64,000 nucleotides of DNA, taken from the NCBI GenBank assembly GCA_958295735.1, contig OY282369.1, positions 2,642,983 through 2,706,982 of the forward strand, written 5' to 3'. Positions within the stretch are counted from its first letter, which is position 1. Each line of letters begins with the position of its first letter. The DNA comes from an uncultured Candidatus Cenarchaeum sp. Its GTDB lineage: Archaea; Thermoproteota; Nitrososphaeria; Nitrososphaerales; Nitrosopumilaceae. Position numbers and translations under genes: made by a program. Below the pieces are notes generated by a model that did not search any database, was not told the DNA's origin, and saw nothing but the letters and a program-made list of their open reading frames with translations. This document shows, in pieces, positions 1 to 64,000 of the stretch.

Positions 1-6
1 TTTACC

Positions 7-234
7 ATGTCTGCGCAAGATCTAGATGCGGCCACTCAAGATCGTAGTGCGGCCGATGTGCTTAGTGAAGAGTGGACAAAACTGACAAACCAAAAGTACC
101 CCAAGGCCGACATGGCTGGGAGACTGGCTACTCTGAGCGAGGATGAGATTCCAAGCAAAGTTGCCGATGTCGTGCGGCTTGTGATGGATGGGCTCGGGAT
201 CCCTGGTCCGCCTCAAGATGGCGACTCTGGATAA
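7..234 (+). CDS. Small hypothetical protein, C-terminus running into a tandem repeat
   Basis: I do not recognise this 75-residue reading frame. It starts MSAQDLDAATQD, is acidic and mostly helical in composition, and has no membrane segment. Its last 14 or so residues (GIPGPPQDGDSG) are encoded by the first copy of a 65-bp tandem repeat, so the original C-terminus may have been replaced when the repeat arose. Base composition is less GC-rich than the neighbours. It lies at the window edge, so upstream signals cannot be judged. It may be spurious. Confidence 0.35.
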   Translation: MSAQDLDAATQDRSAADVLSEEWTKLTNQKYPKADMAGRLATLSEDEIPSKVADVVRLVMDGLGIPGPPQDGDSG

Positions 235-459
235 CCCCATAACCAAACCCACCGCGGCTCGGGATCCCTGGTCCGCCTCAAGATGGCGACTCTGGATAAC
301 CCCATAACCAAACCCACCGCGGCTCGGGATCCCTGGTCCGCCTCAAGATGGCGACTCTGGATAACCCCATAACCAAACCCACCGCGGCTCGGGATCCCTG
401 GTCCGCCTCAAGATGGCGACTCTGGATAACCCCATAACCAAACCCACCGCGGCTCGGGA
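191..459. repeat. 65-bp tandem repeat, four full copies
   Basis: Units begin at 191, 256, 321 and 386, with a partial fifth at 451. Each starts GGCTCGGGATCCCTGG and ends ACCCACCGC, and the copies look identical. The period is not a multiple of three, so the array cannot encode a repeated peptide in one frame. There are no variable spacers, so this is not CRISPR. From 460 to 678 I see no gene or motif. Confidence 0.95.
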
Positions 460-678
460 AAGTCATGCATAACTCCGACCCAGCACTTCCTATGTGTGCC
501 CCGCGCGCCTTCGACTCTCCCCGTCCCTCGGCCGCCCGATCTCCTTGGCGCTTGCCGGGTTGCGGTCAGCAGTCTTCTTTTGTTGTCGACTCGGCCTCGC
601 CGTCTCGTCGCGGGCGCGCGTGCGGGCCGGCCGACGAAGTCAACCCGACTATTTTCCGTGGTGCCCCGTCGCCCCTCC

Positions 679-1343
679 CTAGCACTCCAGCCCGTACGTC
701 ACGGTCTGGGTTATGCTGTCCGCCTCGAGCTTCGTCACGCCTGACAGGTTCACCCTGAAGTCGACGGCCACGCTGCCGGCGGCCGGCGTCCCGGCCGGTA
801 TTGCGGAGTCCGGCGACATGAGGACGAAAGAGGCCCCCGACCGGGCGCCGCCCACGGACATCTCGGTGAGCGAGTACGGCAACACGGCCTCGGCGCCCCC
901 GCCCCGGTGCAGCCTCCAGTCCGAGGCTGTTATGGACACGGCCGGCATCTCGACGGTGCCCGCGTTGGTCACCATCTGCCGCGCCGAGCCGCTTATCCTC
1001 CCGGGCGCGACGCTGGGTATGTCGAGCGCGCTCCTCACCAGTACTATCCCGCAGGTGTCGATGCCGCGGAGCGGCGCCCCCCGGCCTTCTGCCAGCCCGG
1101 CGGGGCCGCCGCTCGGTCAGGTTCCCGCTGACCGGCCCGCCGGGTACCTGTTGCCAGTCCGGCGACAATAATGGCGAGACGGACCACGCGTTGTACGTTA
1201 TGGGCAGTCGCAGGTCGCCGGCCGCGTCCAGGGCCATCCTGCCCAGCGGCCCGCCGCCCACCTCGTCCGCCTCGCGCACATGGGGGCCCACCTCACGGGG
1301 GTCGCCGCCCGCCAGCACCAGCACCCTTCCCAGTATCCGCGCC
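679..1343 (-). pseudogene. Decayed copy of the surface protein C-terminus
   Basis: The minus strand encodes a close relative of the last 220 or so residues of the S-layer-like protein ending at 4078. It shares the segments MLVLAGGDPREVGPHV, AWSVSPLLSPDW, DWRLHRGGGAE and the end QTVTYGLEC-stop. The frame shifts just after NLTER (around 1115), so the fragment needs two frames. Homology stops abruptly at about 1343, where a repeat attached to a transposase gene begins. Mobile-element activity therefore probably cut it off. No start or signal peptide remains. Confidence 0.85.
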
Positions 1344-1348
1344 AGAAG

Positions 1349-1690
1349 ATGAAAATGTGCTCCCGTTTCGGGCCGGGCCGGGCGGCCAAAACGGCCGGGA
1401 TTTGCCGGGCACGCGGATCGGTCCCCGCCTCGCCGGCAGCCAGCAGGCGGCGCCCCGATCCGCCGGCGCGTTCCGCGGCAGCGGCCGGCCGGAGCGCCGG
1501 TTCTTGCCGTCGGGAGCGCGCCAGGCGCCCCGCGCGGGCCGGCCGCGCAGGCGCGCGCCGGCCGCCCGGCCGTGCCCCGGACCGGCGCGGCGCGGCGCGC
1601 GGAAGGGGCGGACCCCGCCCGGGCAGGGACGGCATCGGGGGCGCGGGCGATGCCGCCCGCGCCGCCCCGGCGCCAGAAGCCGGAACCGTT
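1349..1690 (+). repeat. Dispersed repeat, about 340 bp, copy 1
   Basis: This noncoding stretch matches, in reverse orientation, 50265-50615. Shared blocks include GCCAGCAGGCGGCGCCCCGA and CGGCGCGTTCCGCGGCAGCG. It directly abuts the 3' end of the minus-strand transposase at 1691-2632 and interrupts the surface-protein fragment on its other side. It is therefore probably the noncoding end of that insertion element. Poly-A and terminal inverted repeats were not found. Confidence 0.65.
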
Positions 1691-2632
1691 CTATTTTACG
1701 CACTGCAGGTAGTATTCCCGCTCGGCCTTGTCTGTTTTTATGATCTCCAGCGCGAGGCCGACCATCAGCGCCATGAACACGGACAGCGTCACGCGCCTCC
1801 GCGCGGGCCGGCCCACGGACTCCGCCGCATCCGCGCCAGCGGCGTGGTTGGACATGTGCCGCGCGTTGCAGTTGATCATGGAAAAGTACATCAGGAACGT
1901 CCTGATGGACTGGTTCTTGCTGGTCGTCATGGGGCGGTTCTGCTTGATCGACTTGTAGGCGTTCTCTATCCTCCAGCGCTGCGCGTACGCGTCCGGCACG
2001 TCGCCCGTCGCCCGCTCGATCGCGTCCGGCGCGGCGCTGGCGGCGAACGTGAGGTGCCGCAGCCTCTTCCTGCCTTTTACCGTGCGCATGCGCTTCTCTA
2101 TGACCAGCCAGAAGGTGAACTGCTCCCCGCCGTCGGACTTCATCGTGTACGCGGACGCCCTGCCCCGCTTCCCGCGCTTGTATTCCTCCAGGGTCCTCTT
2201 GATGCCGGTCGTCATCCTGGCCGGCACGGGGAACTTCTCCCCCGCGGCGTCGAACGCGGACATCATGGCGACCGTGCAGGACCCGCGATCCGCGAGGAAC
2301 AGCTTCGGCTTGAGCCCTATCCGGCGCAGTTCCGCGAGCATTTCCCTGACGTAGTGGGCCCTTTTCACCCCGTTGAGCACGCGGAAGGCCCCGACGTGCA
2401 GCACGCGCGGCGCGCCCGCGATGCACGCCATCAGGTACGCGTCGAACTTCGTGGCGCCCCCCTTGGGCCTGCCTCCCACCGCCCAGTTGCCGCCGTCCTT
2501 GCCGGTGAACGGGTGCAGGTGGAAGTCCAGCGCGATCACGGCGCACGCGCGGATGATTTTGTTCTCGATCATGAACTTGACGGTGCGGGCGAACGCTTCC
2601 CGGCAGCATTTTTCCACTATATCGTGCGGCAT
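1691..2632 (-). CDS. IS4-superfamily DDE transposase
   Basis: This 313-residue transposase has the acidic triad of the DDE fold: ALDFHLHPF (first Asp), FLADRGS (second Asp) and YAQRWRIENAYKSIK (Glu). The last stretch fits the Y-(2)-R-(3)-E-(6)-K signature of the IS4 group exactly. I chose ATG 2632 (MPHDIVEKCC) because the sequence upstream is low-complexity Arg/Pro/Gly and unlike a transposase. The enzyme would cut and paste its own element. It looks intact, but the element's ends are unclear: only the 3' flank (1349-1690) has a copy elsewhere. It is related to, but distinct from, the transposase at 9856-11085. Confidence 0.85.
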   Translation of the reverse strand: MPHDIVEKCCREAFARTVKFMIENKIIRACAVIALDFHLHPFTGKDGGNWAVGGRPKGGATKFDAYLMACIAGAPRVLHVGAFRVLNGVKRAHYVREMLAELRRIGLKPKLFLADRGSCTVAMMSAFDAAGEKFPVPARMTTGIKRTLEEYKRGKRGRASAYTMKSDGGEQFTFWLVIEKRMRTVKGRKRLRHLTFAASAAPDAIERATGDVPDAYAQRWRIENAYKSIKQNRPMTTSKNQSIRTFLMYFSMINCNARHMSNHAAGADAAESVGRPARRRVTLSVFMALMVGLALEIIKTDKAEREYYLQCVK

Positions 2633-2787
2633 TTTTCCCAGGCCAATCCGTGCCCGCAGGCGCGATCCGAAGCATTGCCGCAGGCGGGACGGGGCGGGAC
2701 GGGGCGGGATGGGGCGGGCGGGCGGCGGAAAAGATCGGCCGCTGGCGGCAACGCGGGCCCGCCGGCCCGGCCCCCGCGGGCGGCCTT

Positions 2788-3564
2788 TCAGGCGGGCGGG
2801 CCGGCCCTCTCGGGGGGTACCTCGCGCAGGTTCACGGTTATCTTCGTCAGGGTCCTGTCCAGCACGTCGGGCACCGATATGAGCAGGCCGCCGCCCGCCG
2901 CGATCCCCCCGCACCTCCTGCTGAGGCTGACGTGGGATTCCGCCGAGCATCCCTCGTACGCGCCGCCCGGAACGCCGGGGCCGCCGCCGGCGGGCCCGCT
3001 TCCGGGCCGCGTGCCGTGCACGAACGAGACGTCGACCGGCGCCGACGGATCGTCCGTGCGGACGCTGTACTCGTACGAGCCCTCGCCGCAGACGGGCACG
3101 AACTGCACGTACCGCGGGGCGCCCCCCGCCCGCGCCGCCGGCACGTCCGGGTACATGAGGGCGTACGGGTGATCCCAGCGCGCGCCGGAGGCGGCGGCCT
3201 CGTAGGCGTTGCGGATCGCGTCCAGCCCGTACCTGTACAGTATGGGCTGCCAGTCCGCGCCGCAGTCGCTAAAGCCGTGCCTCAGCTCCACGAACCCCCT
3301 GCCGCCCATGCTCCCGACCCTGTTGTAGTTGTGCTCGGGCGGCGCCTCGTGGTGCGCCCGCGCGTCCCGGCCCCCCCACACGTCGGTCACCTCGAAGAGC
3401 AGGCTGCCCGGGTGGCTGGCCCAGCCGTCCCGCAGGTGCACGTATACCGAATACTTGCTGATCGCCTCCGGGTGGGATGCGCCGAAGACCGCGTGCCCGT
3501 AAAGGGCGTTCGCCATGATCAGCGCGACGGCCGCCGCCGGCGCGACGGCGTACAGCGCCCTCAT
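2788..3564 (-). CDS. Exported protein of unknown function
   Basis: This 258-residue protein starts with a short basic residue and a hydrophobic stretch (ALYAVAPAAAVALIMANAL), which reads as a signal peptide or N-terminal anchor. The mature part holds HLRDGWASHPGSLLFEVTDVW and paired cysteines (FSDCGADW, PVCGEGS, YEGCSAES, SRRCGG) that could form disulfides outside the cell. I believe similar small exported proteins occur in marine Thaumarchaeota, but no function can be given. The frame is open throughout. The only TATA-like signal upstream on this strand is near 3762-3772, about 200 bp away, so the promoter is uncertain. Confidence 0.75.
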   Translation of the reverse strand: MRALYAVAPAAAVALIMANALYGHAVFGASHPEAISKYSVYVHLRDGWASHPGSLLFEVTDVWGGRDARAHHEAPPEHNYNRVGSMGGRGFVELRHGFSDCGADWQPILYRYGLDAIRNAYEAAASGARWDHPYALMYPDVPAARAGGAPRYVQFVPVCGEGSYEYSVRTDDPSAPVDVSFVHGTRPGSGPAGGGPGVPGGAYEGCSAESHVSLSRRCGGIAAGGGLLISVPDVLDRTLTKITVNLREVPPERAGPPA

Positions 3565-4077
3565 TCCTGGCGCCCGCCCGGATCGCGCGCGCCTCCGGGA
3601 TCCCCCGGTTCCATGCCGCGCGCGCCCGGGCCGCGCGACGGCCGGCCGCGGCCCGGATCCGGGGCGGGCCCCGGCCCCCGCATCGGATCGTCCCCCTTTT
3701 CTGCGCTGGCGGGTGGTGTCGGCATGCCTTCCTCGGTCGTGCCGCAGCCGGCGCCCCGCCCGTTTATACCTTCACGGCGCGGATCCGCCGGATCCCCGCA
3801 GGGCCCCCGATCAAGGGCGCCGGAGTATGCTCATTTTTGCGCAGCACGCTGTGTTGTGCAGAAATTAGTATCCCCCGCCGCCGTGGCACGCGCTTGCCTC
3901 TCCCCCCGTCCCGCCCCCCGCTCTTGCGGCCGCCGGGCCGCGGCCTTCGGATGCGCCCGGACCCTGCCGCCCGCGCGGGGGCGGATGCGGGGAACCGCTG
4001 CCGGATGCGGCCCGGCGGGGCGGCCGGCAGATCCGATGCTGCGGCCTCCCGGCACGCTCCAGCCCCCCCGCGCCGCC
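3565..4077. other. Intergenic region between exported protein and surface protein genes
   Basis: I see no gene in these 513 bases. A GGTATAAACG TATA-like box lies on the minus strand near 3762-3772 and may serve the exported protein gene. The segment 3846-3895 loosely resembles 55725-55775 (GTTGYGCAGAAA followed by CCCCCGCCGCCG), which may mark a short dispersed repeat. Confidence 0.4.
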
Positions 4078-7000
4078 CTAGCACTCCGGCCCGTACGTCA
4101 CGGTCTGGGTCATGCTGTCCGCCTTGAGCTTCGTCACGCCGGAGAGGTTCACCCTGAAGTCGACGGCCACGCTGCCGCCGGCCGGCGTCCCGGCCGGTAT
4201 GGCCGAGTCCGGCGCCATCGGGACGAAGGCGGCCCCCGGCCGGGCGCCGCCCACGGACATCTCCGTGAGCGAGTACGGCAGGGTAACCTCGGCGCCCCCG
4301 CCCCGGTGCAGCCTCCAGTCCGAGGCCGTTATGGACACGGCCGGCATCTCGGCCGTGCCCGCGTTGGCCACCACCTGCCGCGCCGGGCCGCTGATCCTCC
4401 CCGGCGCGACGCCGGGTATGTCGAACGCGCTCCTCTCCAGGATTATCCCGCAGGTGTCCATGCCGCGGAGCGGCGCCCCCCCGGCCTTCTGCCAGCCCGG
4501 CGGGGCCGCCCGCTCGGTCAGGTTCCCGCTGACCTGCCCTCCCGGGACCTGGCGCCAGTCCGGGGACAGCAGGGGCGAGACGGACCAGGCGTCGTACGTT
4601 ACGGGCAGCCGCAGGTCGCCGGCCGCGTCCAGGGACGTCCTGCCCAGCGGGCCGCCGTCCAGCTCGGCCGCCTCGCGCACGCGGGGGCCCACCGACGCGG
4701 GATCGCCGCCCGCCAGCACCAGCGCCCTTCCCAGTATCCGCGCGGCCTCGTACGCCGCGTACGCGGGGGTGGGCGCGGCGGACCCTGTGGCGAGGTCGAT
4801 ATGGTCGGTCATCCCGCTCCGCTCTACGGCCGGCTGCACCGCGGCCAGTTCGGTCCACCTGGCGAACCTCACCGCTGCCGGGTCCGAGGCTATAAGGGGG
4901 GAGCCGGCCACCCCCGTCCCGGCTCCGGCTCCGGCGCCGCCGGCCGCGAACCACTTGGACCGCTCCACTACGGGGCTGCCCGCGCCCACTCCTCCCGCCA
5001 AGCGCACCAGCGCGGCGTCCGAGCCGACGTACAGCACGGCGACGTTCCTGCCCGCCCCAGCCCCGCCCGCCGCCGCCACGGCGGCCTCCAGGGGCCGCAC
5101 TATCTCGGCGGCGGCCCGCTCGTCGTCGAACTCCGCCGCCCGCTCCACCCGCACGCCCGCCGGCTCAAGGTCGTACCTCAGGGATCCCAGCAGCCCGTAC
5201 GAGAACGGGTCGGCGCCGGCGCCCGTCCCGTACAGGTCGTTTTGCACCACGGGAACGACCGCGTCGAACCCGCCCTTGATCAGCATGTGGGCGAGGGCCC
5301 TGGCCATGTGCCCCGTGCCGGGATCCAGGCGGTATATCCCGTCGTCCTTGGCGAGGGAGCGCGCGGCCGAGGAATGCGATACCATGGTTATGCCGTGCTC
5401 CGCCGCGTATTCCTCCATGCCGTGCAGCGCCCTGTCCGAGGCCGGCCCCACGTACAGCAGGGGTCCTCCGTTCTGGTGTGCGTGGCGAAGCGCCTCCTCG
5501 GCCGCACGCGCGCCGGCCGGCCCCGCCGCTCCGGCCTCCTCGGTGATCCAGTGCCCGGAGACGTCTATGAAGAACGGATAGCCCCGCTCCGCGGACAGGC
5601 TGTTGAATGCCAAGGCGCCCAGCCGCGCCGCCGAGGCCGACGGGCGGCCCGAACCCGGCTCGAACACTCCCGCGCCGGCCGGGCTACATGCGTTGTAGAA
5701 CCCGTGCCAGTACCTGCAGTCGTCCATGTAGCGCACGAACACCCCTACCTTGACGTGCGGCTTGGTGCCCACCACTATCTCCCCCGGCCCCTCCCGGAGC
5801 CCCGGCTCGGCTGCCGGCTCCGGGAGGGCCAGGTCGGCGTCGTCCCCCCTGCCCAGCGCCTTTATGGTGCCCCCGCTGAGCTCGAGGGCCCCCGTCCCCG
5901 TATAGTCCAGGTCGGGCGAGACGTCGCCCGCCCGCACCGTATAGTGGAACGTCAGCATCCTCGTCCCGGATCCGCCGGCATACGCCGCGCTCGCCCCCCG
6001 CGGGCCGGTTTCCATCATCAGCAGCGGCGATGCGGACGGGGGCTCCGGCTCCACCGGGGGCTCCGGCACCGGGTCATCTGTCACTCGCTCCACCGCCGGC
6101 CCCGCCGCCAATACAACGCAACTGCCGTCGCGCTCGACGGTTCCGGAACCGCATTTCGGCGGCGCCGGCGGCACCGGCGGCACTACTTGGGGCGGCTCCG
6201 GCGGCAGGGCCGAGCCCTCCACCTCGACGTCCCCGGAGAACTCGACGCGCACGGGTATGGTGCTGCCCGCCCCGTACACGCCGGCGGCCGCATCGGAGAA
6301 CACGCGGACCACGCGCGGGGGGACTTCCAGCGGGATGCCCGGCCGCCCCGGGTCGGGGAGGGTCATGTTGGCCCCCGTGTTGAGCGCCGCGTCCCTTATG
6401 GTGCACGGCCCGCCCAGCGCGCTCGCCCCCGCGTAGTCCGGCGCCCCGCCCGGCGGCACGACATACGAAAAGGTGAGTATGGACGTCCCGTTCCCGGACT
6501 CGTACTCGGCCTTCCCGCCGCCTGCCATGGCCAGGGACGGCCCGTGCGAGCCGGGCTCTTCCCCCGCGTACGCGGCGGTCAGCGCCACGGGGCGCGAGAA
6601 CGCGATGCGCACGGACACCTCGGAACCAGGCGCCTGCGCGCCGGGCTCGGCCCACAGGTACGTGACCCTCGCGCGCAGGGGGTCGGGCGCGGCCGGCAGC
6701 GCGGACGACGACTGCGTCGCGTGCACCTGCGTCGCCGCCGTGTCGGAGCTCGTCACCGTCACGTCCTGCCTGGCGGTACCGGTGTTGCCGGAGAGGTCGG
6801 TGGCGATCCACGTCACGGTAGTGGTCTCCCCAACCGGGAACGTGAAAAAGCCGGCGGCCGTCGACAGCTCGGCGGCATCGGGGGCCGGGCCCCCAGCGGT
6901 GCGCAGCAGGATGGCGTCCGAGGCCGCGTCCTCGGCGGCGGCGGGGCAGTAGTCGTTGGCGGAGAGCACGACCGCGTCCCCGGGGGCGCGCACCGCATAG

Positions 7001-9757
7001 TCGGCGCCCCGCGTCACTGCCGGCGGGGTCGTGTCGCGGACGGTCACGAGCTGCGTGCTGCTGTCTGACATGTTCGTCGCCGCGTCGGTGGCGGTCCACG
7101 TCACCTCCGTGGTCCCGAGGGGGAACGGGCCCTGCGGCTCGTGCGCGACTGCCAGCCCTGGGGGATCGTGCCGCGGCGCCGCGAGCCGGGCGGCCGGGGC
7201 GCCGGCGGGCGACTCCGCCTCTAAAGTCGCGTCGTCCGGCGCCCCGATCAGGGGATTCCCGTTGCGCACGCCGGTTATCACCACGTCGTCGAGCATGATG
7301 CTGAACTCCGGCGAAGGGACGAACGGCTCTACGTAGATTGAGATCCTGAGGTCGTCGTAGTCCATCAGGCCGTCCGGCAGCCCGGCCGTCGCCGTCTGGA
7401 ACCCCGCAGACGTCGCATTGCTCGCGTTCCACGACCAGATCGGCGCGGAGGCGTTGCGCGCCTCGTAGACGTGCAGCGCGGGAGGGGGCTCCGGGACGTT
7501 CTGCGCCCTGTAGCCCAGGCTCAGCCCGGCCGATTCGTAGACGGTCACGTCTATGCCACGGCTGGAGGTTATGGCGGCGCCGTCGGCGCCGATGATCGCC
7601 GTGTCCGTCGTGGCGGCGCCGCCGCCGGTCGCCGTGTCCGTCGTGCCGGCGGCGCCGTCGGCGCCGATGATCGCCGTGTCCGTTATGGCGACGTCGTCTC
7701 TCGTGCTGTACGGGTCGGGCAGCGTGCCGTCCGTATAGTTGGCGGTGACTAGATCGCCCTCCGCCACGCGGAGCCGGTGCCCGGAGGAGTCGCCGTCCGC
7801 CGCAAAGTAGACAGTCCCCTCGAACACGCCGGTCGCCTCGCCGGTCTCGGTCACGGTGAGGTTTATTCCCCCCGGGTCCGAGTCCGAGTGCACGCCGACG
7901 CCGAAGCTGTCCGCCGATTCCGGATCCAGGCTCATGTCGGGATCGGCGATCCTGACGGTGCCCGTCCCGGGGGCCGGATAGATCGCCTCGAGCCACCGCA
8001 CCTCGGCCACGTGCCAGCGGACGTACGCGGTGGCTACCACCGTTGCGTCCTCCGAGAACTCGAAGGATACGGTGATGCGATCGTCGTCGCTGGTCGGGAG
8101 CCTGCCGTCGGTAGGGCCCCCGCCCGAGGCCGGGGTGCCCACGACGTCCAGGCTGCCGTCGCCGTCGGCATCGTGGCTGAAGCCGGTCAGTACGACCTCG
8201 CCGGAGAATATGCCGGTGTCGTTGCCCGTCTCCACGAGGCGGTAGTTGTCGATGCCGGCGCTGCGGGTGGAGATCCTGATCGGGTCCACGTCGGTGTCGC
8301 CTATCTCGTCGACCAGCAGCGGGTCAAGGTTGTGGTCCGGCGCCGCTATGGTGATGTAGATCTTGCCGGTCCACGTGTACACCTTCCGGTCGAGCTCGAT
8401 GGTCGCGCCAAAGTTGGAGGTGAAGATCGTCAGGTTGACGTCCTCGTCCTCGTCGCCGACATGGTCGGCCCCCGACGGGCCCCAGTCGGTGTACTCTAGC
8501 ACGATCTCCTCGCCCCTCTCCACGGTGCGGCCCGCCAAGGCCTTGGGAATCTCCACGACGACCTGGAATATTCCCGTGTTGTTGCCGGTCTCCCTGAGGC
8601 CGGAGGGCTCGGGATCGAACGCGGCGCCGCCGCGGTCGCCCATGGTGATGGCCGGGGCGTCGGAGTCCCATTCAATGAGGTCGAGATCGTACGTCTCGGC
8701 CTTGCCGCCGTCCAGGTCGAGGTCCGGCTCTATCAGCGTGAGGATCATGTCGCTCCCGATTATGTAGACGGACTTGTCGGACTGGAGCACCCCGTTGCGG
8801 AGGTCGAAGGTTGCCGAGTCGGTCGACGTGCCGGCGTCGCCCGAGGCGACTGCAGGATCGGAGTATTCCACCGTGATGACGTCGCCCTGCAGGATGCAGT
8901 GCGTGCTGGCGCCGTCGCTGAAGCGCGAGCCGGCATCCGTCCCGGCGGAGCCGTCGAGGGCCTCAAAGGCGGCGGTCGCGGGGCATCTGGCGCCGGCCGG
9001 GCCGTCGGTGTACCGGACGGCCAGATCCAGCCCGAATATTCCCGCGTCCGGCGCGATCTCGGCGATCGGGCCGAGCTCGCGGGTCGGGCTGGCGCCGCCC
9101 GTCTGCACGCCGTCGACGTCCACGTATTCCAGCTGCCCGGTAATATTGTTGAACACCCGGTAGCTGCCGAGCGCGGTTATGACGCCGTCGTTGGCCGCCT
9201 CGCCGCCGGCCGTGGCCAGCACCACCTCCTCCGCCCCCCTGGACACGGATATCTTGAGGGGGCCGTGGGTGGCGTTGGCCGCGGTCTGGCCACCGCGCGG
9301 CACGTTCCAAGCTATGCGGTCCTCGCTGCCGGCGGAGACGTCAAAGTCCGTGTCGTTTACCCGCACGCGCACCACGAGGTCGCCCGATACGTGGTTGCCC
9401 GTAGCGGCGGCGCTTTGGCCCCCCAGCCCCGTGGCGTGTATGGGAAAGATAGATGCGCCGTCGAGGGTAGCGTTGGCGAAGTCGGCCGGGACGCCGAACG
9501 GGACCGGGTATACGGCCCTGTCCAGGCTCACCGTGCCGGTGCTGGCGCAGATGCCGCCGCCCGCCCCGGCGGTCCCTCCCGGGGAGACGCGATGGTCCGC
9601 GTAGTTGCAGGTGCCGTTGAGCACGAGATGCGGGGAGGACGGGTAGACTGACTGGCCGACCTGCCACGTGCTGGCGCCGCCTTGGCGCGGCCTCCAGTCC
9701 GCGAGGCCCCTGTCGAACGTGTGGTTCGCCTGGACGGGGGCCCATTTCGGGGGATCC
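4078..9757 (-). pseudogene. 3' part of IS-interrupted giant S-layer-like surface protein
   Basis: These 1,890 or so residues are separated from their 5' part (13724-11419) by an insertion element. In order they show: S-layer-like beta domains with segments such as DRAVYPVPFG, DRKVYTWTGKIYITI and ETGNNTGIF (about 9540-7700); two HYR-type domains with FPLGTTEVTWTATDAA and FPVGETTTVTWIATD (about 7200-6740); beta domains with YESGNGTSILTFSY (about 6700-5900); a periplasmic-binding-protein-like domain resembling branched-chain amino-acid receptors, KVGVFVRYMDDCRYW onwards (about 5760-4790); and a C-terminal beta domain ending VTYGPEC. It is probably a cell-surface structural or ligand-binding protein. 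The frame is open, but it has lost its start and signal peptide. Removing the IS restores one frame with the 5' part. Confidence 0.85.
9752..9757. repeat. Target-site duplication, left copy (GGATCC)
   Basis: GGATCC here matches GGATCC at 11419-11424 and flanks the IS4/ISH3-like element. Because the hexamer is palindromic it reads as both a direct and an inverted repeat. The duplication assignment rests on the exact restoration of the reading frame when one copy plus the element is removed. Confidence 0.8.
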
Positions 9758-11418
9758 AGTAGATCCCAGGTGTAGATTTTTGGGCGCGGGCCCGCGCCGC
9801 CCGAAACTGCCGCGCGATGCAAAGATCTATATAGACAAGTTTTCAGATCTCGGCGATGGCGACGCCAAACGGCCCTGACACGCAGCAGATCTCCCGCCCC
9901 GCGGCGAAGTTCATGGGAAAGTTGTTCGGGGATCTGGGCATAGGGACGGGGAAGAGGCACAACGCGGTGTACGGGCCGGCCGACTTCGCGCGCGTGGTGA
10001 TGAAGGCGGGGCTCGAGAAATCCTCCATAGAGGCCGCCACGAGATCGATGCGGCGGGCAGCGGAGGCGGCCGCGGAGGAATGCGGGTCCGGCGCGAAGCC
10101 GAAGCGCGTCCCGAACTCCGATCTCACCAGGTCGTCCATCCGCGTCGTGGGCGAGGGAAAAGTGGCCGGGTGCTGCAACAAAAAGCTGGGCAGCACCGTC
10201 CGGGCGGCCGGCCGGTCCGGGATGAAGCCCGGCGTGGCGAAGGGCGCGATCGACATCACCGACTACGGGTACCACGGCGAGAAACTGGAGGAGCACACGC
10301 GGGATTCCCGCCCGCGCGGGGGGACGTCCACGGCCATCTCGTACGCGCTGCTCCACGGCATCGGCGAGGACGCGAACGTCATGCTCAAGGTCAAGCGGTT
10401 CCCCCGCGGCTGCAAGCTGGAAAGCATCATGCTGGCGATACTGGCGGCCGCCGCCAGGGCCGGGGTGCTGCCGGAGCTGCTGCTGCTGGACCGCGGGTTC
10501 TGCAACGTGGGCTGCATGCTGGCGGCCGGGCTGAAGGGGAACAGGTGGATCATGCCGATGCTCAAGAACGCGAGGGTCAAGCGCCTCATAAGGGAGCACG
10601 ACGAGGGAAAGCTGCCGCGGGCCGTGGAATACACGATGCGCGGCGCCGGCGGCAGGAGCGTGACGTTCACCCTGCTCATAGTGAAAAAAGCCGCGAACAA
10701 GGGGAAGGGGAAAGGCAAAGGGAAAGGCAAGGACGGCGGCGGCGACGGCGACGCGGTGTCGAGGTACGTCGTGTTCGCCACCAACATGCGGGTCGAGGAT
10801 GCCGACGCCGCGATCGAGTCGATCCCAGAGGAATACCGCAAGCGGTGGGGGATAGAGACGGGGATCAAGGTGGTCAAGGGCATCACGGGAATCACGACCA
10901 GCAACTCGATCGTCCTGCGGCTGCTGCTCTTCTTCGTGCCGCTCCTCGCGTACAACCTGTGGAGGATCGCCAGGTTCGCCATCGAGGCGGCGGATCGCGG
11001 CAGCGGGAGAAAGCTGACCGCGAGCATGTTCGTCGGGGGCATCGTGGAGGCCCTGGGATCGTTCGTCATAGACAGGGGCAAGTAGCGCCGGGCGGCGCCC
11101 GGGGATCCGGAGCCCGCCAGACCGCTGGAATTCGAGATGCGCCGGCCGCGGGGCCTCCCCGCCGGCCGCGCTCCCTCCCGCGCGCGGCCCGCCGCGCCCC
11201 CGTTTTTTTTTTTTTGCGGCGCGCCCCGCCGTCCCGCGCCGCCGCGCCGCCCCGCGCAAAAGCCGATCCGGCTCCCGCGCGGCGCCCCCGCTTGCCGCGG
11301 CGTCGAAGCCGGCATCCGCCGGGCGCGCCGGCCGGGGATTGCCGCGTGATGTGCTTATCTACTGTGTTTGCCGCGGGCGGCGCGAGCCTGCGCCAAAAAT
11401 CTACACCTAGGACTTACT
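9758..11418 (+). mobile_element. IS4/ISH3-like insertion sequence, 1,661 bp
   Basis: The ends are imperfect inverted repeats. The left end reads AGTAGATCCCAGGTGTAG and the complement of the right end reads AGTAAGTCCTAGGTGTAG; both then run into ATTTTTGG. The element carries one transposase gene (9856-11085), then about 330 bp without a gene that includes a T13 or so run near 11203. It sits inside the giant surface-protein gene on the opposite strand, between codons for Asp-Pro and Pro-Lys-Trp. Intact ends, an intact transposase and a clean duplication suggest a recent insertion. Confidence 0.9.
9856..11085 (+). CDS. IS4/ISH3-like DDE transposase
   Basis: This 409-residue protein has DITDYGYHG (first Asp), LLLDRGFCN (second Asp) and YRKRWGIETGIKVVK (Glu), again matching Y-(2)-R-(3)-E-(6)-K. 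A Gly/Lys run (KGKGKGKGKGK) lies between the second Asp and the Glu, probably a slippage-prone linker. A hydrophobic helix (LRLLLFFVPLLAYNLW) follows the Glu motif, as is common in this group. The start is ATG 9856. A TATA-like box (ATCTATATAGAC) is centred 26 bp upstream, so the message is probably leaderless. The gene appears functional. Confidence 0.9.
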   Translation: MATPNGPDTQQISRPAAKFMGKLFGDLGIGTGKRHNAVYGPADFARVVMKAGLEKSSIEAATRSMRRAAEAAAEECGSGAKPKRVPNSDLTRSSIRVVGEGKVAGCCNKKLGSTVRAAGRSGMKPGVAKGAIDITDYGYHGEKLEEHTRDSRPRGGTSTAISYALLHGIGEDANVMLKVKRFPRGCKLESIMLAILAAAARAGVLPELLLLDRGFCNVGCMLAAGLKGNRWIMPMLKNARVKRLIREHDEGKLPRAVEYTMRGAGGRSVTFTLLIVKKAANKGKGKGKGKGKDGGGDGDAVSRYVVFATNMRVEDADAAIESIPEEYRKRWGIETGIKVVKGITGITTSNSIVLRLLLFFVPLLAYNLWRIARFAIEAADRGSGRKLTASMFVGGIVEALGSFVIDRGK

Positions 11419-13724
11419 GGATCCGTCACCGTGACGTCGATGCGGGCCAGATCGGCCTGCCCCGCGTGGCTGGCGCGCACCACCACTTCATGCCTTCCCA
11501 CGTCCGCCATTGCCGGGCGCAGGAGCAGGGTTCCGGTGCCGTCCCCGTTGTCCGACACGGCGGCGCCCCCGTGCCCGCGGCCGTCCACGGCAAATCCCCT
11601 GACCACGCCCAGCGATGCGGCGCCCCCGCCGGGAACGGCTGCCGACAGCGGCACCGCGGCCCCTTTCGCGTGGTCGACCCGCACGGCCGCGATCGGGGAG
11701 AATTCCAGCAGATCGTCCGGGAGATCGTCCGGGCCGCCGAGCGGCAGCCGGTGCAGTTCCATCACGCTGTCTATGCTCTCGCGCCCCGCCTCGGTCCACA
11801 TGGCGTGGAACTGCTTTGCGCTCCGCGGGCCCTCCAGCATGGTGCTTATTATCCCGCCGGCCCCCGCGTGGACGTCGTCGAGGACGGGCCCCTCCGGGAC
11901 TATAGTCCCGCCCTCCGCGCTCCTCCTGCGGTCGTGCGTCCCGTCCGCGGGAGCATCGTACACGTCCCAGAGGGCCGCGGCCACCTGCATCGCCGTCTGC
12001 CCGTCCGCGGAACCGCCGTAGCCGAACAGGGGCTCAGCGTTGCCTCCCCTGACCCGCAACTCGCGCTCGATGTCTATGAAGGTGTTCCCGTGCTCGCGCA
12101 GGTACGGCGTGTCATCGACCATGTGCGGGACAAAACGCGCGAAACCCTCGGCGAACGCGCATCCTGGCGACGTGTTCGCCGCGAGATCGTGCGCGCAGCC
12201 GTCGGGCGCCCCGACCACGTGCCTGTATGTGTGGTGGGCGTACGCGTGCTGTATGGCGTACCTGCTTTTTGACGCGTCGTGCGTCGTCGTGGAGTCCAGC
12301 CCGTCGAGGAATATCGCGGGATCGTCTGGGTCGTACGGGGGGCCGCCGCCGCCCGCGGCGGACGGCCAGAGGTCTGCGGCACGCTTGCCGGGCTCCCAGA
12401 AGACGCGGACAGGGGGGATCTCGATGCCGAGCTCCCCGAAATAGGCCCTCGTATCCGCGATCGTGCTGGCTATGTGCACCGCCCTGTCCCTGTGCCTGTT
12501 GTATTCCGACGCCTCCATGTCGATCCGCACTTTCTCGCTGGAGGCGGCCAGGTGACTTCGTATGTCCTGCCAATAGACGTGGGCGCCGGCGTCGACGACT
12601 CTCGCCCCGCTGCCGTACGAAAAGACCGCGAGAGACAGCCGCAACTCCGTTGCATCCCCGCGCAGTTCTGTCCTGTTGAGGGGCCCCAGCACGTAATGGC
12701 CGTACTGGTTCGTGAATGTGCAGGCGCTGGTCCCGTCTGCGTAATCCACCCACCTGCTGTTTGCAATGGCGCACACTCTTACGTCATGAGCGGCTCCCCG
12801 CTCATCGGAATACGGGATATTGTACCGGATCTGCCCGTACATCGTGAAAACCTCGTCGTCCTGACTCGCCGCGGCACTGCTATGGCCGCGGACGCCGCCG
12901 CCGGAGCGCTCCGTTCCGTTCGCGGCAGGAGCGGCGGGATCGGCGACCCCGCGGGACGCGTGGCCCACCCCCGAAGCCTCCCACGGAATCGCGCCGTTGG
13001 CGGGACTCGCGTCGTGCGGGATCCCCCGTCCCGCCGGCGCGCCCGGATCCGGCCCCGCGCCTGGCTCCCGCGCGCTGTTGCTGCCCTGCGCCGTTCCCGG
13101 CATCACGTCCAGGATCAGCCTGGCGTCCGCCAGCAGGAATCCCGCCGCGTGGATCTCCGCCGTCCCCTCCCGGGACGGGAGCAGCGTGAACTCGAACCGG
13201 TGCTCCACGCCCGGCGTCGCGGGCACGGTCCCGGCGATCGCGTGCGCGCCGTCCCCCACGAGCGAGGGCGCGCCAAGCGCCGGATCCGAGGACAGCACTT
13301 CCAGTTCCCCGCCGAACAGGATCGCCACCGAGGTGTCCGCCTCGTCCTCGTACATGTCGGGGAACGCGATCTCGTACAGCGTGCCGTTCCCGTGCACGGC
13401 CGGTTTGGTCTCCGGCAGCGTGGTCGCGAGGACCACCGTGAACGGCTCGCCCGCTACGGGCCGCGCCGGCGCGGAGAGCGTCGTGTTGGACGGGTTGGGG
13501 CGATCCGGGGCGGGATGGAATGCCGCGGGGAGGGCGCTCCAGGATACGGCCCGGGGCGCATCGGCGGCGGGCAGCCCGGCGCTGCACGCCGGATCCTCCG
13601 GCAGGCTTTTGGCGGCATCGCACGCTGTATGCTCCTGCCCCGCCGCGCCGGGGAGCAGCGCGGCGGCGGCCAGGAGTGTGGCTGCGGCCGGCAACAAGAA
13701 TGTGATGCGGCGGCGCGGGCTCAT
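11355..13724 (-). CDS. 5' part of giant S-layer-like surface protein, truncated by an IS
   Basis: The start is ATG 13724, preceded by GGGGAG. A signal peptide (RITFLLPAAATLLAAAALLPG) opens the protein. A middle domain (about residues 440-620) resembles zinc metallopeptidases of the HExxH class, but the motif reads HAYAH near residue 490, so the catalytic Glu is replaced. The downstream third-ligand-like CAFAEGFARF remains. The genuine protein runs to about residue 768 (position 11419). The last 21 or so residues, ending ARAARGKHSR, come from the insertion sequence and are unlike the rest. The product should be an exported but truncated protein lacking the S-layer-like and binding-protein-like domains encoded at 9757-4078. 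Confidence 0.8.
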   Translation of the reverse strand: MSPRRRITFLLPAAATLLAAAALLPGAAGQEHTACDAAKSLPEDPACSAGLPAADAPRAVSWSALPAAFHPAPDRPNPSNTTLSAPARPVAGEPFTVVLATTLPETKPAVHGNGTLYEIAFPDMYEDEADTSVAILFGGELEVLSSDPALGAPSLVGDGAHAIAGTVPATPGVEHRFEFTLLPSREGTAEIHAAGFLLADARLILDVMPGTAQGSNSAREPGAGPDPGAPAGRGIPHDASPANGAIPWEASGVGHASRGVADPAAPAANGTERSGGGVRGHSSAAASQDDEVFTMYGQIRYNIPYSDERGAAHDVRVCAIANSRWVDYADGTSACTFTNQYGHYVLGPLNRTELRGDATELRLSLAVFSYGSGARVVDAGAHVYWQDIRSHLAASSEKVRIDMEASEYNRHRDRAVHIASTIADTRAYFGELGIEIPPVRVFWEPGKRAADLWPSAAGGGGPPYDPDDPAIFLDGLDSTTTHDASKSRYAIQHAYAHHTYRHVVGAPDGCAHDLAANTSPGCAFAEGFARFVPHMVDDTPYLREHGNTFIDIERELRVRGGNAEPLFGYGGSADGQTAMQVAAALWDVYDAPADGTHDRRRSAEGGTIVPEGPVLDDVHAGAGGIISTMLEGPRSAKQFHAMWTEAGRESIDSVMELHRLPLGGPDDLPDDLLEFSPIAAVRVDHAKGAAVPLSAAVPGGGAASLGVVRGFAVDGRGHGGAAVSDNGDGTGTLLLRPAMADVGRHEVVVRASHAGQADLARIDVTVTDPVSPRCRFLAQARAARGKHSR

Positions 13725-14052
13725 CTGCTCCCCTTTTCGCGCGAGCCCGGATCGACGGGCGCCCTTCCGCGCCCGCGGCCGGCGGATGCGGCGCGCGCGG
13801 GCCGGGCAGCGCGGGCGGGTTCCTGCACGGCCATGCGGGAAGGCCCAAGCGTGATCTAATAAGCATTAACGGCGGTTTCGAGTATGCGGTATGCGCCTAC
13901 CTCCCCGCCCTCCCGCCGCCTGCCGGCCGCGACATGGTGCCGCCTGGCGGGCCCGCGCGCCGCGCAGCCCCCCGCGCGCCTCCCCGGCGCCCCGGCCCGC
14001 CGCCGCCTCCCGGCTGCGCCCGGGCCGCGCGATCGAGCGCGCGCGGGCGGCT
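13725..14052. other. Upstream region of the giant surface protein gene
   Basis: There is no gene in these 328 bases. A TATA-like stretch on the minus strand (TTAATGCTTATTAG, 13855-13868) lies about 135 bp upstream of ATG 13724 and is the only candidate promoter I see. The rest is GC-rich without recognisable structure. Confidence 0.35.
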
Positions 14053-14463
14053 AGCACTCCGGCCCGTACGTCACGGTCTGGTCATGCTGTCCGCATCGAG
14101 CGACTCCACCCCGGAGATGTTCACCCTGAAGTCGACGGCTACGCTGCCGGCGGCCGGCGTCCCGGCCGGTATGGCCGAGTCCGGCGCCATCGGGACGAAG
14201 GCGGCCCCCGGCCGGGCGCCGCCCACGGACATCTCGGTGAGCGAGTACGGCAGGGTAACCTCCGCGCCCCCGCCCCGGTGCAGCCTCCAGTCCGAGGCCG
14301 TCACGGACACGGCCGGCATCTCGGCCGTGCCCGCGTTGGCCACCACCTGCCGCGCCGGGCCGCTTATCCTCCCCGGCGCGACGCCGGGTATGTCAAGCGC
14401 GCTTTTTTCGAGCACTATCCCGCAGGAACCCATGCCGCGGAGCGGCGCACCCCGCACCTTCTG
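14053..14463 (-). pseudogene. Second decayed copy of the surface protein C-terminus
   Basis: The minus strand matches the last 140 or so residues of the protein ending at 4078 (PLRGM, ALDIPGVAPGRISGPARQ, DWRLHRGGGAE). One base is missing near 14083 (ACGGTCTGG-TCATGC instead of ACGGTCTGGGTCATGC). This shifts the frame just before the expected VTYGPEC end, which is still readable in another frame. At its upstream edge the homology skips roughly 25 residues before resuming in the neighbouring reading frame. Confidence 0.85.
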
Positions 14464-15129
14464 CTAGTCCTGCGACAGCGGCGGCGGGACGGACCACGCG
14501 CCGTACGTTACGGGCACCCGCAGGTCGCCGGCCGCGTCCAGGGCCGTCCTGCCCAGCGGGCTGCCTTCCAGCTCTGCCGCCTCGCGCACGTGGGGGCACT
14601 CGTCCGCGGGATCGCCCCCCGCCATCACCAGCGCCCGCCCCAGCACGCGCGCGGCCTCGTAGGCCGCGTACGCGGGAGTGGACGCCGCGGCGCCGGGCGC
14701 GGCGGCCCCTACCGCGAGGTCTATCTCGTCGGTCACGTCGTTCCGCCCGACCGCCGGCTGCACCGCGGCCAGCCCTGTCCACCCGGCGAACCTCAGAGCG
14801 GCCGGGTCCGAGGCTATGAGCGGGGAGCCGGCCACCCCCGTCCCGCCGCCGCCGCATTCCCCGCCGCGCGCCGCCGCCGCCGGCCCTGCCCCTGGGCGAT
14901 CGTTATCGCCCCGTAGCCGGGCAATCTCGGCCTTGTCCCCGCAGCAGCCGGCGTGCTGCGCCGCCGCGACATTCAGGCGATCGTTCTCGCCCCGCAACCC
15001 GGCAATCTCCAGCCTCATGTCTCCCGCGCCTTTCGCGTATTTTGACTTCAGGGCATCCAAGAGCCGGGTCACCGCCACCAGCTCCCCCCGCAACAGCGCC
15101 GTTTCCGAGTCGGGCACGGATGGGGTCAC
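14464..15129 (-). pseudogene. Coiled-coil segment fused to a surface protein fragment
   Basis: This 221-residue frame joins two unrelated parts. Residues 1 to about 80 have heptad-like patterns (ALLRGELVAVTRLLDALKSK, LEIAGLRGENDRL, AEIARLRGDNDR) and would form a coiled coil. The rest, from GVAGSPLIASDPAALRF to PPPLSQD, matches the binding-protein-like domain of the giant surface protein around 4900-4560. GTG 15129 is my suggested start, since the sequence upstream is repeat-derived Arg/Gly-rich. It ends prematurely relative to the parent. It is a rearrangement product, and whether it is expressed is unknown. Confidence 0.55.
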
Positions 15130-15229
15130 GGACCGGTGATCCTCAAGCGTGTCTACTGAAGCATGGCTACAAGATGGTGAAGCAGTGTTGACCCGCGGCG
15201 CGCTCGGCGGGCCTCCGGCGGGGCGGAGC

Positions 15230-15314
15230 CCCGCTCTGGCGGCCGTCCGCGCCTGCCCGTCCGCCGGCCCCCCGATGCGGGAACGGCCCGCTCTGGCGGC
15301 CGTCCGCGCCTGCC
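15230..15314. repeat. 28-bp direct repeat pair
   Basis: CCCGCTCTGGCGGCCGTCCG followed by CGCCTGCC occurs at 15230-15257 and again at 15287-15314, 57 bp apart. It lies at the GC-rich edge of the AT-rich restriction island. Confidence 0.85.
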
Positions 15315-15399
15315 GGCGCACTGCTCGCCTGCGTGGCGGCCCCCCATCAGGCGCGGCTAGGCAATGGACGTAAGTCTACACACTAGTGCAATGGATACG

Positions 15400-15645
15400 T
15401 TTAAAAACATAATATGGATTTATGTACACACGGCGCGGTGGAAAAAGGTGAGACAAAGTTCCCGGTACCAGCGAACACGCGGGTGGGTTAAGCAGGGCGT
15501 GCAGGTTGCCACCCCCCGTACTGAGCATGCTGGCGACTTGGGCCACATTGAATTCGTGGTGAGTGGTGATAAAACAGAGGTGCACGCTTTTGATTAACGC
15601 TATGTGGGCATCGCACACAAATCAGTGTGAAGAATGTCTGCTTGC
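15400..15645 (+). pseudogene. Remnant of an IS481/IS3-type integrase core
   Basis: The frame reads HAGDLGHIEFVVSGDK, EVHAFD, stop, RYVGIAHKSV, stop. That pattern resembles the DDE core of integrase-type transposases (GDLGxID ... VHAFVDRYSGIAH). TAA at 15595-15597 and a later TGA break it. The composition is AT-rich like the island that follows. I see no ends for the element. It may mark the left border of the imported restriction-modification block. Confidence 0.45.
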
Positions 15646-15678
15646 CACCTATTGGGATAGTGTGGGGATACATTAGAC

Positions 15679-17387
15679 ATGCCAGAATTAGACTGGCTTG
15701 GAAAGAACGAAGTGGTCAATTACCACAATAACGTGCCGTTTAAATTTCTGGTAAAAAATAAATCAGTATTAAAAGATGATACTGGAAATCTGGTTATTTC
15801 AAGCGACAATTTAGAAGCTCTCAAAAGCTTATTGCCGTATTACAAAGGAAGAGTCAAGTGTATATACATAGACCCGCCATACAACACCGGAAATGAGAGC
15901 TGGGAATACAACGATAAGGTAAACTCCCCAATAATGAAAGAGTGGCTTGGTAAAGTTGTAGGAAAAGATGATCTGAACATGCACGACAAATGGCTTTGCA
16001 TGATGTACCCGAGGCTTTGTCTTTTACACGAATTGTTATCTCCAGACGGCGTTATTTTTATTAGTATAGATGACAACGAACAATCAAATTTAAGATCAAT
16101 AATGGACGAAATATTTGGCCCAAAAAATTTTCTTTCGACAATGGTGTGGATTCCCGGCGGCGTCACAGATAATCAATTAGAAATAAAAATAGAACACGAA
16201 TATGTCCTTGTTTATTGTAAGGATATAAGCAAAAAATCAGAAGCCATTTCGAACGTAATATCACCAGATGTGCCAGAAAACAGCTCCATATATGATAAAG
16301 AAATAAGAAACTCAGTAGTCAAAAATGGATCTGGTAACCCCGCAAGTGAAATAACGCTTCCGAAGGGATTCCCAGCAGATATAAAAACTACAAATATCAG
16401 CAAGTCTAACATTTCACGAAGTTTTTATTCGGAAATATTGATAAAAAAATGGATTTCGAGTGAATCTAAAACAAAACATGGAATTAAAAGATTTCCGATC
16501 CTAAAAGATCCGATAATAGTAAGCAACAACAAACTTGTTAAACCCGCAAGGGTGTTTTCGGGGTGGCAAAATGCAAATAAAATAGAAAAATTCATCAGGA
16601 ATGGTTGTGTGCCAGACAAAAATGAACAAAATTTACGATTTTGTTTAACAAAAAATGGGGGGATAGACTATGTGAAAGACCGATCAGATGAGGGTTCGCG
16701 CTTGATAAGCTCAATCATAAGAGACGTCGATAACACGACCAATGCCAGCAAACAATTGCGGGAAATGGGGGTGAGGTTTTCATATCCAAAACCCACCAAA
16801 CTCATAAAATTCTTAATCAGCATGGGTTCTAAAAAAAATGATGTTATACTAGATTCTTTTGCTGGCTCCGGCACCACAGCACACTCTGTAATGGAATTAA
16901 ACAGGGAGGCGCTCGGGGGGGGGGGGGGGGGTATCGAAAATTTATCGTCATTGAAATAGAACCCAGCATCGCGAAGGAAAAAACCATAAAACGGTTACAA
17001 AAAGTAGCGGCAGAATACCAACGTGATGGCCTAAGTAATGCGGGTTTTACATGTTGCACACTTGGAACTGAACTATTCGATGAGGAAGGGGCCATCAACA
17101 ATGATTGTACTTTTGAAGATCTGGCACATCACATATTCTTGACCGAAACAGGCACTGCCATGTCAAAACCCCAGCGAGGAGGACTGCTCGGTGTGCATAA
17201 CGGTGTTTACATCTACATGATCCACAAAAATTCAAAAACGGGCAATGTGTTAGATTTTAAGACTCTCAAAACCATGCCAAAAATACCATTAAAAGTGGTT
17301 TATGCCGACCAGTGCTTGATCAGTGACAGGAAGCTTAAACAATTGAATTGCACATTCAAGCAGATCCCTTATGAGGTGGAAACGTGA
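15679..17387 (+). CDS. mod: Type III restriction-modification methyltransferase Mod, frame-off at a G17 tract
   Basis: This is a beta-class adenine-type DNA methyltransferase, the modification and recognition subunit of a type III system. DPPYNTGN (catalytic motif, residues 65-72) precedes the S-adenosylmethionine motif FAGSGTT (about 394-400), the usual order for Mod. After LNREAL a run of 17 G puts the sequence out of frame, and translation stops at 16959. In another frame the expected continuation YRKFIVIEIEPSIAKEK runs on to TGA 17387. Tracts of 15 or 18 G would give 568 or 569 residues. The gene is AT-rich, unlike its surroundings, so probably transferred. Its stop overlaps the start of res (GTGA). 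Confidence 0.9.
16915..16931 (+). repeat. G17 homopolymer in mod, likely phase-variation switch
   Basis: Seventeen consecutive G lie in the coding strand of mod between the S-adenosylmethionine-binding motif and the C-terminal third. Multiples of three keep the gene in frame, and 17 does not. Slippage at such tracts switches bacterial type III Mod genes on and off, and here it would also change the tail. The exact count depends on sequencing accuracy. Confidence 0.9.
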
Positions 17388-19678
17388 GCATAACTCTGAA
17401 AGATTACCAGCAAAAATCTGTTGATAGTCTTAAAGAATACATTAAAAAAATACACGAATATAGGCCCAATAATGAAGAACCCAACAGGATGGCATTCATC
17501 ACAATGATCAACAGACCATACAAAGATTATGGGATAAATTCACCATCAATATGTATTAAAATACCAACCGGTGGTGGAAAAACACTGATAGCGTGTGAAT
17601 CAATCAACATCATTCACAGATTCTATTTCAAACGCACGCAGGACAATAGTTTGGTAGTTTGGTTGGTTCCAACAGAAGCGATTTTAGAGCAAACCATACG
17701 GGCGCTAAGGGATACAAAACACGGATACCGCCAAGCACTCGGAAGGGAGTTTAAAAACATTAAAATATTTGATGTAGATTGTGCACAGCTGATTAAAAAG
17801 TCGGACATTCAGAATAGTTTATGCATTATTGTTTCAACATACGCCACCTTTAGAATTGAGTCGTCGAAAAGAAACAAACGTAATGTTTACAAAGAAAACG
17901 GAAATTTAAAGCAACATTTTGATGGGGCATCACACACAGCTCCCACCCTGCACGAGGTCATAAAATTATATGCGCCCATAATCATACTGGATGAAGCACA
18001 CCACGCAAAAACCGTGATAACGTATGAGATGATACGAGAATTTAATCCCGGATTTGTTGCAGAATTTACGGCTACACCGCATCAACATGAGCCGGGAAAA
18101 GAGTCAAATGTGCTAGTCAATGTGAAGGCCGTTGAACTAAAACGGGAAGGAATGATCAAGATGCCCATAATGCATGTCAACGAACCAACTTGGACAAAAA
18201 CTGTGGACTTGGGAGTTAAACAAAGACACATTCTTGAAAAAAAGTGCAAAACATACGAAAAAACACACCACGAATACATACGTCCAATAGCTCTTATCCA
18301 AGCAGAACGGGACGACTCAAGAGGCAGTGACAGTATAGACGTCATACAGATAAAAAATTATCTTATCGACGAACACAATATACCAGAAAGAGAAATAGCC
18401 ATAAAAACAGGTACGAAGGACAATCTTAAAGGAAAAGATCTCTTATCCAAATTCAGTAAAATAAGATACATCATAACCGTCCAAGCGCTTGCAGAGGGAT
18501 GGGATAACCCATTTGCATATGTGCTTATATCAATTATGAATAACAAGTCAGAAACTGCTGGTGAGCAGATGCTCGGAAGGATATTGCGCATGCCTCGTCA
18601 AAATAGAAAACACAGTGAGGAGTTAAACTGTGCCTATGTGTTCACATCATCTCAAAATTTTGGAGCGATCGTGAATAAATTGCAAGGAGAACTAATAAAA
18701 AGTGGATATGGAGCGAATGACATGATCAACTCGAAAGGGAAGCTTTTGGATGTGGTATCCATCAAGCAGGTTATTCCCGATCCAGACATAAAGCTACCTT
18801 GCATTTCATTCGTAAATTCCTCAAAATATGTGCTGGATTATGAAGACTTGGTAAACAAGAGTGTGGAGCTTGACAAAAAACCTACACCTAAAATCGGCAA
18901 TCTTGTATCTGCGGCTGGTAAAGTAAAACACGATGTATCTGTTGATGGTCTTTCTAAGACGGTTATACAGGAAACATTTGATACGAATCAGCAGGGACGA
19001 GATAATCGAAAAAATCTCATGAATGCGTTACGACGAACAATGCGGCGAAAATGGATCAATGCCGATGACATGAATGCGTATTTGGGCAGAATCATAGACG
19101 AAGATTTGAAATGTAGTGAAAACCAAGAAGAACGAATGACAGAATTGACCAAAGACATCACAACTGTGGTTGATTCGATAGAGCGTGATTTTGAACAATA
19201 CGAGTCCGATTCTGCCAAAAAACGATTTGACGAACTTAGAAAACAAGACAGGATAGGTTGCAAATTCAAGCCATTGACACCCACCATGACTTTACCTGAC
19301 CCTCTGCCAAACCATCACCAAAAACACTTGTATGACCGCCTGGAAAAAATGGACGAACCTGAAGAATTTCTTGCATTAGATTTCGCGCGTTTACAGTCAG
19401 TTAAATGGTGGTACAGAAATCCCGTTAGGAATGAAAATTCTTTCTTCATACCAGGTTGGGAGAACAGGCTGATTTATCCAGATTTCGTTATTAAAACCAA
19501 TAAAGGGAAATACTTTATAGTAGAATATAAAGGAGGACAGTTCAAAGGCAGTGATGACGTCGAATACAAGAAAAACATGCTGAAGATTTTGTCTGAGCTT
19601 GCGGGTGATAATTATGATGCCAGAGTAATATTTGATACTGACGTCAACACGCTCATAAATGACATAAAACGTTCCTAA
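17384..19678 (+). CDS. res: Type III restriction endonuclease Res subunit
   Basis: This 764-residue protein is the ATP-dependent DNA translocase and nuclease that works with Mod. It has Walker A PTGGGKT (residues 61-67), DEAH (203-206), the helicase motif EFTATPH, and late motifs around TAGEQMLGRILRMPR. The C-terminal PD-(D/E)xK nuclease reads PDFV (Asp near 700) and VEYK (Glu near 714, Lys near 716). It starts at GTG 17384, overlapping the mod stop by two bases, which implies translational coupling. It looks intact. If Mod is off, Res should be unable to assemble or recognise DNA, so the pair would be silent together. Confidence 0.95.
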   Translation: MSITLKDYQQKSVDSLKEYIKKIHEYRPNNEEPNRMAFITMINRPYKDYGINSPSICIKIPTGGGKTLIACESINIIHRFYFKRTQDNSLVVWLVPTEAILEQTIRALRDTKHGYRQALGREFKNIKIFDVDCAQLIKKSDIQNSLCIIVSTYATFRIESSKRNKRNVYKENGNLKQHFDGASHTAPTLHEVIKLYAPIIILDEAHHAKTVITYEMIREFNPGFVAEFTATPHQHEPGKESNVLVNVKAVELKREGMIKMPIMHVNEPTWTKTVDLGVKQRHILEKKCKTYEKTHHEYIRPIALIQAERDDSRGSDSIDVIQIKNYLIDEHNIPEREIAIKTGTKDNLKGKDLLSKFSKIRYIITVQALAEGWDNPFAYVLISIMNNKSETAGEQMLGRILRMPRQNRKHSEELNCAYVFTSSQNFGAIVNKLQGELIKSGYGANDMINSKGKLLDVVSIKQVIPDPDIKLPCISFVNSSKYVLDYEDLVNKSVELDKKPTPKIGNLVSAAGKVKHDVSVDGLSKTVIQETFDTNQQGRDNRKNLMNALRRTMRRKWINADDMNAYLGRIIDEDLKCSENQEERMTELTKDITTVVDSIERDFEQYESDSAKKRFDELRKQDRIGCKFKPLTPTMTLPDPLPNHHQKHLYDRLEKMDEPEEFLALDFARLQSVKWWYRNPVRNENSFFIPGWENRLIYPDFVIKTNKGKYFIVEYKGGQFKGSDDVEYKKNMLKILSELAGDNYDARVIFDTDVNTLINDIKRS

Positions 19679-19712
19679 TCTGTGCGCTAGTAAATATCAT
19701 TGCGCGATCCTG

Positions 19713-20765
19713 CAATCATTTCGCATCCTAGCCAGCAAGATACACCTCCCAGTGCACTCGTCTTTGACTGTTTGCCCATTTTCGGGCATCTTCCGCGCGA
19801 GCGCTCTGGCAGGCGCCTACGGCGTGCTCTGTCCGGGGAGTCGTGGGGCCTGCCGTGGTTGTACCGCCAGATGAACTCGTCTATCCGTCTGAACCGCTCG
19901 TTCTTCCTCTGGAACTCGCCGTGGAACCTCTCCAGCTTGCCGTTGGTCCGGGGATGCCCCGCCCCCGCCAAGATCTGCTTTATGCCCAACTCGCCCAGCC
20001 TCCTCCCGGACTCCGTCCTGCCGCGTTTCCCGGTCTCCGCCTCGCTGGTGCAGGACGGACCCGTGGCCGATCATGATCGAGGCGGGCCTGCTGTGCTCGC
20101 CCATGTACCTCCCGGGCACCACAAGGGCGTGCTTCTCCGTGGCCTCGTCGAACACGTAGGCCGCGATGAACTGCGAGGCGTCGTCCCTGTGCGCCATGAA
20201 CTACTTCCCGTCGGGGAGCTGCTCGTAGCCGGCGTGCCGCACGGATTTGGAGTGTGTCCTCTCGAACCTGATCCGCTCGCGCCTCCTGCTCTTCTTCGGG
20301 TGCCCTGCCGCCATCCCCTTCTCCCGCAGTATGCGGTGTATGGTGTTGTGCGGTATGCCGATCCTGTTGTGACTGCCATGATCCGCCCCGGCTTGGACGC
20401 GCCCGTCCTGCACTGGCGGAACGCCTCCGCCGGGATCCTAGCGCGATCATGGATCTCCTTCCTCGGCCTGCGCCGTACGCCCAGCGCGGACACCTCCCCC
20501 GTCCTGCGGTACTGGGCGTAGATCTGCCGCGCGCGGCGCGGCGAGACCTCCATCCGGGCCGCGATCCCGGCGCTCCGGACCCCCTTCTTCATCTCGTCCA
20601 CTATCCACTTCACCCTGGCGGGATCCAGTTTCGCCATCACTACGTACCTCCTCTGAGTTCGCACGTAACGTTTTCTCCAGGGGGAGCGCTCCGGACCCCC
20701 GCACACCTTCATTTCTGCTCTAGCCGCGCGGCGGGCCACTCGCCGGCCAGGATGCGAAATGATTT
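19713..20765 (-). mobile_element. IS481-like element, about 1.05 kb, with decayed transposase
   Basis: Inverted ends AATCATTTCGCATCCTAGCC (19714-19733) and the complement of GGCCAGGATGCGAAATGATT (20745-20764) differ at one position. The element lies just after the res gene and closes the AT-rich island, although the element itself is GC-rich. Another copy of the end sequence (ATGCGAAATGATTTCGGG) occurs at 20819-20836 in the same orientation. A worn copy of this element's right side lies at 50620-50880. Confidence 0.8.
19745..20637 (-). pseudogene. IS481-like transposase, frameshifted
   Basis: ATG 20637 begins MAKLDPARVKWIVDEMKKG with a helix-turn-helix (GIAARMEVSPRRARQIYAQY). Further pieces read IPHNTIHRILREKGMAAGHP and, in another frame, LAGAGHPRTNGKLERFHGEF and WRYNHGRPHDS, the end of an rve-type integrase core. 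At least two frame changes separate them. The layout matches the intact relative at 48630-49586. It is not expected to make an active enzyme. Confidence 0.8.
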
Positions 20766-21149
20766 CGGAATCATCTCGCCGGTCCCGCTCCGGACCCCCG
20801 TTCCAGTCGTGGATCGACATGCGAAATGATTTCGGGATTGTAGACCGGTTGTGGCGCCCGGCACGTTTAAGTCGGACGGTGCAGATGTGTTCGCGTTGCC
20901 TGCAGACATGGCCTTGTTGCCAAACCACGCGTATCCGCATCCGGGCCGGGGGGAACGCGGCTCTAGATGCGGGGGCCGGCCGCGGAGGAGCCTGCGGCCG
21001 AAAACCACAAAAGCAGCCACGGCCGATCTTGGGAAAGTCGGGCACATCGCGGCGAGAGTTGAACATACCGTAGCCGCGGAAAAGCTTGGCCCCGCCTGCA
21101 TCAGAGAGGACGGTCCGACCCGCGGGGGCGCGCCCGGGGGGAAGGAACG
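20766..21149. other. Intergenic region with repeated IS end
   Basis: There is no gene in these 384 bases. Positions 20819-20836 duplicate the element end at 20752-20769 (ATGCGAAATGATTTCGG), 67 bp apart. The sequence before ATG 21150 has GGGGGGAAGGAACG, a possible ribosome-binding stretch. No convincing TATA box was found. Confidence 0.5.
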
Positions 21150-21890
21150 ATGAGGGCCGAGGCGGCGGAGAAGACCGCGAGGGCCGGGGTGATGCGGAAG
21201 ATCAGGGAGCGCGGCTACTGGGAGATCGTGCTGGAGCCGCCGGCCGGCCGGCCCGGGGACGAAAAAATCGCGTACGACGAGCTGGTGCGCCTGGTCAAGG
21301 ACAACGGGGCGAGGCGCAGGGGCATGCCCTACCCGTTCATGAAGAGGACGGAGTTCAGCGACTACGGGAACGCCGGAGGGCGCCTGGAGTCGTCCCTGCA
21401 CTACGCGTCGCACCTGTCCTCGTTCGCGTTCCACCCGAGCGGCCGGTTCGTCCAGCATCTGGGAATGCCAGAGGACAGGCGGGACGACGCCGCGCGCCCG
21501 TTCGTCCCGTGGGATTATGCCATGCAGAACCCCCGGCCCGATCCCCCGTTCCTCGGCTTCAGGTCTACGATACACCAGCTGACCGAGATCTTCCTGTTCG
21601 CCTCCAGGCTCGCATCCCTGGGCGTCTTCGGGGATCGCGCGAGGATCCTGGTCAGGCTGCACGGCACGGGCGGCCGCGTCCTGGAGTTCGACGCCCCGCC
21701 GTCCCTCTTCGGGCGGCACGAGTGCGGCACGGACACGATCGAGGCCGCCGATGTGGTGAAAACCCCCTTCGAGCTGATGCTGGAGCGCGACGAACTCGCG
21801 GTCGATGCCTGCATCGGCGTATTCGGGCTTTTCGGCTTCGCCTCCGAGCACACGCGGGGCGCCCTGAAGAGCGCGCAGGAATCGCTCTGA
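21150..21890 (+). CDS. Hypothetical protein next to the GHKL array
   Basis: I do not recognise this 246-residue protein. It reads as a soluble globular protein, with RERGYWEIVLEPP near the start, HYASHLSSFAFHPSGRFVQH in the middle and LGFRSTIHQLTEIFLFASRL, FGDRARILVRLHG and RVLEFDAPP later. There is no signal peptide, membrane helix or obvious nucleotide-binding loop. The start ATG 21150 follows a purine-rich GGGGGGAAGGAACG. It points towards the oldest kinase-like pseudogene (22081-24299) and converges with it. Its place beside restriction and GHKL genes hints at a defence or signalling role, but that is context only. Confidence 0.7.
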   Translation: MRAEAAEKTARAGVMRKIRERGYWEIVLEPPAGRPGDEKIAYDELVRLVKDNGARRRGMPYPFMKRTEFSDYGNAGGRLESSLHYASHLSSFAFHPSGRFVQHLGMPEDRRDDAARPFVPWDYAMQNPRPDPPFLGFRSTIHQLTEIFLFASRLASLGVFGDRARILVRLHGTGGRVLEFDAPPSLFGRHECGTDTIEAADVVKTPFELMLERDELAVDACIGVFGLFGFASEHTRGALKSAQESL

Positions 21891-21918
21891 CGGCGGAGAC
21901 GCGCGGCGGAGGTGCGGG

Positions 21919-21934
21919 CGCGCGCCAAAAAAAT
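21919..21934 (-). terminator. Possible T-tract terminator after the 22081-24299 gene
   Basis: On the minus strand a T7 run (GATTTTTTTGGCGCGC) lies about 150 bp beyond the stop at 22081. A matching arrangement with T8 occurs at 24562-24578, after the gene ending at 24730. Both are embedded in the same GCGCGC context. Oligo-T tracts terminate archaeal transcription. Confidence 0.45.
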
Positions 21935-22080
21935 CAACGGGAATTGTTCGGCGCGCGGGCCGGCCGTGACTGTTCGGGGACGCGGCGGGCGCCGGCCCGC
22001 GGCGGAGCCCGGCAGGAACCCGCCGCCCGCCGCCGCCCGCCGCCTCCGGCCCTTTCCGCGTCCCGCCGCCCCCGCGGGCG

Positions 22081-24299
22081 CTATTTCCCGGCCGCCTCGA
22101 ACGTGAACGCCACGATCGCGCCGCCGCGGAACTCCTCCGGGATGCGGTACTCCCCCCATTCCGGGAACGACAGGCGGCCCCCGTCCGCGGCCATGATCTC
22201 CCGCGCGACGTGGAGTCCGAGGCCCGTCCCGCCGGGCCTTGAGGTCACCCCCGGCTCCGCCAGCGCGCCCGCGGGAAGCGGGAATCCCGGCCCGTTGTCC
22301 GCGAGCAGCAGCGTCGTCGCGCCGCCGGGCTCGGGGCACGCGGAGGCGAACACCTTCTTGTCCGGAGCCCCCGCGTAGTCGAGCCACCACACGGAGTTGT
22401 CCAGGGCGCTCATCAGGCAGGTGACCGCGTGGCTGCGGGAGCACCTGATCCTCGCCGCCGCGGCCGCGTCCCTGCCCCCGAACACCGTCGCGATCCCGCG
22501 GTCCCTGAACCTGGATTCCATGTTGGACAGGGCGTGGTCGATGATCTGGAGGGCCGGCCACGCGCGGGGCCCGAGCGTCATCATCGTGATCTCGTACCCC
22601 CGCACGATCTTTTCCAGATGCCGCGCGGCCGCGGCGATCCCGCCCTGCAGGCCCTCCCTCTCCAGGGACTCGCCGAGCTCCCCCGCGGCCTTTTCCATCT
22701 CGTGTATGGCGACGCACATGTTCAGGCCGGCCCCCGCGCTGCGGAGGAGGGTGGCGCGGGTCGCCGCATAGTCCCTTTCCATCCTGTCCATGGCCGCGGA
22801 CAGCTCCGCCCCCAGCTTTTCGTCGGCGACCCCGCGTATGGCGCGCCTCATTTCCGCCATCCGCGAGATCACCGGCTCGCTCCTCGGCGTCGGGCCGTAG
22901 TGCTCCCTCATCCTCGCCTTGTCCGTCCCGCGCTGGCCCTCCACCCTTTCGAGCGCGCACAGCACGGCCTTGGCGAGCGCCAGGTACGCATCGTTCTCCA
23001 CGAACCCCTCCCTGTTGGTCTTTTCCCTCAGGTCGGCGCTCCCTTCCCCGTCCAGATGCACGGATGCGAGCACCATGCCGCTGCCGATCCTGGCCCCGGG
23101 CGGGCCCTCCGGCCTCGCGCCCAGGCCCAGCCAGTCGTTTCCGGGCTCACCGTAGCCGTGCACGCGCATCCCGTCCCGGAAGACCCTGACCCCGCCGTTC
23201 CGGTCGAGGTACTCCTCCAGCCCCGCCCGTTCTCCCGCCTTGCGCAGCGCCTGCAGCCCGAGCTTCAGCACCATGGGATCCCGGTCGAACACCGCCCCCT
23301 CGAAGCGCACCTTCCCTGTCCTGTGCCTGGACAGGTCTATGGGGCTCCCGTCCCGGTCCGCCATCGCCGCGCCCCCCCGGAGTCGCCGCCCTCCGTGACG
23401 CGGCGCGGCTTTATCTTGCCCATGGACGGCCACGGCTCGAACCTGTAGTCGAACCTCACGATCCTGTCCCCGTCCATCTCGCACTCGAACCGGAACAGGG
23501 CGAGCTCGTCCACGTCCTTTTCGGACAGCATCCCCTCCAGCCACTCTTCCTTGTCCGTGGAGAACTCCGTCCTGAACGCGCCCCCCGGGCCGCCCGGCGG
23601 CCGCAGCGAAGCGCACGACCTGTAGACGGCCCTCGGCATCCTCCTGTCCCACGCCCCCCTGAGATCTCTTACCGTGATCCTGGTGCCCGTCCTCCCCCCC
23701 GCGAACACTTCCGGCTCGCGCTCCTCCGCCGGGATCGGGACGTCTTCCAGGTACCCGGCGCCCCCGAACGCGCCCCAGTCTATTATAACGCGGACCTCCC
23801 CGCCCGCCTTCCTGGTCACCAGCTCTATAGAGTCCCCGAGCTTGTGGGCCGCGAACCTCCCTATTCACTTCTTCCCCAGGACGGTCCTGCCGAACCGCTC
23901 CGTGGTCCGGCGCCCCCGCTCCCCCTTGTAGTCCGTCCCGGGCTCCATCCACGCGCCCAGCACGGTCTCCACGTCCATGCCGGCCCCGTCGTCTTCCACC
24001 GTTACGGCGCCGCCGGCCTCCGCGCCCAGGCCGTTCACGGCCAGCGAGACGCGCGTCGCGTCGGCATCGTACGAGTTCTTCGCGAGCTCGAGCACCGCCA
24101 CGCCCTCGTTCCCCACCATCTCGTCGCCGAGCCGGAGCAGCAGCCTGGCCTTGGGCCTGAAGCGCGCCTCCGCGCCCCGCGGCCCGCCCTGTTCTGCATC
24201 CGCCGCCCGGGCCGCGCCCCGCGCATCCGGGCGGCCCCAAAAGCCCGCGGACTCCCGGCGCGCGGGCTCTTTCCGCCGCGGGAGGGGAAGCGCCCGCAT
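22081..24299 (-). pseudogene. Double-GHKL ATPase, copy 0, inactivated
   Basis: This is the most diverged member of the array. Conserved blocks include the N-terminal ATPase (ELAKNSYDADAT, VEDDGAGMD), the helical region with AIHEMEKAAG, and the kinase-type ATPase (MSALDNSVWWLD, LLADNGPGF, GGTGLGLHVA). A stop codon replaces Gly in the motif GxKGIGRFA (LGKK-stop-IGRFAAHKLG, near 23865). A frameshift near 23370 follows GGDSGG. ATG 24299 is 28 nt from a TATA-like TTCAAAAC box, as in the other copies. The receiver partner expected downstream is absent. Confidence 0.85.
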
Positions 24300-24561
24300 C
24301 GTACTGCACGTGTCAGGCAGCGGTTCAAAACTTTTGCGGATCCGCCAGTCTCTCATGATCGCGCCCGCGGCGGCCCCGGCGGGGCCCGCAGATCCCGGGC
24401 GCGGCCCCGGCACTGCTGCGCAAGGATCCGCGCGGCCGAGCATCCTGGTTCCCGGGGCGGGGCGGCCGCGGGCCCCGGCCCCGGCGGCGGGGCCTGCCGG
24501 GCGCGCCGGGGCCGCGCCCGTCCGCGTCCGGCTACGGGGCGGCGGGCGGCGGAGGGGCGGG

Positions 24562-24578
24562 CGCGCGCCAAAAAAAAC
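24562..24578 (-). terminator. Possible T8 terminator after the 24730-25506 gene
   Basis: The minus strand reads CAGTTTTTTTTGGCGCGCG about 150 nt past the stop at 24730. It resembles the tract at 21919-21934. Besides this tract, 24300-24729 holds the promoter of the 22081-24299 copy and no gene. Confidence 0.45.
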
Positions 24579-24729
24579 TGGCCCGGATCGCTCGGCGCGC
24601 GGGCCGTCCGCCGCCGTCATCGGGAGCGGCGGGCGGCCGGACGGGTGAATCGGCGGGCGCGCGCGTGGCGCGGCGGCCGCGCCCAAAACCCGCACCCGGG
24701 ATCTGCCGGATCGGGCGCACGCGGGGCGG

Positions 24730-25506
24730 TCACGCCCCCGCCCTCCGTTCGGCCCGCTCGAGCTTGGCGCGTATGTCCGCCGCCGCCTCCGCGCACGCCC
24801 TGGTCGTCCGCGAGGGGGCGGAGCGGCCCCGCGCCTCGTCCGCCTGCCGGCGGAGCTCCTGCTCGCGCTCCGCCCCCGCCAGCCTGTAGCGCAGATGCTC
24901 CACGTGCCTGGCCGCCTCCCAGCGCCGGTATTCCGCAAGGCGCTCGGCCGCGGGGTCTTTCGGCCGCTCGGCCGCGGGGTCTTTCGGCCGCTCGGCCCCC
25001 ACCGGCCGCTCCGCCCGCCCAAGATCGGCGCGCAACTCGGACGCCCGCGCGGTCCACTGCCGGGTCATGTACGAGGGGCCGGAGCTGCCCCGCGCCTCGT
25101 CCACGTCCCGCCGCAACTTCGCTTCGCGTTCCGCCGCCGCCAGCTCGGAGCGCAGCCTCCCCAGGCGGCGTTCGCGCGCCGCGCCGCCCGCCGGGGCCCC
25201 GCGCCCCGGGGCGCCGGGGGCGGCGGCGGGGGGTCCGGCGCCAGGGGGCCCGGGCGGGGCATCGGGGGCGGCGGGGGCGGGCTTTTCGCCGTAGAGCGGG
25301 AAGGCCGGGGCACTACAGGACGGCCGCGGGGCATCGGGGGCGGCGGGGGCGGGCTTTTCGCCCGCGGCATTCCCGCGGCCCGCGAGGAGAAACAGCGGGA
25401 TGCCGAACAGCATGGCGCCGACAGCGACCCAGGCGGGAAGGCCGCCCGCCAGGACGGCGATCGCCAGGCCGGCGCCGGCCCCCAGGAAAACGAGCAGGCT
25501 GCTCAT
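24730..25506 (-). CDS. Membrane-anchored coiled-coil protein with internal duplication
   Basis: This 258-residue protein begins with two hydrophobic segments (LLVFLGAGAGLAIAVLAGG and WVAVGAMLFGIPLFLLAG), giving a membrane hairpin. A Pro/Ala-rich linker repeats GEKPAPAAPDAP twice. Two related charged segments follow (RLRSELAAAEREAKLRRDVD and HLRYRLAGAEREQELRRQAD), separated by ERPKDPAA twice. They probably form a coiled coil. I know no family for it. It lies downstream of kinase-like copy A on the same strand, in the place where other copies carry a receiver gene, so it may have replaced that partner. ATG 25506 is the first start before the hydrophobic segment. Confidence 0.65.
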   Translation of the reverse strand: MSSLLVFLGAGAGLAIAVLAGGLPAWVAVGAMLFGIPLFLLAGRGNAAGEKPAPAAPDAPRPSCSAPAFPLYGEKPAPAAPDAPPGPPGAGPPAAAPGAPGRGAPAGGAARERRLGRLRSELAAAEREAKLRRDVDEARGSSGPSYMTRQWTARASELRADLGRAERPVGAERPKDPAAERPKDPAAERLAEYRRWEAARHVEHLRYRLAGAEREQELRRQADEARGRSAPSRTTRACAEAAADIRAKLERAERRAGA

Positions 25507-25722
25507 GATGCGACCCGCCCCCCGCGGGACCGGCGCGCCGCGCCGGGCGGCCGGGTTCCGGGGCCCCGCGCGCGCGGGGCGGCGGCGCCGGCCCCCGCCG
25601 GCCCGCGCCCGCCCGGCATCGCGGCCGCGGGGCGATCCGCCCGCGCCCCGCCCGGCATGGCCGCTTCCCCGCCTTTCCCGGGCTTCTCCACGGGGCCCGC
25701 CCCGCCGGTCGTCCGCCCGCTG
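25507..25722 (-). other. Vestige of a lost receiver gene after copy A
   Basis: After the copy A stop, the sequence up to and including an ATG at 25658 (MPGG on the minus strand) matches the start of the receiver genes after the other copies. The match then dissolves into GC-rich sequence. The partner of copy A therefore seems deleted except for its first four codons. Confidence 0.55.
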
Positions 25723-27852
25723 TCAGGCGCGATCACTCTTGCCTCCCCCCTCGAAGGTGAGCGCCACGATCGCCCCGCCGCGGAACTCCTCGGGAATCCC
25801 GCACTCTCCCCATTCCGGGAAGGACAGGCCGCCGCCGCCCGCGACCATGATCTCCTGCGCTATGTGTAGCCCGAGGCCCATCCCGCCCGGCCTCGACGTC
25901 ACTCCCGGCTCCGTTATCACCCCCGTGGGGAGCGAGAACCCCGGCCCGTTGTCGGCGATCAGGAGCGTCGTCCCGCCGTCCGGTTCCCGGCGCGTCGTGA
26001 CGAAGATCTTCTTGCCCGGCGCGCCCGCGTAGTCGAGCCACCACACGGAGTTGTCCAGGGCGTTCATCATGCAGGTGACCGCGTGGCTTCGGGAGCACTT
26101 GATCTTCGCTGCCTCGGCCGCGTCCCGGCCCTCGAAGACTGTCTCGATCACGTGGTCCTTGAACAGGAATTCCATGTTGAACAGGGCCTGCTCTATCAGC
26201 TCGCGGGCCGACCACGTGCCGGGCGCGCGCGACCTTACCGAGAGCGCGTACCCCTCCACGAGTTTTTCCAGATGCAGCGCGAGCGAGGTGATCCAGTCGG
26301 GCGTGCCCTCCTTCTCCTTCAAAAACTTGCCGATGCTCCTCACGGCCTTGTCCATCTCGTGCACCGCGACGCCCATGTTCAGGCCGGCCCCGGCGCTGCG
26401 GAGGAGCGTGGCGTGGATCGACGCGTAGTCTTTTTCTATGCGGTCCATGGCCGCGGACAGTTCCCCCCTCAACTTTTCGTCCGCGACCCCGCGCACGGCG
26501 CGCTTCACCCCTGCTATCTGCGAGATCACCGGCTCGCCCCTCGGCGTCGGGCCGTAGAGCTCCCTGATCTTCGCCCTGTCGATCCTGCGCTGGTCCTCCA
26601 CCCTTTCCAGGGCGTACAGCACGGCCCCGGCGAACGCCCGGTACGCCTCGTTTTCCAGGAATCCCTCCCTGTTGGTCTTTTCCTTCAGGTCCGCGCTCTT
26701 TTCCCCGACCAGATGCACGGATGCGAGCATCATGCCGTTGCCGATCCTCGCCCCGGGCAGGCCCTCCTGCCTCGCGCCAAGTTCCAGCCAGTCGCTGCCC
26801 GGCTCCCCGTAGTCGTGCACGCGCATCCCGTCCCGGAATACCCTGACCCCGCCGTTGCGGTCCAGGTACTCCTCCAGCCCCGCTTTTTCTCCCGCCTTGC
26901 GCAGCGCCTGCAGCCCGAGCTTCAGCACCATGGGATCCCGGTCGAACACGCTCCCCTTGAAGCGCACCCTCCCTATCCTGTGGCGGGACAGGTCTATCGG
27001 GCGGTTGTCCGCGTCCCTCATCGCCATGGCCTTCCTGAAGTCGCCGCTCTCCGTGACGCGGCGCGGCTCCAGCTTGCTCATGGACGGCCACGGCTCGAAC
27101 CTGTAGTCGAACCTCACGATCCTGTCCCCCGCCATCTCGCACTCGAACCGGAACAGGGCTAGCCCGTCCACGTCGTCCCCGGACAGCATCCCCTCCACCC
27201 ACTCCTCCCTGTCCGTGGAAAACTCCGTCCTGAACGCGTTCCCTGAATCGCGCGGGGACCGCAGCGAGTTGTACGACCGGCAGACCGCCCTCAGCATCCT
27301 CCTGTCCCACGCCCCCCTGAGGTTCCTTACCGTGATCCTGGTGCCCGTCCTCCCCCCGGCGAACACTTCCGGATCGCGCTCCTCCACCGAGATCGGGATG
27401 TCCTCCAAGTATTCGGCGTCCCTGAACGCGTTCCAGTCTATCATGACGCGGACCTCCTTCCTGCCGGACCTCCTGGTCACCAGCTCTATCGAGTCCCCGA
27501 GCTTGTGGGCCGCGAACCTCCCTATTCCCTTCTCCCCCAGGACGGTCCTCCCGAATTTTTCCGTCTCCCGGCGCCCCCGCTCCCCCTTGTAGTCCGTCCC
27601 GGGCTCCATCCACACGCCCAGCACGGTCTCCATGTCCATGCCCGACCCGTCGTCCTCGACCGTTATGGTGCCGCCGGCCCCCGTGCCCAGGCCGTTCACG
27701 GCCAGCGAGACGCGCGTCGCGTCGGCGTCGTAGGCGTTCTTCGCGAGCTCGAGCACCGCCACGCCCTCGTTCCTTACCAGCTCGTCCCCGAGCTGGAGCA
27801 GCAGCCTGGCCCTGGGCCTGAAGGGCGCCTTGGCGCCCTGCGGCCCGCTCAA
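25723..27852 (-). CDS. Double-GHKL ATPase (kinase-like), copy A
   Basis: This 709-residue protein has all motifs described for copy C. N-terminal GHKL ATPase: ELAKNAYDADAT, VEDDGSGMD, GEKGIGRFAAHKLG. Helical region: NMGVAVHEMDKAV. Kinase-type ATPase: MNALDNSVWWLD, IADNGPGF, GGMGLGLHIAQEIM. The in-frame start is TTG 27852, overlapping the TGA of a 28-codon leader frame (ATG 27935) as TTGA. The leader's ATG occupies the leaderless position 28 nt from the TATA box. The region before MSGPQGAK, read in the kinase frame, still resembles the longer N-termini of copies C-E. A one-base change near the start is therefore the likely origin of the leader. Confidence 0.85.
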   Translation of the reverse strand: MSGPQGAKAPFRPRARLLLQLGDELVRNEGVAVLELAKNAYDADATRVSLAVNGLGTGAGGTITVEDDGSGMDMETVLGVWMEPGTDYKGERGRRETEKFGRTVLGEKGIGRFAAHKLGDSIELVTRRSGRKEVRVMIDWNAFRDAEYLEDIPISVEERDPEVFAGGRTGTRITVRNLRGAWDRRMLRAVCRSYNSLRSPRDSGNAFRTEFSTDREEWVEGMLSGDDVDGLALFRFECEMAGDRIVRFDYRFEPWPSMSKLEPRRVTESGDFRKAMAMRDADNRPIDLSRHRIGRVRFKGSVFDRDPMVLKLGLQALRKAGEKAGLEEYLDRNGGVRVFRDGMRVHDYGEPGSDWLELGARQEGLPGARIGNGMMLASVHLVGEKSADLKEKTNREGFLENEAYRAFAGAVLYALERVEDQRRIDRAKIRELYGPTPRGEPVISQIAGVKRAVRGVADEKLRGELSAAMDRIEKDYASIHATLLRSAGAGLNMGVAVHEMDKAVRSIGKFLKEKEGTPDWITSLALHLEKLVEGYALSVRSRAPGTWSARELIEQALFNMEFLFKDHVIETVFEGRDAAEAAKIKCSRSHAVTCMMNALDNSVWWLDYAGAPGKKIFVTTRREPDGGTTLLIADNGPGFSLPTGVITEPGVTSRPGGMGLGLHIAQEIMVAGGGGLSFPEWGECGIPEEFRGGAIVALTFEGGGKSDRA

Positions 27853-27935
27853 CCCCGCATCCGCCGCCCGGGCCGGGCCCCGGGGGACTCCAGGTTCCCG
27901 GCGCGCGGAACGGCTCGGGCGGGGAGTGCCTGCAT
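27853..27935 (-). CDS. 28-codon leader frame upstream of copy A, TTGA-coupled
   Basis: ATG 27935 opens MQALPARAVPRAGNLESP and ends at a TGA whose first two bases are the last two of the TTG start of copy A (27852). It is identical in layout to the leader before copy B. It is either a real leader peptide that couples translation or the displaced N-terminus of the downstream protein. Confidence 0.45.
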
Positions 27936-27957
27936 CGTCACGCGCGGGTCCGGCCGC

Positions 27958-27968
27958 GGTTTAAAACC
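27958..27968 (-). promoter_or_regulatory. TATA box of copy A (leaderless geometry)
   Basis: GGTTTTAAACC on the minus strand is centred about 28 nt upstream of ATG 27935. The same box and spacing precede every member of the array. Transcription would start at or beside the ATG. Confidence 0.65.
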
Positions 27969-28007
27969 TTCCAAGATCCCGGGGCCCCGGGGGCAGGCCC
28001 ATTCCCC

Positions 28008-29343
28008 CTAGGGCCTCAGGCTGACCACGCCGGTCCTGCTCACGTGGTTCGACAGTTTCGACTGTATGTCCGCCAGCAGCTCGCTCTGCAGGGCGAAGGC
28101 GGGGTCCCTCAGGCGCGGGTCGCCGATGTCCACGGACGTGAACCGCCTGAGGTCGAACACCATGTAGTACAGATCGCCCTCCAGGAACATGACGGGCGAC
28201 GTATACGCGTATTCTGCGCTCTTGATGTGCTTCCTCTTCAGGAGACTGCCCGGCAGCATCACCCCCGGCAGCAGCCTGTGCGCGCGCATTTTCTCCTCCG
28301 CAAAGTCGCACGCGGGGGTGACCTCCAGCACCACGTGCTTGATGCGGCCCCTGAGATCTTCCTTTCCCGGCATGTCCCTCTGTAGGAGATCGTCCAACTC
28401 AGCTCGCGGGATCGGGGAGGCGGAGCCTTCGCCCCGCGGCTCGCCGTTGTGGTACACGCTGCCGGGCGCCGGCTCGTCGACCGCATCCTTCGTCAGCAGC
28501 CAGCTGTTGATTTTGCCGGTATGGCTGTAGGAATTCGCCCCGCCTCGGCCCTCGGCCCTGGGCGCGCCCAGATCCGGCGCGCTGTCCCGGAGGGATCTGC
28601 GCGTCTCGCGGTGTACCGCATCGGCGAGGGTGGTGTTCAGCGCGTACAGCGCCTTTTCGACAACCTTCGCGGGCTCCTGCCCGGCTGCCCTCCCCCCGCC
28701 CACGGCCCTGGCGAGGCCCCCGATCGCTTCCAGCAGCTTGTCGCTCCATTCGCGGTCTATGGAGCCCGCATCCCGCCGATCCGGGCCCCGGGCCGGGGCC
28801 TCCGCTCCCCCGCACTCGGCATCCGCGGCGTGCAGGTCCGAAAGCCTGCGCACAATGTCCTCGCACGCGCGGTGCGCGCTGTTCTCCCACATCATGAACA
28901 GCTGCAGCGCAGATGCCTCCTTCACGGACATCCGTACTCCCGCCCGGATTTTCACCAGGTCGAACCCTTCTTTATTTCTGCAGTCGTCTTTCTCCATAAT
29001 CGCGGGCACGAACCTGAACCCCGACTCCCTCAGGATTTTTTTTACGGCCTCCGCCTTCCCGACGTTGTCCGTCCAAAAGATCAGGACGAACGGCCCGTTC
29101 TTCTTCGGATCCACTACGTGCTTCACGTTTTCGGCTATGGCGGGCACTGCTTCGTCGGTTGTTGTGTCACCTAGAACTAGGTCAAGGAACACGATCCGCA
29201 CGCCGTCCAGCGGTTTTTTCTGGAAGATCCTTCGGGTTGGCCGTTAGGAGTGTCGCCATGTGCCCGCCCTTTACGAGCGCGCGGAGGAGGGGCCGCCCGT
29301 CGTCTTCCTTGTCGTCTATGATCACGATCCCACCGCCGGGCAT
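28008..29343 (-). pseudogene. Receiver-domain partner of copy B, frameshifted at an A6 run
   Basis: ATG 29343 begins MPGGGIVIIDDKEDDG, the acidic pocket of a receiver domain. After LPEK the coding strand has six A where the intact copy at 31696-33030 has five (near 29213-29218). This shifts the frame just before the phosphoacceptor block VRIVFLDL. The rest continues in the other frame to HVSRTGVVSLRP-stop and is otherwise well preserved. An internal start could make a receiverless C-terminal protein of 397 residues. It lies 64 bp after copy B on the same strand, so one transcript is likely. Confidence 0.8.
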
Positions 29344-29407
29344 GACCGGTTCCCCGCCTTTCCCGGACTCCTCCACATGGCCCGCCCCGCCGGCCATCCG
29401 TCCGGCA

Positions 29408-31540
29408 TCAGGCGCGATCAGTCTCGCCTCCCCCCTTGAAGGTGAACGCCACGATCGCGCCGCCGCGGAACTCGTCGGGAATCTCGTACTCCCCCCATTC
29501 CGGGAAGGACAGGCGGCCGCCGCTCGCGACCATGATCTCCTGCGCGATGTGGAGGCCGAGGCCCATCCCGCCGGGCCTCGAGGTCACCCCGGGCTCCGCC
29601 ACGATGTCCGTGGGGAGCGAGAATCCCGGCCCGTTGTCGGCGATCAGCATCGTCGTCCCGCCGTCTGGTTCCCGGCGCGTGGTGACGAAGATCCTCTTGT
29701 CCGCCGCTCCCGCGTAGTCGAGCCACCATATGGAATTGTCCAGGGCGTTCATCACGCAGGTGACCGCGTGGCTGCGGGAGCACTTGATCTTCGCCGCCTC
29801 GGCCGCGTCCCTGCCCTCGAATACCGCCTCGATCCCGTGGTCCCTGAACACGAATTCCATGTTGAACAGGGCGTGCTCTATGATCTGGCAGGCCGACCAC
29901 GTGCCGGGCGCGCGCGACCTTACCGCGAGCGCGTACCCCTCCACGAGCTTTTCCAGGTGCAGCACGAGCGAGGTGATCCAGTCGGGCGTGCCCTCCTTCT
30001 CCTTCAAGAACTTGCCGATGCTCCTCACGGCCTTGTCCATCTCGTGCACCGCGACGCCCATGTTCAGGCCGGCCCCGGCGCTGCGGAGGAGGGTGGCGTG
30101 GATCGACGCGTAGTCTTTTTCTATCCGGTCCATGGATGCGGACAGTTCCCCCCTCAGTTTTTCGTCGGCGACCCCGCGCACGGCGCGCTTCACCCCCGCT
30201 ATCTGCGAGATCACCGGCTCGCCCCTCGGCGTCGGGCCGTAGAGCACCCTTACCCTGGCCTTGTCGATCCTGCGCTGGTCCTCCACCCTTTCCAGGGCGT
30301 ACAGCACGGCCCCGGCGAACGCCTGGTACGCCTCGTTTTCAACGAACCCTTCCCTGTTGGTCTTTTCCTTCAGGTCCGCGCTCCCTTCGCCGTCCAGATG
30401 CACGGTTGCGAGAATCAAGTTGTTGCCGATCCTCGCCCCGGGCAGGCCCTCCTGCCTCATGCCCAGCTCCAGCCAGTCGCTGCCCGGCTCCCCGTAGTCG
30501 TACACGCGCATCCCTTCCCGGAAGACCCTGACCCCGCCGTTGCGGTCCAGGTACTCCTCCAGCCCCGCTTTTTCGCCCGCCTTGCGCAGCGCCTGCGGGC
30601 CGAGCTTTAAGACCATGGGATCCCGGTCGAACACGCTCCCCCCGAAGCGCACCTTCCCTATCTTGTGGCGGGACAGGTCTATCGGGCGGTTGTCCGCGTC
30701 CCTCATCGCCATGGCCTTCCCGAAGTCGCCGCCCTCCGTGACGCGGCGCGGCTTTATCTTGACCATGGACGGCCACGGCTCGAACCTGTAGTCGAACCTC
30801 ACGATCCTGTCCCCCGCCATCTCGCACTCGAACCGGAACAGGGCGAGCCCGTCCACGTCGTCCCCGGACAGCATCCCCTCCAGCCACTCTTCCCTGTCCG
30901 TGGAAAACTCCGTCCCGAACGCGTCCCCTGAATCGCGCGGGGACCGCAGCGAGCTGTACGACCTGTAGATGGCCCTCAGCATCCTCCTGTCCCACGCCCC
31001 CCTGAGGTTCCTTATCGTGATCCTGGTGCCCGTCCTCCCCCCGGCGAACTCTACGGGCTCGCGTTCCTCCACCGTGATCGGGACGTCCTCCAGGTACTCG
31101 GCGTCCCCGAACGCGTTCCAGTCTATCATGACGCGGACCTCCTTCCTGCCGGACCTCCTGGTCACCAGCTCGATCGAGTCCCCGAGCTTGTGGGCCGCGA
31201 ACCTCCCTATTCCCTTCTCCCCCAGGACGGTCCTGCCGAATTTTTCCGTCTCCCGGCGCCCCCGCTCCCCCTTGTAGTCCGTCCCGGGTTCCATCCACAC
31301 GCCCAGCACGGTCTCTACATCCATGCCCGCCCCGTCGTCCTCGACCGTTATGGTGCCGCCGTCCTCCGAGCTCGGGCAGTTCACGGCCAGCGAGACGCGC
31401 GTCGCGTCCGCGTCGTACGCGTTCTTCACGAGCTCGAGCACCGCCACGCTCTCGTTCCTTATCAGCTCGTCCCCGAGCTGGAGCAGCAGCCTGGCCCTGG
31501 GCCTGAAGAACGCCTTTACCGCGCCCTGCGGCCCGCTCAA
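29408..31540 (-). CDS. Double-GHKL ATPase (kinase-like), copy B
   Basis: This 710-residue protein is closest to copies A and E. It has ELVKNAYDADAT and VEDDGAGMD in the first ATPase, NMGVAVHEMDKAV in the helical region, and MNALDNSIWWLD, IADNGPGF and GGMGLGLHIAQ in the second. The TTG 31540 start overlaps the stop of a 28-codon leader (ATG 31623), with 5' sequence nearly identical to copy A. The two probably arose by recent duplication or gene conversion. Its receiver partner follows but is frameshifted. Confidence 0.85.
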   Translation of the reverse strand: MSGPQGAVKAFFRPRARLLLQLGDELIRNESVAVLELVKNAYDADATRVSLAVNCPSSEDGGTITVEDDGAGMDVETVLGVWMEPGTDYKGERGRRETEKFGRTVLGEKGIGRFAAHKLGDSIELVTRRSGRKEVRVMIDWNAFGDAEYLEDVPITVEEREPVEFAGGRTGTRITIRNLRGAWDRRMLRAIYRSYSSLRSPRDSGDAFGTEFSTDREEWLEGMLSGDDVDGLALFRFECEMAGDRIVRFDYRFEPWPSMVKIKPRRVTEGGDFGKAMAMRDADNRPIDLSRHKIGKVRFGGSVFDRDPMVLKLGPQALRKAGEKAGLEEYLDRNGGVRVFREGMRVYDYGEPGSDWLELGMRQEGLPGARIGNNLILATVHLDGEGSADLKEKTNREGFVENEAYQAFAGAVLYALERVEDQRRIDKARVRVLYGPTPRGEPVISQIAGVKRAVRGVADEKLRGELSASMDRIEKDYASIHATLLRSAGAGLNMGVAVHEMDKAVRSIGKFLKEKEGTPDWITSLVLHLEKLVEGYALAVRSRAPGTWSACQIIEHALFNMEFVFRDHGIEAVFEGRDAAEAAKIKCSRSHAVTCVMNALDNSIWWLDYAGAADKRIFVTTRREPDGGTTMLIADNGPGFSLPTDIVAEPGVTSRPGGMGLGLHIAQEIMVASGGRLSFPEWGEYEIPDEFRGGAIVAFTFKGGGETDRA

Positions 31541-31623
31541 CCCCGCATCCGCCGCCCGGGCCGGGCCCCGGGGGACTCCAGGTTCCCGGCGCGCGGAACG
31601 GCTCGGGCGGGGAGTGCCTGCAT
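31541..31623 (-). CDS. 28-codon leader frame upstream of copy B, TTGA-coupled
   Basis: It has the same arrangement as the leader of copy A: ATG 31623, ending at TGA overlapping TTG 31540. Conservation in two copies argues that copies carrying it are tolerated or used. Confidence 0.45.
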
Positions 31624-31645
31624 CGTCACGCGCAGGTCCGGCCGC

Positions 31646-31656
31646 GGTTTAAAACC
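31646..31656 (-). promoter_or_regulatory. TATA box of copy B
   Basis: GGTTTTAAACC on the minus strand is centred about 28 nt from ATG 31623. The surrounding bases are nearly identical to the copy A promoter. Confidence 0.65.
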
Positions 31657-31695
31657 TTCCAAGATCCCGGGGCCCCGGGGGCAGGCCCATTCCCC

Positions 31696-33030
31696 CTAGG
31701 GCCTCAGGCTGACCACGCCGGTCCTGCTCACGTGGTTCGACAGTTTCGACTGTATGTCCGCCAGCAGCTCGCTCTGCAGGGCGAAGGCGGGGTCCCTCAG
31801 GCGCGGGTCGCCGATGTCCACGGACGTGAACCGCCTGAAGTCGAACACCATGTAGTACAGATCGCCCTCCAGGAACATGACGGGCGACGTATACGCGTAT
31901 TCTGCGCTCTTGATGTGCTTCCTCTTCAGGAGACTGCCCGGCAGCATCGCCCCCGGCAGCAGCCTGTGCGCGCGCATTTTTTCTTCAGCATGGTCGCACG
32001 CTGGGGTGACCTCCAGCACCACGTGCCTGGCGCGGCTCCTGAGATCCTCCTTTCCGGGCGTCTCTCTTCGCAAAAGATCGTCCACCTCTACGCGCCGGAT
32101 CGGTGCAGCGGAGCCGCCGCCCCGCGGTTCGCCGTTCGGGTACACGCTGCCAGGCGCCGGCTCGTCGTCCGCATCCCTCGTCAGCAACCAGCTGTTGATC
32201 TTGCCGTCGCGGTCGCCCGGATTCGCCCTGCCGCCGCCCGCGGCCCGCGGCGCTCTCAGATCCGGCGCGCCGTTCCGGAGGGCGCCGCGCGTCTCGCGGT
32301 GCGTCGAATCGCCGAGGGCGGCGTTCAGCGCGTACAGCGCCTTTTCGGCGACCCTCGCGGGTTCCCGGCTGGCCGTCCTCCCCCCGCCCACGGCCCTGGC
32401 GAGGCCATCGATCGCTTCCAGCATCTTGTCGTCCCATTCCCTGTCTATGGGGTTCGCATCCCCGCCGTCGGGATTTCGGGCCTCCGCCTCCCCGCATTCG
32501 GCGCCCGCGGCGTGCAGGTCTGAAAGCCTGCGCACGACGCCCTCGCCCGCGCGGCGCACGCTGTTCTCCCACAGCATGAACAACTGCAGCGTCGATGCCA
32601 CTTTCACGGACCTACGCATCCCGGCCCGGATTTTTTCCAGGTTGAATTCTCCTCCCTCCCTGTAGTCGTCTTTCTCCATCATCGCGGGCACGAACCTGAA
32701 CCCTGACTCCTTCAGGACTTTTTTTGCGCCTTCCGCCTCGCCGCCGTTGTTCGTCCAAAAGATCAGGACGAACGGCCCGTTCTTCTTCGGATCCACGACG
32801 CTGCGCATCACGGTTTCTACTGCGTCGGCCGCCGTTTTGTCGGGCGGCCAGTTGGAAAAAACCAGGTCAAGGAACACGATCCGCACGCCGCCCAGCGGTT
32901 TTTCTGGAAGATCTTTCGGGTCGGGAGTCAGGAGTGTCGCCATGTGCCCGCCCCTCACGAGCGCGCGGAGGAGGGGCCGCCCGTCGTCTTCCTTGTCGTC
33001 TATGATCACGATCCCGCCGCCGTCGGGCAT
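31696..33030 (-). CDS. Atypical receiver-domain protein, intact partner of copy C
   Basis: This 444-residue protein is the only intact partner in the array. Residues 1 to about 125 form a receiver-like domain: IVIIDDKEDD (acidic pair 11-12), VRIVFLDLVF (Asp 55, probable phosphoacceptor), FVLIFWTNN (Thr 93) and PAMMEKDD (Lys 120). A helical middle (LQLFMLWENSVRRAGEGVVR, EKALYALNAAL) follows. The C-terminal domain has HVVLEVTPACDHAEEKMR, FLEGDLYYMVFDFRRFTS and LADIQSKLSNHVSRTGVVSL. No DNA-binding helix-turn-helix is visible, so the output is unknown. It starts 75 bp after the copy C stop. By analogy with two-component systems it may be phosphorylated by the copy C kinase-like protein. Confidence 0.85.
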   Translation of the reverse strand: MPDGGGIVIIDDKEDDGRPLLRALVRGGHMATLLTPDPKDLPEKPLGGVRIVFLDLVFSNWPPDKTAADAVETVMRSVVDPKKNGPFVLIFWTNNGGEAEGAKKVLKESGFRFVPAMMEKDDYREGGEFNLEKIRAGMRRSVKVASTLQLFMLWENSVRRAGEGVVRRLSDLHAAGAECGEAEARNPDGGDANPIDREWDDKMLEAIDGLARAVGGGRTASREPARVAEKALYALNAALGDSTHRETRGALRNGAPDLRAPRAAGGGRANPGDRDGKINSWLLTRDADDEPAPGSVYPNGEPRGGGSAAPIRRVEVDDLLRRETPGKEDLRSRARHVVLEVTPACDHAEEKMRAHRLLPGAMLPGSLLKRKHIKSAEYAYTSPVMFLEGDLYYMVFDFRRFTSVDIGDPRLRDPAFALQSELLADIQSKLSNHVSRTGVVSLRP

Positions 33031-33104
33031 GATCACTCCCGGATCTCTCCGGGACTCCTCCCCCGGGCCCGACCCGCCGGCCGCCCGTCCGGCATCAGGC
33101 GCGT

Positions 33105-35354
33105 TCACTCTTGCTTCCCCCCCTTGAAGGCGAACGCCACGATCGCCCCGCCGCGGAACTCCTCGGGGACGTCGCATTCCCCCGGCTCCGGGAAGTACAG
33201 GCGGCCGCCGTTCGCGACCATCATCTCCTGCGCTATGTGTAGCCCGAGGCCCATCCCGCCCGGCCTCGACGTCACTCCCGGCTCCGTTATCACCCCCGTG
33301 GGGAGCGAGAACCCCGGCCCGTTGTCGGCGATCAGGAGCGTCGTCCCGCCGTCCGGTTCCCGGCGCGTTGTGATGAAGATCTTCTTGCCCGGCGCGCCCG
33401 CGTAGTCGAGCCACCACACGGAGTTGTCCAGGGCGTTCATCATGCAGGTGACCGCGTGGCTTCGGGAGCACTCGATCTTTGCCGCCTTGGCCGCGTCCCG
33501 GCCCTCGAAGACTATCTCGATCCCGTGGTCCTTGAACCTGGATTCCATGTAGAACAGGGCGTGCTCTATCAACTCGCGGGCCGACCAAGTGCCGGGCGCG
33601 CGCGTCATTATAGTCAGTTCGTACCCCTTGACGAGCCCTTCCAGGCGCGTGATCAGCGAGACGTTCCATTCGGGAGTGCTTTCTTTCTTCTTCCTCAGGA
33701 TTTTGCCGAGCTCCCTCACGATCTTGTACATTTCGTGCACCGCGACGCCCATGTTCAGGCCGGCCCCGGCGCTGCGGAGGAGCGTGGCGTGGATCGACGC
33801 GTAGTCTTTTTCTATCCGGTCCATGGATGCGGACAGTTCCCCCCTCAGTTTTTCGTCGGCGACCCCGCGCACGGCGCGCTTCACCCCCGCTATCTGCGAG
33901 ATCACCGGCTCGCCCCTCGGCGTCGGGCCGTAGATCTCCCTGATCTTCGCCTTGTCGATCCTGCGCTGGTCCTCCACCCTTTCCAGGGCGTACAGCACGG
34001 CCCCGGCGAACGCCCGGTACGCCTCGTTTTCCAGGAACCCCTCCCTGTTGGTCTTTTCCTTCAGGTCCGCGCTCTTTTCCCCGACCAGATGCACGGATGC
34101 GAGCATCATGCCGTTGCCGATCCTCGCCCCGGGCAGGCCCTCCGGCCTCGCGCCAAGTTCCAGCCAGTCGCTGCCCGGCTCCCCGTAGTCGTGCACGCGC
34201 ATCCCGTCCCGGAATACCCTGACCCCGCCGTTGCGGTCCAGGTACTCCTCCAGCCCCGCTTTTTCTCCCGCCTTGCGCAGCGCCTGCAGCCCGAGCTTCA
34301 GCACCATGGGATCCCGGTCGAACACGCTCCCCTTGAAGCGCACCCTCCCTATCCTGTGCCTGGACAGGTCTATCGGGCGGTTGTCCGCGTCCCTCATCGC
34401 CATGGCCTTCCTGAAGTCGCCGCTCTCCGTGACGCGGCGCGGCTCCAGCTTGCTCATGGACGGCCACGGCTCAAACCTGTAGTCGAACCTCACGATCCTG
34501 TCCCCCGCCATCTCGCACTCGAACCTGAACAGGGCTAGCCCGTCCACGTCCTTTTCGGACAGCATCCCTTCCACCCACTCTTCCCTGTCCGTGGAAAACT
34601 CCGTCCTGAACGCGTCCCCTGAATCGCGCGGGGACCGCAGCGAGTTGTACGACCGGCAGACCGCCCTCAGCATCCTCCTGTCCCACGCCCCCCTGAGGTT
34701 CCTTATCGTGATCCTGGTGCCCGTCCTCCCCCCGGCGAACTCCTCGGGCTCGCGCTCCTCGACCGAGATCGGGACGTCCTCCAAGTATTCGGCGTCCCTG
34801 AACGCGTTCCAGTCTATCATAACGCGGACCTCCTTCCTGCCGGACCTCCTGGTCACCAGCTCTATCGAGTCCCCGAGCTTGTGGGCCGCAAACCTCCCGA
34901 CCCCCTTCTCCCCCAGGACGGTCCTCCCGAATTTTTCCGTCTCCCGGCGCCCCCGCTCCCCCTTGTAGTCCGTCCCGGGTTCCATCCACACGCCCAGCAC
35001 GGTCTCTACATCCATGCCCGACCCGTCGTCCTCTACCGTTATGGTGCCGCCGGCCCCCGTGCCCAGGCCGTTCACGGCCAGCGAGACGCGCGTCGCGTCG
35101 GCGTCGTAGGCGTTCTTCGCGAGCTCTAGTACCGCCATGCCCTCGTTCCTTATCAGCTCGTCGCCGAGCTGTAGCAGCAGCCTGGCCCTGGGCCTGAAGA
35201 TCGCCTTTACCGCGCCCTGCGGCCCGCCCTGTTCTGCATCTGCTGCCTTGGCCGCAGCTGGGGGCATCGCTTTTTGGGCATCTAGGCGGCTCCAAAAGCC
35301 TGCAAATTCTTGGCGCGCGGGATGCTTCTGGAGCGGGCGGGGGACCACCTGCAT
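33105..35354 (-). CDS. Double-GHKL ATPase (kinase-like), copy C, best complete member
   Basis: This 749-residue protein has two ATP-binding folds. Residues about 55-330 match MutL/Hsp90-type GHKL ATPases: ELAKNAYDADAT (N-box, Asn 81), VEDDGSGMD (109-116) and GEKGVGRFAAHKLG (148-161). After a linker, a helical stretch carries GVAVHEMYK. His 540 sits where histidine kinases have their phosphoacceptor. Residues about 630-740 are a kinase-type ATPase: MNALDNSVWWLD, IADNGPGF (676-683) and GGMGLGLHIAQ. There is no signal peptide or membrane helix, so it is cytoplasmic. ATG 35354 lies 28 nt from a TATA box, indicating a leaderless message. Its receiver partner follows. Function is inferred from motifs only; phosphotransfer is unproven. 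Confidence 0.88.
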   Translation of the reverse strand: MQVVPRPLQKHPARQEFAGFWSRLDAQKAMPPAAAKAADAEQGGPQGAVKAIFRPRARLLLQLGDELIRNEGMAVLELAKNAYDADATRVSLAVNGLGTGAGGTITVEDDGSGMDVETVLGVWMEPGTDYKGERGRRETEKFGRTVLGEKGVGRFAAHKLGDSIELVTRRSGRKEVRVMIDWNAFRDAEYLEDVPISVEEREPEEFAGGRTGTRITIRNLRGAWDRRMLRAVCRSYNSLRSPRDSGDAFRTEFSTDREEWVEGMLSEKDVDGLALFRFECEMAGDRIVRFDYRFEPWPSMSKLEPRRVTESGDFRKAMAMRDADNRPIDLSRHRIGRVRFKGSVFDRDPMVLKLGLQALRKAGEKAGLEEYLDRNGGVRVFRDGMRVHDYGEPGSDWLELGARPEGLPGARIGNGMMLASVHLVGEKSADLKEKTNREGFLENEAYRAFAGAVLYALERVEDQRRIDKAKIREIYGPTPRGEPVISQIAGVKRAVRGVADEKLRGELSASMDRIEKDYASIHATLLRSAGAGLNMGVAVHEMYKIVRELGKILRKKKESTPEWNVSLITRLEGLVKGYELTIMTRAPGTWSARELIEHALFYMESRFKDHGIEIVFEGRDAAKAAKIECSRSHAVTCMMNALDNSVWWLDYAGAPGKKIFITTRREPDGGTTLLIADNGPGFSLPTGVITEPGVTSRPGGMGLGLHIAQEMMVANGGRLYFPEPGECDVPEEFRGGAIVAFAFKGGKQE

Positions 35355-35377
35355 CGTCCTGTACCTGTCAGGTAACG

Positions 35378-35388
35378 ATTTAAAAACT
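35378..35388 (-). promoter_or_regulatory. TATA box of copy C
   Basis: TTTTTAAATC on the minus strand is centred about 28 nt upstream of ATG 35354. The start codon therefore falls where transcription should begin. Confidence 0.65.
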
Positions 35389-35403
35389 TTCGTAATGGCC
35401 GCG

Positions 35404-35595
35404 GGTACTGTTGTACGGAAATCATGTCACCTGCCAGTTCGCGTCCTCCTCCATCCGGCGGGGGTTGCTCTTCTTGATCACCCCCGCGTTTTCCTTGCTA
35501 AGAATGCCATGAACGGGGGCCCTCGCGAGCGCGCGGAGGAGGGGCCGCCCGTCGCCTTCGTCGTCGTCTGTGATCACGATTCCGCCGCCGGGCAT
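35404..35595 (-). pseudogene. Receiver partner of copy D truncated by an IS481-like tail
   Basis: ATG 35595 begins MPGGGIVITDDDEGDGRPLLRAL, matching the receiver N-terminus. It then runs into LSKENAGVIKKSNPRR and EDANWQVT-stop. The second part resembles the transposase end at 55060-55140 (FSARKATRAIKKNSPG, then GAGGACGCGAAC). At 35404-35426 the sequence is a worn version of that element's 23-bp terminal repeat. An IS evidently inserted into the receiver gene and then mostly disappeared, leaving a 57-residue chimera without the phosphoacceptor Asp. Confidence 0.75.
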
Positions 35596-35659
35596 GACTG
35601 CTTCCCCGCCTTTCCCCGGCCGCTCCCCCTGGTCCGCCCCGTAGGCTATCCGTCCGGCA

Positions 35660-37900
35660 TCAGGCGCGATCACCATTTCCTCCCTCCTTGAAAACGAACG
35701 CCACGATCGCCCCGCCGCGGTACTCCTCCGGAATCCTGTACTCCCCCCATTCCGGGAATGACAGGCTGCCGCCGCTCAAGATCATGATCTCCCGCGCGAT
35801 GTGGAGCCCGAGGCCCATCCCGCCCGGCCTCGAGGTCACCCCCGGCTCCGCCACCAGGTCCGTGGGCAGCGAGAATCCCGGCCCGTTGTCGGCGATCAGC
35901 AGCGCCGTTCCGCCGCCGGGCTCCCCGTGCGTGGTGATGAAGATCTTCTTGTCCGCCGCTCCCGCGTAGTCGAGCCACCACACGGAGTTGTCCAGGGCGT
36001 TCATTATGCAGGTGACCGCGTGGCTTCGGGAGCACTCGATCTCCGCCGCCTCTGCCGCGTCCCGGCCCTCGAAGACTATATCGATCCCGTGGGCTTTGAA
36101 CCTGAATTCCATGTTGAACAGGGCGTGCTCTATGACCCGGCGGGCCGACCACGCGCAGGGCTCGCGCGTCATCATCGTCAACTCGTACCCCTGCACGAGC
36201 TTTTCCAGATGCAGTATGAGCGCGGTGATCCTGCCGGGCAGGTCCCTCTCGTCTTTCAAGGACTCGCCGAGTTCCCCCACCGCCTTGTCCATCTCGTGTA
36301 TCGCGACGCCCAAGTTCAGGCCGGCCCCCGCGCTGCGGAGGAGGGTGGCGTGGATCGCAGCGTAGTCTCTTTCTATCCGGTCCATGGATGCGGACAGTTC
36401 CGCCCTCAGTTCCTCATCTGCCACCCTCGCGCCTATGGCGCGCTTCACCCCGGCTATCTGCGAGATCACCGGCTCCCCCCTCGGCGTCGGGCCGTAGATC
36501 TCCCTGATCTTCGCCTTGTCGATCCTGCGCTGGTCCTCCACCCTCTCCAGGGCGTACAGCACGGCCCCGGCGAACGCCCGGTACGCCTCGTCCTCTACGA
36601 ACCCTTCCCTGTTGGTCTTTTCCTTCAGGTCCGCGCTCTCTTCCCCGACCAGATGCACGGTTGCGAGCAGTATGCCGTTGCCGATCCTCGCCCCGGGCAG
36701 GCCCTCCTGCCTCGCGCCAAGTTCCAGCCAGTCGCTGCCGGGCTCCCCGTAGTCGTACACGCGCATCCCGTCCCGGAAGACCCTGACCCCCCCGTTCCGG
36801 TCCAGGTACTCCTCCAGCCCCGCCCGTTCTCCCGCCTTGCGCAGCGCCTGCAGCCCGAGTTTTAGGACCATGGGATCCCGGTCGAACACGCTCCCCCCGA
36901 AGCGCACCTTCCCTATCTCGTGGCGGGACAGGTCTATCGGGCGGTTGTCCGCGTCCCTCATCGCCATGGCCTTCCCGAAGTCGCCGCCCTCCGTGACGCG
37001 GCGCGGCTTTATCTTGCCCATGGACGGCCACGGCTCGAACCTGTAGTCGAACTTCGTGATCCTGCCCCCGTCCATCTCGCACTCGAACCGGAACAGGGCG
37101 AGCCCGTCCACGTCTTCTCTGGACAGCATCCCCTCCACCCACTCTTCCCTGTCCGTGGAAAACACCGTCCTGAACGCGTCCCCTGAATCGCGCGGGGATC
37201 GCAGCGAGCTGTACGACCTGTAGGCAGCCCTCAGCATCCTCCTGTCCCACGCCCCCCTGAGATCCCGCACGGTGATTCTGGTGCCCGTCCTCCCCCCGGA
37301 GAACTCTTCGGGCTCGCGCTCTTCGACCGAGATCGGGACGTCCTCCAAGTATTCGGCGTCCCCGAACGAGTTCCAGTCTATCACGACGCGGACTTCCTTC
37401 CTGCCGGACCTCCTGGTCACCAGCTCGATCGAGTCCCCGAGCTTGTGTGCCGCGAACCTCCCTATTCCTTTCTCCCCCAGGACGGTCCTGCCGAACCGCT
37501 TCGTCGTCCGCCGTTTGTGGTCTCTCTTGTAGCCGGTTCCCGGCTCCATCCACACGCCCAGCACGGTCTCCATGTCCATGCCCGACCCGTCGTCCTCGAC
37601 CGTTATGGTGCCGCCGTCCTCCGAGCCAGGGCAGTTCACGGCCAGCGAGACGCGCGTCGCGTCGGCGTCGTAGGCGTTCTTCGCGAGCTCTAGTACCGCC
37701 ATGCCCTCGTTCCTTACCAGCTCGTCCCCGAGCTGTAGCAGCAGCCTGGCCCTGGGCCTGAAGAACGCCTTCGTCGCGCCCGGCGGCCCACCCTGTTCTG
37801 CATCCGCCGCCGGGGCCGGGCCTCGTGCATCCGGGCGGCCCCTGTAGCCCGCGAGTTTCCGGAGCGCGGACTCCCTTCGCGCGGCGGGGGGCGCTTGCAT
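35660..37900 (-). CDS. Double-GHKL ATPase (kinase-like), copy D
   Basis: This 746-residue protein starts at ATG 37900, 27 nt from its TATA box. It keeps every motif (ELAKNAYDADAT, VEDDGSGMD, GEKGIGRFAAHKLG, NLGVAIHEMDKAV, MNALDNSVWWLD, IADNGPGF, GGMGLGLHIAREIM). It is more diverged around GYKRDHKRRTTKRFG, in the helical region (DERDLPGRITALI) and in an extra residue at AIGARVADEELR. It remains open although its own receiver gene is destroyed. That suggests it acts alone or uses another copy's partner. Confidence 0.85.
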   Translation of the reverse strand: MQAPPAARRESALRKLAGYRGRPDARGPAPAADAEQGGPPGATKAFFRPRARLLLQLGDELVRNEGMAVLELAKNAYDADATRVSLAVNCPGSEDGGTITVEDDGSGMDMETVLGVWMEPGTGYKRDHKRRTTKRFGRTVLGEKGIGRFAAHKLGDSIELVTRRSGRKEVRVVIDWNSFGDAEYLEDVPISVEEREPEEFSGGRTGTRITVRDLRGAWDRRMLRAAYRSYSSLRSPRDSGDAFRTVFSTDREEWVEGMLSREDVDGLALFRFECEMDGGRITKFDYRFEPWPSMGKIKPRRVTEGGDFGKAMAMRDADNRPIDLSRHEIGKVRFGGSVFDRDPMVLKLGLQALRKAGERAGLEEYLDRNGGVRVFRDGMRVYDYGEPGSDWLELGARQEGLPGARIGNGILLATVHLVGEESADLKEKTNREGFVEDEAYRAFAGAVLYALERVEDQRRIDKAKIREIYGPTPRGEPVISQIAGVKRAIGARVADEELRAELSASMDRIERDYAAIHATLLRSAGAGLNLGVAIHEMDKAVGELGESLKDERDLPGRITALILHLEKLVQGYELTMMTREPCAWSARRVIEHALFNMEFRFKAHGIDIVFEGRDAAEAAEIECSRSHAVTCIMNALDNSVWWLDYAGAADKKIFITTHGEPGGGTALLIADNGPGFSLPTDLVAEPGVTSRPGGMGLGLHIAREIMILSGGSLSFPEWGEYRIPEEYRGGAIVAFVFKEGGNGDRA

Positions 37901-37921
37901 CGCCCGCGCAGTTCCGGCCGC

Positions 37922-37932
37922 GGTTTAAAACC
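37922..37932 (-). promoter_or_regulatory. TATA box of copy D
   Basis: GGTTTTAAACC on the minus strand is centred 27 nt upstream of ATG 37900. Confidence 0.65.
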
Positions 37933-37961
37933 TTCCAAGATCCCGGCGCGACGGCGCTGGC

Positions 37962-39315
37962 TCACTTCCCCTCGGGCCTCGGGCTTACCACGCCCGTCCT
38001 GCTCACGTGGTTCGACAGCTTCGACTGCATGTCCGCCAGCAGCTCGCTCTGCAGGGCGAAGGCGGGGTACCTCAGGCGCGGGTCGCCGATCTCCACGGAC
38101 GTGAACCGCCTGAAGTCGAACACTATGTGGTGCAGATCGCCCTCCAGGCGCATGACGGGCGACACGTACGCGTATTCTGCCCCCCTGACGTGCCTCCTCA
38201 TCACGAGACTGCTCGGCAGCATCACCCCCGGCAGCAGCCTGTGCTGCGCATTTTCTCCTCCGCATGGTCGCACGCGGGGGTGACCTCCAGCACCACGTGC
38301 TTGATGCGGCCCCCGAGATCCTCCTTTTCCGGCGTCTCCTTCTGCAGGAGATCGTCCACCTCGGCGCGCGGGATCGGGGCGGCGGAGCCGGAGACGCCTT
38401 CCGGCGGCTCGCCGTTCGGGTACACGCTGCCGGGCGCCGGCTCGTCGCCCGCATCACTTGTCAGCCGCCAGTTGTTGATTTTGCCGACGTAATCGTCCGC
38501 ATTAGCCCTGTTGCGGCCCGGGGCGCGGGGCGCGCCCAGATCCGGCGCGCTGCTTCGGAGGGAGCCGCGCGTCTCGCGGTGTATCGCATCGCCGAGGGCG
38601 GTGTTCAGCGCGTACAGCGCTTTTTCGGCGACTTTCGCGGGTTCCAAGCCGGCCGCCCTCCCCCCGCCCACGGCCCTGGCGAGGCCCCCGATCGCTTCCA
38701 GCAACTTGCCGTCCCATTCCCGGTCCACGGAGTCCGCATCCCGCCGATCCGTGTCCCGGGCCGGGGCCCCTGCCCCCCCGCACTCGGCATCCGCGCCGTG
38801 CAGGTCTGAAAGCTTGCGCACTATGCCTCCGCACGCGCGGCGCACGCTGTTCTCCCACAGCATGAACAGCTGCAGCGCCGATGCATCTTTCACGGACTTT
38901 TGCACCCCCGCCCGGATTTTCTCCAGGTCGAATTCCCCTTCTTCATTCCCGCACTCCCTCTTTTTCATCATCGCGGACGTGAATTTGAACCCGGACTCCC
39001 TCAAGGCTTTTTTCGCGGCTTCCGCCTCCCTGCTCTTGTTCGTCCAGAGGATCAAGACGAACGGCCCGTTCTTCTTCGGATCCACGGCGCGGCGCATCAC
39101 GCTTTCGACTGCGCCGGACACCGGCGTGTCCAGCGGCCAGCCGGAAAAAACCAGGTCGAGAAACACGATCCGCACGCCGTCCAGCGGTTTTTCTGGAAGA
39201 TCCTTCGGGTTGGCCGTTAGGAGTGTCGCCATGTGCCCGCCCTTGCGAGCGCGCGGAGGAGGGGCCGCCCGTCGTCCTCCTTGTCGTCTATGATCACGAT
39301 CCCGCCGCCCGGCAT
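37962..39315 (-). pseudogene. Receiver partner of copy E, two frameshifts
   Basis: It begins at ATG 39315 (MPGG, acidic receiver start). One base is missing near 39243 compared with the intact copy. The main frame runs from MATLLTANPKDLPEKPLDG through VRIVFLDLVFSGW and VLILWTNKS to EVTPACDHAEEKMR. There a second one-base loss near 38245 shifts the frame. The end (LLADMQSKLSNHVSRTGVVSPRP) is still readable. The C-terminal half has drifted more than in the other copies (RRHVRGAEYAYVSPVMRLEGDLHHIVFD). Confidence 0.8.
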
Positions 39316-39376
39316 GACCTGTTCCCCGCCTTTCCCGGACTCTTCATGGCCCGCCCCGTCGGCCATCCGTCCGGCA

Positions 39377-41632
39377 TCAGGCGTCATCATTCTCGCCTCC
39401 CCCCTTGAAGGTGAGCGCCACGATCGCGCCGCCGCGGTACTCCTCCGGGATCCCGCACTCTCCCCATTCCGGGAAGGACAGGCGGCCGCCGCTCGCGACC
39501 ATGATCTCCTGCACTATGTGGAGCCCGAGGCCCATCCCGCCGGGCCTCGAGGTCACCCCGGGCTCCGTCACGATGTCCGTGGGGAGCGAGAATCCCGGCC
39601 CGTTGTCGGCGATCAGCATCGTCGTCCCGCCGTCCGGTTCCCGGCGCGTGGTGACGAAGATCCTCTTGTCCGCCGCTCCCGCGTAGTCGAGCCACCATAT
39701 GGAATTGTCCAGGGCGTTCATCACGCAGGTGACCGCGTGGCTGCGGGAGCACTTGATCTTCGCAGCCTCGGCAGCGTCACGGCCCTCGAATACCGCCTCG
39801 ATCCCGTGGTCCCTGAACACGAATTCCATGTTGAACATGGCGTGCTCTATGATCTGGCAGGCCGACCACGTGCCGGGCGCGCGCGACCTTACCGCGAGCG
39901 CGTACCCCTCCACGAGCTTTTCCAGGTGCAGCACGAGCGTGGTGATCCTGCCGGGCAGGCCCTCCCTGTTCTTCAGGGACTCGCTGAGTTCCCCCACGGC
40001 CTTGTCCATCTCGTGTATCGTGACGCACATGTTCAGGCCGGCCCCCGCGCTGCGGAGGAGGGTGGCGTGGATCGCCGTGTAGTCTTTTTCTATCCGGTCC
40101 ATGGATGCGGACAGTTTCTCCCTCAGTTTTTCGTCGGCGACTCCGCGTATGGAGCGCTTCACCTCCGCTATCTGCGAGATCACCGGCTCGCCCCTCGGCG
40201 TCGGGCCGTAGATCTCCCTTACCCTGGCCTTGTCGATCCTGCGCTGGTCCTCCACCCTTTCCAGGGCGTACAGCACGGCCCCGGCGAACGCCCGGTACGC
40301 CTCGTCCTCGACGAACCCCTCCCTGTTGGTCTTTTCCTTCAGGTCCGCGCTCCCTTCGCCGTCCAGATGCACGGTTGCGAGAATCAAGTTGTTGCCGATC
40401 CTCGCCCCGGGCAGGCCCTCCTGCCTCATGCCCAGCTCCAGCCAGTCGCTGCCCGGCTCCCCGTAGTCGTACACGCGCATCCCTTCCCGGAAGACCCTGA
40501 CCCCGCCGTTGCGGTCCAGGTACTCCTCCAGCCCCGCCCGTTCCCCCGCCTTGCGCAGCACCTGCAGGCCGAGCTTGAGGACCATGGGATCCCGGTCGAA
40601 CACGCTCCCCCCGAAGCGCACCTTCCCTATCCTGTGGCGGGACAGGTCTATCGGGCGGTTGTCCGCGTCCCTCATCACCATGGCCTTCCCGAAGTCGCCG
40701 CCCTCCGTGACGCGGCGCGGCTTTATCTTGCCCATGGACGGCCACGGCTCGAACCTGTAGTCGAACCTCACGATCCTGTCCCCCGCCATCTCGCACTCGA
40801 ACCGGAACAGGGCGAGCCCGTCCACCTCCTCCCCGGACAGCATTCCCTCTACCCACTCTTCCCTGTCCGTGGAAAACTCCGTCCTGAACGCGTCCCCCGG
40901 GCCGCCCGGGGATCGCAGCGAGCTGTACGACCTGTAGATGGCCCTCAGCATCCTCCTGTCCCACGCCCCCCTGAGATCCCTTACCGTGATCCTGGTGCCC
41001 GTCCTCCCCCCGGCGAACTCTACGGGCTCGCGCTCCTCCACCGAGATCGGGACGTCCTCCAGGTACTCGGCGTCCCCGAACGCGTTCCAGTCTATCATGA
41101 CGCGGACCTCCTTCCTGCCGGACTTCCTGGTCACCAGCTCGATCGAGTCCCCGAGCTTGTGGGCCGCGAACCTCCCGACCCCCTTCTCCCCCAGGACGGT
41201 CCTGCCGAATTTTTCCGTCGCCCGCCGCCCCCGTTCCCCCTTGTAGCCGGTTCCCGGCTCCATCCACACGCCCAGCACGGTCTCCATGTCCATGCCCGCC
41301 CCGTCGTCCTCGACCGTTATGGTGCCGCCGTCCTCCGAGCTCGGGCAGTTCACGGCCAGCGAGACGCGCGTCGCGTCCGCGTCGTACGCGTTCTTCACGA
41401 GCTCGAGCACAGCCACGCTCTCGTTCCTTATCAGCTCGTCCCCGAGCTGGAGCAGCAGCCTGGCCCTGGGCCTGAAGAACGCCTTTACCGCGCCCTGCGG
41501 CCCGCCCTGTTCCGCGACCGCCGCCCGGGCCGCAGCTAGGTTCGTCGTCTTTTGGGCATCCAGGCGGCTCCACAAGCCCGCGAATTCCCGGCGCGCGGGC
41601 TCCCTCTGGGGCGGGCGGGCGACCACTCGCAT
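39377..41632 (-). CDS. Double-GHKL ATPase (kinase-like), copy E
   Basis: This 751-residue protein has ATG 41632 (MRVVARPPQREPARREFAG) 28 nt from a CTTAAAAAC-type TATA box. I prefer this over the upstream in-frame ATG 41743 because the promoter spacing and N-terminus match copy C. Motifs are intact: ELVKNAYDADAT, VEDDGAGMD, GEKGVGRFAAHKLG, NMCVTIHEMDKAV, MNALDNSIWWLD, IADNGPGF, GGMGLGLHIVQEIM. It is the most upstream member, transcribed towards the rest, 62 bp before a frameshifted receiver gene. Confidence 0.85.
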   Translation of the reverse strand: MRVVARPPQREPARREFAGLWSRLDAQKTTNLAAARAAVAEQGGPQGAVKAFFRPRARLLLQLGDELIRNESVAVLELVKNAYDADATRVSLAVNCPSSEDGGTITVEDDGAGMDMETVLGVWMEPGTGYKGERGRRATEKFGRTVLGEKGVGRFAAHKLGDSIELVTRKSGRKEVRVMIDWNAFGDAEYLEDVPISVEEREPVEFAGGRTGTRITVRDLRGAWDRRMLRAIYRSYSSLRSPGGPGDAFRTEFSTDREEWVEGMLSGEEVDGLALFRFECEMAGDRIVRFDYRFEPWPSMGKIKPRRVTEGGDFGKAMVMRDADNRPIDLSRHRIGKVRFGGSVFDRDPMVLKLGLQVLRKAGERAGLEEYLDRNGGVRVFREGMRVYDYGEPGSDWLELGMRQEGLPGARIGNNLILATVHLDGEGSADLKEKTNREGFVEDEAYRAFAGAVLYALERVEDQRRIDKARVREIYGPTPRGEPVISQIAEVKRSIRGVADEKLREKLSASMDRIEKDYTAIHATLLRSAGAGLNMCVTIHEMDKAVGELSESLKNREGLPGRITTLVLHLEKLVEGYALAVRSRAPGTWSACQIIEHAMFNMEFVFRDHGIEAVFEGRDAAEAAKIKCSRSHAVTCVMNALDNSIWWLDYAGAADKRIFVTTRREPDGGTTMLIADNGPGFSLPTDIVTEPGVTSRPGGMGLGLHIVQEIMVASGGRLSFPEWGECGIPEEYRGGAIVALTFKGGGENDDA

Positions 41633-41654
41633 CGTCTTGTACGGGTCAGGTAAC

Positions 41655-41665
41655 GGCTTAAAAAC
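41655..41665 (-). promoter_or_regulatory. TATA box of copy E
   Basis: GTTTTTAAGCC on the minus strand is centred about 28 nt upstream of ATG 41632. Confidence 0.65.
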
Positions 41666-41688
41666 TTTCGAAGGCCTGGTCCGTACGA

Positions 41689-41863
41689 GGTCAGCAACCC
41701 CCGCTTCGCAAGCGTGAACGCGGATCAACGTAGTCGTTTTCACGCCTGCGGCCAGCAGGTACGTGACCCCATGCCCCGGTCCGTATGTCCACGCACCCGC
41801 CAGTCACGGGCGCGAAAACCACGTTGAACCGGATTCACGCCTGTGGTGAGGGGGTTGCCGACC
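41689..41863. mobile_element. MITE-like inverted-repeat element, about 175 bp
   Basis: The left arm (41689-41746, GGTCAGCAACCCCC, GCGTGAACGCGGATCAACGT, TTTTCACGCC) pairs with the reverse complement of the right arm (41809-41863, GGTCGGCAACCCCC, GCGTGAATCCGGTTCAACGT, TTTTCGCGCC). The 60-bp core has no reading frame. It resembles a miniature inverted-repeat element or a large cruciform between the array and the helicase gene. Confidence 0.55.
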
Positions 41864-41943
41864 CCGCACGTCCGGCCAGCGCAACGGACAGCACGGCGCG
41901 CTGCCTCCGGCCCGGGAGCTCCGGCAGGCGCGATCGGTGGGCC

Positions 41944-42045
41944 GGGCCGCGCGGTGGGACGGCGCGGGCGATCGCCGCCGGGCGCGGCGGGCCGCGCGGT
42001 GGGACGGCGCGGGCGATCGCCGCCGGGCGCGGCGGGCCGCGCGGG
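41944..42045. repeat. 45-bp tandem repeat, two copies plus part
   Basis: Units starting GGGCCGCGCGGTGGGACGGC begin at 41944 and 41989, and a partial copy starts at 42034. No gene lies between 41864 and 42129. The array is just beyond the stop of the helicase gene. Confidence 0.85.
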
Positions 42046-42129
42046 GGGACGGGGGCGCGCCGGCCGCGGCGCGGAGGGCCGGCCGCCCGCCCGGCCCGCG
42101 CGCGGGGCCGCCCGCCGCGCCCCGCCCGC

Positions 42130-48545
<6,416 letters not shown>

Positions 48546-48563
48546 GGCCCCCGCCGGCCGGCG

Positions 48564-48575
48564 CGATTTAAAAGT
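48564..48575 (-). promoter_or_regulatory. TATA box of the helicase-nuclease gene
   Basis: CGACTTTTAAATCG on the minus strand is centred about 24 nt from GTG 48545. The IS481-like element ends only about 33 bp upstream, at 48608, so upstream promoter sequence may come from the element. Confidence 0.5.
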
Positions 48576-48607
48576 CGTGCGGGCCGGCCGGCCTCCTGTG
48601 GAATCCG

Positions 48608-49726
48608 AAAAGTAGTTCACCCCCCCTCCCTAGCCGACATCGTACTCCTCTCCCGTCTGCCCGTCAATAACCTTTTCCTCGGCCTTCTTGGGCATCTTCC
48701 TCGCGAACGCCCGCGCTGGCGTCTCCAGGTTGTCCCAGTCGAGGGACATGTGGGGCCGGTCGTGGTTGTACCACCTCATGAACAGATCCACCGGATCGCT
48801 CTTCCTCATCATGATCGCCTCGAACTCGGGCAGCTTGCGCTGGATCTCCCCGTGCAGCCTCTCCAGCTTGCCGTTCGTCTGGGGGTGCCTCACGCCCGCC
48901 AGGATCTGGCGTATTCCAAGCTCGACCAGCCTCCTCTCGAACTCCGTCCTGCCGCGCTTCCTGTCCTCGGACTCGTTGGCGTAGAACTGCGCGCCGTGGT
49001 CGGTCATGATGGAGGCGGGCTTGCCGTGGTCGGCCATGGCCCGTTCCAGCACCGCCAGGGCGTTCTCCGCGGTGGCCCTCTCGAAGACCCCGTACCCCGT
49101 GACGAACCTGGAGGCGTCGTCCTCGTAGCACAGGAACCACCTGCCGTCGTCAAGCAGCTTCCAGTCGGTATGCCACAGCGAATTGGAGTGCTCGCGCTCG
49201 TATCGCACCCATTTGCGCCTTTTGGCCTTTTTGGGGTGAGTTTCTGCCATGTTTTCGTCCTTCAGCACGGCGTGTATCGCGCCGTGCGGGATATTCATTC
49301 CGGTCTGACTCGCTATGATCCTTTGCAGCGCCACCGCCCCTGTGTGCTCCGCCTGCCGCGCGGACAGCACGGCGGAGTGCTCCCTGCGCCCCGGCATCCC
49401 CTGCGGGGGCCTGCCCATCGGGGCAGGATGCGACATCTGGCCGACCGCGCGGGCCTTGTGCCTGGCCCACATCTTTTGGACCCACCGCACGGACACGCCC
49501 ATGGATTCGGCTATCTCCGCGTTGGTGAGCTCTCCCTTCCTCTTCTGGCGGACTATCCACCGTATCTGCGACTCCTCTAGTTTCATGCCGTTCGGGTGAT
49601 CCAGGCTCACATATTTCCCCAATCTTTTGCGCCAGACCCACACGCCTTTGTCTCCGCTCAAAGTCAGGCCGATGCGCCTGCTTTTGACCGACTTTACATA
49701 CGATGACAAGGGGTGAACTACTTTTT
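48608..49726 (-). mobile_element. IS481-like element, about 1.1 kb
   Basis: The ends read AAAGTAGTTCACCCC (48608-48622) and its near-complement GGGGTGAACTACTTTTT (49710-49726). A 15-bp direct repeat, GGCCGGCCGGCCTCC, flanks it at 48582-48596 and 49737-49751. That could be a long duplication or pre-existing repeat sequence. The element landed directly upstream of the helicase-nuclease promoter. One transposase gene is carried and looks intact. Confidence 0.75.
48630..49586 (-). CDS. IS481-like integrase-type transposase
   Basis: This 318-residue protein has an N-terminal helix-turn-helix (NAEIAESMGVSVRWVQKMWA). The rve-type DDE core has WHTDWKLLDDGRWF (first Asp), IMTDHGAQF (second Asp) and HPQTNGKLERLHGEIQRK (Glu). 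A typical end follows (RWYNHDRPHMSLDW, ETPARAFARKM). ATG 49586 (MKLEESQIRW) aligns with the start of the decayed relative at 20637. In-frame GTG codons lie upstream, for example at 49607. It is the only complete IS481-type transposase in the window and might act on the decayed relatives. Confidence 0.88.
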   Translation of the reverse strand: MKLEESQIRWIVRQKRKGELTNAEIAESMGVSVRWVQKMWARHKARAVGQMSHPAPMGRPPQGMPGRREHSAVLSARQAEHTGAVALQRIIASQTGMNIPHGAIHAVLKDENMAETHPKKAKRRKWVRYEREHSNSLWHTDWKLLDDGRWFLCYEDDASRFVTGYGVFERATAENALAVLERAMADHGKPASIMTDHGAQFYANESEDRKRGRTEFERRLVELGIRQILAGVRHPQTNGKLERLHGEIQRKLPEFEAIMMRKSDPVDLFMRWYNHDRPHMSLDWDNLETPARAFARKMPKKAEEKVIDGQTGEEYDVG

Positions 49727-49901
49727 GGACAATATAGGCCGGCCGGCCTCCGGCCGCGAAATAGCGCGGCGCCGCGGCGGGGGCGGGCCGGGAACCGGGC
49801 GCGGCGCTCCGGGGTCCCTGATGCGGCGGACGGGAGGCCGCCGCGCCGCGAAAGCCCAGGCCCGCCGCGCCCCGCGAACGCGGGCGGGCGGCCTGGCGCC
49901 C

Positions 49902-50035
49902 TAGGCCGCACGCCACCGTCCGAACTATGCTGACCGCCTCCGGCGTTTTGATTCCGAAGATGCCGATCCGAAAGCAGACGTCCACGCAGCCGGCCGGCGG
50001 CGTTCCCCCGGGCCTGGCAGAATCCGGCACCTGCA
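49902..50035 (-). pseudogene. Third decayed copy of the surface protein C-terminus (short)
   Basis: The minus strand reads PDSARPGGTPPAGCVDVCFR and IKTPEAVSIVRTVACG. It parallels PDSAIPAGTPAGGSVAVDFR and LKADSMTQTVTYG of the giant protein. The end CTAGGGCG is also shared, but four bases are missing just before it. Only about 40 residues remain, bounded by the IS481-like element's flank. Confidence 0.6.
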
Positions 50036-50264
50036 GGGGAGGGGGAGGGGGACCTCGCGCCTCGTCGACCCCGGGATCTGCCGCAACGCGTGGCGCGCGT
50101 CCAACCGCGCCGCCGATGCGGGTGCCGAGGAACCGGGGCGCCGGCCGGCGAAGGGGCGCCGGGCGCTGTCCGAGTTCGCGGCGCCGGCGGCAAAGTTCGC
50201 GCCGGGGATCGTCATGGCGGACATGGACAAGCGGGGCTGCCGCCTCCGGCGCGCGATCTGGCGC
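50036..50264. other. GC-rich stretch without a recognisable gene
   Basis: Short frames exist on both strands but none resembles a protein. The segment GCGGCAAAGTTCGCG near 50192 faintly recalls the start of the IS4/ISH3-like transposase at 9900 (GCGGCGAAGTTCATG). That is too little to call. Confidence 0.3.
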
Positions 50265-50615
50265 GTTTTAGGCCCGCGGCGCGCGCCGAGGCGGCGCGGC
50301 CGGCAGCATCGCGCGCACCCGATGCCGTTCCGGTCCAGGGCGCGGCCGGTCCCGCCCCCGGATCGCGGCGGCGCGCCTATCCGTAAGCGGGCCGCGCCGC
50401 GCCGGTCCGGCGCAGCCGTCCTGCACGGCGGGGAGGCGCGCGCGGGGCGGCGCGCGCGCTACCTGCGACGAAAGATCGGCGCTCCGGCCCGCCGCTGCCG
50501 CGGAACGCGCCGGCGGATCGGGGCGCCGCCTGCTGGCCGCCGGCACCGCGGGAGCCGATCCGCTCGCCCGACGAATCCCGGCCGTTTTGGCGCCCGTCCC
50601 GGAGCGGGAGTACGT
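50265..50615 (-). repeat. Dispersed repeat, about 340 bp, copy 2 (inverted)
   Basis: The minus strand matches 1349-1690. Copy 1 adjoins a transposase gene, whereas here it adjoins a truncated IS481-like end. No coding sequence is apparent. Confidence 0.65.
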
Positions 50616-50619
50616 TTTC

Positions 50620-50880
50620 AACCTCGGAAGTGCGCGCGCGGGATCCGGTTTTGCCATTACCGCGCGCCGCCTCCGCCGGGTTCGCGCGCGCCGTTTTCGC
50701 CGTGGGAGCGCGCGGGACCCCCCGCACCCCCGTTTCCGCTCCGGCCGTGCGGCGGGCCGGCCCGCCGGCCAGGCCGCGAAACGAATTCGGGATCGCCTTG
50801 CCGGCCCCTCCCCCGCGAGCCCCCAGTTCCGGCCGCGGATCGGCACGCGAGGCGATTTCGGGACCGCACGGACTTACCCA
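50620..50880 (-). mobile_element. Worn right end of an IS481-like element
   Basis: It parallels 20610-20860: GGATCCRGTTTYGCCAT with the transposase start (MAKPDPAR here, MAKLDPAR there), GCGGCGGGCC, GGCCAGG(A/C)YGCGAAA and the duplicated end. Only eight or so codons of the transposase remain before the sequence switches to the dispersed repeat at 50615. Confidence 0.6.
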
Positions 50881-50884
50881 AACA

Positions 50885-52235
50885 TAGTCTATCTCATAAT
50901 CACGCCTGAAACCCGATCCAGCCCAAGACAATGATCGCGAACGGGCGACTTTTGTTGACAATGCGGGCCAAAAACCAGCCCGGCCACACCATGGCGTGGC
51001 CGAATCCAAGTGCGCGGCGCGCGGCAGGCTGCTAGTCCTGCGGGGGATCCGAACGAGGGCGAGGAGCTCGAGAAGATGAACCGGAAGAAGGTCGGGGCCC
51101 CGCACCGCCCCGAGTCCATGTTCATGGCCTTGGCGGCCATAAGGTGCATGACCGGCGCGTCGTGCGAGGCCCTGGAGGGCCCGGCCCGGCAGGCGCCGGG
51201 CGACGACGGCACGCCGAGGCACGCCCGGACATGCGGGAGGATCAACGGGACAAAGGCGGGCATCCGCGAGGGGACGGCCATCGCGTCGAGTAGCAAGCGC
51301 GCCGTGCGGACGGCCGCCGACTCGTCAGGCCCGCAGCGGAACGACCGCGGGGAGTGGATGACGAAGAAGTGGAAGCTGAAGCGCGGGTTCGTGAGGGCGT
51401 GCATGCTGGTGGACGTGGACACGCGCCGCGTCCTGGCGCTGAAGGTGACCGACGAGAAGACCGGCGACGCGCCAGTCTTCGAGACGCTCGTCACCGAGGC
51501 GGTCGCGGCCCCGGACGGGGCCGCGGCGCGCGGGGAGGCGCGGGGCAAGGAGGCGGAAGAGAAGGAAGAGGCGGCCGCGGCGATCGCGGCCGAGGCCGTG
51601 CGCTCCGCCTCCGAAGAGGCGGCCGCGGCGCGCGCGGTCGCCGCAGACAACGGCGGGACGGCCCGCGAGCGGGAGCCGGAGGCGTCCGTCTCTGCCGCCG
51701 CGGCCGCGGCGGCCGCGGAGGGGGCGGAAAAGGCCGCCTGCGCCGACGGCGCGTACGCGTCGCGCAAGAACGTCGCCCCGTGCAAGGAGCTCGGGATCGT
51801 CCCGTTCATCAAGACGGGCAAGAACGCTACCACGGCCGGCAAGGGCGAGGGCGACGGGCGGGGCAGGGTGGTGCGGGAGCAGCTGGGCTTCGGCACAAAG
51901 TACGTCTCTGACCTGACCGCCGCGGAAAAGGCGGCCGGCACGGGGGCGCGGAGGGCGGCAAGCAGGTACGGCCGGCGCCGGGCGATCGAGATCGTCTTTT
52001 CGGCCGTCAAGCGCCTGTTCGGGAGCGGCGTGCGCGCCCTGAAGTGGAAGAACATAGTCCGGGAGGTCGGCCTCAAGGTGGCCCCCTACGACAGGCTGGT
52101 CGGCATGGCCTCGGGGGGGATCGGATAGGGGGACTTTGGGGGAGGAAGGGGGAAGGGGAGGGGGAAGGGGAGGGGGGAGGGGAGGGGGGAGGAGCGGAGC
52201 CCCGGCGCCGTCCGGGATAGTTATGAGATAGACTA
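50885..52235 (+). mobile_element. IS5-like element, copy 1, about 1.35 kb
   Basis: The left end TAGTCTATCTCATAAT (50885-50900) is inverted at the right end (TTATGAGATAGACTA, 52221-52235). CCCAAA occurs on both outer sides (50877-50882 and 52236-52241), consistent with a preferred or duplicated target. It stops 10 bp before the TATA box of the small gene at 52279. Sequence relatives are at 52907-54100, 56020-56358 and 56445-57799. Confidence 0.85.
51076..52128 (+). CDS. IS5-like DDE transposase, copy 1, altered start
   Basis: This 350-residue protein reads from ATG 51076 (MNRKKVGAPHRPE). The triad is at DVDTRRVLALKVTDEKTGD (Asp), CADGAYASRKN (Asp) and RRRAIEIVFSAVKR (Glu). Between the first and second Asp lies an Ala/Glu-rich insert of about 85 residues (KEAEEKEEAAAAIAAEAV and SVSAAAAAAAAEGAEKAA) that is unusual for the family. 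Copy 2 starts earlier at an ATG. Here that codon is CTG and a base is missing nearby, so the first 16 or so residues are lost or altered. In-frame GTG 51010 is an alternative start. Confidence 0.75.
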   Translation: MNRKKVGAPHRPESMFMALAAIRCMTGASCEALEGPARQAPGDDGTPRHARTCGRINGTKAGIREGTAIASSSKRAVRTAADSSGPQRNDRGEWMTKKWKLKRGFVRACMLVDVDTRRVLALKVTDEKTGDAPVFETLVTEAVAAPDGAAARGEARGKEAEEKEEAAAAIAAEAVRSASEEAAAARAVAADNGGTAREREPEASVSAAAAAAAAEGAEKAACADGAYASRKNVAPCKELGIVPFIKTGKNATTAGKGEGDGRGRVVREQLGFGTKYVSDLTAAEKAAGTGARRAASRYGRRRAIEIVFSAVKRLFGSGVRALKWKNIVREVGLKVAPYDRLVGMASGGIG

Positions 52236-52245
52236 CCCAAATGCC

Positions 52246-52257
52246 AAAAATTAAATG
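52246..52257 (+). promoter_or_regulatory. Leaderless promoter of small coiled-coil gene 1
   Basis: AAAAATTAAATG is centred 28 nt before ATG 52279. The sequence CCCAAATGCC immediately upstream, where the factor-B element should lie, is shared by all three copies of the gene. Confidence 0.65.
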
Positions 52258-52278
52258 CGGGCAAGATCTACGCCGCGC

Positions 52279-52578
52279 ATGGCACAGGCTACAGAACCAT
52301 CCAAACCTAGGCCCCCATACGTCCGAGAGATGGCCAGGGAGTACTCGGCGAAGGCCCGGGAGGGCGGAAGGATGGCCCGAGAGTACGCAAGGATGGACCG
52401 GGAGGACGGAGCGTTGGCCCGGGAGTACGGAAAGATGGCCCGGGAGTACGGGGGGACGGGCCTGAAGGACTGGAAGTTGGCCCGGGAGGACGAAAAGAGA
52501 CTCCGGGATTATCACAACAAGGAGGACCGCGAAAATTCCATGGGCTGGGAATTAATGCTGGTCGAGGACGACGATTAG
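52279..52578 (+). CDS. Small coiled-coil protein, paralogue 1 (MAQATE family)
   Basis: This 99-residue protein is a paralogue of 55213-55509 and 57855-58175. All three share the start MAQATE, a highly charged middle with seven-residue periodicity (MAREYARMDREDGALAREYG here) and the end SMGWELMLVEDD. I know no family with this tail. The middle should be one long helix or coiled coil. No signal peptide or cysteines are present. ATG 52279 is chosen because the promoter spacing and MAQATE start are conserved. The IS5-like element ends just upstream and a GC-rich cassette follows the stop. This copy has the more drifted repeats. Confidence 0.75.
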   Translation: MAQATEPSKPRPPYVREMAREYSAKAREGGRMAREYARMDREDGALAREYGKMAREYGGTGLKDWKLAREDEKRLRDYHNKEDRENSMGWELMLVEDDD

Positions 52579-52906
52579 CCGCCCCGCCCCCGCCCGATCG
52601 CCGCCGCAGAATCAGGTTCGCCGATCCTGCATTCCCTTCCCGTCCGGTGCCCGCGCGGGCCCGGCGGCCCCGCGGGCGCGAATCCGGATAGGCGAAGGCG
52701 CTTCCGCGCCCGGCCGGCGGCCCCGCGCCGGCGCCCGCGCGGGGCCGGCCGCCCGCAGGCCGCCGGGAGTCGGGGCGACGCGGTTTCCGTGCAGCGCAAC
52801 CGCGGGCCGTGTGTAGGCCCACGCCCAAACCAAAACCACGCCTAGCGACTGCGGCCGCCCCCTGATCCCGTGCCTGGATCTGCGGACGCGTCCGCCGGCG
52901 GAGCCG
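52579..52906. repeat. GC-rich downstream cassette, copy 1 (partly worn)
   Basis: Right after the stop, CCGCCCCGCCCCCGCCCGAT, GCAGAATCAGGTTCGCCGAT and GGCGCGAATCCGGATAGGCG match copies at 55510 and 58176. The left arm of the large inverted repeat (52675-52710) is present, but the right arm has decayed. No gene is seen to 52906. Confidence 0.8.
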
Positions 52907-54100
52907 CAGTTTGTCCCACAACCATCCTGGACGGCGCCGGGGCTCCGCCCTCCCCCTCCGCCAAGTCCCCCCATCCGATCCCCCCGAGGCCGTGCCGACC
53001 AGCTTGCAGAACGCCGCCTCGGGGCCGACCTTCCCGACTGCGTCCTTCCGCTTCGGGGCGCGCGCCGATCCCGAACGGGCGCTTGGCGGCAGAAAAGACG
53101 GCCTCGATCGCCCGGCGCCGGCCGCGCCTGCCGGCCGCCTTTTCCGCGGCGGTCGGGTCCGGGGCGTACCTTGTCCCGAAGCCCGGCCGCTCCCGCCCCG
53201 CCCCGCCCCGCCCCGCCCCGCCCCGCCCCGCCCCGCCCGTCGCCCCCGCCGGCCGTGGCGGCGTTCCTGCTCGTCTTGACGAGCGGGACGATCCCGAGCT
53301 CCCCCGCACGGGGCGGCGTTCTTGCGCCACGCGCGCGCCGTCGGCGCGGGCGGCCTTTTCCGCCCCCTCCGCGGCCGCCGGCCGAGACGAACGCCTCCGG
53401 CTCCCGCCCGCGGGCCGTCCCGCCCGCGCCGGCGGCGACCGCGCGCGCGCCGCGGCCGCCCCTTCCTTCTCTTCCGCCTCCTTGATACCTTGCGCCCCCC
53501 CGCGCGCCGCGGCCCCGTCCGCGCCGCGGCCGCCCCGGTGACGAGCGCCCCGAATGCGGGCGCGCCGCCGGCCTTCCCGCCCGTGACCCTCGGCGCCATG
53601 ACGCGGCGCGCGCCCGCCCCCGCCGGCACGCGCGCTTCATGAACCCGCGCTTCATCTTCCGCTTCCCGTCCGCCCCCCGCGGCCGTTCCGCCGCGGGCCG
53701 GGCGCGCCGGCGGCCGCCCGCGCGGCGCGCCTTCCGCCCGGCGCCGCGGCCGTTCCGCCGCGGGCCGGACGGGCCGGCGGCCACCCGCGCGGCGCGCCTG
53801 CCGCCCGGCGCCTGCCGGGCCGGGCCCTCCGGGGCCCCGCGCGATGCGCCGGCCGCGCGCCCCATGTCTGCCGGGGCCGGGAACGTGGACGGCGCGCCGG
53901 TACGGGGCCCCGACTTTCGGTTCACCTCCTCGAGCTCCTCGCCCTCGTTCGGATCCCCCCGCGGGGCGAGCGGCCTGCCGCGCGCTTGGATTCGGCCGCG
54001 CCACGGTGCGGCCGGGCGGGTTTTCGGCCCGCAATGCCGGCAAAAGTCGACTTTTCGCGATCGTCGTCTCGGGCCGGGTCGGGTTTCAGTCGTGGTTGTG
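52907..54100 (-). mobile_element. Decayed inverted copy of the IS5-like element
   Basis: On the minus strand the order matches copy 1: end AGTCCCTCACAACCACG, CTGAAACCCG, the transposase start MNRK, GELGIVPLVKTSRNAAT and the end GGAGCCCCGGCGCCGTCC with a worn terminal repeat at 52910. Many frameshifts break the transposase and C/G-rich runs have expanded (CGCCCCGCCCCGCCCC near 53210). It lies between small-gene copies 1 and 2. Confidence 0.8.
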
Positions 54101-54116
54101 AGGGACTGCCCAAATT

Positions 54117-55161
54117 GTGTTGTATGAAAATCATGTCACACTAACTCCCTGCGGCCGGCGGGGGGTTTTTCCAAGCGCACCAGTAGCAAAGGCAGACGGC
54201 GGACTTCCTGACTGACAGGCAGATCAAGTACGCGATCAGGGAGCACGAGAAGGGGCGCAGGGTTGCAGAAATAGCCCGGGAGATCAAGGTGAGCCGGAGG
54301 CACGCGCATGGGCTGCTCGCAGAACACGGGCGGACTGGCGAGCCTCCCGCGATTCGCCGACCGGGCAGGCCCCCCGCGCCGATCACCGAACAGGAAGCCG
54401 ATCTGGTGGCTCGGCAGCACGGGGCGAAGCATGCGGGCGTCCGGCGCGCCGCCAAGTCGCCGAGGGCCGGCCACGCCACAAGCTACGGCAGGGTCTGCAA
54501 GATCATGAAGGACGGCGGGATGGTGGTGCCGTCTCCGGGCAAGGCGAAGCGCAGGAAATGGGTCCGTTTTGAGAGGAGGTACTCCAGCGCCACGTGGCAC
54601 GCAGGCTGGCACGAAATGAAGGATTCCCGCTTCAGGGGCTCAAATTTGGTCGCATGCCTTGACGATTCGTCGCGATGCGTGACAGGCGCTGGCATGTTCA
54701 GGGAAGCGACCTCGGAGAACGCGGTGGCCGTGCTGCGCGAGGCCGCGAAGCGGTTCGGCGCGCCCGCGGCGATGCTGTCCGACAACGGCTCGTGCTTCGT
54801 GGGCCGGCGAGGCCGCAGGAAGGCGCGCGAGGGATCGTGGCAACCGACCGCGTTCGAGAGGGAGCTGCTGGAGCGCGGCATTGATCTGACAAACGGCCGC
54901 CCCCTGCCACCCGCAGACCAGCGGCAAGCTGGAGGGGTTCTTCGGGACCCTGGAGACGGAGATCAGGCACCACGAGAGCCTGCCGGAATTCGTCGCGTTC
55001 TACAACGAGCGGAGGCTCCGCCGCTCGCCGGACATTGACAATCTGGAGACCCCGCTCAGGGCATTCTCCGCCAGAAAGGCCACGAGAGCGATCAAGAAAA
55101 ACAGCCCGGGCTGATGGGTGAGGACGCGAACGAGCATGTGACATGATTTTCATACAACACA
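54117..55161 (+). mobile_element. IS481-like element with perfect 23-bp ends
   Basis: GTGTTGTATGAAAATCATGT plus CAC at the left is perfectly inverted at 55139-55161. The sequence GACTGCCCAAAT flanks it on both sides (54103-54114 and 55168-55179). It appears to have inserted among remnants of the IS5-like element. A worn copy of its end occurs at 35404-35426 in the array. Confidence 0.88.
54208..55114 (+). pseudogene. IS481-like transposase, one-base insertion and no clear start
   Basis: The frame holds FLTDRQIKYAIREHEKGRRV and IAREIKVSRRHAHGLLAEHG (helix-turn-helix), WHAGWHEMK and LVACLDDSSR, MLSDNGSCF, then LLERGIDLTNGRP. One extra C in a C5 run near 54903 shifts the frame. The expected HPQTSGKLEGFFGTLETEIR and LRAFSARKATRAIKKNSPG follow in the next frame to TGA 55114. 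No ATG precedes the helix-turn-helix; CTG 54208 or GTG 54289 are the only options. Either programmed shifting or recent inactivation would explain it. Confidence 0.8.
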
Positions 55162-55180
55162 AGAGACTGCCCAAATGCCA

Positions 55181-55191
55181 AAAATCAAATA
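55181..55191 (+). promoter_or_regulatory. Leaderless promoter of small coiled-coil gene 2
   Basis: AAAATCAAATA is centred 27 nt before ATG 55213, preceded by GACTGCCCAAATGCC. The arrangement is the same as in copies 1 and 3. Confidence 0.6.
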
Positions 55192-55212
55192 CTGGCAGGA
55201 TCTACGCCACGC

Positions 55213-55509
55213 ATGGCGCAGGCTACGGAACCATCCGTGCCCAAGCCGCCGCACGCCAAGGAGTCGGCCCGGGAGCACGCAGCGAAGGCCCGGACGGACG
55301 TAAGGATGGCCCGGAAGTACAGAAAGACGGCCTTGGATTACGAATCGTTGGCCCGGGAGCACCAGAGGATGGCCCGGGAGCACGCAATGGCGGTCCGGAA
55401 GTACGGAACGGAGGACTTGGAAGACGAAAAGAGACTCGGGGATTATCTTGCCGAGGAGCACCGCGAATATTCCATGGGCTGGGAATTGATGCTGGTCGAG
55501 GACGATTAG
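55213..55509 (+). CDS. Small coiled-coil protein, paralogue 2 (MAQATE family)
   Basis: This 98-residue protein begins MAQATEPSVPKPPHAKESAR and ends EYSMGWELMLVEDD. The middle (ALDYESLAREHQRMAREHAM) keeps the seven-residue pattern with different residues. Selection or drift has therefore changed the helix surface while the two ends stay fixed. The reading frame is intact although it is surrounded by broken IS copies, which argues that the gene matters. The same cassette follows its stop. Confidence 0.75.
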   Translation: MAQATEPSVPKPPHAKESAREHAAKARTDVRMARKYRKTALDYESLAREHQRMAREHAMAVRKYGTEDLEDEKRLGDYLAEEHREYSMGWELMLVEDD

Positions 55510-55789
55510 CCGCCCCGCCCCCGCCCGATCGCTGCGGCAGAATCATGTTCGCCGATCCTGCACCCCTTTCCAGTCTGGCGCCCGCGCGGGGCCGGTAGCC
55601 CCGCGGGCGCGAATCCGGATAGGCGAAGGCGCTTTCGCGCCCGGCCGGCGGCCCCGCGCCGGCGCCCGCGCGGGGCCCGCCGCCCGCGGGCGCGAAAACC
55701 GCTTCGCCTATCCGGATTCGCGCCTGCCGTGTTGCGCAGAAACAGGCATGCCCCCCGCCGCCGCGTACCCCTTGGCAAGATTCCCCGCA
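55510..55789. repeat. GC-rich downstream cassette, copy 2, with 36-bp inverted repeat
   Basis: The arms GGCGCGAATCCGGATAGGCG onwards (55606-55641) and its complement (55689-55724) differ at about three positions and are 47 bp apart. A smaller palindrome (GGCCCCGCGC ... GCGCGGGGCC) lies in the loop. The transcript could fold into a long hairpin just after the small gene. It could act as a terminator, a stabiliser or a mobile hairpin. From 55725 to 55789 nothing else is seen. Confidence 0.8.
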
Positions 55790-56019
55790 ACGAGGGTTCT
55801 GACTGCCCGCGCGAGGCGCCGGGATGGGCCGGGATCGGCGCTGCCGGCCGGGGCGGATCTGCCGGAAGAATAGCGCCTTTTGGGCGGCGCCGTCGCCCCC
55901 GCCCGGCGACGCGACCGCCCTGCCGGCGGGCGGCCCGGGCGCCCGGTACCGCCCGACCCCGAGCCGCGCGCGGCGGCATCCCGCGGGGGCCTCCCGCTTC
56001 GGCCAGCCGAGCCGCGCGC

Positions 56020-56358
56020 GCGGCCGGCATGGTGGCGCGGAAGGCGGCCGGCGGGCGCGGCCGGCGCCGGGCGATCGAGGTCGTCTTTTCGGCCGCCAAG
56101 AGCCTGTTCGGGATCGGCGCGCGCCCCGAAGCGGAAGAACAGCCGGGGAGGTCGGCCTCGAGGTGGCGTTCTGCAAGCTGGTCGGCACGGCCCAGGGGGG
56201 GATGGGACATGGGGCTCGGGGGGATGAGGGGGAAGGGGAGGAGCGGAGCCCCGGCGCCGTCCGGGGTCGGGTGGGCCGAGCGCGCTCGGCGCCCTCGGCG
56301 TGGAGGGGGGAAGAGCGGAGCCCCGGCGCCGTCCGGCATGGTTGTGGGATAAACTACC
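56020..56358 (+). mobile_element. 3' fragment of the IS5-like element
   Basis: It encodes GGRGRRRAIEVVFSAAKSLF, matching the Glu region of the IS5-like transposase. It ends GGAGCCCCGGCGCCGTCCGG, then GGTTGTGGGATAAACTACCCAAAT, a worn right end. The region 55790-56019 shows no gene. A lone worn left end (GGCGTGATTGTGAGACTGCC) follows at 56419-56438. Confidence 0.7.
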
Positions 56359-56444
56359 CAAATGTGGCCCATAATCCAAATTTCAAGCGTGAAAAACTGC
56401 CCCTCCCCGGCCGCCGCAGGCGTGATTGTGAGACTGCCCAAATA

Positions 56445-57799
56445 CAGTCTATCTCATAATCACGCCTGAAACCCGATCCAGCTCAAGACAATGATCGCGA
56501 ACGGGCGACTTTTGTTGACAACACGGGCCAAAAACCAGCCCGGCCACACCATGGCGCGGCCGAATCCAAGTGCGCGGCGCGCGGCAGGATGCTCGTCCTG
56601 CAGAGGGATCCCAACGAGGGCGGGGAGCTCGAGAAGATGAACCGGAAGAAGGTCGGGGCCCCGTACCGGTACGCCGAGCCCGTGTTCCTGGCCCTGGCGG
56701 CCACAAGGTGCCTGACAGGCGCGTCGCACGGGGCCCTGGAGGGCCCGGCCCGGCAGGCGCCGGGCGACGACGGCACGCCGAGGCACGCCCGGACATGCAG
56801 GAGGATCAGCGGGACAAAGGCGGGCATCCGCGGGGGGATGGTCATCGCGTCGAGCAGCAAGCGCGCCGCGCGGGCGGCCGCCGACTCGTCAGGCCCGCAG
56901 CGGAACGACCGCGGGGAGTGGATAACGAAGAAGTGGAAGCTGAAGCGCGGGTTCGCGAGGGCGCGCGTGCTGGCGGACGCGGACACGCGCCGCGTCCTGG
57001 CGCTGAAGGTGACCGACGAGAAGACCGGCGACGCGCCCGTATTCGAGGCGCTCGTCACCGGGGCGGCCGCGGCCCCGGACGGGGCCGCGGCGCGCGGGGA
57101 GGCGCGGGGCAAGGAGGCGGAGGCGGCGGAGGCGGCGGAAGAGAAGGAAGAGGCGGCCGCGGCGATCGCGGCCGAGGCCGTGCGCTCCGCCCCCGGGGAG
57201 GCGGCCGCGGCGCGCGCGGTCGCCGCCGACGACGGCGGGACGGCCCGCGAGCGGGAGCCGGAGGCATCGGTCTCTGCCGCCGCGGCCGCGGCGGCCGCGG
57301 AGGGGGCGGAAAAGGCCGCCTGCGCCGACGGCGCGTACGCGTCGCGCAAGAACGTCGCCCCGTGCAGGGAGCTCGGGATCGTCCCGTTCATCAAGACGCG
57401 CAAGAACGCCACCACGGCCGGCAAGGGCGAAGGCGACGGGCGGGGCAGGGTGGTGCGGGAGCAGCTGGGCTTCGGCACCAAGTACGTCTCGGACCTGACC
57501 GTTGCGGAAAAGGCGGCCGGCACGGGGGCGCGGAGGGCGGCCAGCAGGCACGGCCGGCGCCGGGCGGTCGAGATCGTCTTTTCGGCCGCCAAGCGCCTGT
57601 TCGGGAGCGGCGCGCGCGCCCTGAAGTGGAAGAACACAGTCCGGGAGGTCGGCCTCAAGGCGGCCCTCTACAACAGGCTGGTCGGCGTGGCCTCGGGGGG
57701 GATCGGATAGGGGGACTTTGGGGGAGGAAGGGGGAAGGGGAGGGGGAGGGGGGAGGAGCGGAGCCCCGGCGCCGTCCGGGATAGTTATGAGATAGACTA
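56445..57799 (+). mobile_element. IS5-like element, copy 2, about 1.35 kb
   Basis: The left end CAGTCTATCTCATAAT and right end ATTATGAGATAGACTA-type repeat are nearly those of copy 1. CCCAAATA occurs at 56437-56444. On the right the sequence reads TAGACTACCCAATAGACTACCCAAATA, so the end and target are partly doubled. This copy has the better transposase and was probably the later insertion. Confidence 0.85.
56589..57710 (+). CDS. IS5-like DDE transposase, copy 2, complete
   Basis: This 373-residue protein starts at ATG 56589 (MLVLQRDPNEGGELEKMNRK). The triad is DADTRRVLALKVTDEKTGD, CADGAYASRKN and RRRAVEIVFSAAKR. The Ala/Glu-rich insert is slightly longer than in copy 1 (KEAEAAEAAEEKEEAAAAIA). 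The two transposases are otherwise almost identical, so the elements separated recently. Both sit directly upstream of a MAQATE-family gene and in the same orientation. Confidence 0.85.
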   Translation: MLVLQRDPNEGGELEKMNRKKVGAPYRYAEPVFLALAATRCLTGASHGALEGPARQAPGDDGTPRHARTCRRISGTKAGIRGGMVIASSSKRAARAAADSSGPQRNDRGEWITKKWKLKRGFARARVLADADTRRVLALKVTDEKTGDAPVFEALVTGAAAAPDGAAARGEARGKEAEAAEAAEEKEEAAAAIAAEAVRSAPGEAAAARAVAADDGGTAREREPEASVSAAAAAAAAEGAEKAACADGAYASRKNVAPCRELGIVPFIKTRKNATTAGKGEGDGRGRVVREQLGFGTKYVSDLTVAEKAAGTGARRAASRHGRRRAVEIVFSAAKRLFGSGARALKWKNTVREVGLKAALYNRLVGVASGGIG

Positions 57800-57821
57800 C
57801 CCAATAGACTACCCAAATACC

Positions 57822-57832
57822 AAAAATTAAAT
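57822..57832 (+). promoter_or_regulatory. Leaderless promoter of small coiled-coil gene 3
   Basis: AAAAATTAAATAC is centred 28 nt before ATG 57855, preceded by GACTACCCAAATACC. Confidence 0.65.
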
Positions 57833-57854
57833 ACGGACAAGATCTACACCATAC

Positions 57855-58175
57855 ATGGCACAGGCGACAGAATCACCCAAACTTGGGCCGCCGCACATCA
57901 AAGAGATGATCTTGGAGTACGGAAGGTTGGCCCAGAAGGACGGAAAGATGGCCTTGGAGTACGGAAGGTTGGCCCGGAAGGACGGAAAGATGGCCTTGGA
58001 GTACGAAAAGTTGGCCCGGAAGAACGGAAAGACGGCCCGGAGGGACGAAATGACGGCTCAGGAGTACATGAGGTTGATCCAGGAGGACGAAGAGAGACAC
58101 GGGGATTATCTTGAAGAGTACCACCGTGAAAATTCCATGGACTGGGAATTGATGCTGGTCAAGGACGACGATTAG
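57855..58175 (+). CDS. Small coiled-coil protein, paralogue 3 (MAQATE family), clearest repeats
   Basis: This 106-residue protein has three near-perfect 14-residue repeats (MALEYGRLARKDGK), encoded by 42-bp DNA repeats that themselves divide into two seven-residue halves. A solvent-exposed helix or coiled coil is expected. The end ENSMDWELMLVKDDD matches the other paralogues. It lies 323 bp before the HEPN-TPR gene on the same strand, but each has its own TATA box. It could be a partner or regulator of that protein. That link is positional only. Confidence 0.75.
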   Translation: MAQATESPKLGPPHIKEMILEYGRLAQKDGKMALEYGRLARKDGKMALEYEKLARKNGKTARRDEMTAQEYMRLIQEDEERHGDYLEEYHRENSMDWELMLVKDDD

Positions 58176-58414
58176 CCGCCCTGCCTCCGCCCGATCGCCG
58201 CCGCAGAATCAGGTTCGCCGATCCGGCATTCCATTCCCGTCTGGCGCCCGCGCGGGGCCGGCGGCCCCGACCTGCGGGCGCGAATCCGGATAGACGAAGG
58301 CGCTTCCGCGCCAGGCCGGCGGGTTCGCGGCCCCGCGCCGGCGCCCGCGCGGGGCCGGTCGGCCGCCCGCCCGCCGGCGCGAAAACCGCTTCGCCGATCC
58401 GGATTCGCGCCCGC
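58176..58414. repeat. GC-rich downstream cassette, copy 3, with inverted repeat
   Basis: It matches the cassettes after the other two paralogues. The inverted arms lie at 58277-58312 and 58376-58411, 63 bp apart, with the same nested palindrome in the loop. This cassette ends directly at the G12 tract. Confidence 0.8.
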
Positions 58415-58426
58415 GGGGGGGGGGGG
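58415..58426 (+). repeat. G12 homopolymer upstream of the HEPN-TPR promoter
   Basis: Twelve G precede the TATA box at 58453-58463 by about 27 bp. A change in tract length would move any upstream factor site relative to the promoter. Confidence 0.85.
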
Positions 58427-58452
58427 AAGGCCGCCTGCCACGTACCAGACGC

Positions 58453-58463
58453 CATATAAAAAT
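58453..58463 (+). promoter_or_regulatory. TATA box of the HEPN-TPR gene
   Basis: CATATAAAAAT is centred 41 nt before ATG 58499. The message would have a leader of roughly 14 nt, unlike the leaderless genes around it. Confidence 0.6.
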
Positions 58464-58498
58464 ACACAAATAGTGGCGGGCCGCGGGCTTCGCGAGAC

Positions 58499-60907
58499 AT
58501 GAAGGTAAGATTCGGCCGCCGCATCACCCAGGCCGCGCGCAAGCAGTCGATCGGTTCGACGTTCGACGAAGTGGGCTGGATAGTGGCGAACTTGGCGGGC
58601 GCCAGCGACGACACGAAGGACCAGTGCACCACAAAACTGGTCACGGTGATGGAGCAGATCCTGAGGCACGCCCTCGAAACGCTGATCGGGAGGGGGAAAA
58701 TATCCCCGCATCTCTTCGTAAGCGAACTGCCATGCCCCGAACGGCTGGGCGGGATCTCGCTGGCGCGACACATTTCCCCGTCCCGCAATTTTCAGAACAT
58801 CGGCGCCGTAAAAGGCATCCTGGACAAGATGGGCATGCCCCACGTGCTCGACGACTGCCCGTGCGGGCCAGACCGGGCAAAACTCCAAGATTTGTTCGAG
58901 CACAGGAACAACATAGCCCACACGTCGGTGAAATTGCCGCCGATCGAAATTGACCGATGCTTTGGGATCGTCCTGCCGCTCATCAGCTGCATCATGTCCG
59001 AGATCTACCCCGGCGGCCGCCGTTTTTACCAGCACATGGGGGAGGGCCTGTTTCACTCGCGCGAGTACCACGAGGCAATCGTGTACTGCGACATGTCGCT
59101 TGCCATGCTGCCGGACGATCCCCACATGCTTGGCAAAAAAGGCGAGTCGCTCGCGAAACTGGGGCTGCACGAAAAGGCGGTGGAGTGCTACGACAAGGCC
59201 CTGGCCTTGGATCCTGGCGATTCCGCCCTTGCCAGGAAGGGAGAGTCGCTCGCGGCGATGGGGCGATTCAGGGAGGCGGCGGAGTGCTGCGACCGGGCCC
59301 TGGCTCTGGACCCGGGCGACCGGTACTCACACGTCTTGAAAGGAGAGTCGCTCGCGGCGATGGGGCGGCACGGGGAGGCGGCGGAGTGCTGCGACCGGGC
59401 ACTGGTCCTGGATCCGGGCGACCGGTACGCGCATGTCATGAAGGGGACGTCGCTCGCGAAACTGGGACGATTAAAAGAAGCGGCGGAGTGCTGCGACCGG
59501 GCCCTGGCCCTGGATCCGGACTACTCCCGCGCGCATGCCAAGAAGGGAGAGTCGCTCGCGGGACTGGGACGACACGGGGAGGCGGTCGCGTGCTACGACA
59601 GGCGGCTGTACGCCGTTCCGGACGACCCGATCGCGCATGCCAGAAAGGGAGAGTCGCTCGCGGCGATGGGACGATTCGGGGAGGCGGTCGCGTGCTGCGA
59701 CCGGGCCCTGGCCCTGGATCCGGACTACTCCCGCGCGCATGCCAAGAAGGGAGAGTCGCTCGCGGGACTGGGACGACACGGGGAGGCGGTCGCGTGCTAC
59801 GACAGGCGGCTGGACGCCGTTCCGGACGACCCGATCGCGCATGCCAGAAAGGGAGAGTCGCTCGCGGCGATGGGACGATTCGGGGAGGCGGTCGCGTGCC
59901 ACGACCGGGCCCTGGCCCTGGATCCGGGCTACTCCCGCGCGCATGCCAGGAAGGGAGAGTCGCTCGCGGGACTGGGGCGATTCGGGGAGGCGGTCGCGTG
60001 CTACGACAGGCGGCTGGACGCCGTTCCGGACGACCCGATCGCGCATGCCGGAAAGGGAGAGTCGCTCGCGGGACTGGGGCGATTCAGGGAGGCGGCGGAG
60101 TGCTACGACCGGGCCCTGGCCCTGGATCCGGACAACTCGCACGCGCATGCCAAGAAGGGAGAGTCGCTCGCGGGGATGAACAGACACGGGGAGGCTGTCG
60201 CGTGCTACGACAGGCGGCTGGACATCGTCCCCGACGACCCGATCGCGCATGCCGGAAAAGGAGAGTCGCTCGCGGGACTGGGGCGATTAAAAGAGGCGGC
60301 GGAGTGCTGCGACCGGGCCCTGGCCCTGGATCCGGGCTACTCCCGCGCGCATGCCGTGAAGGGAGAGTCGCTCGCGGGACTGGGACTATTCAAGGAGGCG
60401 GTCACGCACTACGACCGGGCCCTGGCCCTGGATCCGGGCTACTCCCGCGCGCATGCCGTGAAAGGGGCGTCGCTCGCGGGGATGAACAGACACGGGGAGG
60501 CGGTCGCGTGCTACGACAGGCGGCTGGACGCCGTTCCGGACGACCTGTACGCCCTTGCCAGAAAGGGAGTGTCGCTCGCGGGACTGGGACTATTCAAGGA
60601 GGCGGTCACGCACTACGACCGGGCCCTGGCCCTGGATCCGGGCTACTCGCACGCGCATGCCATGAAAGGAGAGTCGCTCGCGGGGCTGGGGCGGCACGGG
60701 GAGGCGGTCGCGTGCTACGACCGGGCCCTGGCCCTGGATCCGGACGACTCCCGCGCGCATGCCATGAAAGGGGCGTCGCTCGCGGGGCTGGGGCGGCACG
60801 GGGAGGCGGTCGCGCACTTCGCCAAGCGGCTGCACGCCGTTCCTGGCGACCCGCACGCGCTTGCCGGAAAGGAAGGGTCGCTCGCGGAGCTGGAGCGGCG
60901 CGGGTAG
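58499..60907 (+). CDS. HEPN-like domain fused to about 18 TPR repeats
   Basis: This is an 802-residue protein. Residues 1 to about 175 form a helical domain. FEHRNNIAHTS contains R136-x4-H141, the R-x4-6-H signature of HEPN RNases, and FYQHMGEG follows. From about residue 180 to the end run 34-residue TPR units. Two types mostly alternate: YDRALALDPDYSRAHA and YDRRLDAVPDDPIAHA, each with KGESLAGLGRHGEAV. The DNA of these 102-bp units is nearly identical, so units probably change in number. There is no signal peptide. HEPN domains commonly cleave RNA in toxin-antitoxin and antiviral systems, and TPRs bind partners. RNase activity here is an inference from the motif. Confidence 0.8.
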   Translation: MKVRFGRRITQAARKQSIGSTFDEVGWIVANLAGASDDTKDQCTTKLVTVMEQILRHALETLIGRGKISPHLFVSELPCPERLGGISLARHISPSRNFQNIGAVKGILDKMGMPHVLDDCPCGPDRAKLQDLFEHRNNIAHTSVKLPPIEIDRCFGIVLPLISCIMSEIYPGGRRFYQHMGEGLFHSREYHEAIVYCDMSLAMLPDDPHMLGKKGESLAKLGLHEKAVECYDKALALDPGDSALARKGESLAAMGRFREAAECCDRALALDPGDRYSHVLKGESLAAMGRHGEAAECCDRALVLDPGDRYAHVMKGTSLAKLGRLKEAAECCDRALALDPDYSRAHAKKGESLAGLGRHGEAVACYDRRLYAVPDDPIAHARKGESLAAMGRFGEAVACCDRALALDPDYSRAHAKKGESLAGLGRHGEAVACYDRRLDAVPDDPIAHARKGESLAAMGRFGEAVACHDRALALDPGYSRAHARKGESLAGLGRFGEAVACYDRRLDAVPDDPIAHAGKGESLAGLGRFREAAECYDRALALDPDNSHAHAKKGESLAGMNRHGEAVACYDRRLDIVPDDPIAHAGKGESLAGLGRLKEAAECCDRALALDPGYSRAHAVKGESLAGLGLFKEAVTHYDRALALDPGYSRAHAVKGASLAGMNRHGEAVACYDRRLDAVPDDLYALARKGVSLAGLGLFKEAVTHYDRALALDPGYSHAHAMKGESLAGLGRHGEAVACYDRALALDPDDSRAHAMKGASLAGLGRHGEAVAHFAKRLHAVPGDPHALAGKEGSLAELERRG

Positions 60908-61570
60908 CGGCGTCGGACGCGTGCATGCTGCCCGAGCCGCCGAGAAGGGCCGCTCGCGTAAGTGGGGCGGCGCGGACAGGCGGCAACGCGATGCGGCAGG
61001 GCGCCGATCGCCGATCCCGACGACCGTTCCGCCACTTCCCCCCTTTGACGCCAAATGCAGATCGTTCTTTGCGCCGATCGCCGATCCCGACGACCGTTCC
61101 GCCGCCGTGGGGAGATCCGGGCCGGCCGCGATCCCGGGCGCGTCGTCAAGCACGCGCTTTCCGGCCGCGGCCGACCTCGATCTGCCAGCCCGCCTCGCGG
61201 GGCGCCGCGGCATGGCGCGGAGCGCGCTCGGCCGGCCGATCGCCGCATTCGGGGGGCGCCGGGGCCCCGCCGCGGCGGCGGATGCCCGCCCGCCTTGCGG
61301 GAGGCGCGCGGCAGAACGGGCCGCCCTCCACCCTTTCCGGGCAACGGAGCCGCCCGCCGGCCCGCCCGCGGCCGCGCGACCCGGGGCGCCCGCGCGGCTG
61401 CGCGCGGGAGGAGCGCGCGGGCGGGGCGGGGAAGGGCGCGCGCCCCGCCGCGCCGGGGCGCCTCCACGACCCGGAGCGCCTGGAGCGGCACACGAAGCGG
61501 GGAAGGGCGCGCGCCCCGCCGCGCGGTCCGCGGGCCTTCCCGCGGGGCCCGCCGCCCGCCGGCGAGCTAT
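60908..61570. other. Worn TPR sequence and direct repeats upstream of bioB
   Basis: There is no intact gene in these 663 bases. Positions 60940-61000 still resemble the TPR coding repeat (GAAGGGCCGCTCGCG, GGGGCGGCGCGG). A 33-bp direct repeat starting GCGCCGATCGCCGATCCCGA lies at 61001-61033 and 61071-61103. A second repeat, GGGGAAGGGCGCGCGCCCCG, lies near 61429 and 61499. Confidence 0.6.
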
Positions 61571-61581
61571 GCTTATTTTAC
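61571..61581 (+). promoter_or_regulatory. TATA box of the bioB remnant
   Basis: GCTTATTTTAC is centred about 25 nt before GTG 61601, a leaderless geometry. The promoter has outlived the gene and may still drive bioF. Confidence 0.55.
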
Positions 61582-61600
61582 GGGCCCGCGGGGGCGCGCC

Positions 61601-62539
61601 GTGCCGGACGCGGATGCCGCCCTCGTGCGGGAATGCGCGGAGGCCGCGTTTTCCGGCGGGGGGATCGGCGCGGGGGAGGCGCGACGCCCCATCGACGCGC
61701 GGGACGACCTGCTGCCGGGGCCGGCCGCCGCCGCGGACAGGACAACCCGCGGCTTCAACGGCGATGCCGCGGACGCGGGGCAGCTGAACAACGTAAGGCG
61801 CGACGCGCGCGGCGAGGACTGCGCCTTTTGTAGCCAGTCGGCCCTGCACGAGGCGGATCCCGAAACGCACGGGCTCCCCGAGCCCGCCGGGGCCGCGCGG
61901 GCGGCGCGCCGCGCCATGGATGGGGGCGCCACCTCGTACTGCTTGGCGGCCGCCCGGGGGGGCCGCCCGCGGATGCCGGGTTCGGGAATGCCCGCGCGGC
62001 GGTCTCCGGGATGGATGGGGGCGGAGCGCGGCCCGGGCTTTGCGGCCGGGACGGGCGGCCCGGCTTGGGGAACCGGGCGTCCGGCTGTACGACCACGACC
62101 TGGAGGCGGCCCGATCAAAGTTCCCCGAGACATGCTCCACACGTGCGCGCGACGACGGGCTGGAGGCGCCCCGCGCGGCCGGGGAGGCGGGCCCGGAGCC
62201 GCGCGCGGGGGGATGATAGGCATGGGTGAGGCGCGCGGGCGGGGGCCGGAGCCGGCCGGGCCGGGGCCCGGGGAGGCCGCGCCGAACGTCCCGGCGCCCG
62301 CGGGGGGCGCGCCGGCGCGGGCGCCGCTCCCGGGCGGCGGGGCGCCGCGCGCGTTCGCCGTGCCGCGGCCCGCGCCGCCCCGTTCCGCGGCGATCCCCGG
62401 GGGGAGGTGGGCCGCGCCGGGAGGCGGGGGCGGGGCCGGCGGGACGATCGCCGCCGGCTGCCCCGCGGCGGGCGGGGACGGCCCGGGAAGGGGCGCGGCG
62501 GCGGCTCGGGAGGCGGGGCTGCCTGCGGGCCGCGGGTAG
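61601..62539 (+). pseudogene. bioB: Biotin synthase remnant, radical-SAM cysteine lost
   Basis: BioB inserts sulfur into dethiobiotin using a radical-SAM 4Fe-4S cluster. GTG 61601 begins MPDADAALVRECAEAAF. LNNVRRDARGEDCAFCSQS matches the cluster motif CPEDCxxC, but the first Cys is Arg. Family blocks follow in shifting frames: ARRAMDGGATSYCLAAARGG; then, in another frame, LGEPGVRLYDHDLEAARSKF and PETCSTRARDDGLEAP; then back to GGMIGMGEA and AVPRPAPPRSAAIPGGR. At least two frameshifts and the lost ligand make it non-functional. It ends at TAG 62537-62539, where bioF coding begins. Confidence 0.8.
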
Positions 62540-63692
62540 CCGCCTCGGCTTCGCCGCCGCCGAGGCGGCGGCCGCGAGGCGGGAGGGGCTGGAGAGGAGG
62601 CTGGAGCCGGTCACGGCGCGCGGCGCGTACGTGCTGGCGGGGGGGCGGCGGCTGCTCAACCTGTGCTCGAACGACTACCTGGGGCTGGCCGGCGGGGCGG
62701 GCCCCGCGCGGGGGCTGGGCTCTGCCGGCTCGCGCCACATGTCCGGGAACGACGCGGCGTACGAGGGGCTGGAGCGGGCGCTCGCGGCCCGCAAGCGCGC
62801 GGGGGCCGCCCTGGTGTACGCCACGGGGTACATGGCCAACATCGGCGTCATAGCCGGGCTGGCCGGCCCCGGCGACGCCATATACTCGGACGAGCTCAAC
62901 CACGCCAGCATAATAGACGCGTGCCGGCTGTCCGGCGCCGCCGTATCGGTGTACCCGCACAACGACGCGGCGGCCCTCGAGGGGGCGATGCGCCGCGGCG
63001 CGGGCGCGCGCCGGGGGTTCGTGGTCACCGAGGGGGTCTTCAGCGTGGACGGCGACGTGGCGGACCTGCGCGCCATATCCGACGCGGCGGAGAGGCACGG
63101 GGCCGCCCTGCTGCTGGACGACGCGCACGGCGACTTCGTCCTGGGCCGGGACGGCGCGGGGACGGCGAGCCACCTGGGCAGGGCGCGACGCGTGGACGCG
63201 CACATTGGCAGCCTGAGCAAGGCGCTCGGATCCTTCGGCGGCTACGCGGCGCTCTCGGCGGATGCGGCGCGGCTCCTGGAGGGCCGCTCCAGGGCCCTCA
63301 TGTACACCTCGGCCCTCCCCCCCGCGGTGCTGGGCGACGCGGCGCGCCGGCTGGCGATGGCCAGGGAGCCGCGCAGGAGGAGGCTCCTGGAGAGCGCGCG
63401 GGCCGTGCGCGAGGGGCTGGGCCGCATGGGGTTCAGGGACGGCGCGGGGCGGCCGCTCGGGAAGGGGGGCACCCACATAGTGCCCGTGCTGGTGGGCGGG
63501 GAGGAAAAGGCCGTCGGGTTCTCCGCGATGCTGCGCGACGAGGGCGTGCTCGCGCGGGCCGTGCGGTACCCGACGGTGGCCCGCGGGGCGGCCCGCGTGA
63601 GGGTCTCGGTGACCGCCCGGCTCTCCGCGCGGCTCGTGCGGGAGGCCCTCGGCGCCTTCCGGAGGGCCGGCAGGAGGGCGGGGCTCGTCTGA
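62226..63692 (+). CDS. bioF: 8-amino-7-oxononanoate synthase, start uncertain
   Basis: BioF joins pimeloyl-thioester and alanine using pyridoxal phosphate in biotin synthesis. The core is intact: LNLCSNDYLGLAG, GSRHMSGND, YATGYMANIGV, DELNHASIID, EGVFSVDGD, LLLDDAHGDF and IGSLSKALGSFGGY (the Lys forms the cofactor link), followed by a normal C-terminus. Family-like sequence begins only near 62548. GTG 62226 is the first in-frame start, but the 105 or so residues it adds are Arg/Gly-rich and overlap the bioB remnant. The next in-frame start is GTG 62631, which would remove about 28 conserved-region residues. The true start codon may be lost or non-standard. Confidence 0.85.
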   Translation: MRRAGGGRSRPGRGPGRPRRTSRRPRGARRRGRRSRAAGRRARSPCRGPRRPVPRRSPGGGGPRREAGAGPAGRSPPAAPRRAGTAREGARRRLGRRGCLRAAGSRLGFAAAEAAAARREGLERRLEPVTARGAYVLAGGRRLLNLCSNDYLGLAGGAGPARGLGSAGSRHMSGNDAAYEGLERALAARKRAGAALVYATGYMANIGVIAGLAGPGDAIYSDELNHASIIDACRLSGAAVSVYPHNDAAALEGAMRRGAGARRGFVVTEGVFSVDGDVADLRAISDAAERHGAALLLDDAHGDFVLGRDGAGTASHLGRARRVDAHIGSLSKALGSFGGYAALSADAARLLEGRSRALMYTSALPPAVLGDAARRLAMAREPRRRRLLESARAVREGLGRMGFRDGAGRPLGKGGTHIVPVLVGGEEKAVGFSAMLRDEGVLARAVRYPTVARGAARVRVSVTARLSARLVREALGAFRRAGRRAGLV

Positions 63693-64000
63693 GGCGGCCG
63701 GGCGCGGGATGCGGGGGGCCCGATCGGGGCGGCCTCCGCGGATCGCCCGCCCGCGGCCGGCCCGCGCGGCGCCGCGACGAAAAGCGCGGCGGCGGGCATC
63801 CGGCCGGGCCGCCCCCGCCGGCCGGGCCCCCCCCGGAACCCGCGCGGCGGGGATCGCGCGCCGCGGGAGCCCCACGGAGTTCGCCGTGCCGCGCGGCGGG
63901 CGGGGGCCGCGCCGGGCGCCTGCGGCCCGCCCGGGGCATTCCCCGCCGGGGCCGCCGCGGCGATCTGGAAAAACGGCCCGCGCCGGGAGGCGCGGGCGGG
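63693..64000. other. GC-rich tail of the window
   Basis: I see no convincing gene, promoter or repeat after the bioF stop. The sequence is almost entirely G and C, with short proline/arginine/glycine-coding frames only. Confidence 0.5.

What the first reader, a model, noticed from the sequence alone, without database searches (positions are those of the whole stretch)
21150..41700. Tandem array of double-GHKL ATPases paired with atypical receiver proteins
Six copies of a protein of about 750 residues with two different ATP-binding GHKL folds and a histidine in HEM(D/Y/E)K each precede a receiver-like gene, its remnant or its vestige. The receiver protein has no recognisable output domain but a well-conserved C-terminus. 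Two-component logic with a MutL/Hsp90-type module added, expanded in tandem next to restriction and helicase-nuclease genes, suggests an undescribed signalling or defence system. Motifs are seen directly; phosphotransfer and defence are inferences.
Basis: partly seen in the sequence, partly recalled or inferred. Interest (0 to 1): 0.88.

Follow-up and report, generated by a model that had tools for sequence, protein, structure and literature searches.

The report
MORC-type histidine kinase–receiver tandem array
An ammonia-oxidising archaeon related to the sponge symbiont Cenarchaeum carries six tandem copies of an unnamed two-gene signalling switch that in bacteria almost always sits beside DNA-cytosine methylation genes; it joins a DNA-clamp-like ATPase to a histidine kinase and its receiver, and nobody has yet tested what it does.

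Summary
Six minus-strand copies (five open, one frameshifted) of a ~710-aa double-GHKL protein alternate with a receiver-like gene that is intact once (copy C), frameshifted in A and D, a 26-aa stub in B, only a start in E and absent after F. The N half resembles MORC/Hsp90 clamps, the C half a histidine kinase (HK853); the partner has a receiver fold with D11/D12, D55, W92-T93 and K120 conserved, plus a conserved C-terminal domain of unknown fold.

At least 568 bacterial loci encode relatives. In the 80 best, 74 of 78 intact kinases are followed at once by the receiver gene (the other four lie at contig ends), and 70 of 78 loci carry a C5-cytosine methyltransferase, often as the preceding operon gene. 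The Cenarchaeum copies nest inside Bacteroidota-rich bacterial branches, so they were probably acquired from bacteria.

The kind is known: Bellieny-Rabelo et al. 2021 described HEF_HK/Response_reg_2 pairs with the same architecture and R-M linkage. But 0/64 kinases and 0/79 receivers here match PF19191/PF19192. This is an unnamed, compact sister family: new as a variant, not as a kind. Phosphotransfer, output and antiviral role are inferred.

The parts
39377..41503 (-). Copy A, double-GHKL kinase (open frame to 41743; conserved start region 41503), HEMDK
37974..39315 (-). Copy A receiver, two frameshifts (near 39240 and 38243)
35660..37900 (-). Copy B, double-GHKL kinase, HEMDK
35521..35595 (-). 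Copy B receiver vestige (26 aa, first strand and helix only)
   Evidence: tblastn E 4.6e-6
33105..35354 (-). Copy C, double-GHKL kinase of the only intact pair, HEMYK; numbering used here (from 35225): E34, N38, D66, G68, K107 (N-terminal ATPase), K391 (transducer), H497, N597, N601, D634, G659, G661 (kinase)
31696..33030 (-). Copy C receiver, intact, 444 aa: receiver domain 1 to about 145 (D11, D12, D55, W92-T93, K120), helical linker, conserved C-terminal domain with C345-D346 and R436-x-G438
29408..31540 (-). Copy D, double-GHKL kinase, HEMDK
28008..29343 (-). Copy D receiver, one frameshift in an A run within 29207-29220
25723..27852 (-). Copy E, double-GHKL kinase, HEMDK; receiver lost except leader and start codons
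22081..24185 (-). Copy F, double-GHKL kinase broken by a frameshift in a G run (about 23350), HEMEK; no receiver after it

Best explanation
A cytosolic two-component switch that accompanies DNA-cytosine restriction-modification, acquired from bacteria and amplified in tandem. Steps supported by sequence and fold: (1) the N-terminal ~400 residues form a MORC/Hsp90-type GHKL + S5 ATPase expected to dimerise on ATP; (2) helices joined to it form a dimerisation/phosphotransfer hairpin carrying His497, followed by a kinase ATPase domain; (3) the next gene is a receiver with the acidic pair, Asp55, Thr and Lys needed for phosphotransfer. Inferred steps: the clamp senses DNA state or foreign DNA and, on closing, triggers phosphorylation of His497; phosphate passes to Asp55; the receiver's C-terminal domain then controls the linked methylation, restriction or repair proteins. 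In the archaeon only pair C is complete; the other kinases may share its receiver, act alone or be decaying.
For: Foldseek against PDB: N half to MORC2/MORC3/SMCHD1/TRAP1 (E ~1e-11), C half to the HK853 kinase of the HK853-RR468 complex (E ~3e-10). Profile search finds histidine kinases for residues ~500-680 and HtpG/endoplasmin/MutL for the N-terminus. The receiver model (pLDDT 88.7) matches Spo0F, ArcA and PmrA receivers, prob ~1.0 and TM ~0.58 by target length. H497 and the core residues of both ATP sites are invariant in 64 kinases; D55 is invariant in 79 receivers. 74 of 78 kinases are directly followed by the receiver gene, most often with a 4-nt overlap; the other four are at contig ends. 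Kinase-receiver distance correlation is 0.88, permuted maximum 0.09, against 0.28 for kinase-methyltransferase, so the pair moves as a unit between methyltransferases. C5 methyltransferase: 38 of 71 immediate upstream genes, 70 of 78 loci, none in 108 kb of control DNA from twelve of the same genomes; Vsr 13, HhH-GPD 6, MvaI/BcnI, EcoRII, XhoI among neighbours. Kinase copies have dN/dS 0.41-0.55.
Against: No biochemistry exists. The phosphotransfer hairpin is modelled with low confidence (pLDDT ~40-70 around 481-540). The receiver's C-terminal domain matched no known fold or family, so the output is unknown. In the window there is no C5 methyltransferase beside the array (the five in the genome lie elsewhere); the nearest R-M genes are an N4/N6 methyltransferase and a type III-like helicase. 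Only one of six receivers is intact.
Confidence: 0.55

Rival explanations
1. An ATP-driven MORC-like DNA motor of the R-M system in which the second GHKL domain and the receiver are structural relics: ATP use reorganises DNA-protein complexes and no phosphate is transferred.
For: MORC/paraMORC ATPases of R-M operons were proposed to loop DNA (PMC2292703); best fold matches are DNA-bound MORC2; the N domain resembles BbrUII/HgiDII restriction ATPases (NF050001 E 2.8e-22).
Against: His497, the kinase N/G1/G2 boxes and receiver D55/K120 are invariant or nearly so across more than 60 sequences, which is not expected of relics.
Confidence: 0.2
2. A regulator of methyltransferase or repair expression (housekeeping of R-M and of 5-methylcytosine deamination damage) rather than a defence effector. 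This overlaps with the best explanation in anatomy and differs in purpose.
For: Operon with C5 methyltransferases and frequent Vsr or HhH-GPD glycosylase neighbours, families known to repair T:G mispairs from 5-methylcytosine; control of R-M was proposed for the sister family in PMC8011034.
Against: No DNA-binding output domain is recognisable in the receiver; restriction nucleases are also common neighbours.
Confidence: 0.3
3. In this archaeon the array is a decaying selfish or neutral amplification with no present function.
For: Receivers broken or lost in five of six units, kinase F broken, mosaic gene conversion between copies (identical 300-nt block), transposases nearby, the pair not found in the congener G001.
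Against: Five kinases remain open over 10.6 kb; frameshifts fall preferentially in receivers (Fisher p 0.02, bases treated as trials); dN/dS 0.41-0.55 indicates purifying selection; some frameshifts may be homopolymer assembly errors.
Confidence: 0.25

Closest known systems
HEF_HK / Response_reg_2 two-component-like pair (PF19191/PF19192; Bellieny-Rabelo et al. 2021, PMC8011034)
   Same: HATPase_c_3 + phosphotransfer helix pair + HATPase_c in one protein, receiver-like partner next door, soluble, linked to C5 methyltransferases, Vsr and type II R-M; whole-length profile homology of the kinase, hhalign prob 100, E 1e-62.
   Different: None of 64 kinases or 79 receivers matches either Pfam model; the kinase lacks the ~280-aa coiled-coil segment of the two long reference HEF_HK proteins; the receiver is mostly ~420-480 aa against 561-644 aa and aligns to the reference partners only in a 26-aa C-terminal stretch; HEM replaces HEF in the window copies; occurs in archaea and as a tandem array.
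MORC / paraMORC ATPases of R-M operons (Iyer et al. 2008, PMC2292703)
   Same: N-terminal GHKL + S5-type module, R-M neighbourhood.
   Different: Carries a C-terminal histidine-kinase core and a constant receiver partner, neither described for paraMORC1-5 in the passages read.
BbrUII/HgiDII GHKL restriction enzymes (NF050001)
   Same: Similar N-terminal GHKL domain (E 2.8e-22, residues 20-185); ~18 further genes in this genome match the N domain only.
   Different: Score 79 against cut-off 550; the match ends after the first ATPase domain.
Detocs (DtcABC) anti-phage two-component system (recalled from own knowledge, not tested)
   Same: Histidine kinase and receiver used in phage defence.
   Different: Recalled as having a TPR-type sensing kinase and a phosphorylase-like output; no such domains found here.

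Membership tests
HEF_HK/Response_reg_2 system | Kinase matches PF19191 | tested here: not met
   0 of 64 members at E<=0.1, and none for the window copies scanned at E<=10
HEF_HK/Response_reg_2 system | Partner matches PF19192 | tested here: not met
   not among the 25 commonest families of 79 members at E<=0.1; none for the window receivers at E<=10
HEF_HK/Response_reg_2 system | Architecture HATPase_c_3 + H-box helices + HATPase_c | tested here: met
HEF_HK/Response_reg_2 system | Adjacent receiver gene and R-M / C5 methyltransferase linkage | tested here: met
   for bacterial relatives; in the window the receiver linkage holds but the C5 linkage does not
Two-component system | Kinase His in a helical hairpin plus N, G1, G2 boxes | tested here: met
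   H497, N597/N601, D634-x-G-x-G, G659-x-G661 invariant; the hairpin itself has low pLDDT
Two-component system | Receiver fold with acidic pair, Asp, Thr/Ser, Lys | tested here: met
Two-component system | His to Asp phosphotransfer | not testable with these tools
   needs purified proteins
MORC/paraMORC ATPase | GHKL + S5 module with conserved Lys in the transducer | tested here: met
   fold matches to MORC2/3; K391 in EKTNREGF invariant; assignment of K391 as the catalytic Lys is inferred
Anti-phage defence system | Protects against phage or virus | not tested
   no PADLOC match for the window receiver; needs plating assays

The most novel reading that the evidence does not exclude
A widespread, unnamed class of immune or epigenetic sensor in which a MORC-type DNA clamp directly drives a histidine kinase, so that the methylation state of DNA or the arrival of foreign DNA is read out as receiver phosphorylation; in a Cenarchaeum-like symbiont it has been amplified into an array of kinases whose phosphotransfer regions have diverged, tuning parallel or cross-talking channels.
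Probability: 0.2. Interest if true: 0.85.

Novelty: new variant of a known kind. Interest (0 to 1): 0.6.

Why it matters
If right, DNA-clamp ATPases of the MORC type, whose prokaryotic role is unknown, would be signal inputs of a phosphorelay, giving a directly testable link between DNA methylation status and two-component signalling. The family is large (at least 568 loci), not recognised by the Pfam, NCBIfam or PADLOC models searched for the receiver, and mobile on plasmids of cultivable Agrobacterium, Rhizobium and Burkholderia, so the test can be done in laboratory strains.

Tried and rejected
Viral contigs: no relative of copy D. PF19192 in 22 genomes that carry the pair: none (the search rang nowhere, so it is weak evidence). 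60 archaeal relatives: no other pair at single-sequence sensitivity; a profile search of 398 genomes of the phylum found two more, L169 and L170, which branch apart from the Cenarchaeum copies. Output domain of the receiver: no hit in Pfam, NCBIfam, PDB sequences or PDB/viral folds beyond the receiver part. Shared N4 methyltransferase between window and L169/L170: only remote similarity, 20-31%. The idea that the 246-aa gene at 21150-21890 is a third component: it has four copies in the genome, two of them beside a double-GHKL gene, but no counterpart was seen in the bacterial loci, so it was not included. Literature: no experimental paper on either Pfam family was found.

Full report
Observation. 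The window lies at 2,642,983-2,706,982 of a single 3.17-Mb contig. Its congener G001 has 2,045,086 bases in one contig, which I recognise from memory as the size of Cenarchaeum symbiosum A; the organism is therefore taken to be a Cenarchaeum-like, probably sponge-associated, ammonia-oxidising archaeon (inference). Six copies of a ~710-aa protein lie on the minus strand between 41.5 and 22.1 kb; relative to copy D the other open copies are 84-92% identical and the broken sixth 70-77%. The repeat unit is ~3.7 kb, shortened to 2.56 kb where copy B lost its receiver. Each has an N-terminal HATPase_c_3 and a C-terminal HATPase_c domain with HEM(D/Y/E)K between them. The receiver gene is intact only in unit C; A has two frameshifts, D one, B a 26-aa stub, E a start, F nothing. 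The D shift is A6 for A5, and the first A shift and the F shift also lie in or beside A/G runs, so assembly error cannot be excluded for these. A seventh, orphan kinase (72% identical) lies at 812,489-814,618 without a detectable receiver.

Domains and folds. The kinase model (pLDDT 81.6) matches MORC2, MORC3, SMCHD1 and TRAP1 with its N half and the HK853 histidine kinase with its C half; sequence profiles agree. The receiver model (pLDDT 88.7) matches response-regulator receivers. Its C-terminal ~170 residues are conserved (C345-D346, R436-x-G438) but match nothing. A P-x-C-D element occurs in one of three reference Response_reg_2 proteins and an R-x-G element in all three, so this output domain may be shared more widely.

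Relatives. Plasmids gave 206 records, best 36% identity over 98% in Agrobacterium, then Rhizobium and Burkholderia; in the closest ones a receiver-like gene follows, with Vsr, Dcm, EcoRII-like or HNH genes around. Of the 80 kept, 78 hold an intact kinase; 74 have a complete receiver gene at -41 to +85 nt, most often overlapping by 4 nt, and the other four are at contig ends. These 80 are the closest relatives, so the percentages apply to that set. D55 is invariant in 79 receivers, and H497 with the core residues of both ATP sites in 64 kinases. Kinase and receiver distances correlate at 0.88 (permuted maximum 0.09), kinase and upstream C5 methyltransferase at only 0.28 (38 loci): the pair moves as a unit and changes methyltransferase partners. 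A C5 methyltransferase is the immediate upstream gene in 38 of 71 loci and present in 70 of 78 (46 of 48 long ones), against none in 108 kb of control DNA from twelve of the same genomes.

Origin. In the kinase tree the Cenarchaeum copies and the orphan form one clade inside a bacterial, Bacteroidota-rich group (SH-aLRT 99-100), while two other archaeal pairs (L169, L170; found at profile sensitivity among 398 genomes of the phylum) branch elsewhere. This is a quick tree with compositional bias in the GC-rich rows, but the separation is strongly supported. Transfer from bacteria followed by duplication is the simplest reading.

Selection. Pairwise dN/dS of the five open kinases is 0.41-0.55, so they are not evolving neutrally. 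Divergence is concentrated at residues ~481-570, the phosphotransfer region (dN ~0.2, dN/dS 0.7-0.9), and in the receiver domain rather than the C-terminal domain of A, C and D. This fits insulation of paralogous pairs, but the same region is poorly conserved in bacteria as well, and part of the C-terminal similarity is gene conversion, so relaxed constraint is an equal explanation.

Known or new. Bellieny-Rabelo et al. [quoted passage not shown] I fetched three loci found with the HEF_HK Pfam model: the kinases are homologous over their whole length (E 1e-62), the long ones carrying an extra coiled-coil segment, while the receivers barely align. Neither Pfam model recognises members of the present family. 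Hence it works like that system and shares ancestry with it, but is not a member as Pfam defines it: a compact, unnamed sister family, here seen in archaea and as a tandem array. I found no experimental work on either.

Mechanism. Shown: gene pair, folds, conserved residues, operon with C5 methyltransferases in bacteria, purifying selection. Inferred: ATP-driven clamp closure as input, His497 to Asp55 transfer, C-terminal domain as output, control of restriction, methylation or repair. Confidence in two-component architecture ~0.85, in the full mechanism ~0.55, in an antiviral role specifically ~0.35.

Noticed in passing
window 21150-21890 (+); L041:9385-10134 (-): A 246-250-aa protein family without any Pfam match has four copies in this genome; one lies beside the orphan double-GHKL kinase directly after an SLFN_AlbA_2 gene (L041:10131-10715), one beside the array.
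   Followed up: partly
G000, e.g. C1:3057-6185, 45645-48662, 826929-830051, 2131738-2140048, 2617743-2620047: About 18 further genes whose N domain matches the array protein, many of ~660 aa like BbrUII/HgiDII GHKL restriction enzymes, several close together and one next to a C5 methyltransferase (2140248-2141234): a genome-wide expansion of GHKL restriction-type ATPases.
   Followed up: partly
G000:C1:3089950-3090057 (L040): A 36-aa relic of the receiver's C-terminal end (75% identity, E 4.6e-8) far from the array, suggesting further lost copies.
   Followed up: no
window 27833-28132 and 31521-31820: DNA around the 3' ends of receivers C and D is identical over 300 nt, a sign of recent gene conversion.
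   Followed up: no
window 42130-47550 (-): Helicase-nuclease with AAA_11/AAA_12 and MTES_1575 domains, closest to PDC-S37, ProA and Hhe anti-phage proteins; the N-terminal part of the open frame is probably not coding.
   Followed up: partly
window 15679-16959 and 17384-19678 (+): N4/N6 DNA methyltransferase followed by a type III-like restriction helicase.
   Followed up: partly
L169:5797-13000 and L170:6288-10787: Two further archaeal single-copy pairs directly beside an N4/N6-type methyltransferase, in L169 also a C5-methyltransferase-like and a Vsr-like gene (read from sequence, not profile-tested).
   Followed up: partly
window 24310-25690 (-): The receiver of unit E is replaced by an unrelated GC-rich, proline/alanine-rich stretch with a possible small membrane protein (24730-25506).
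   Followed up: no
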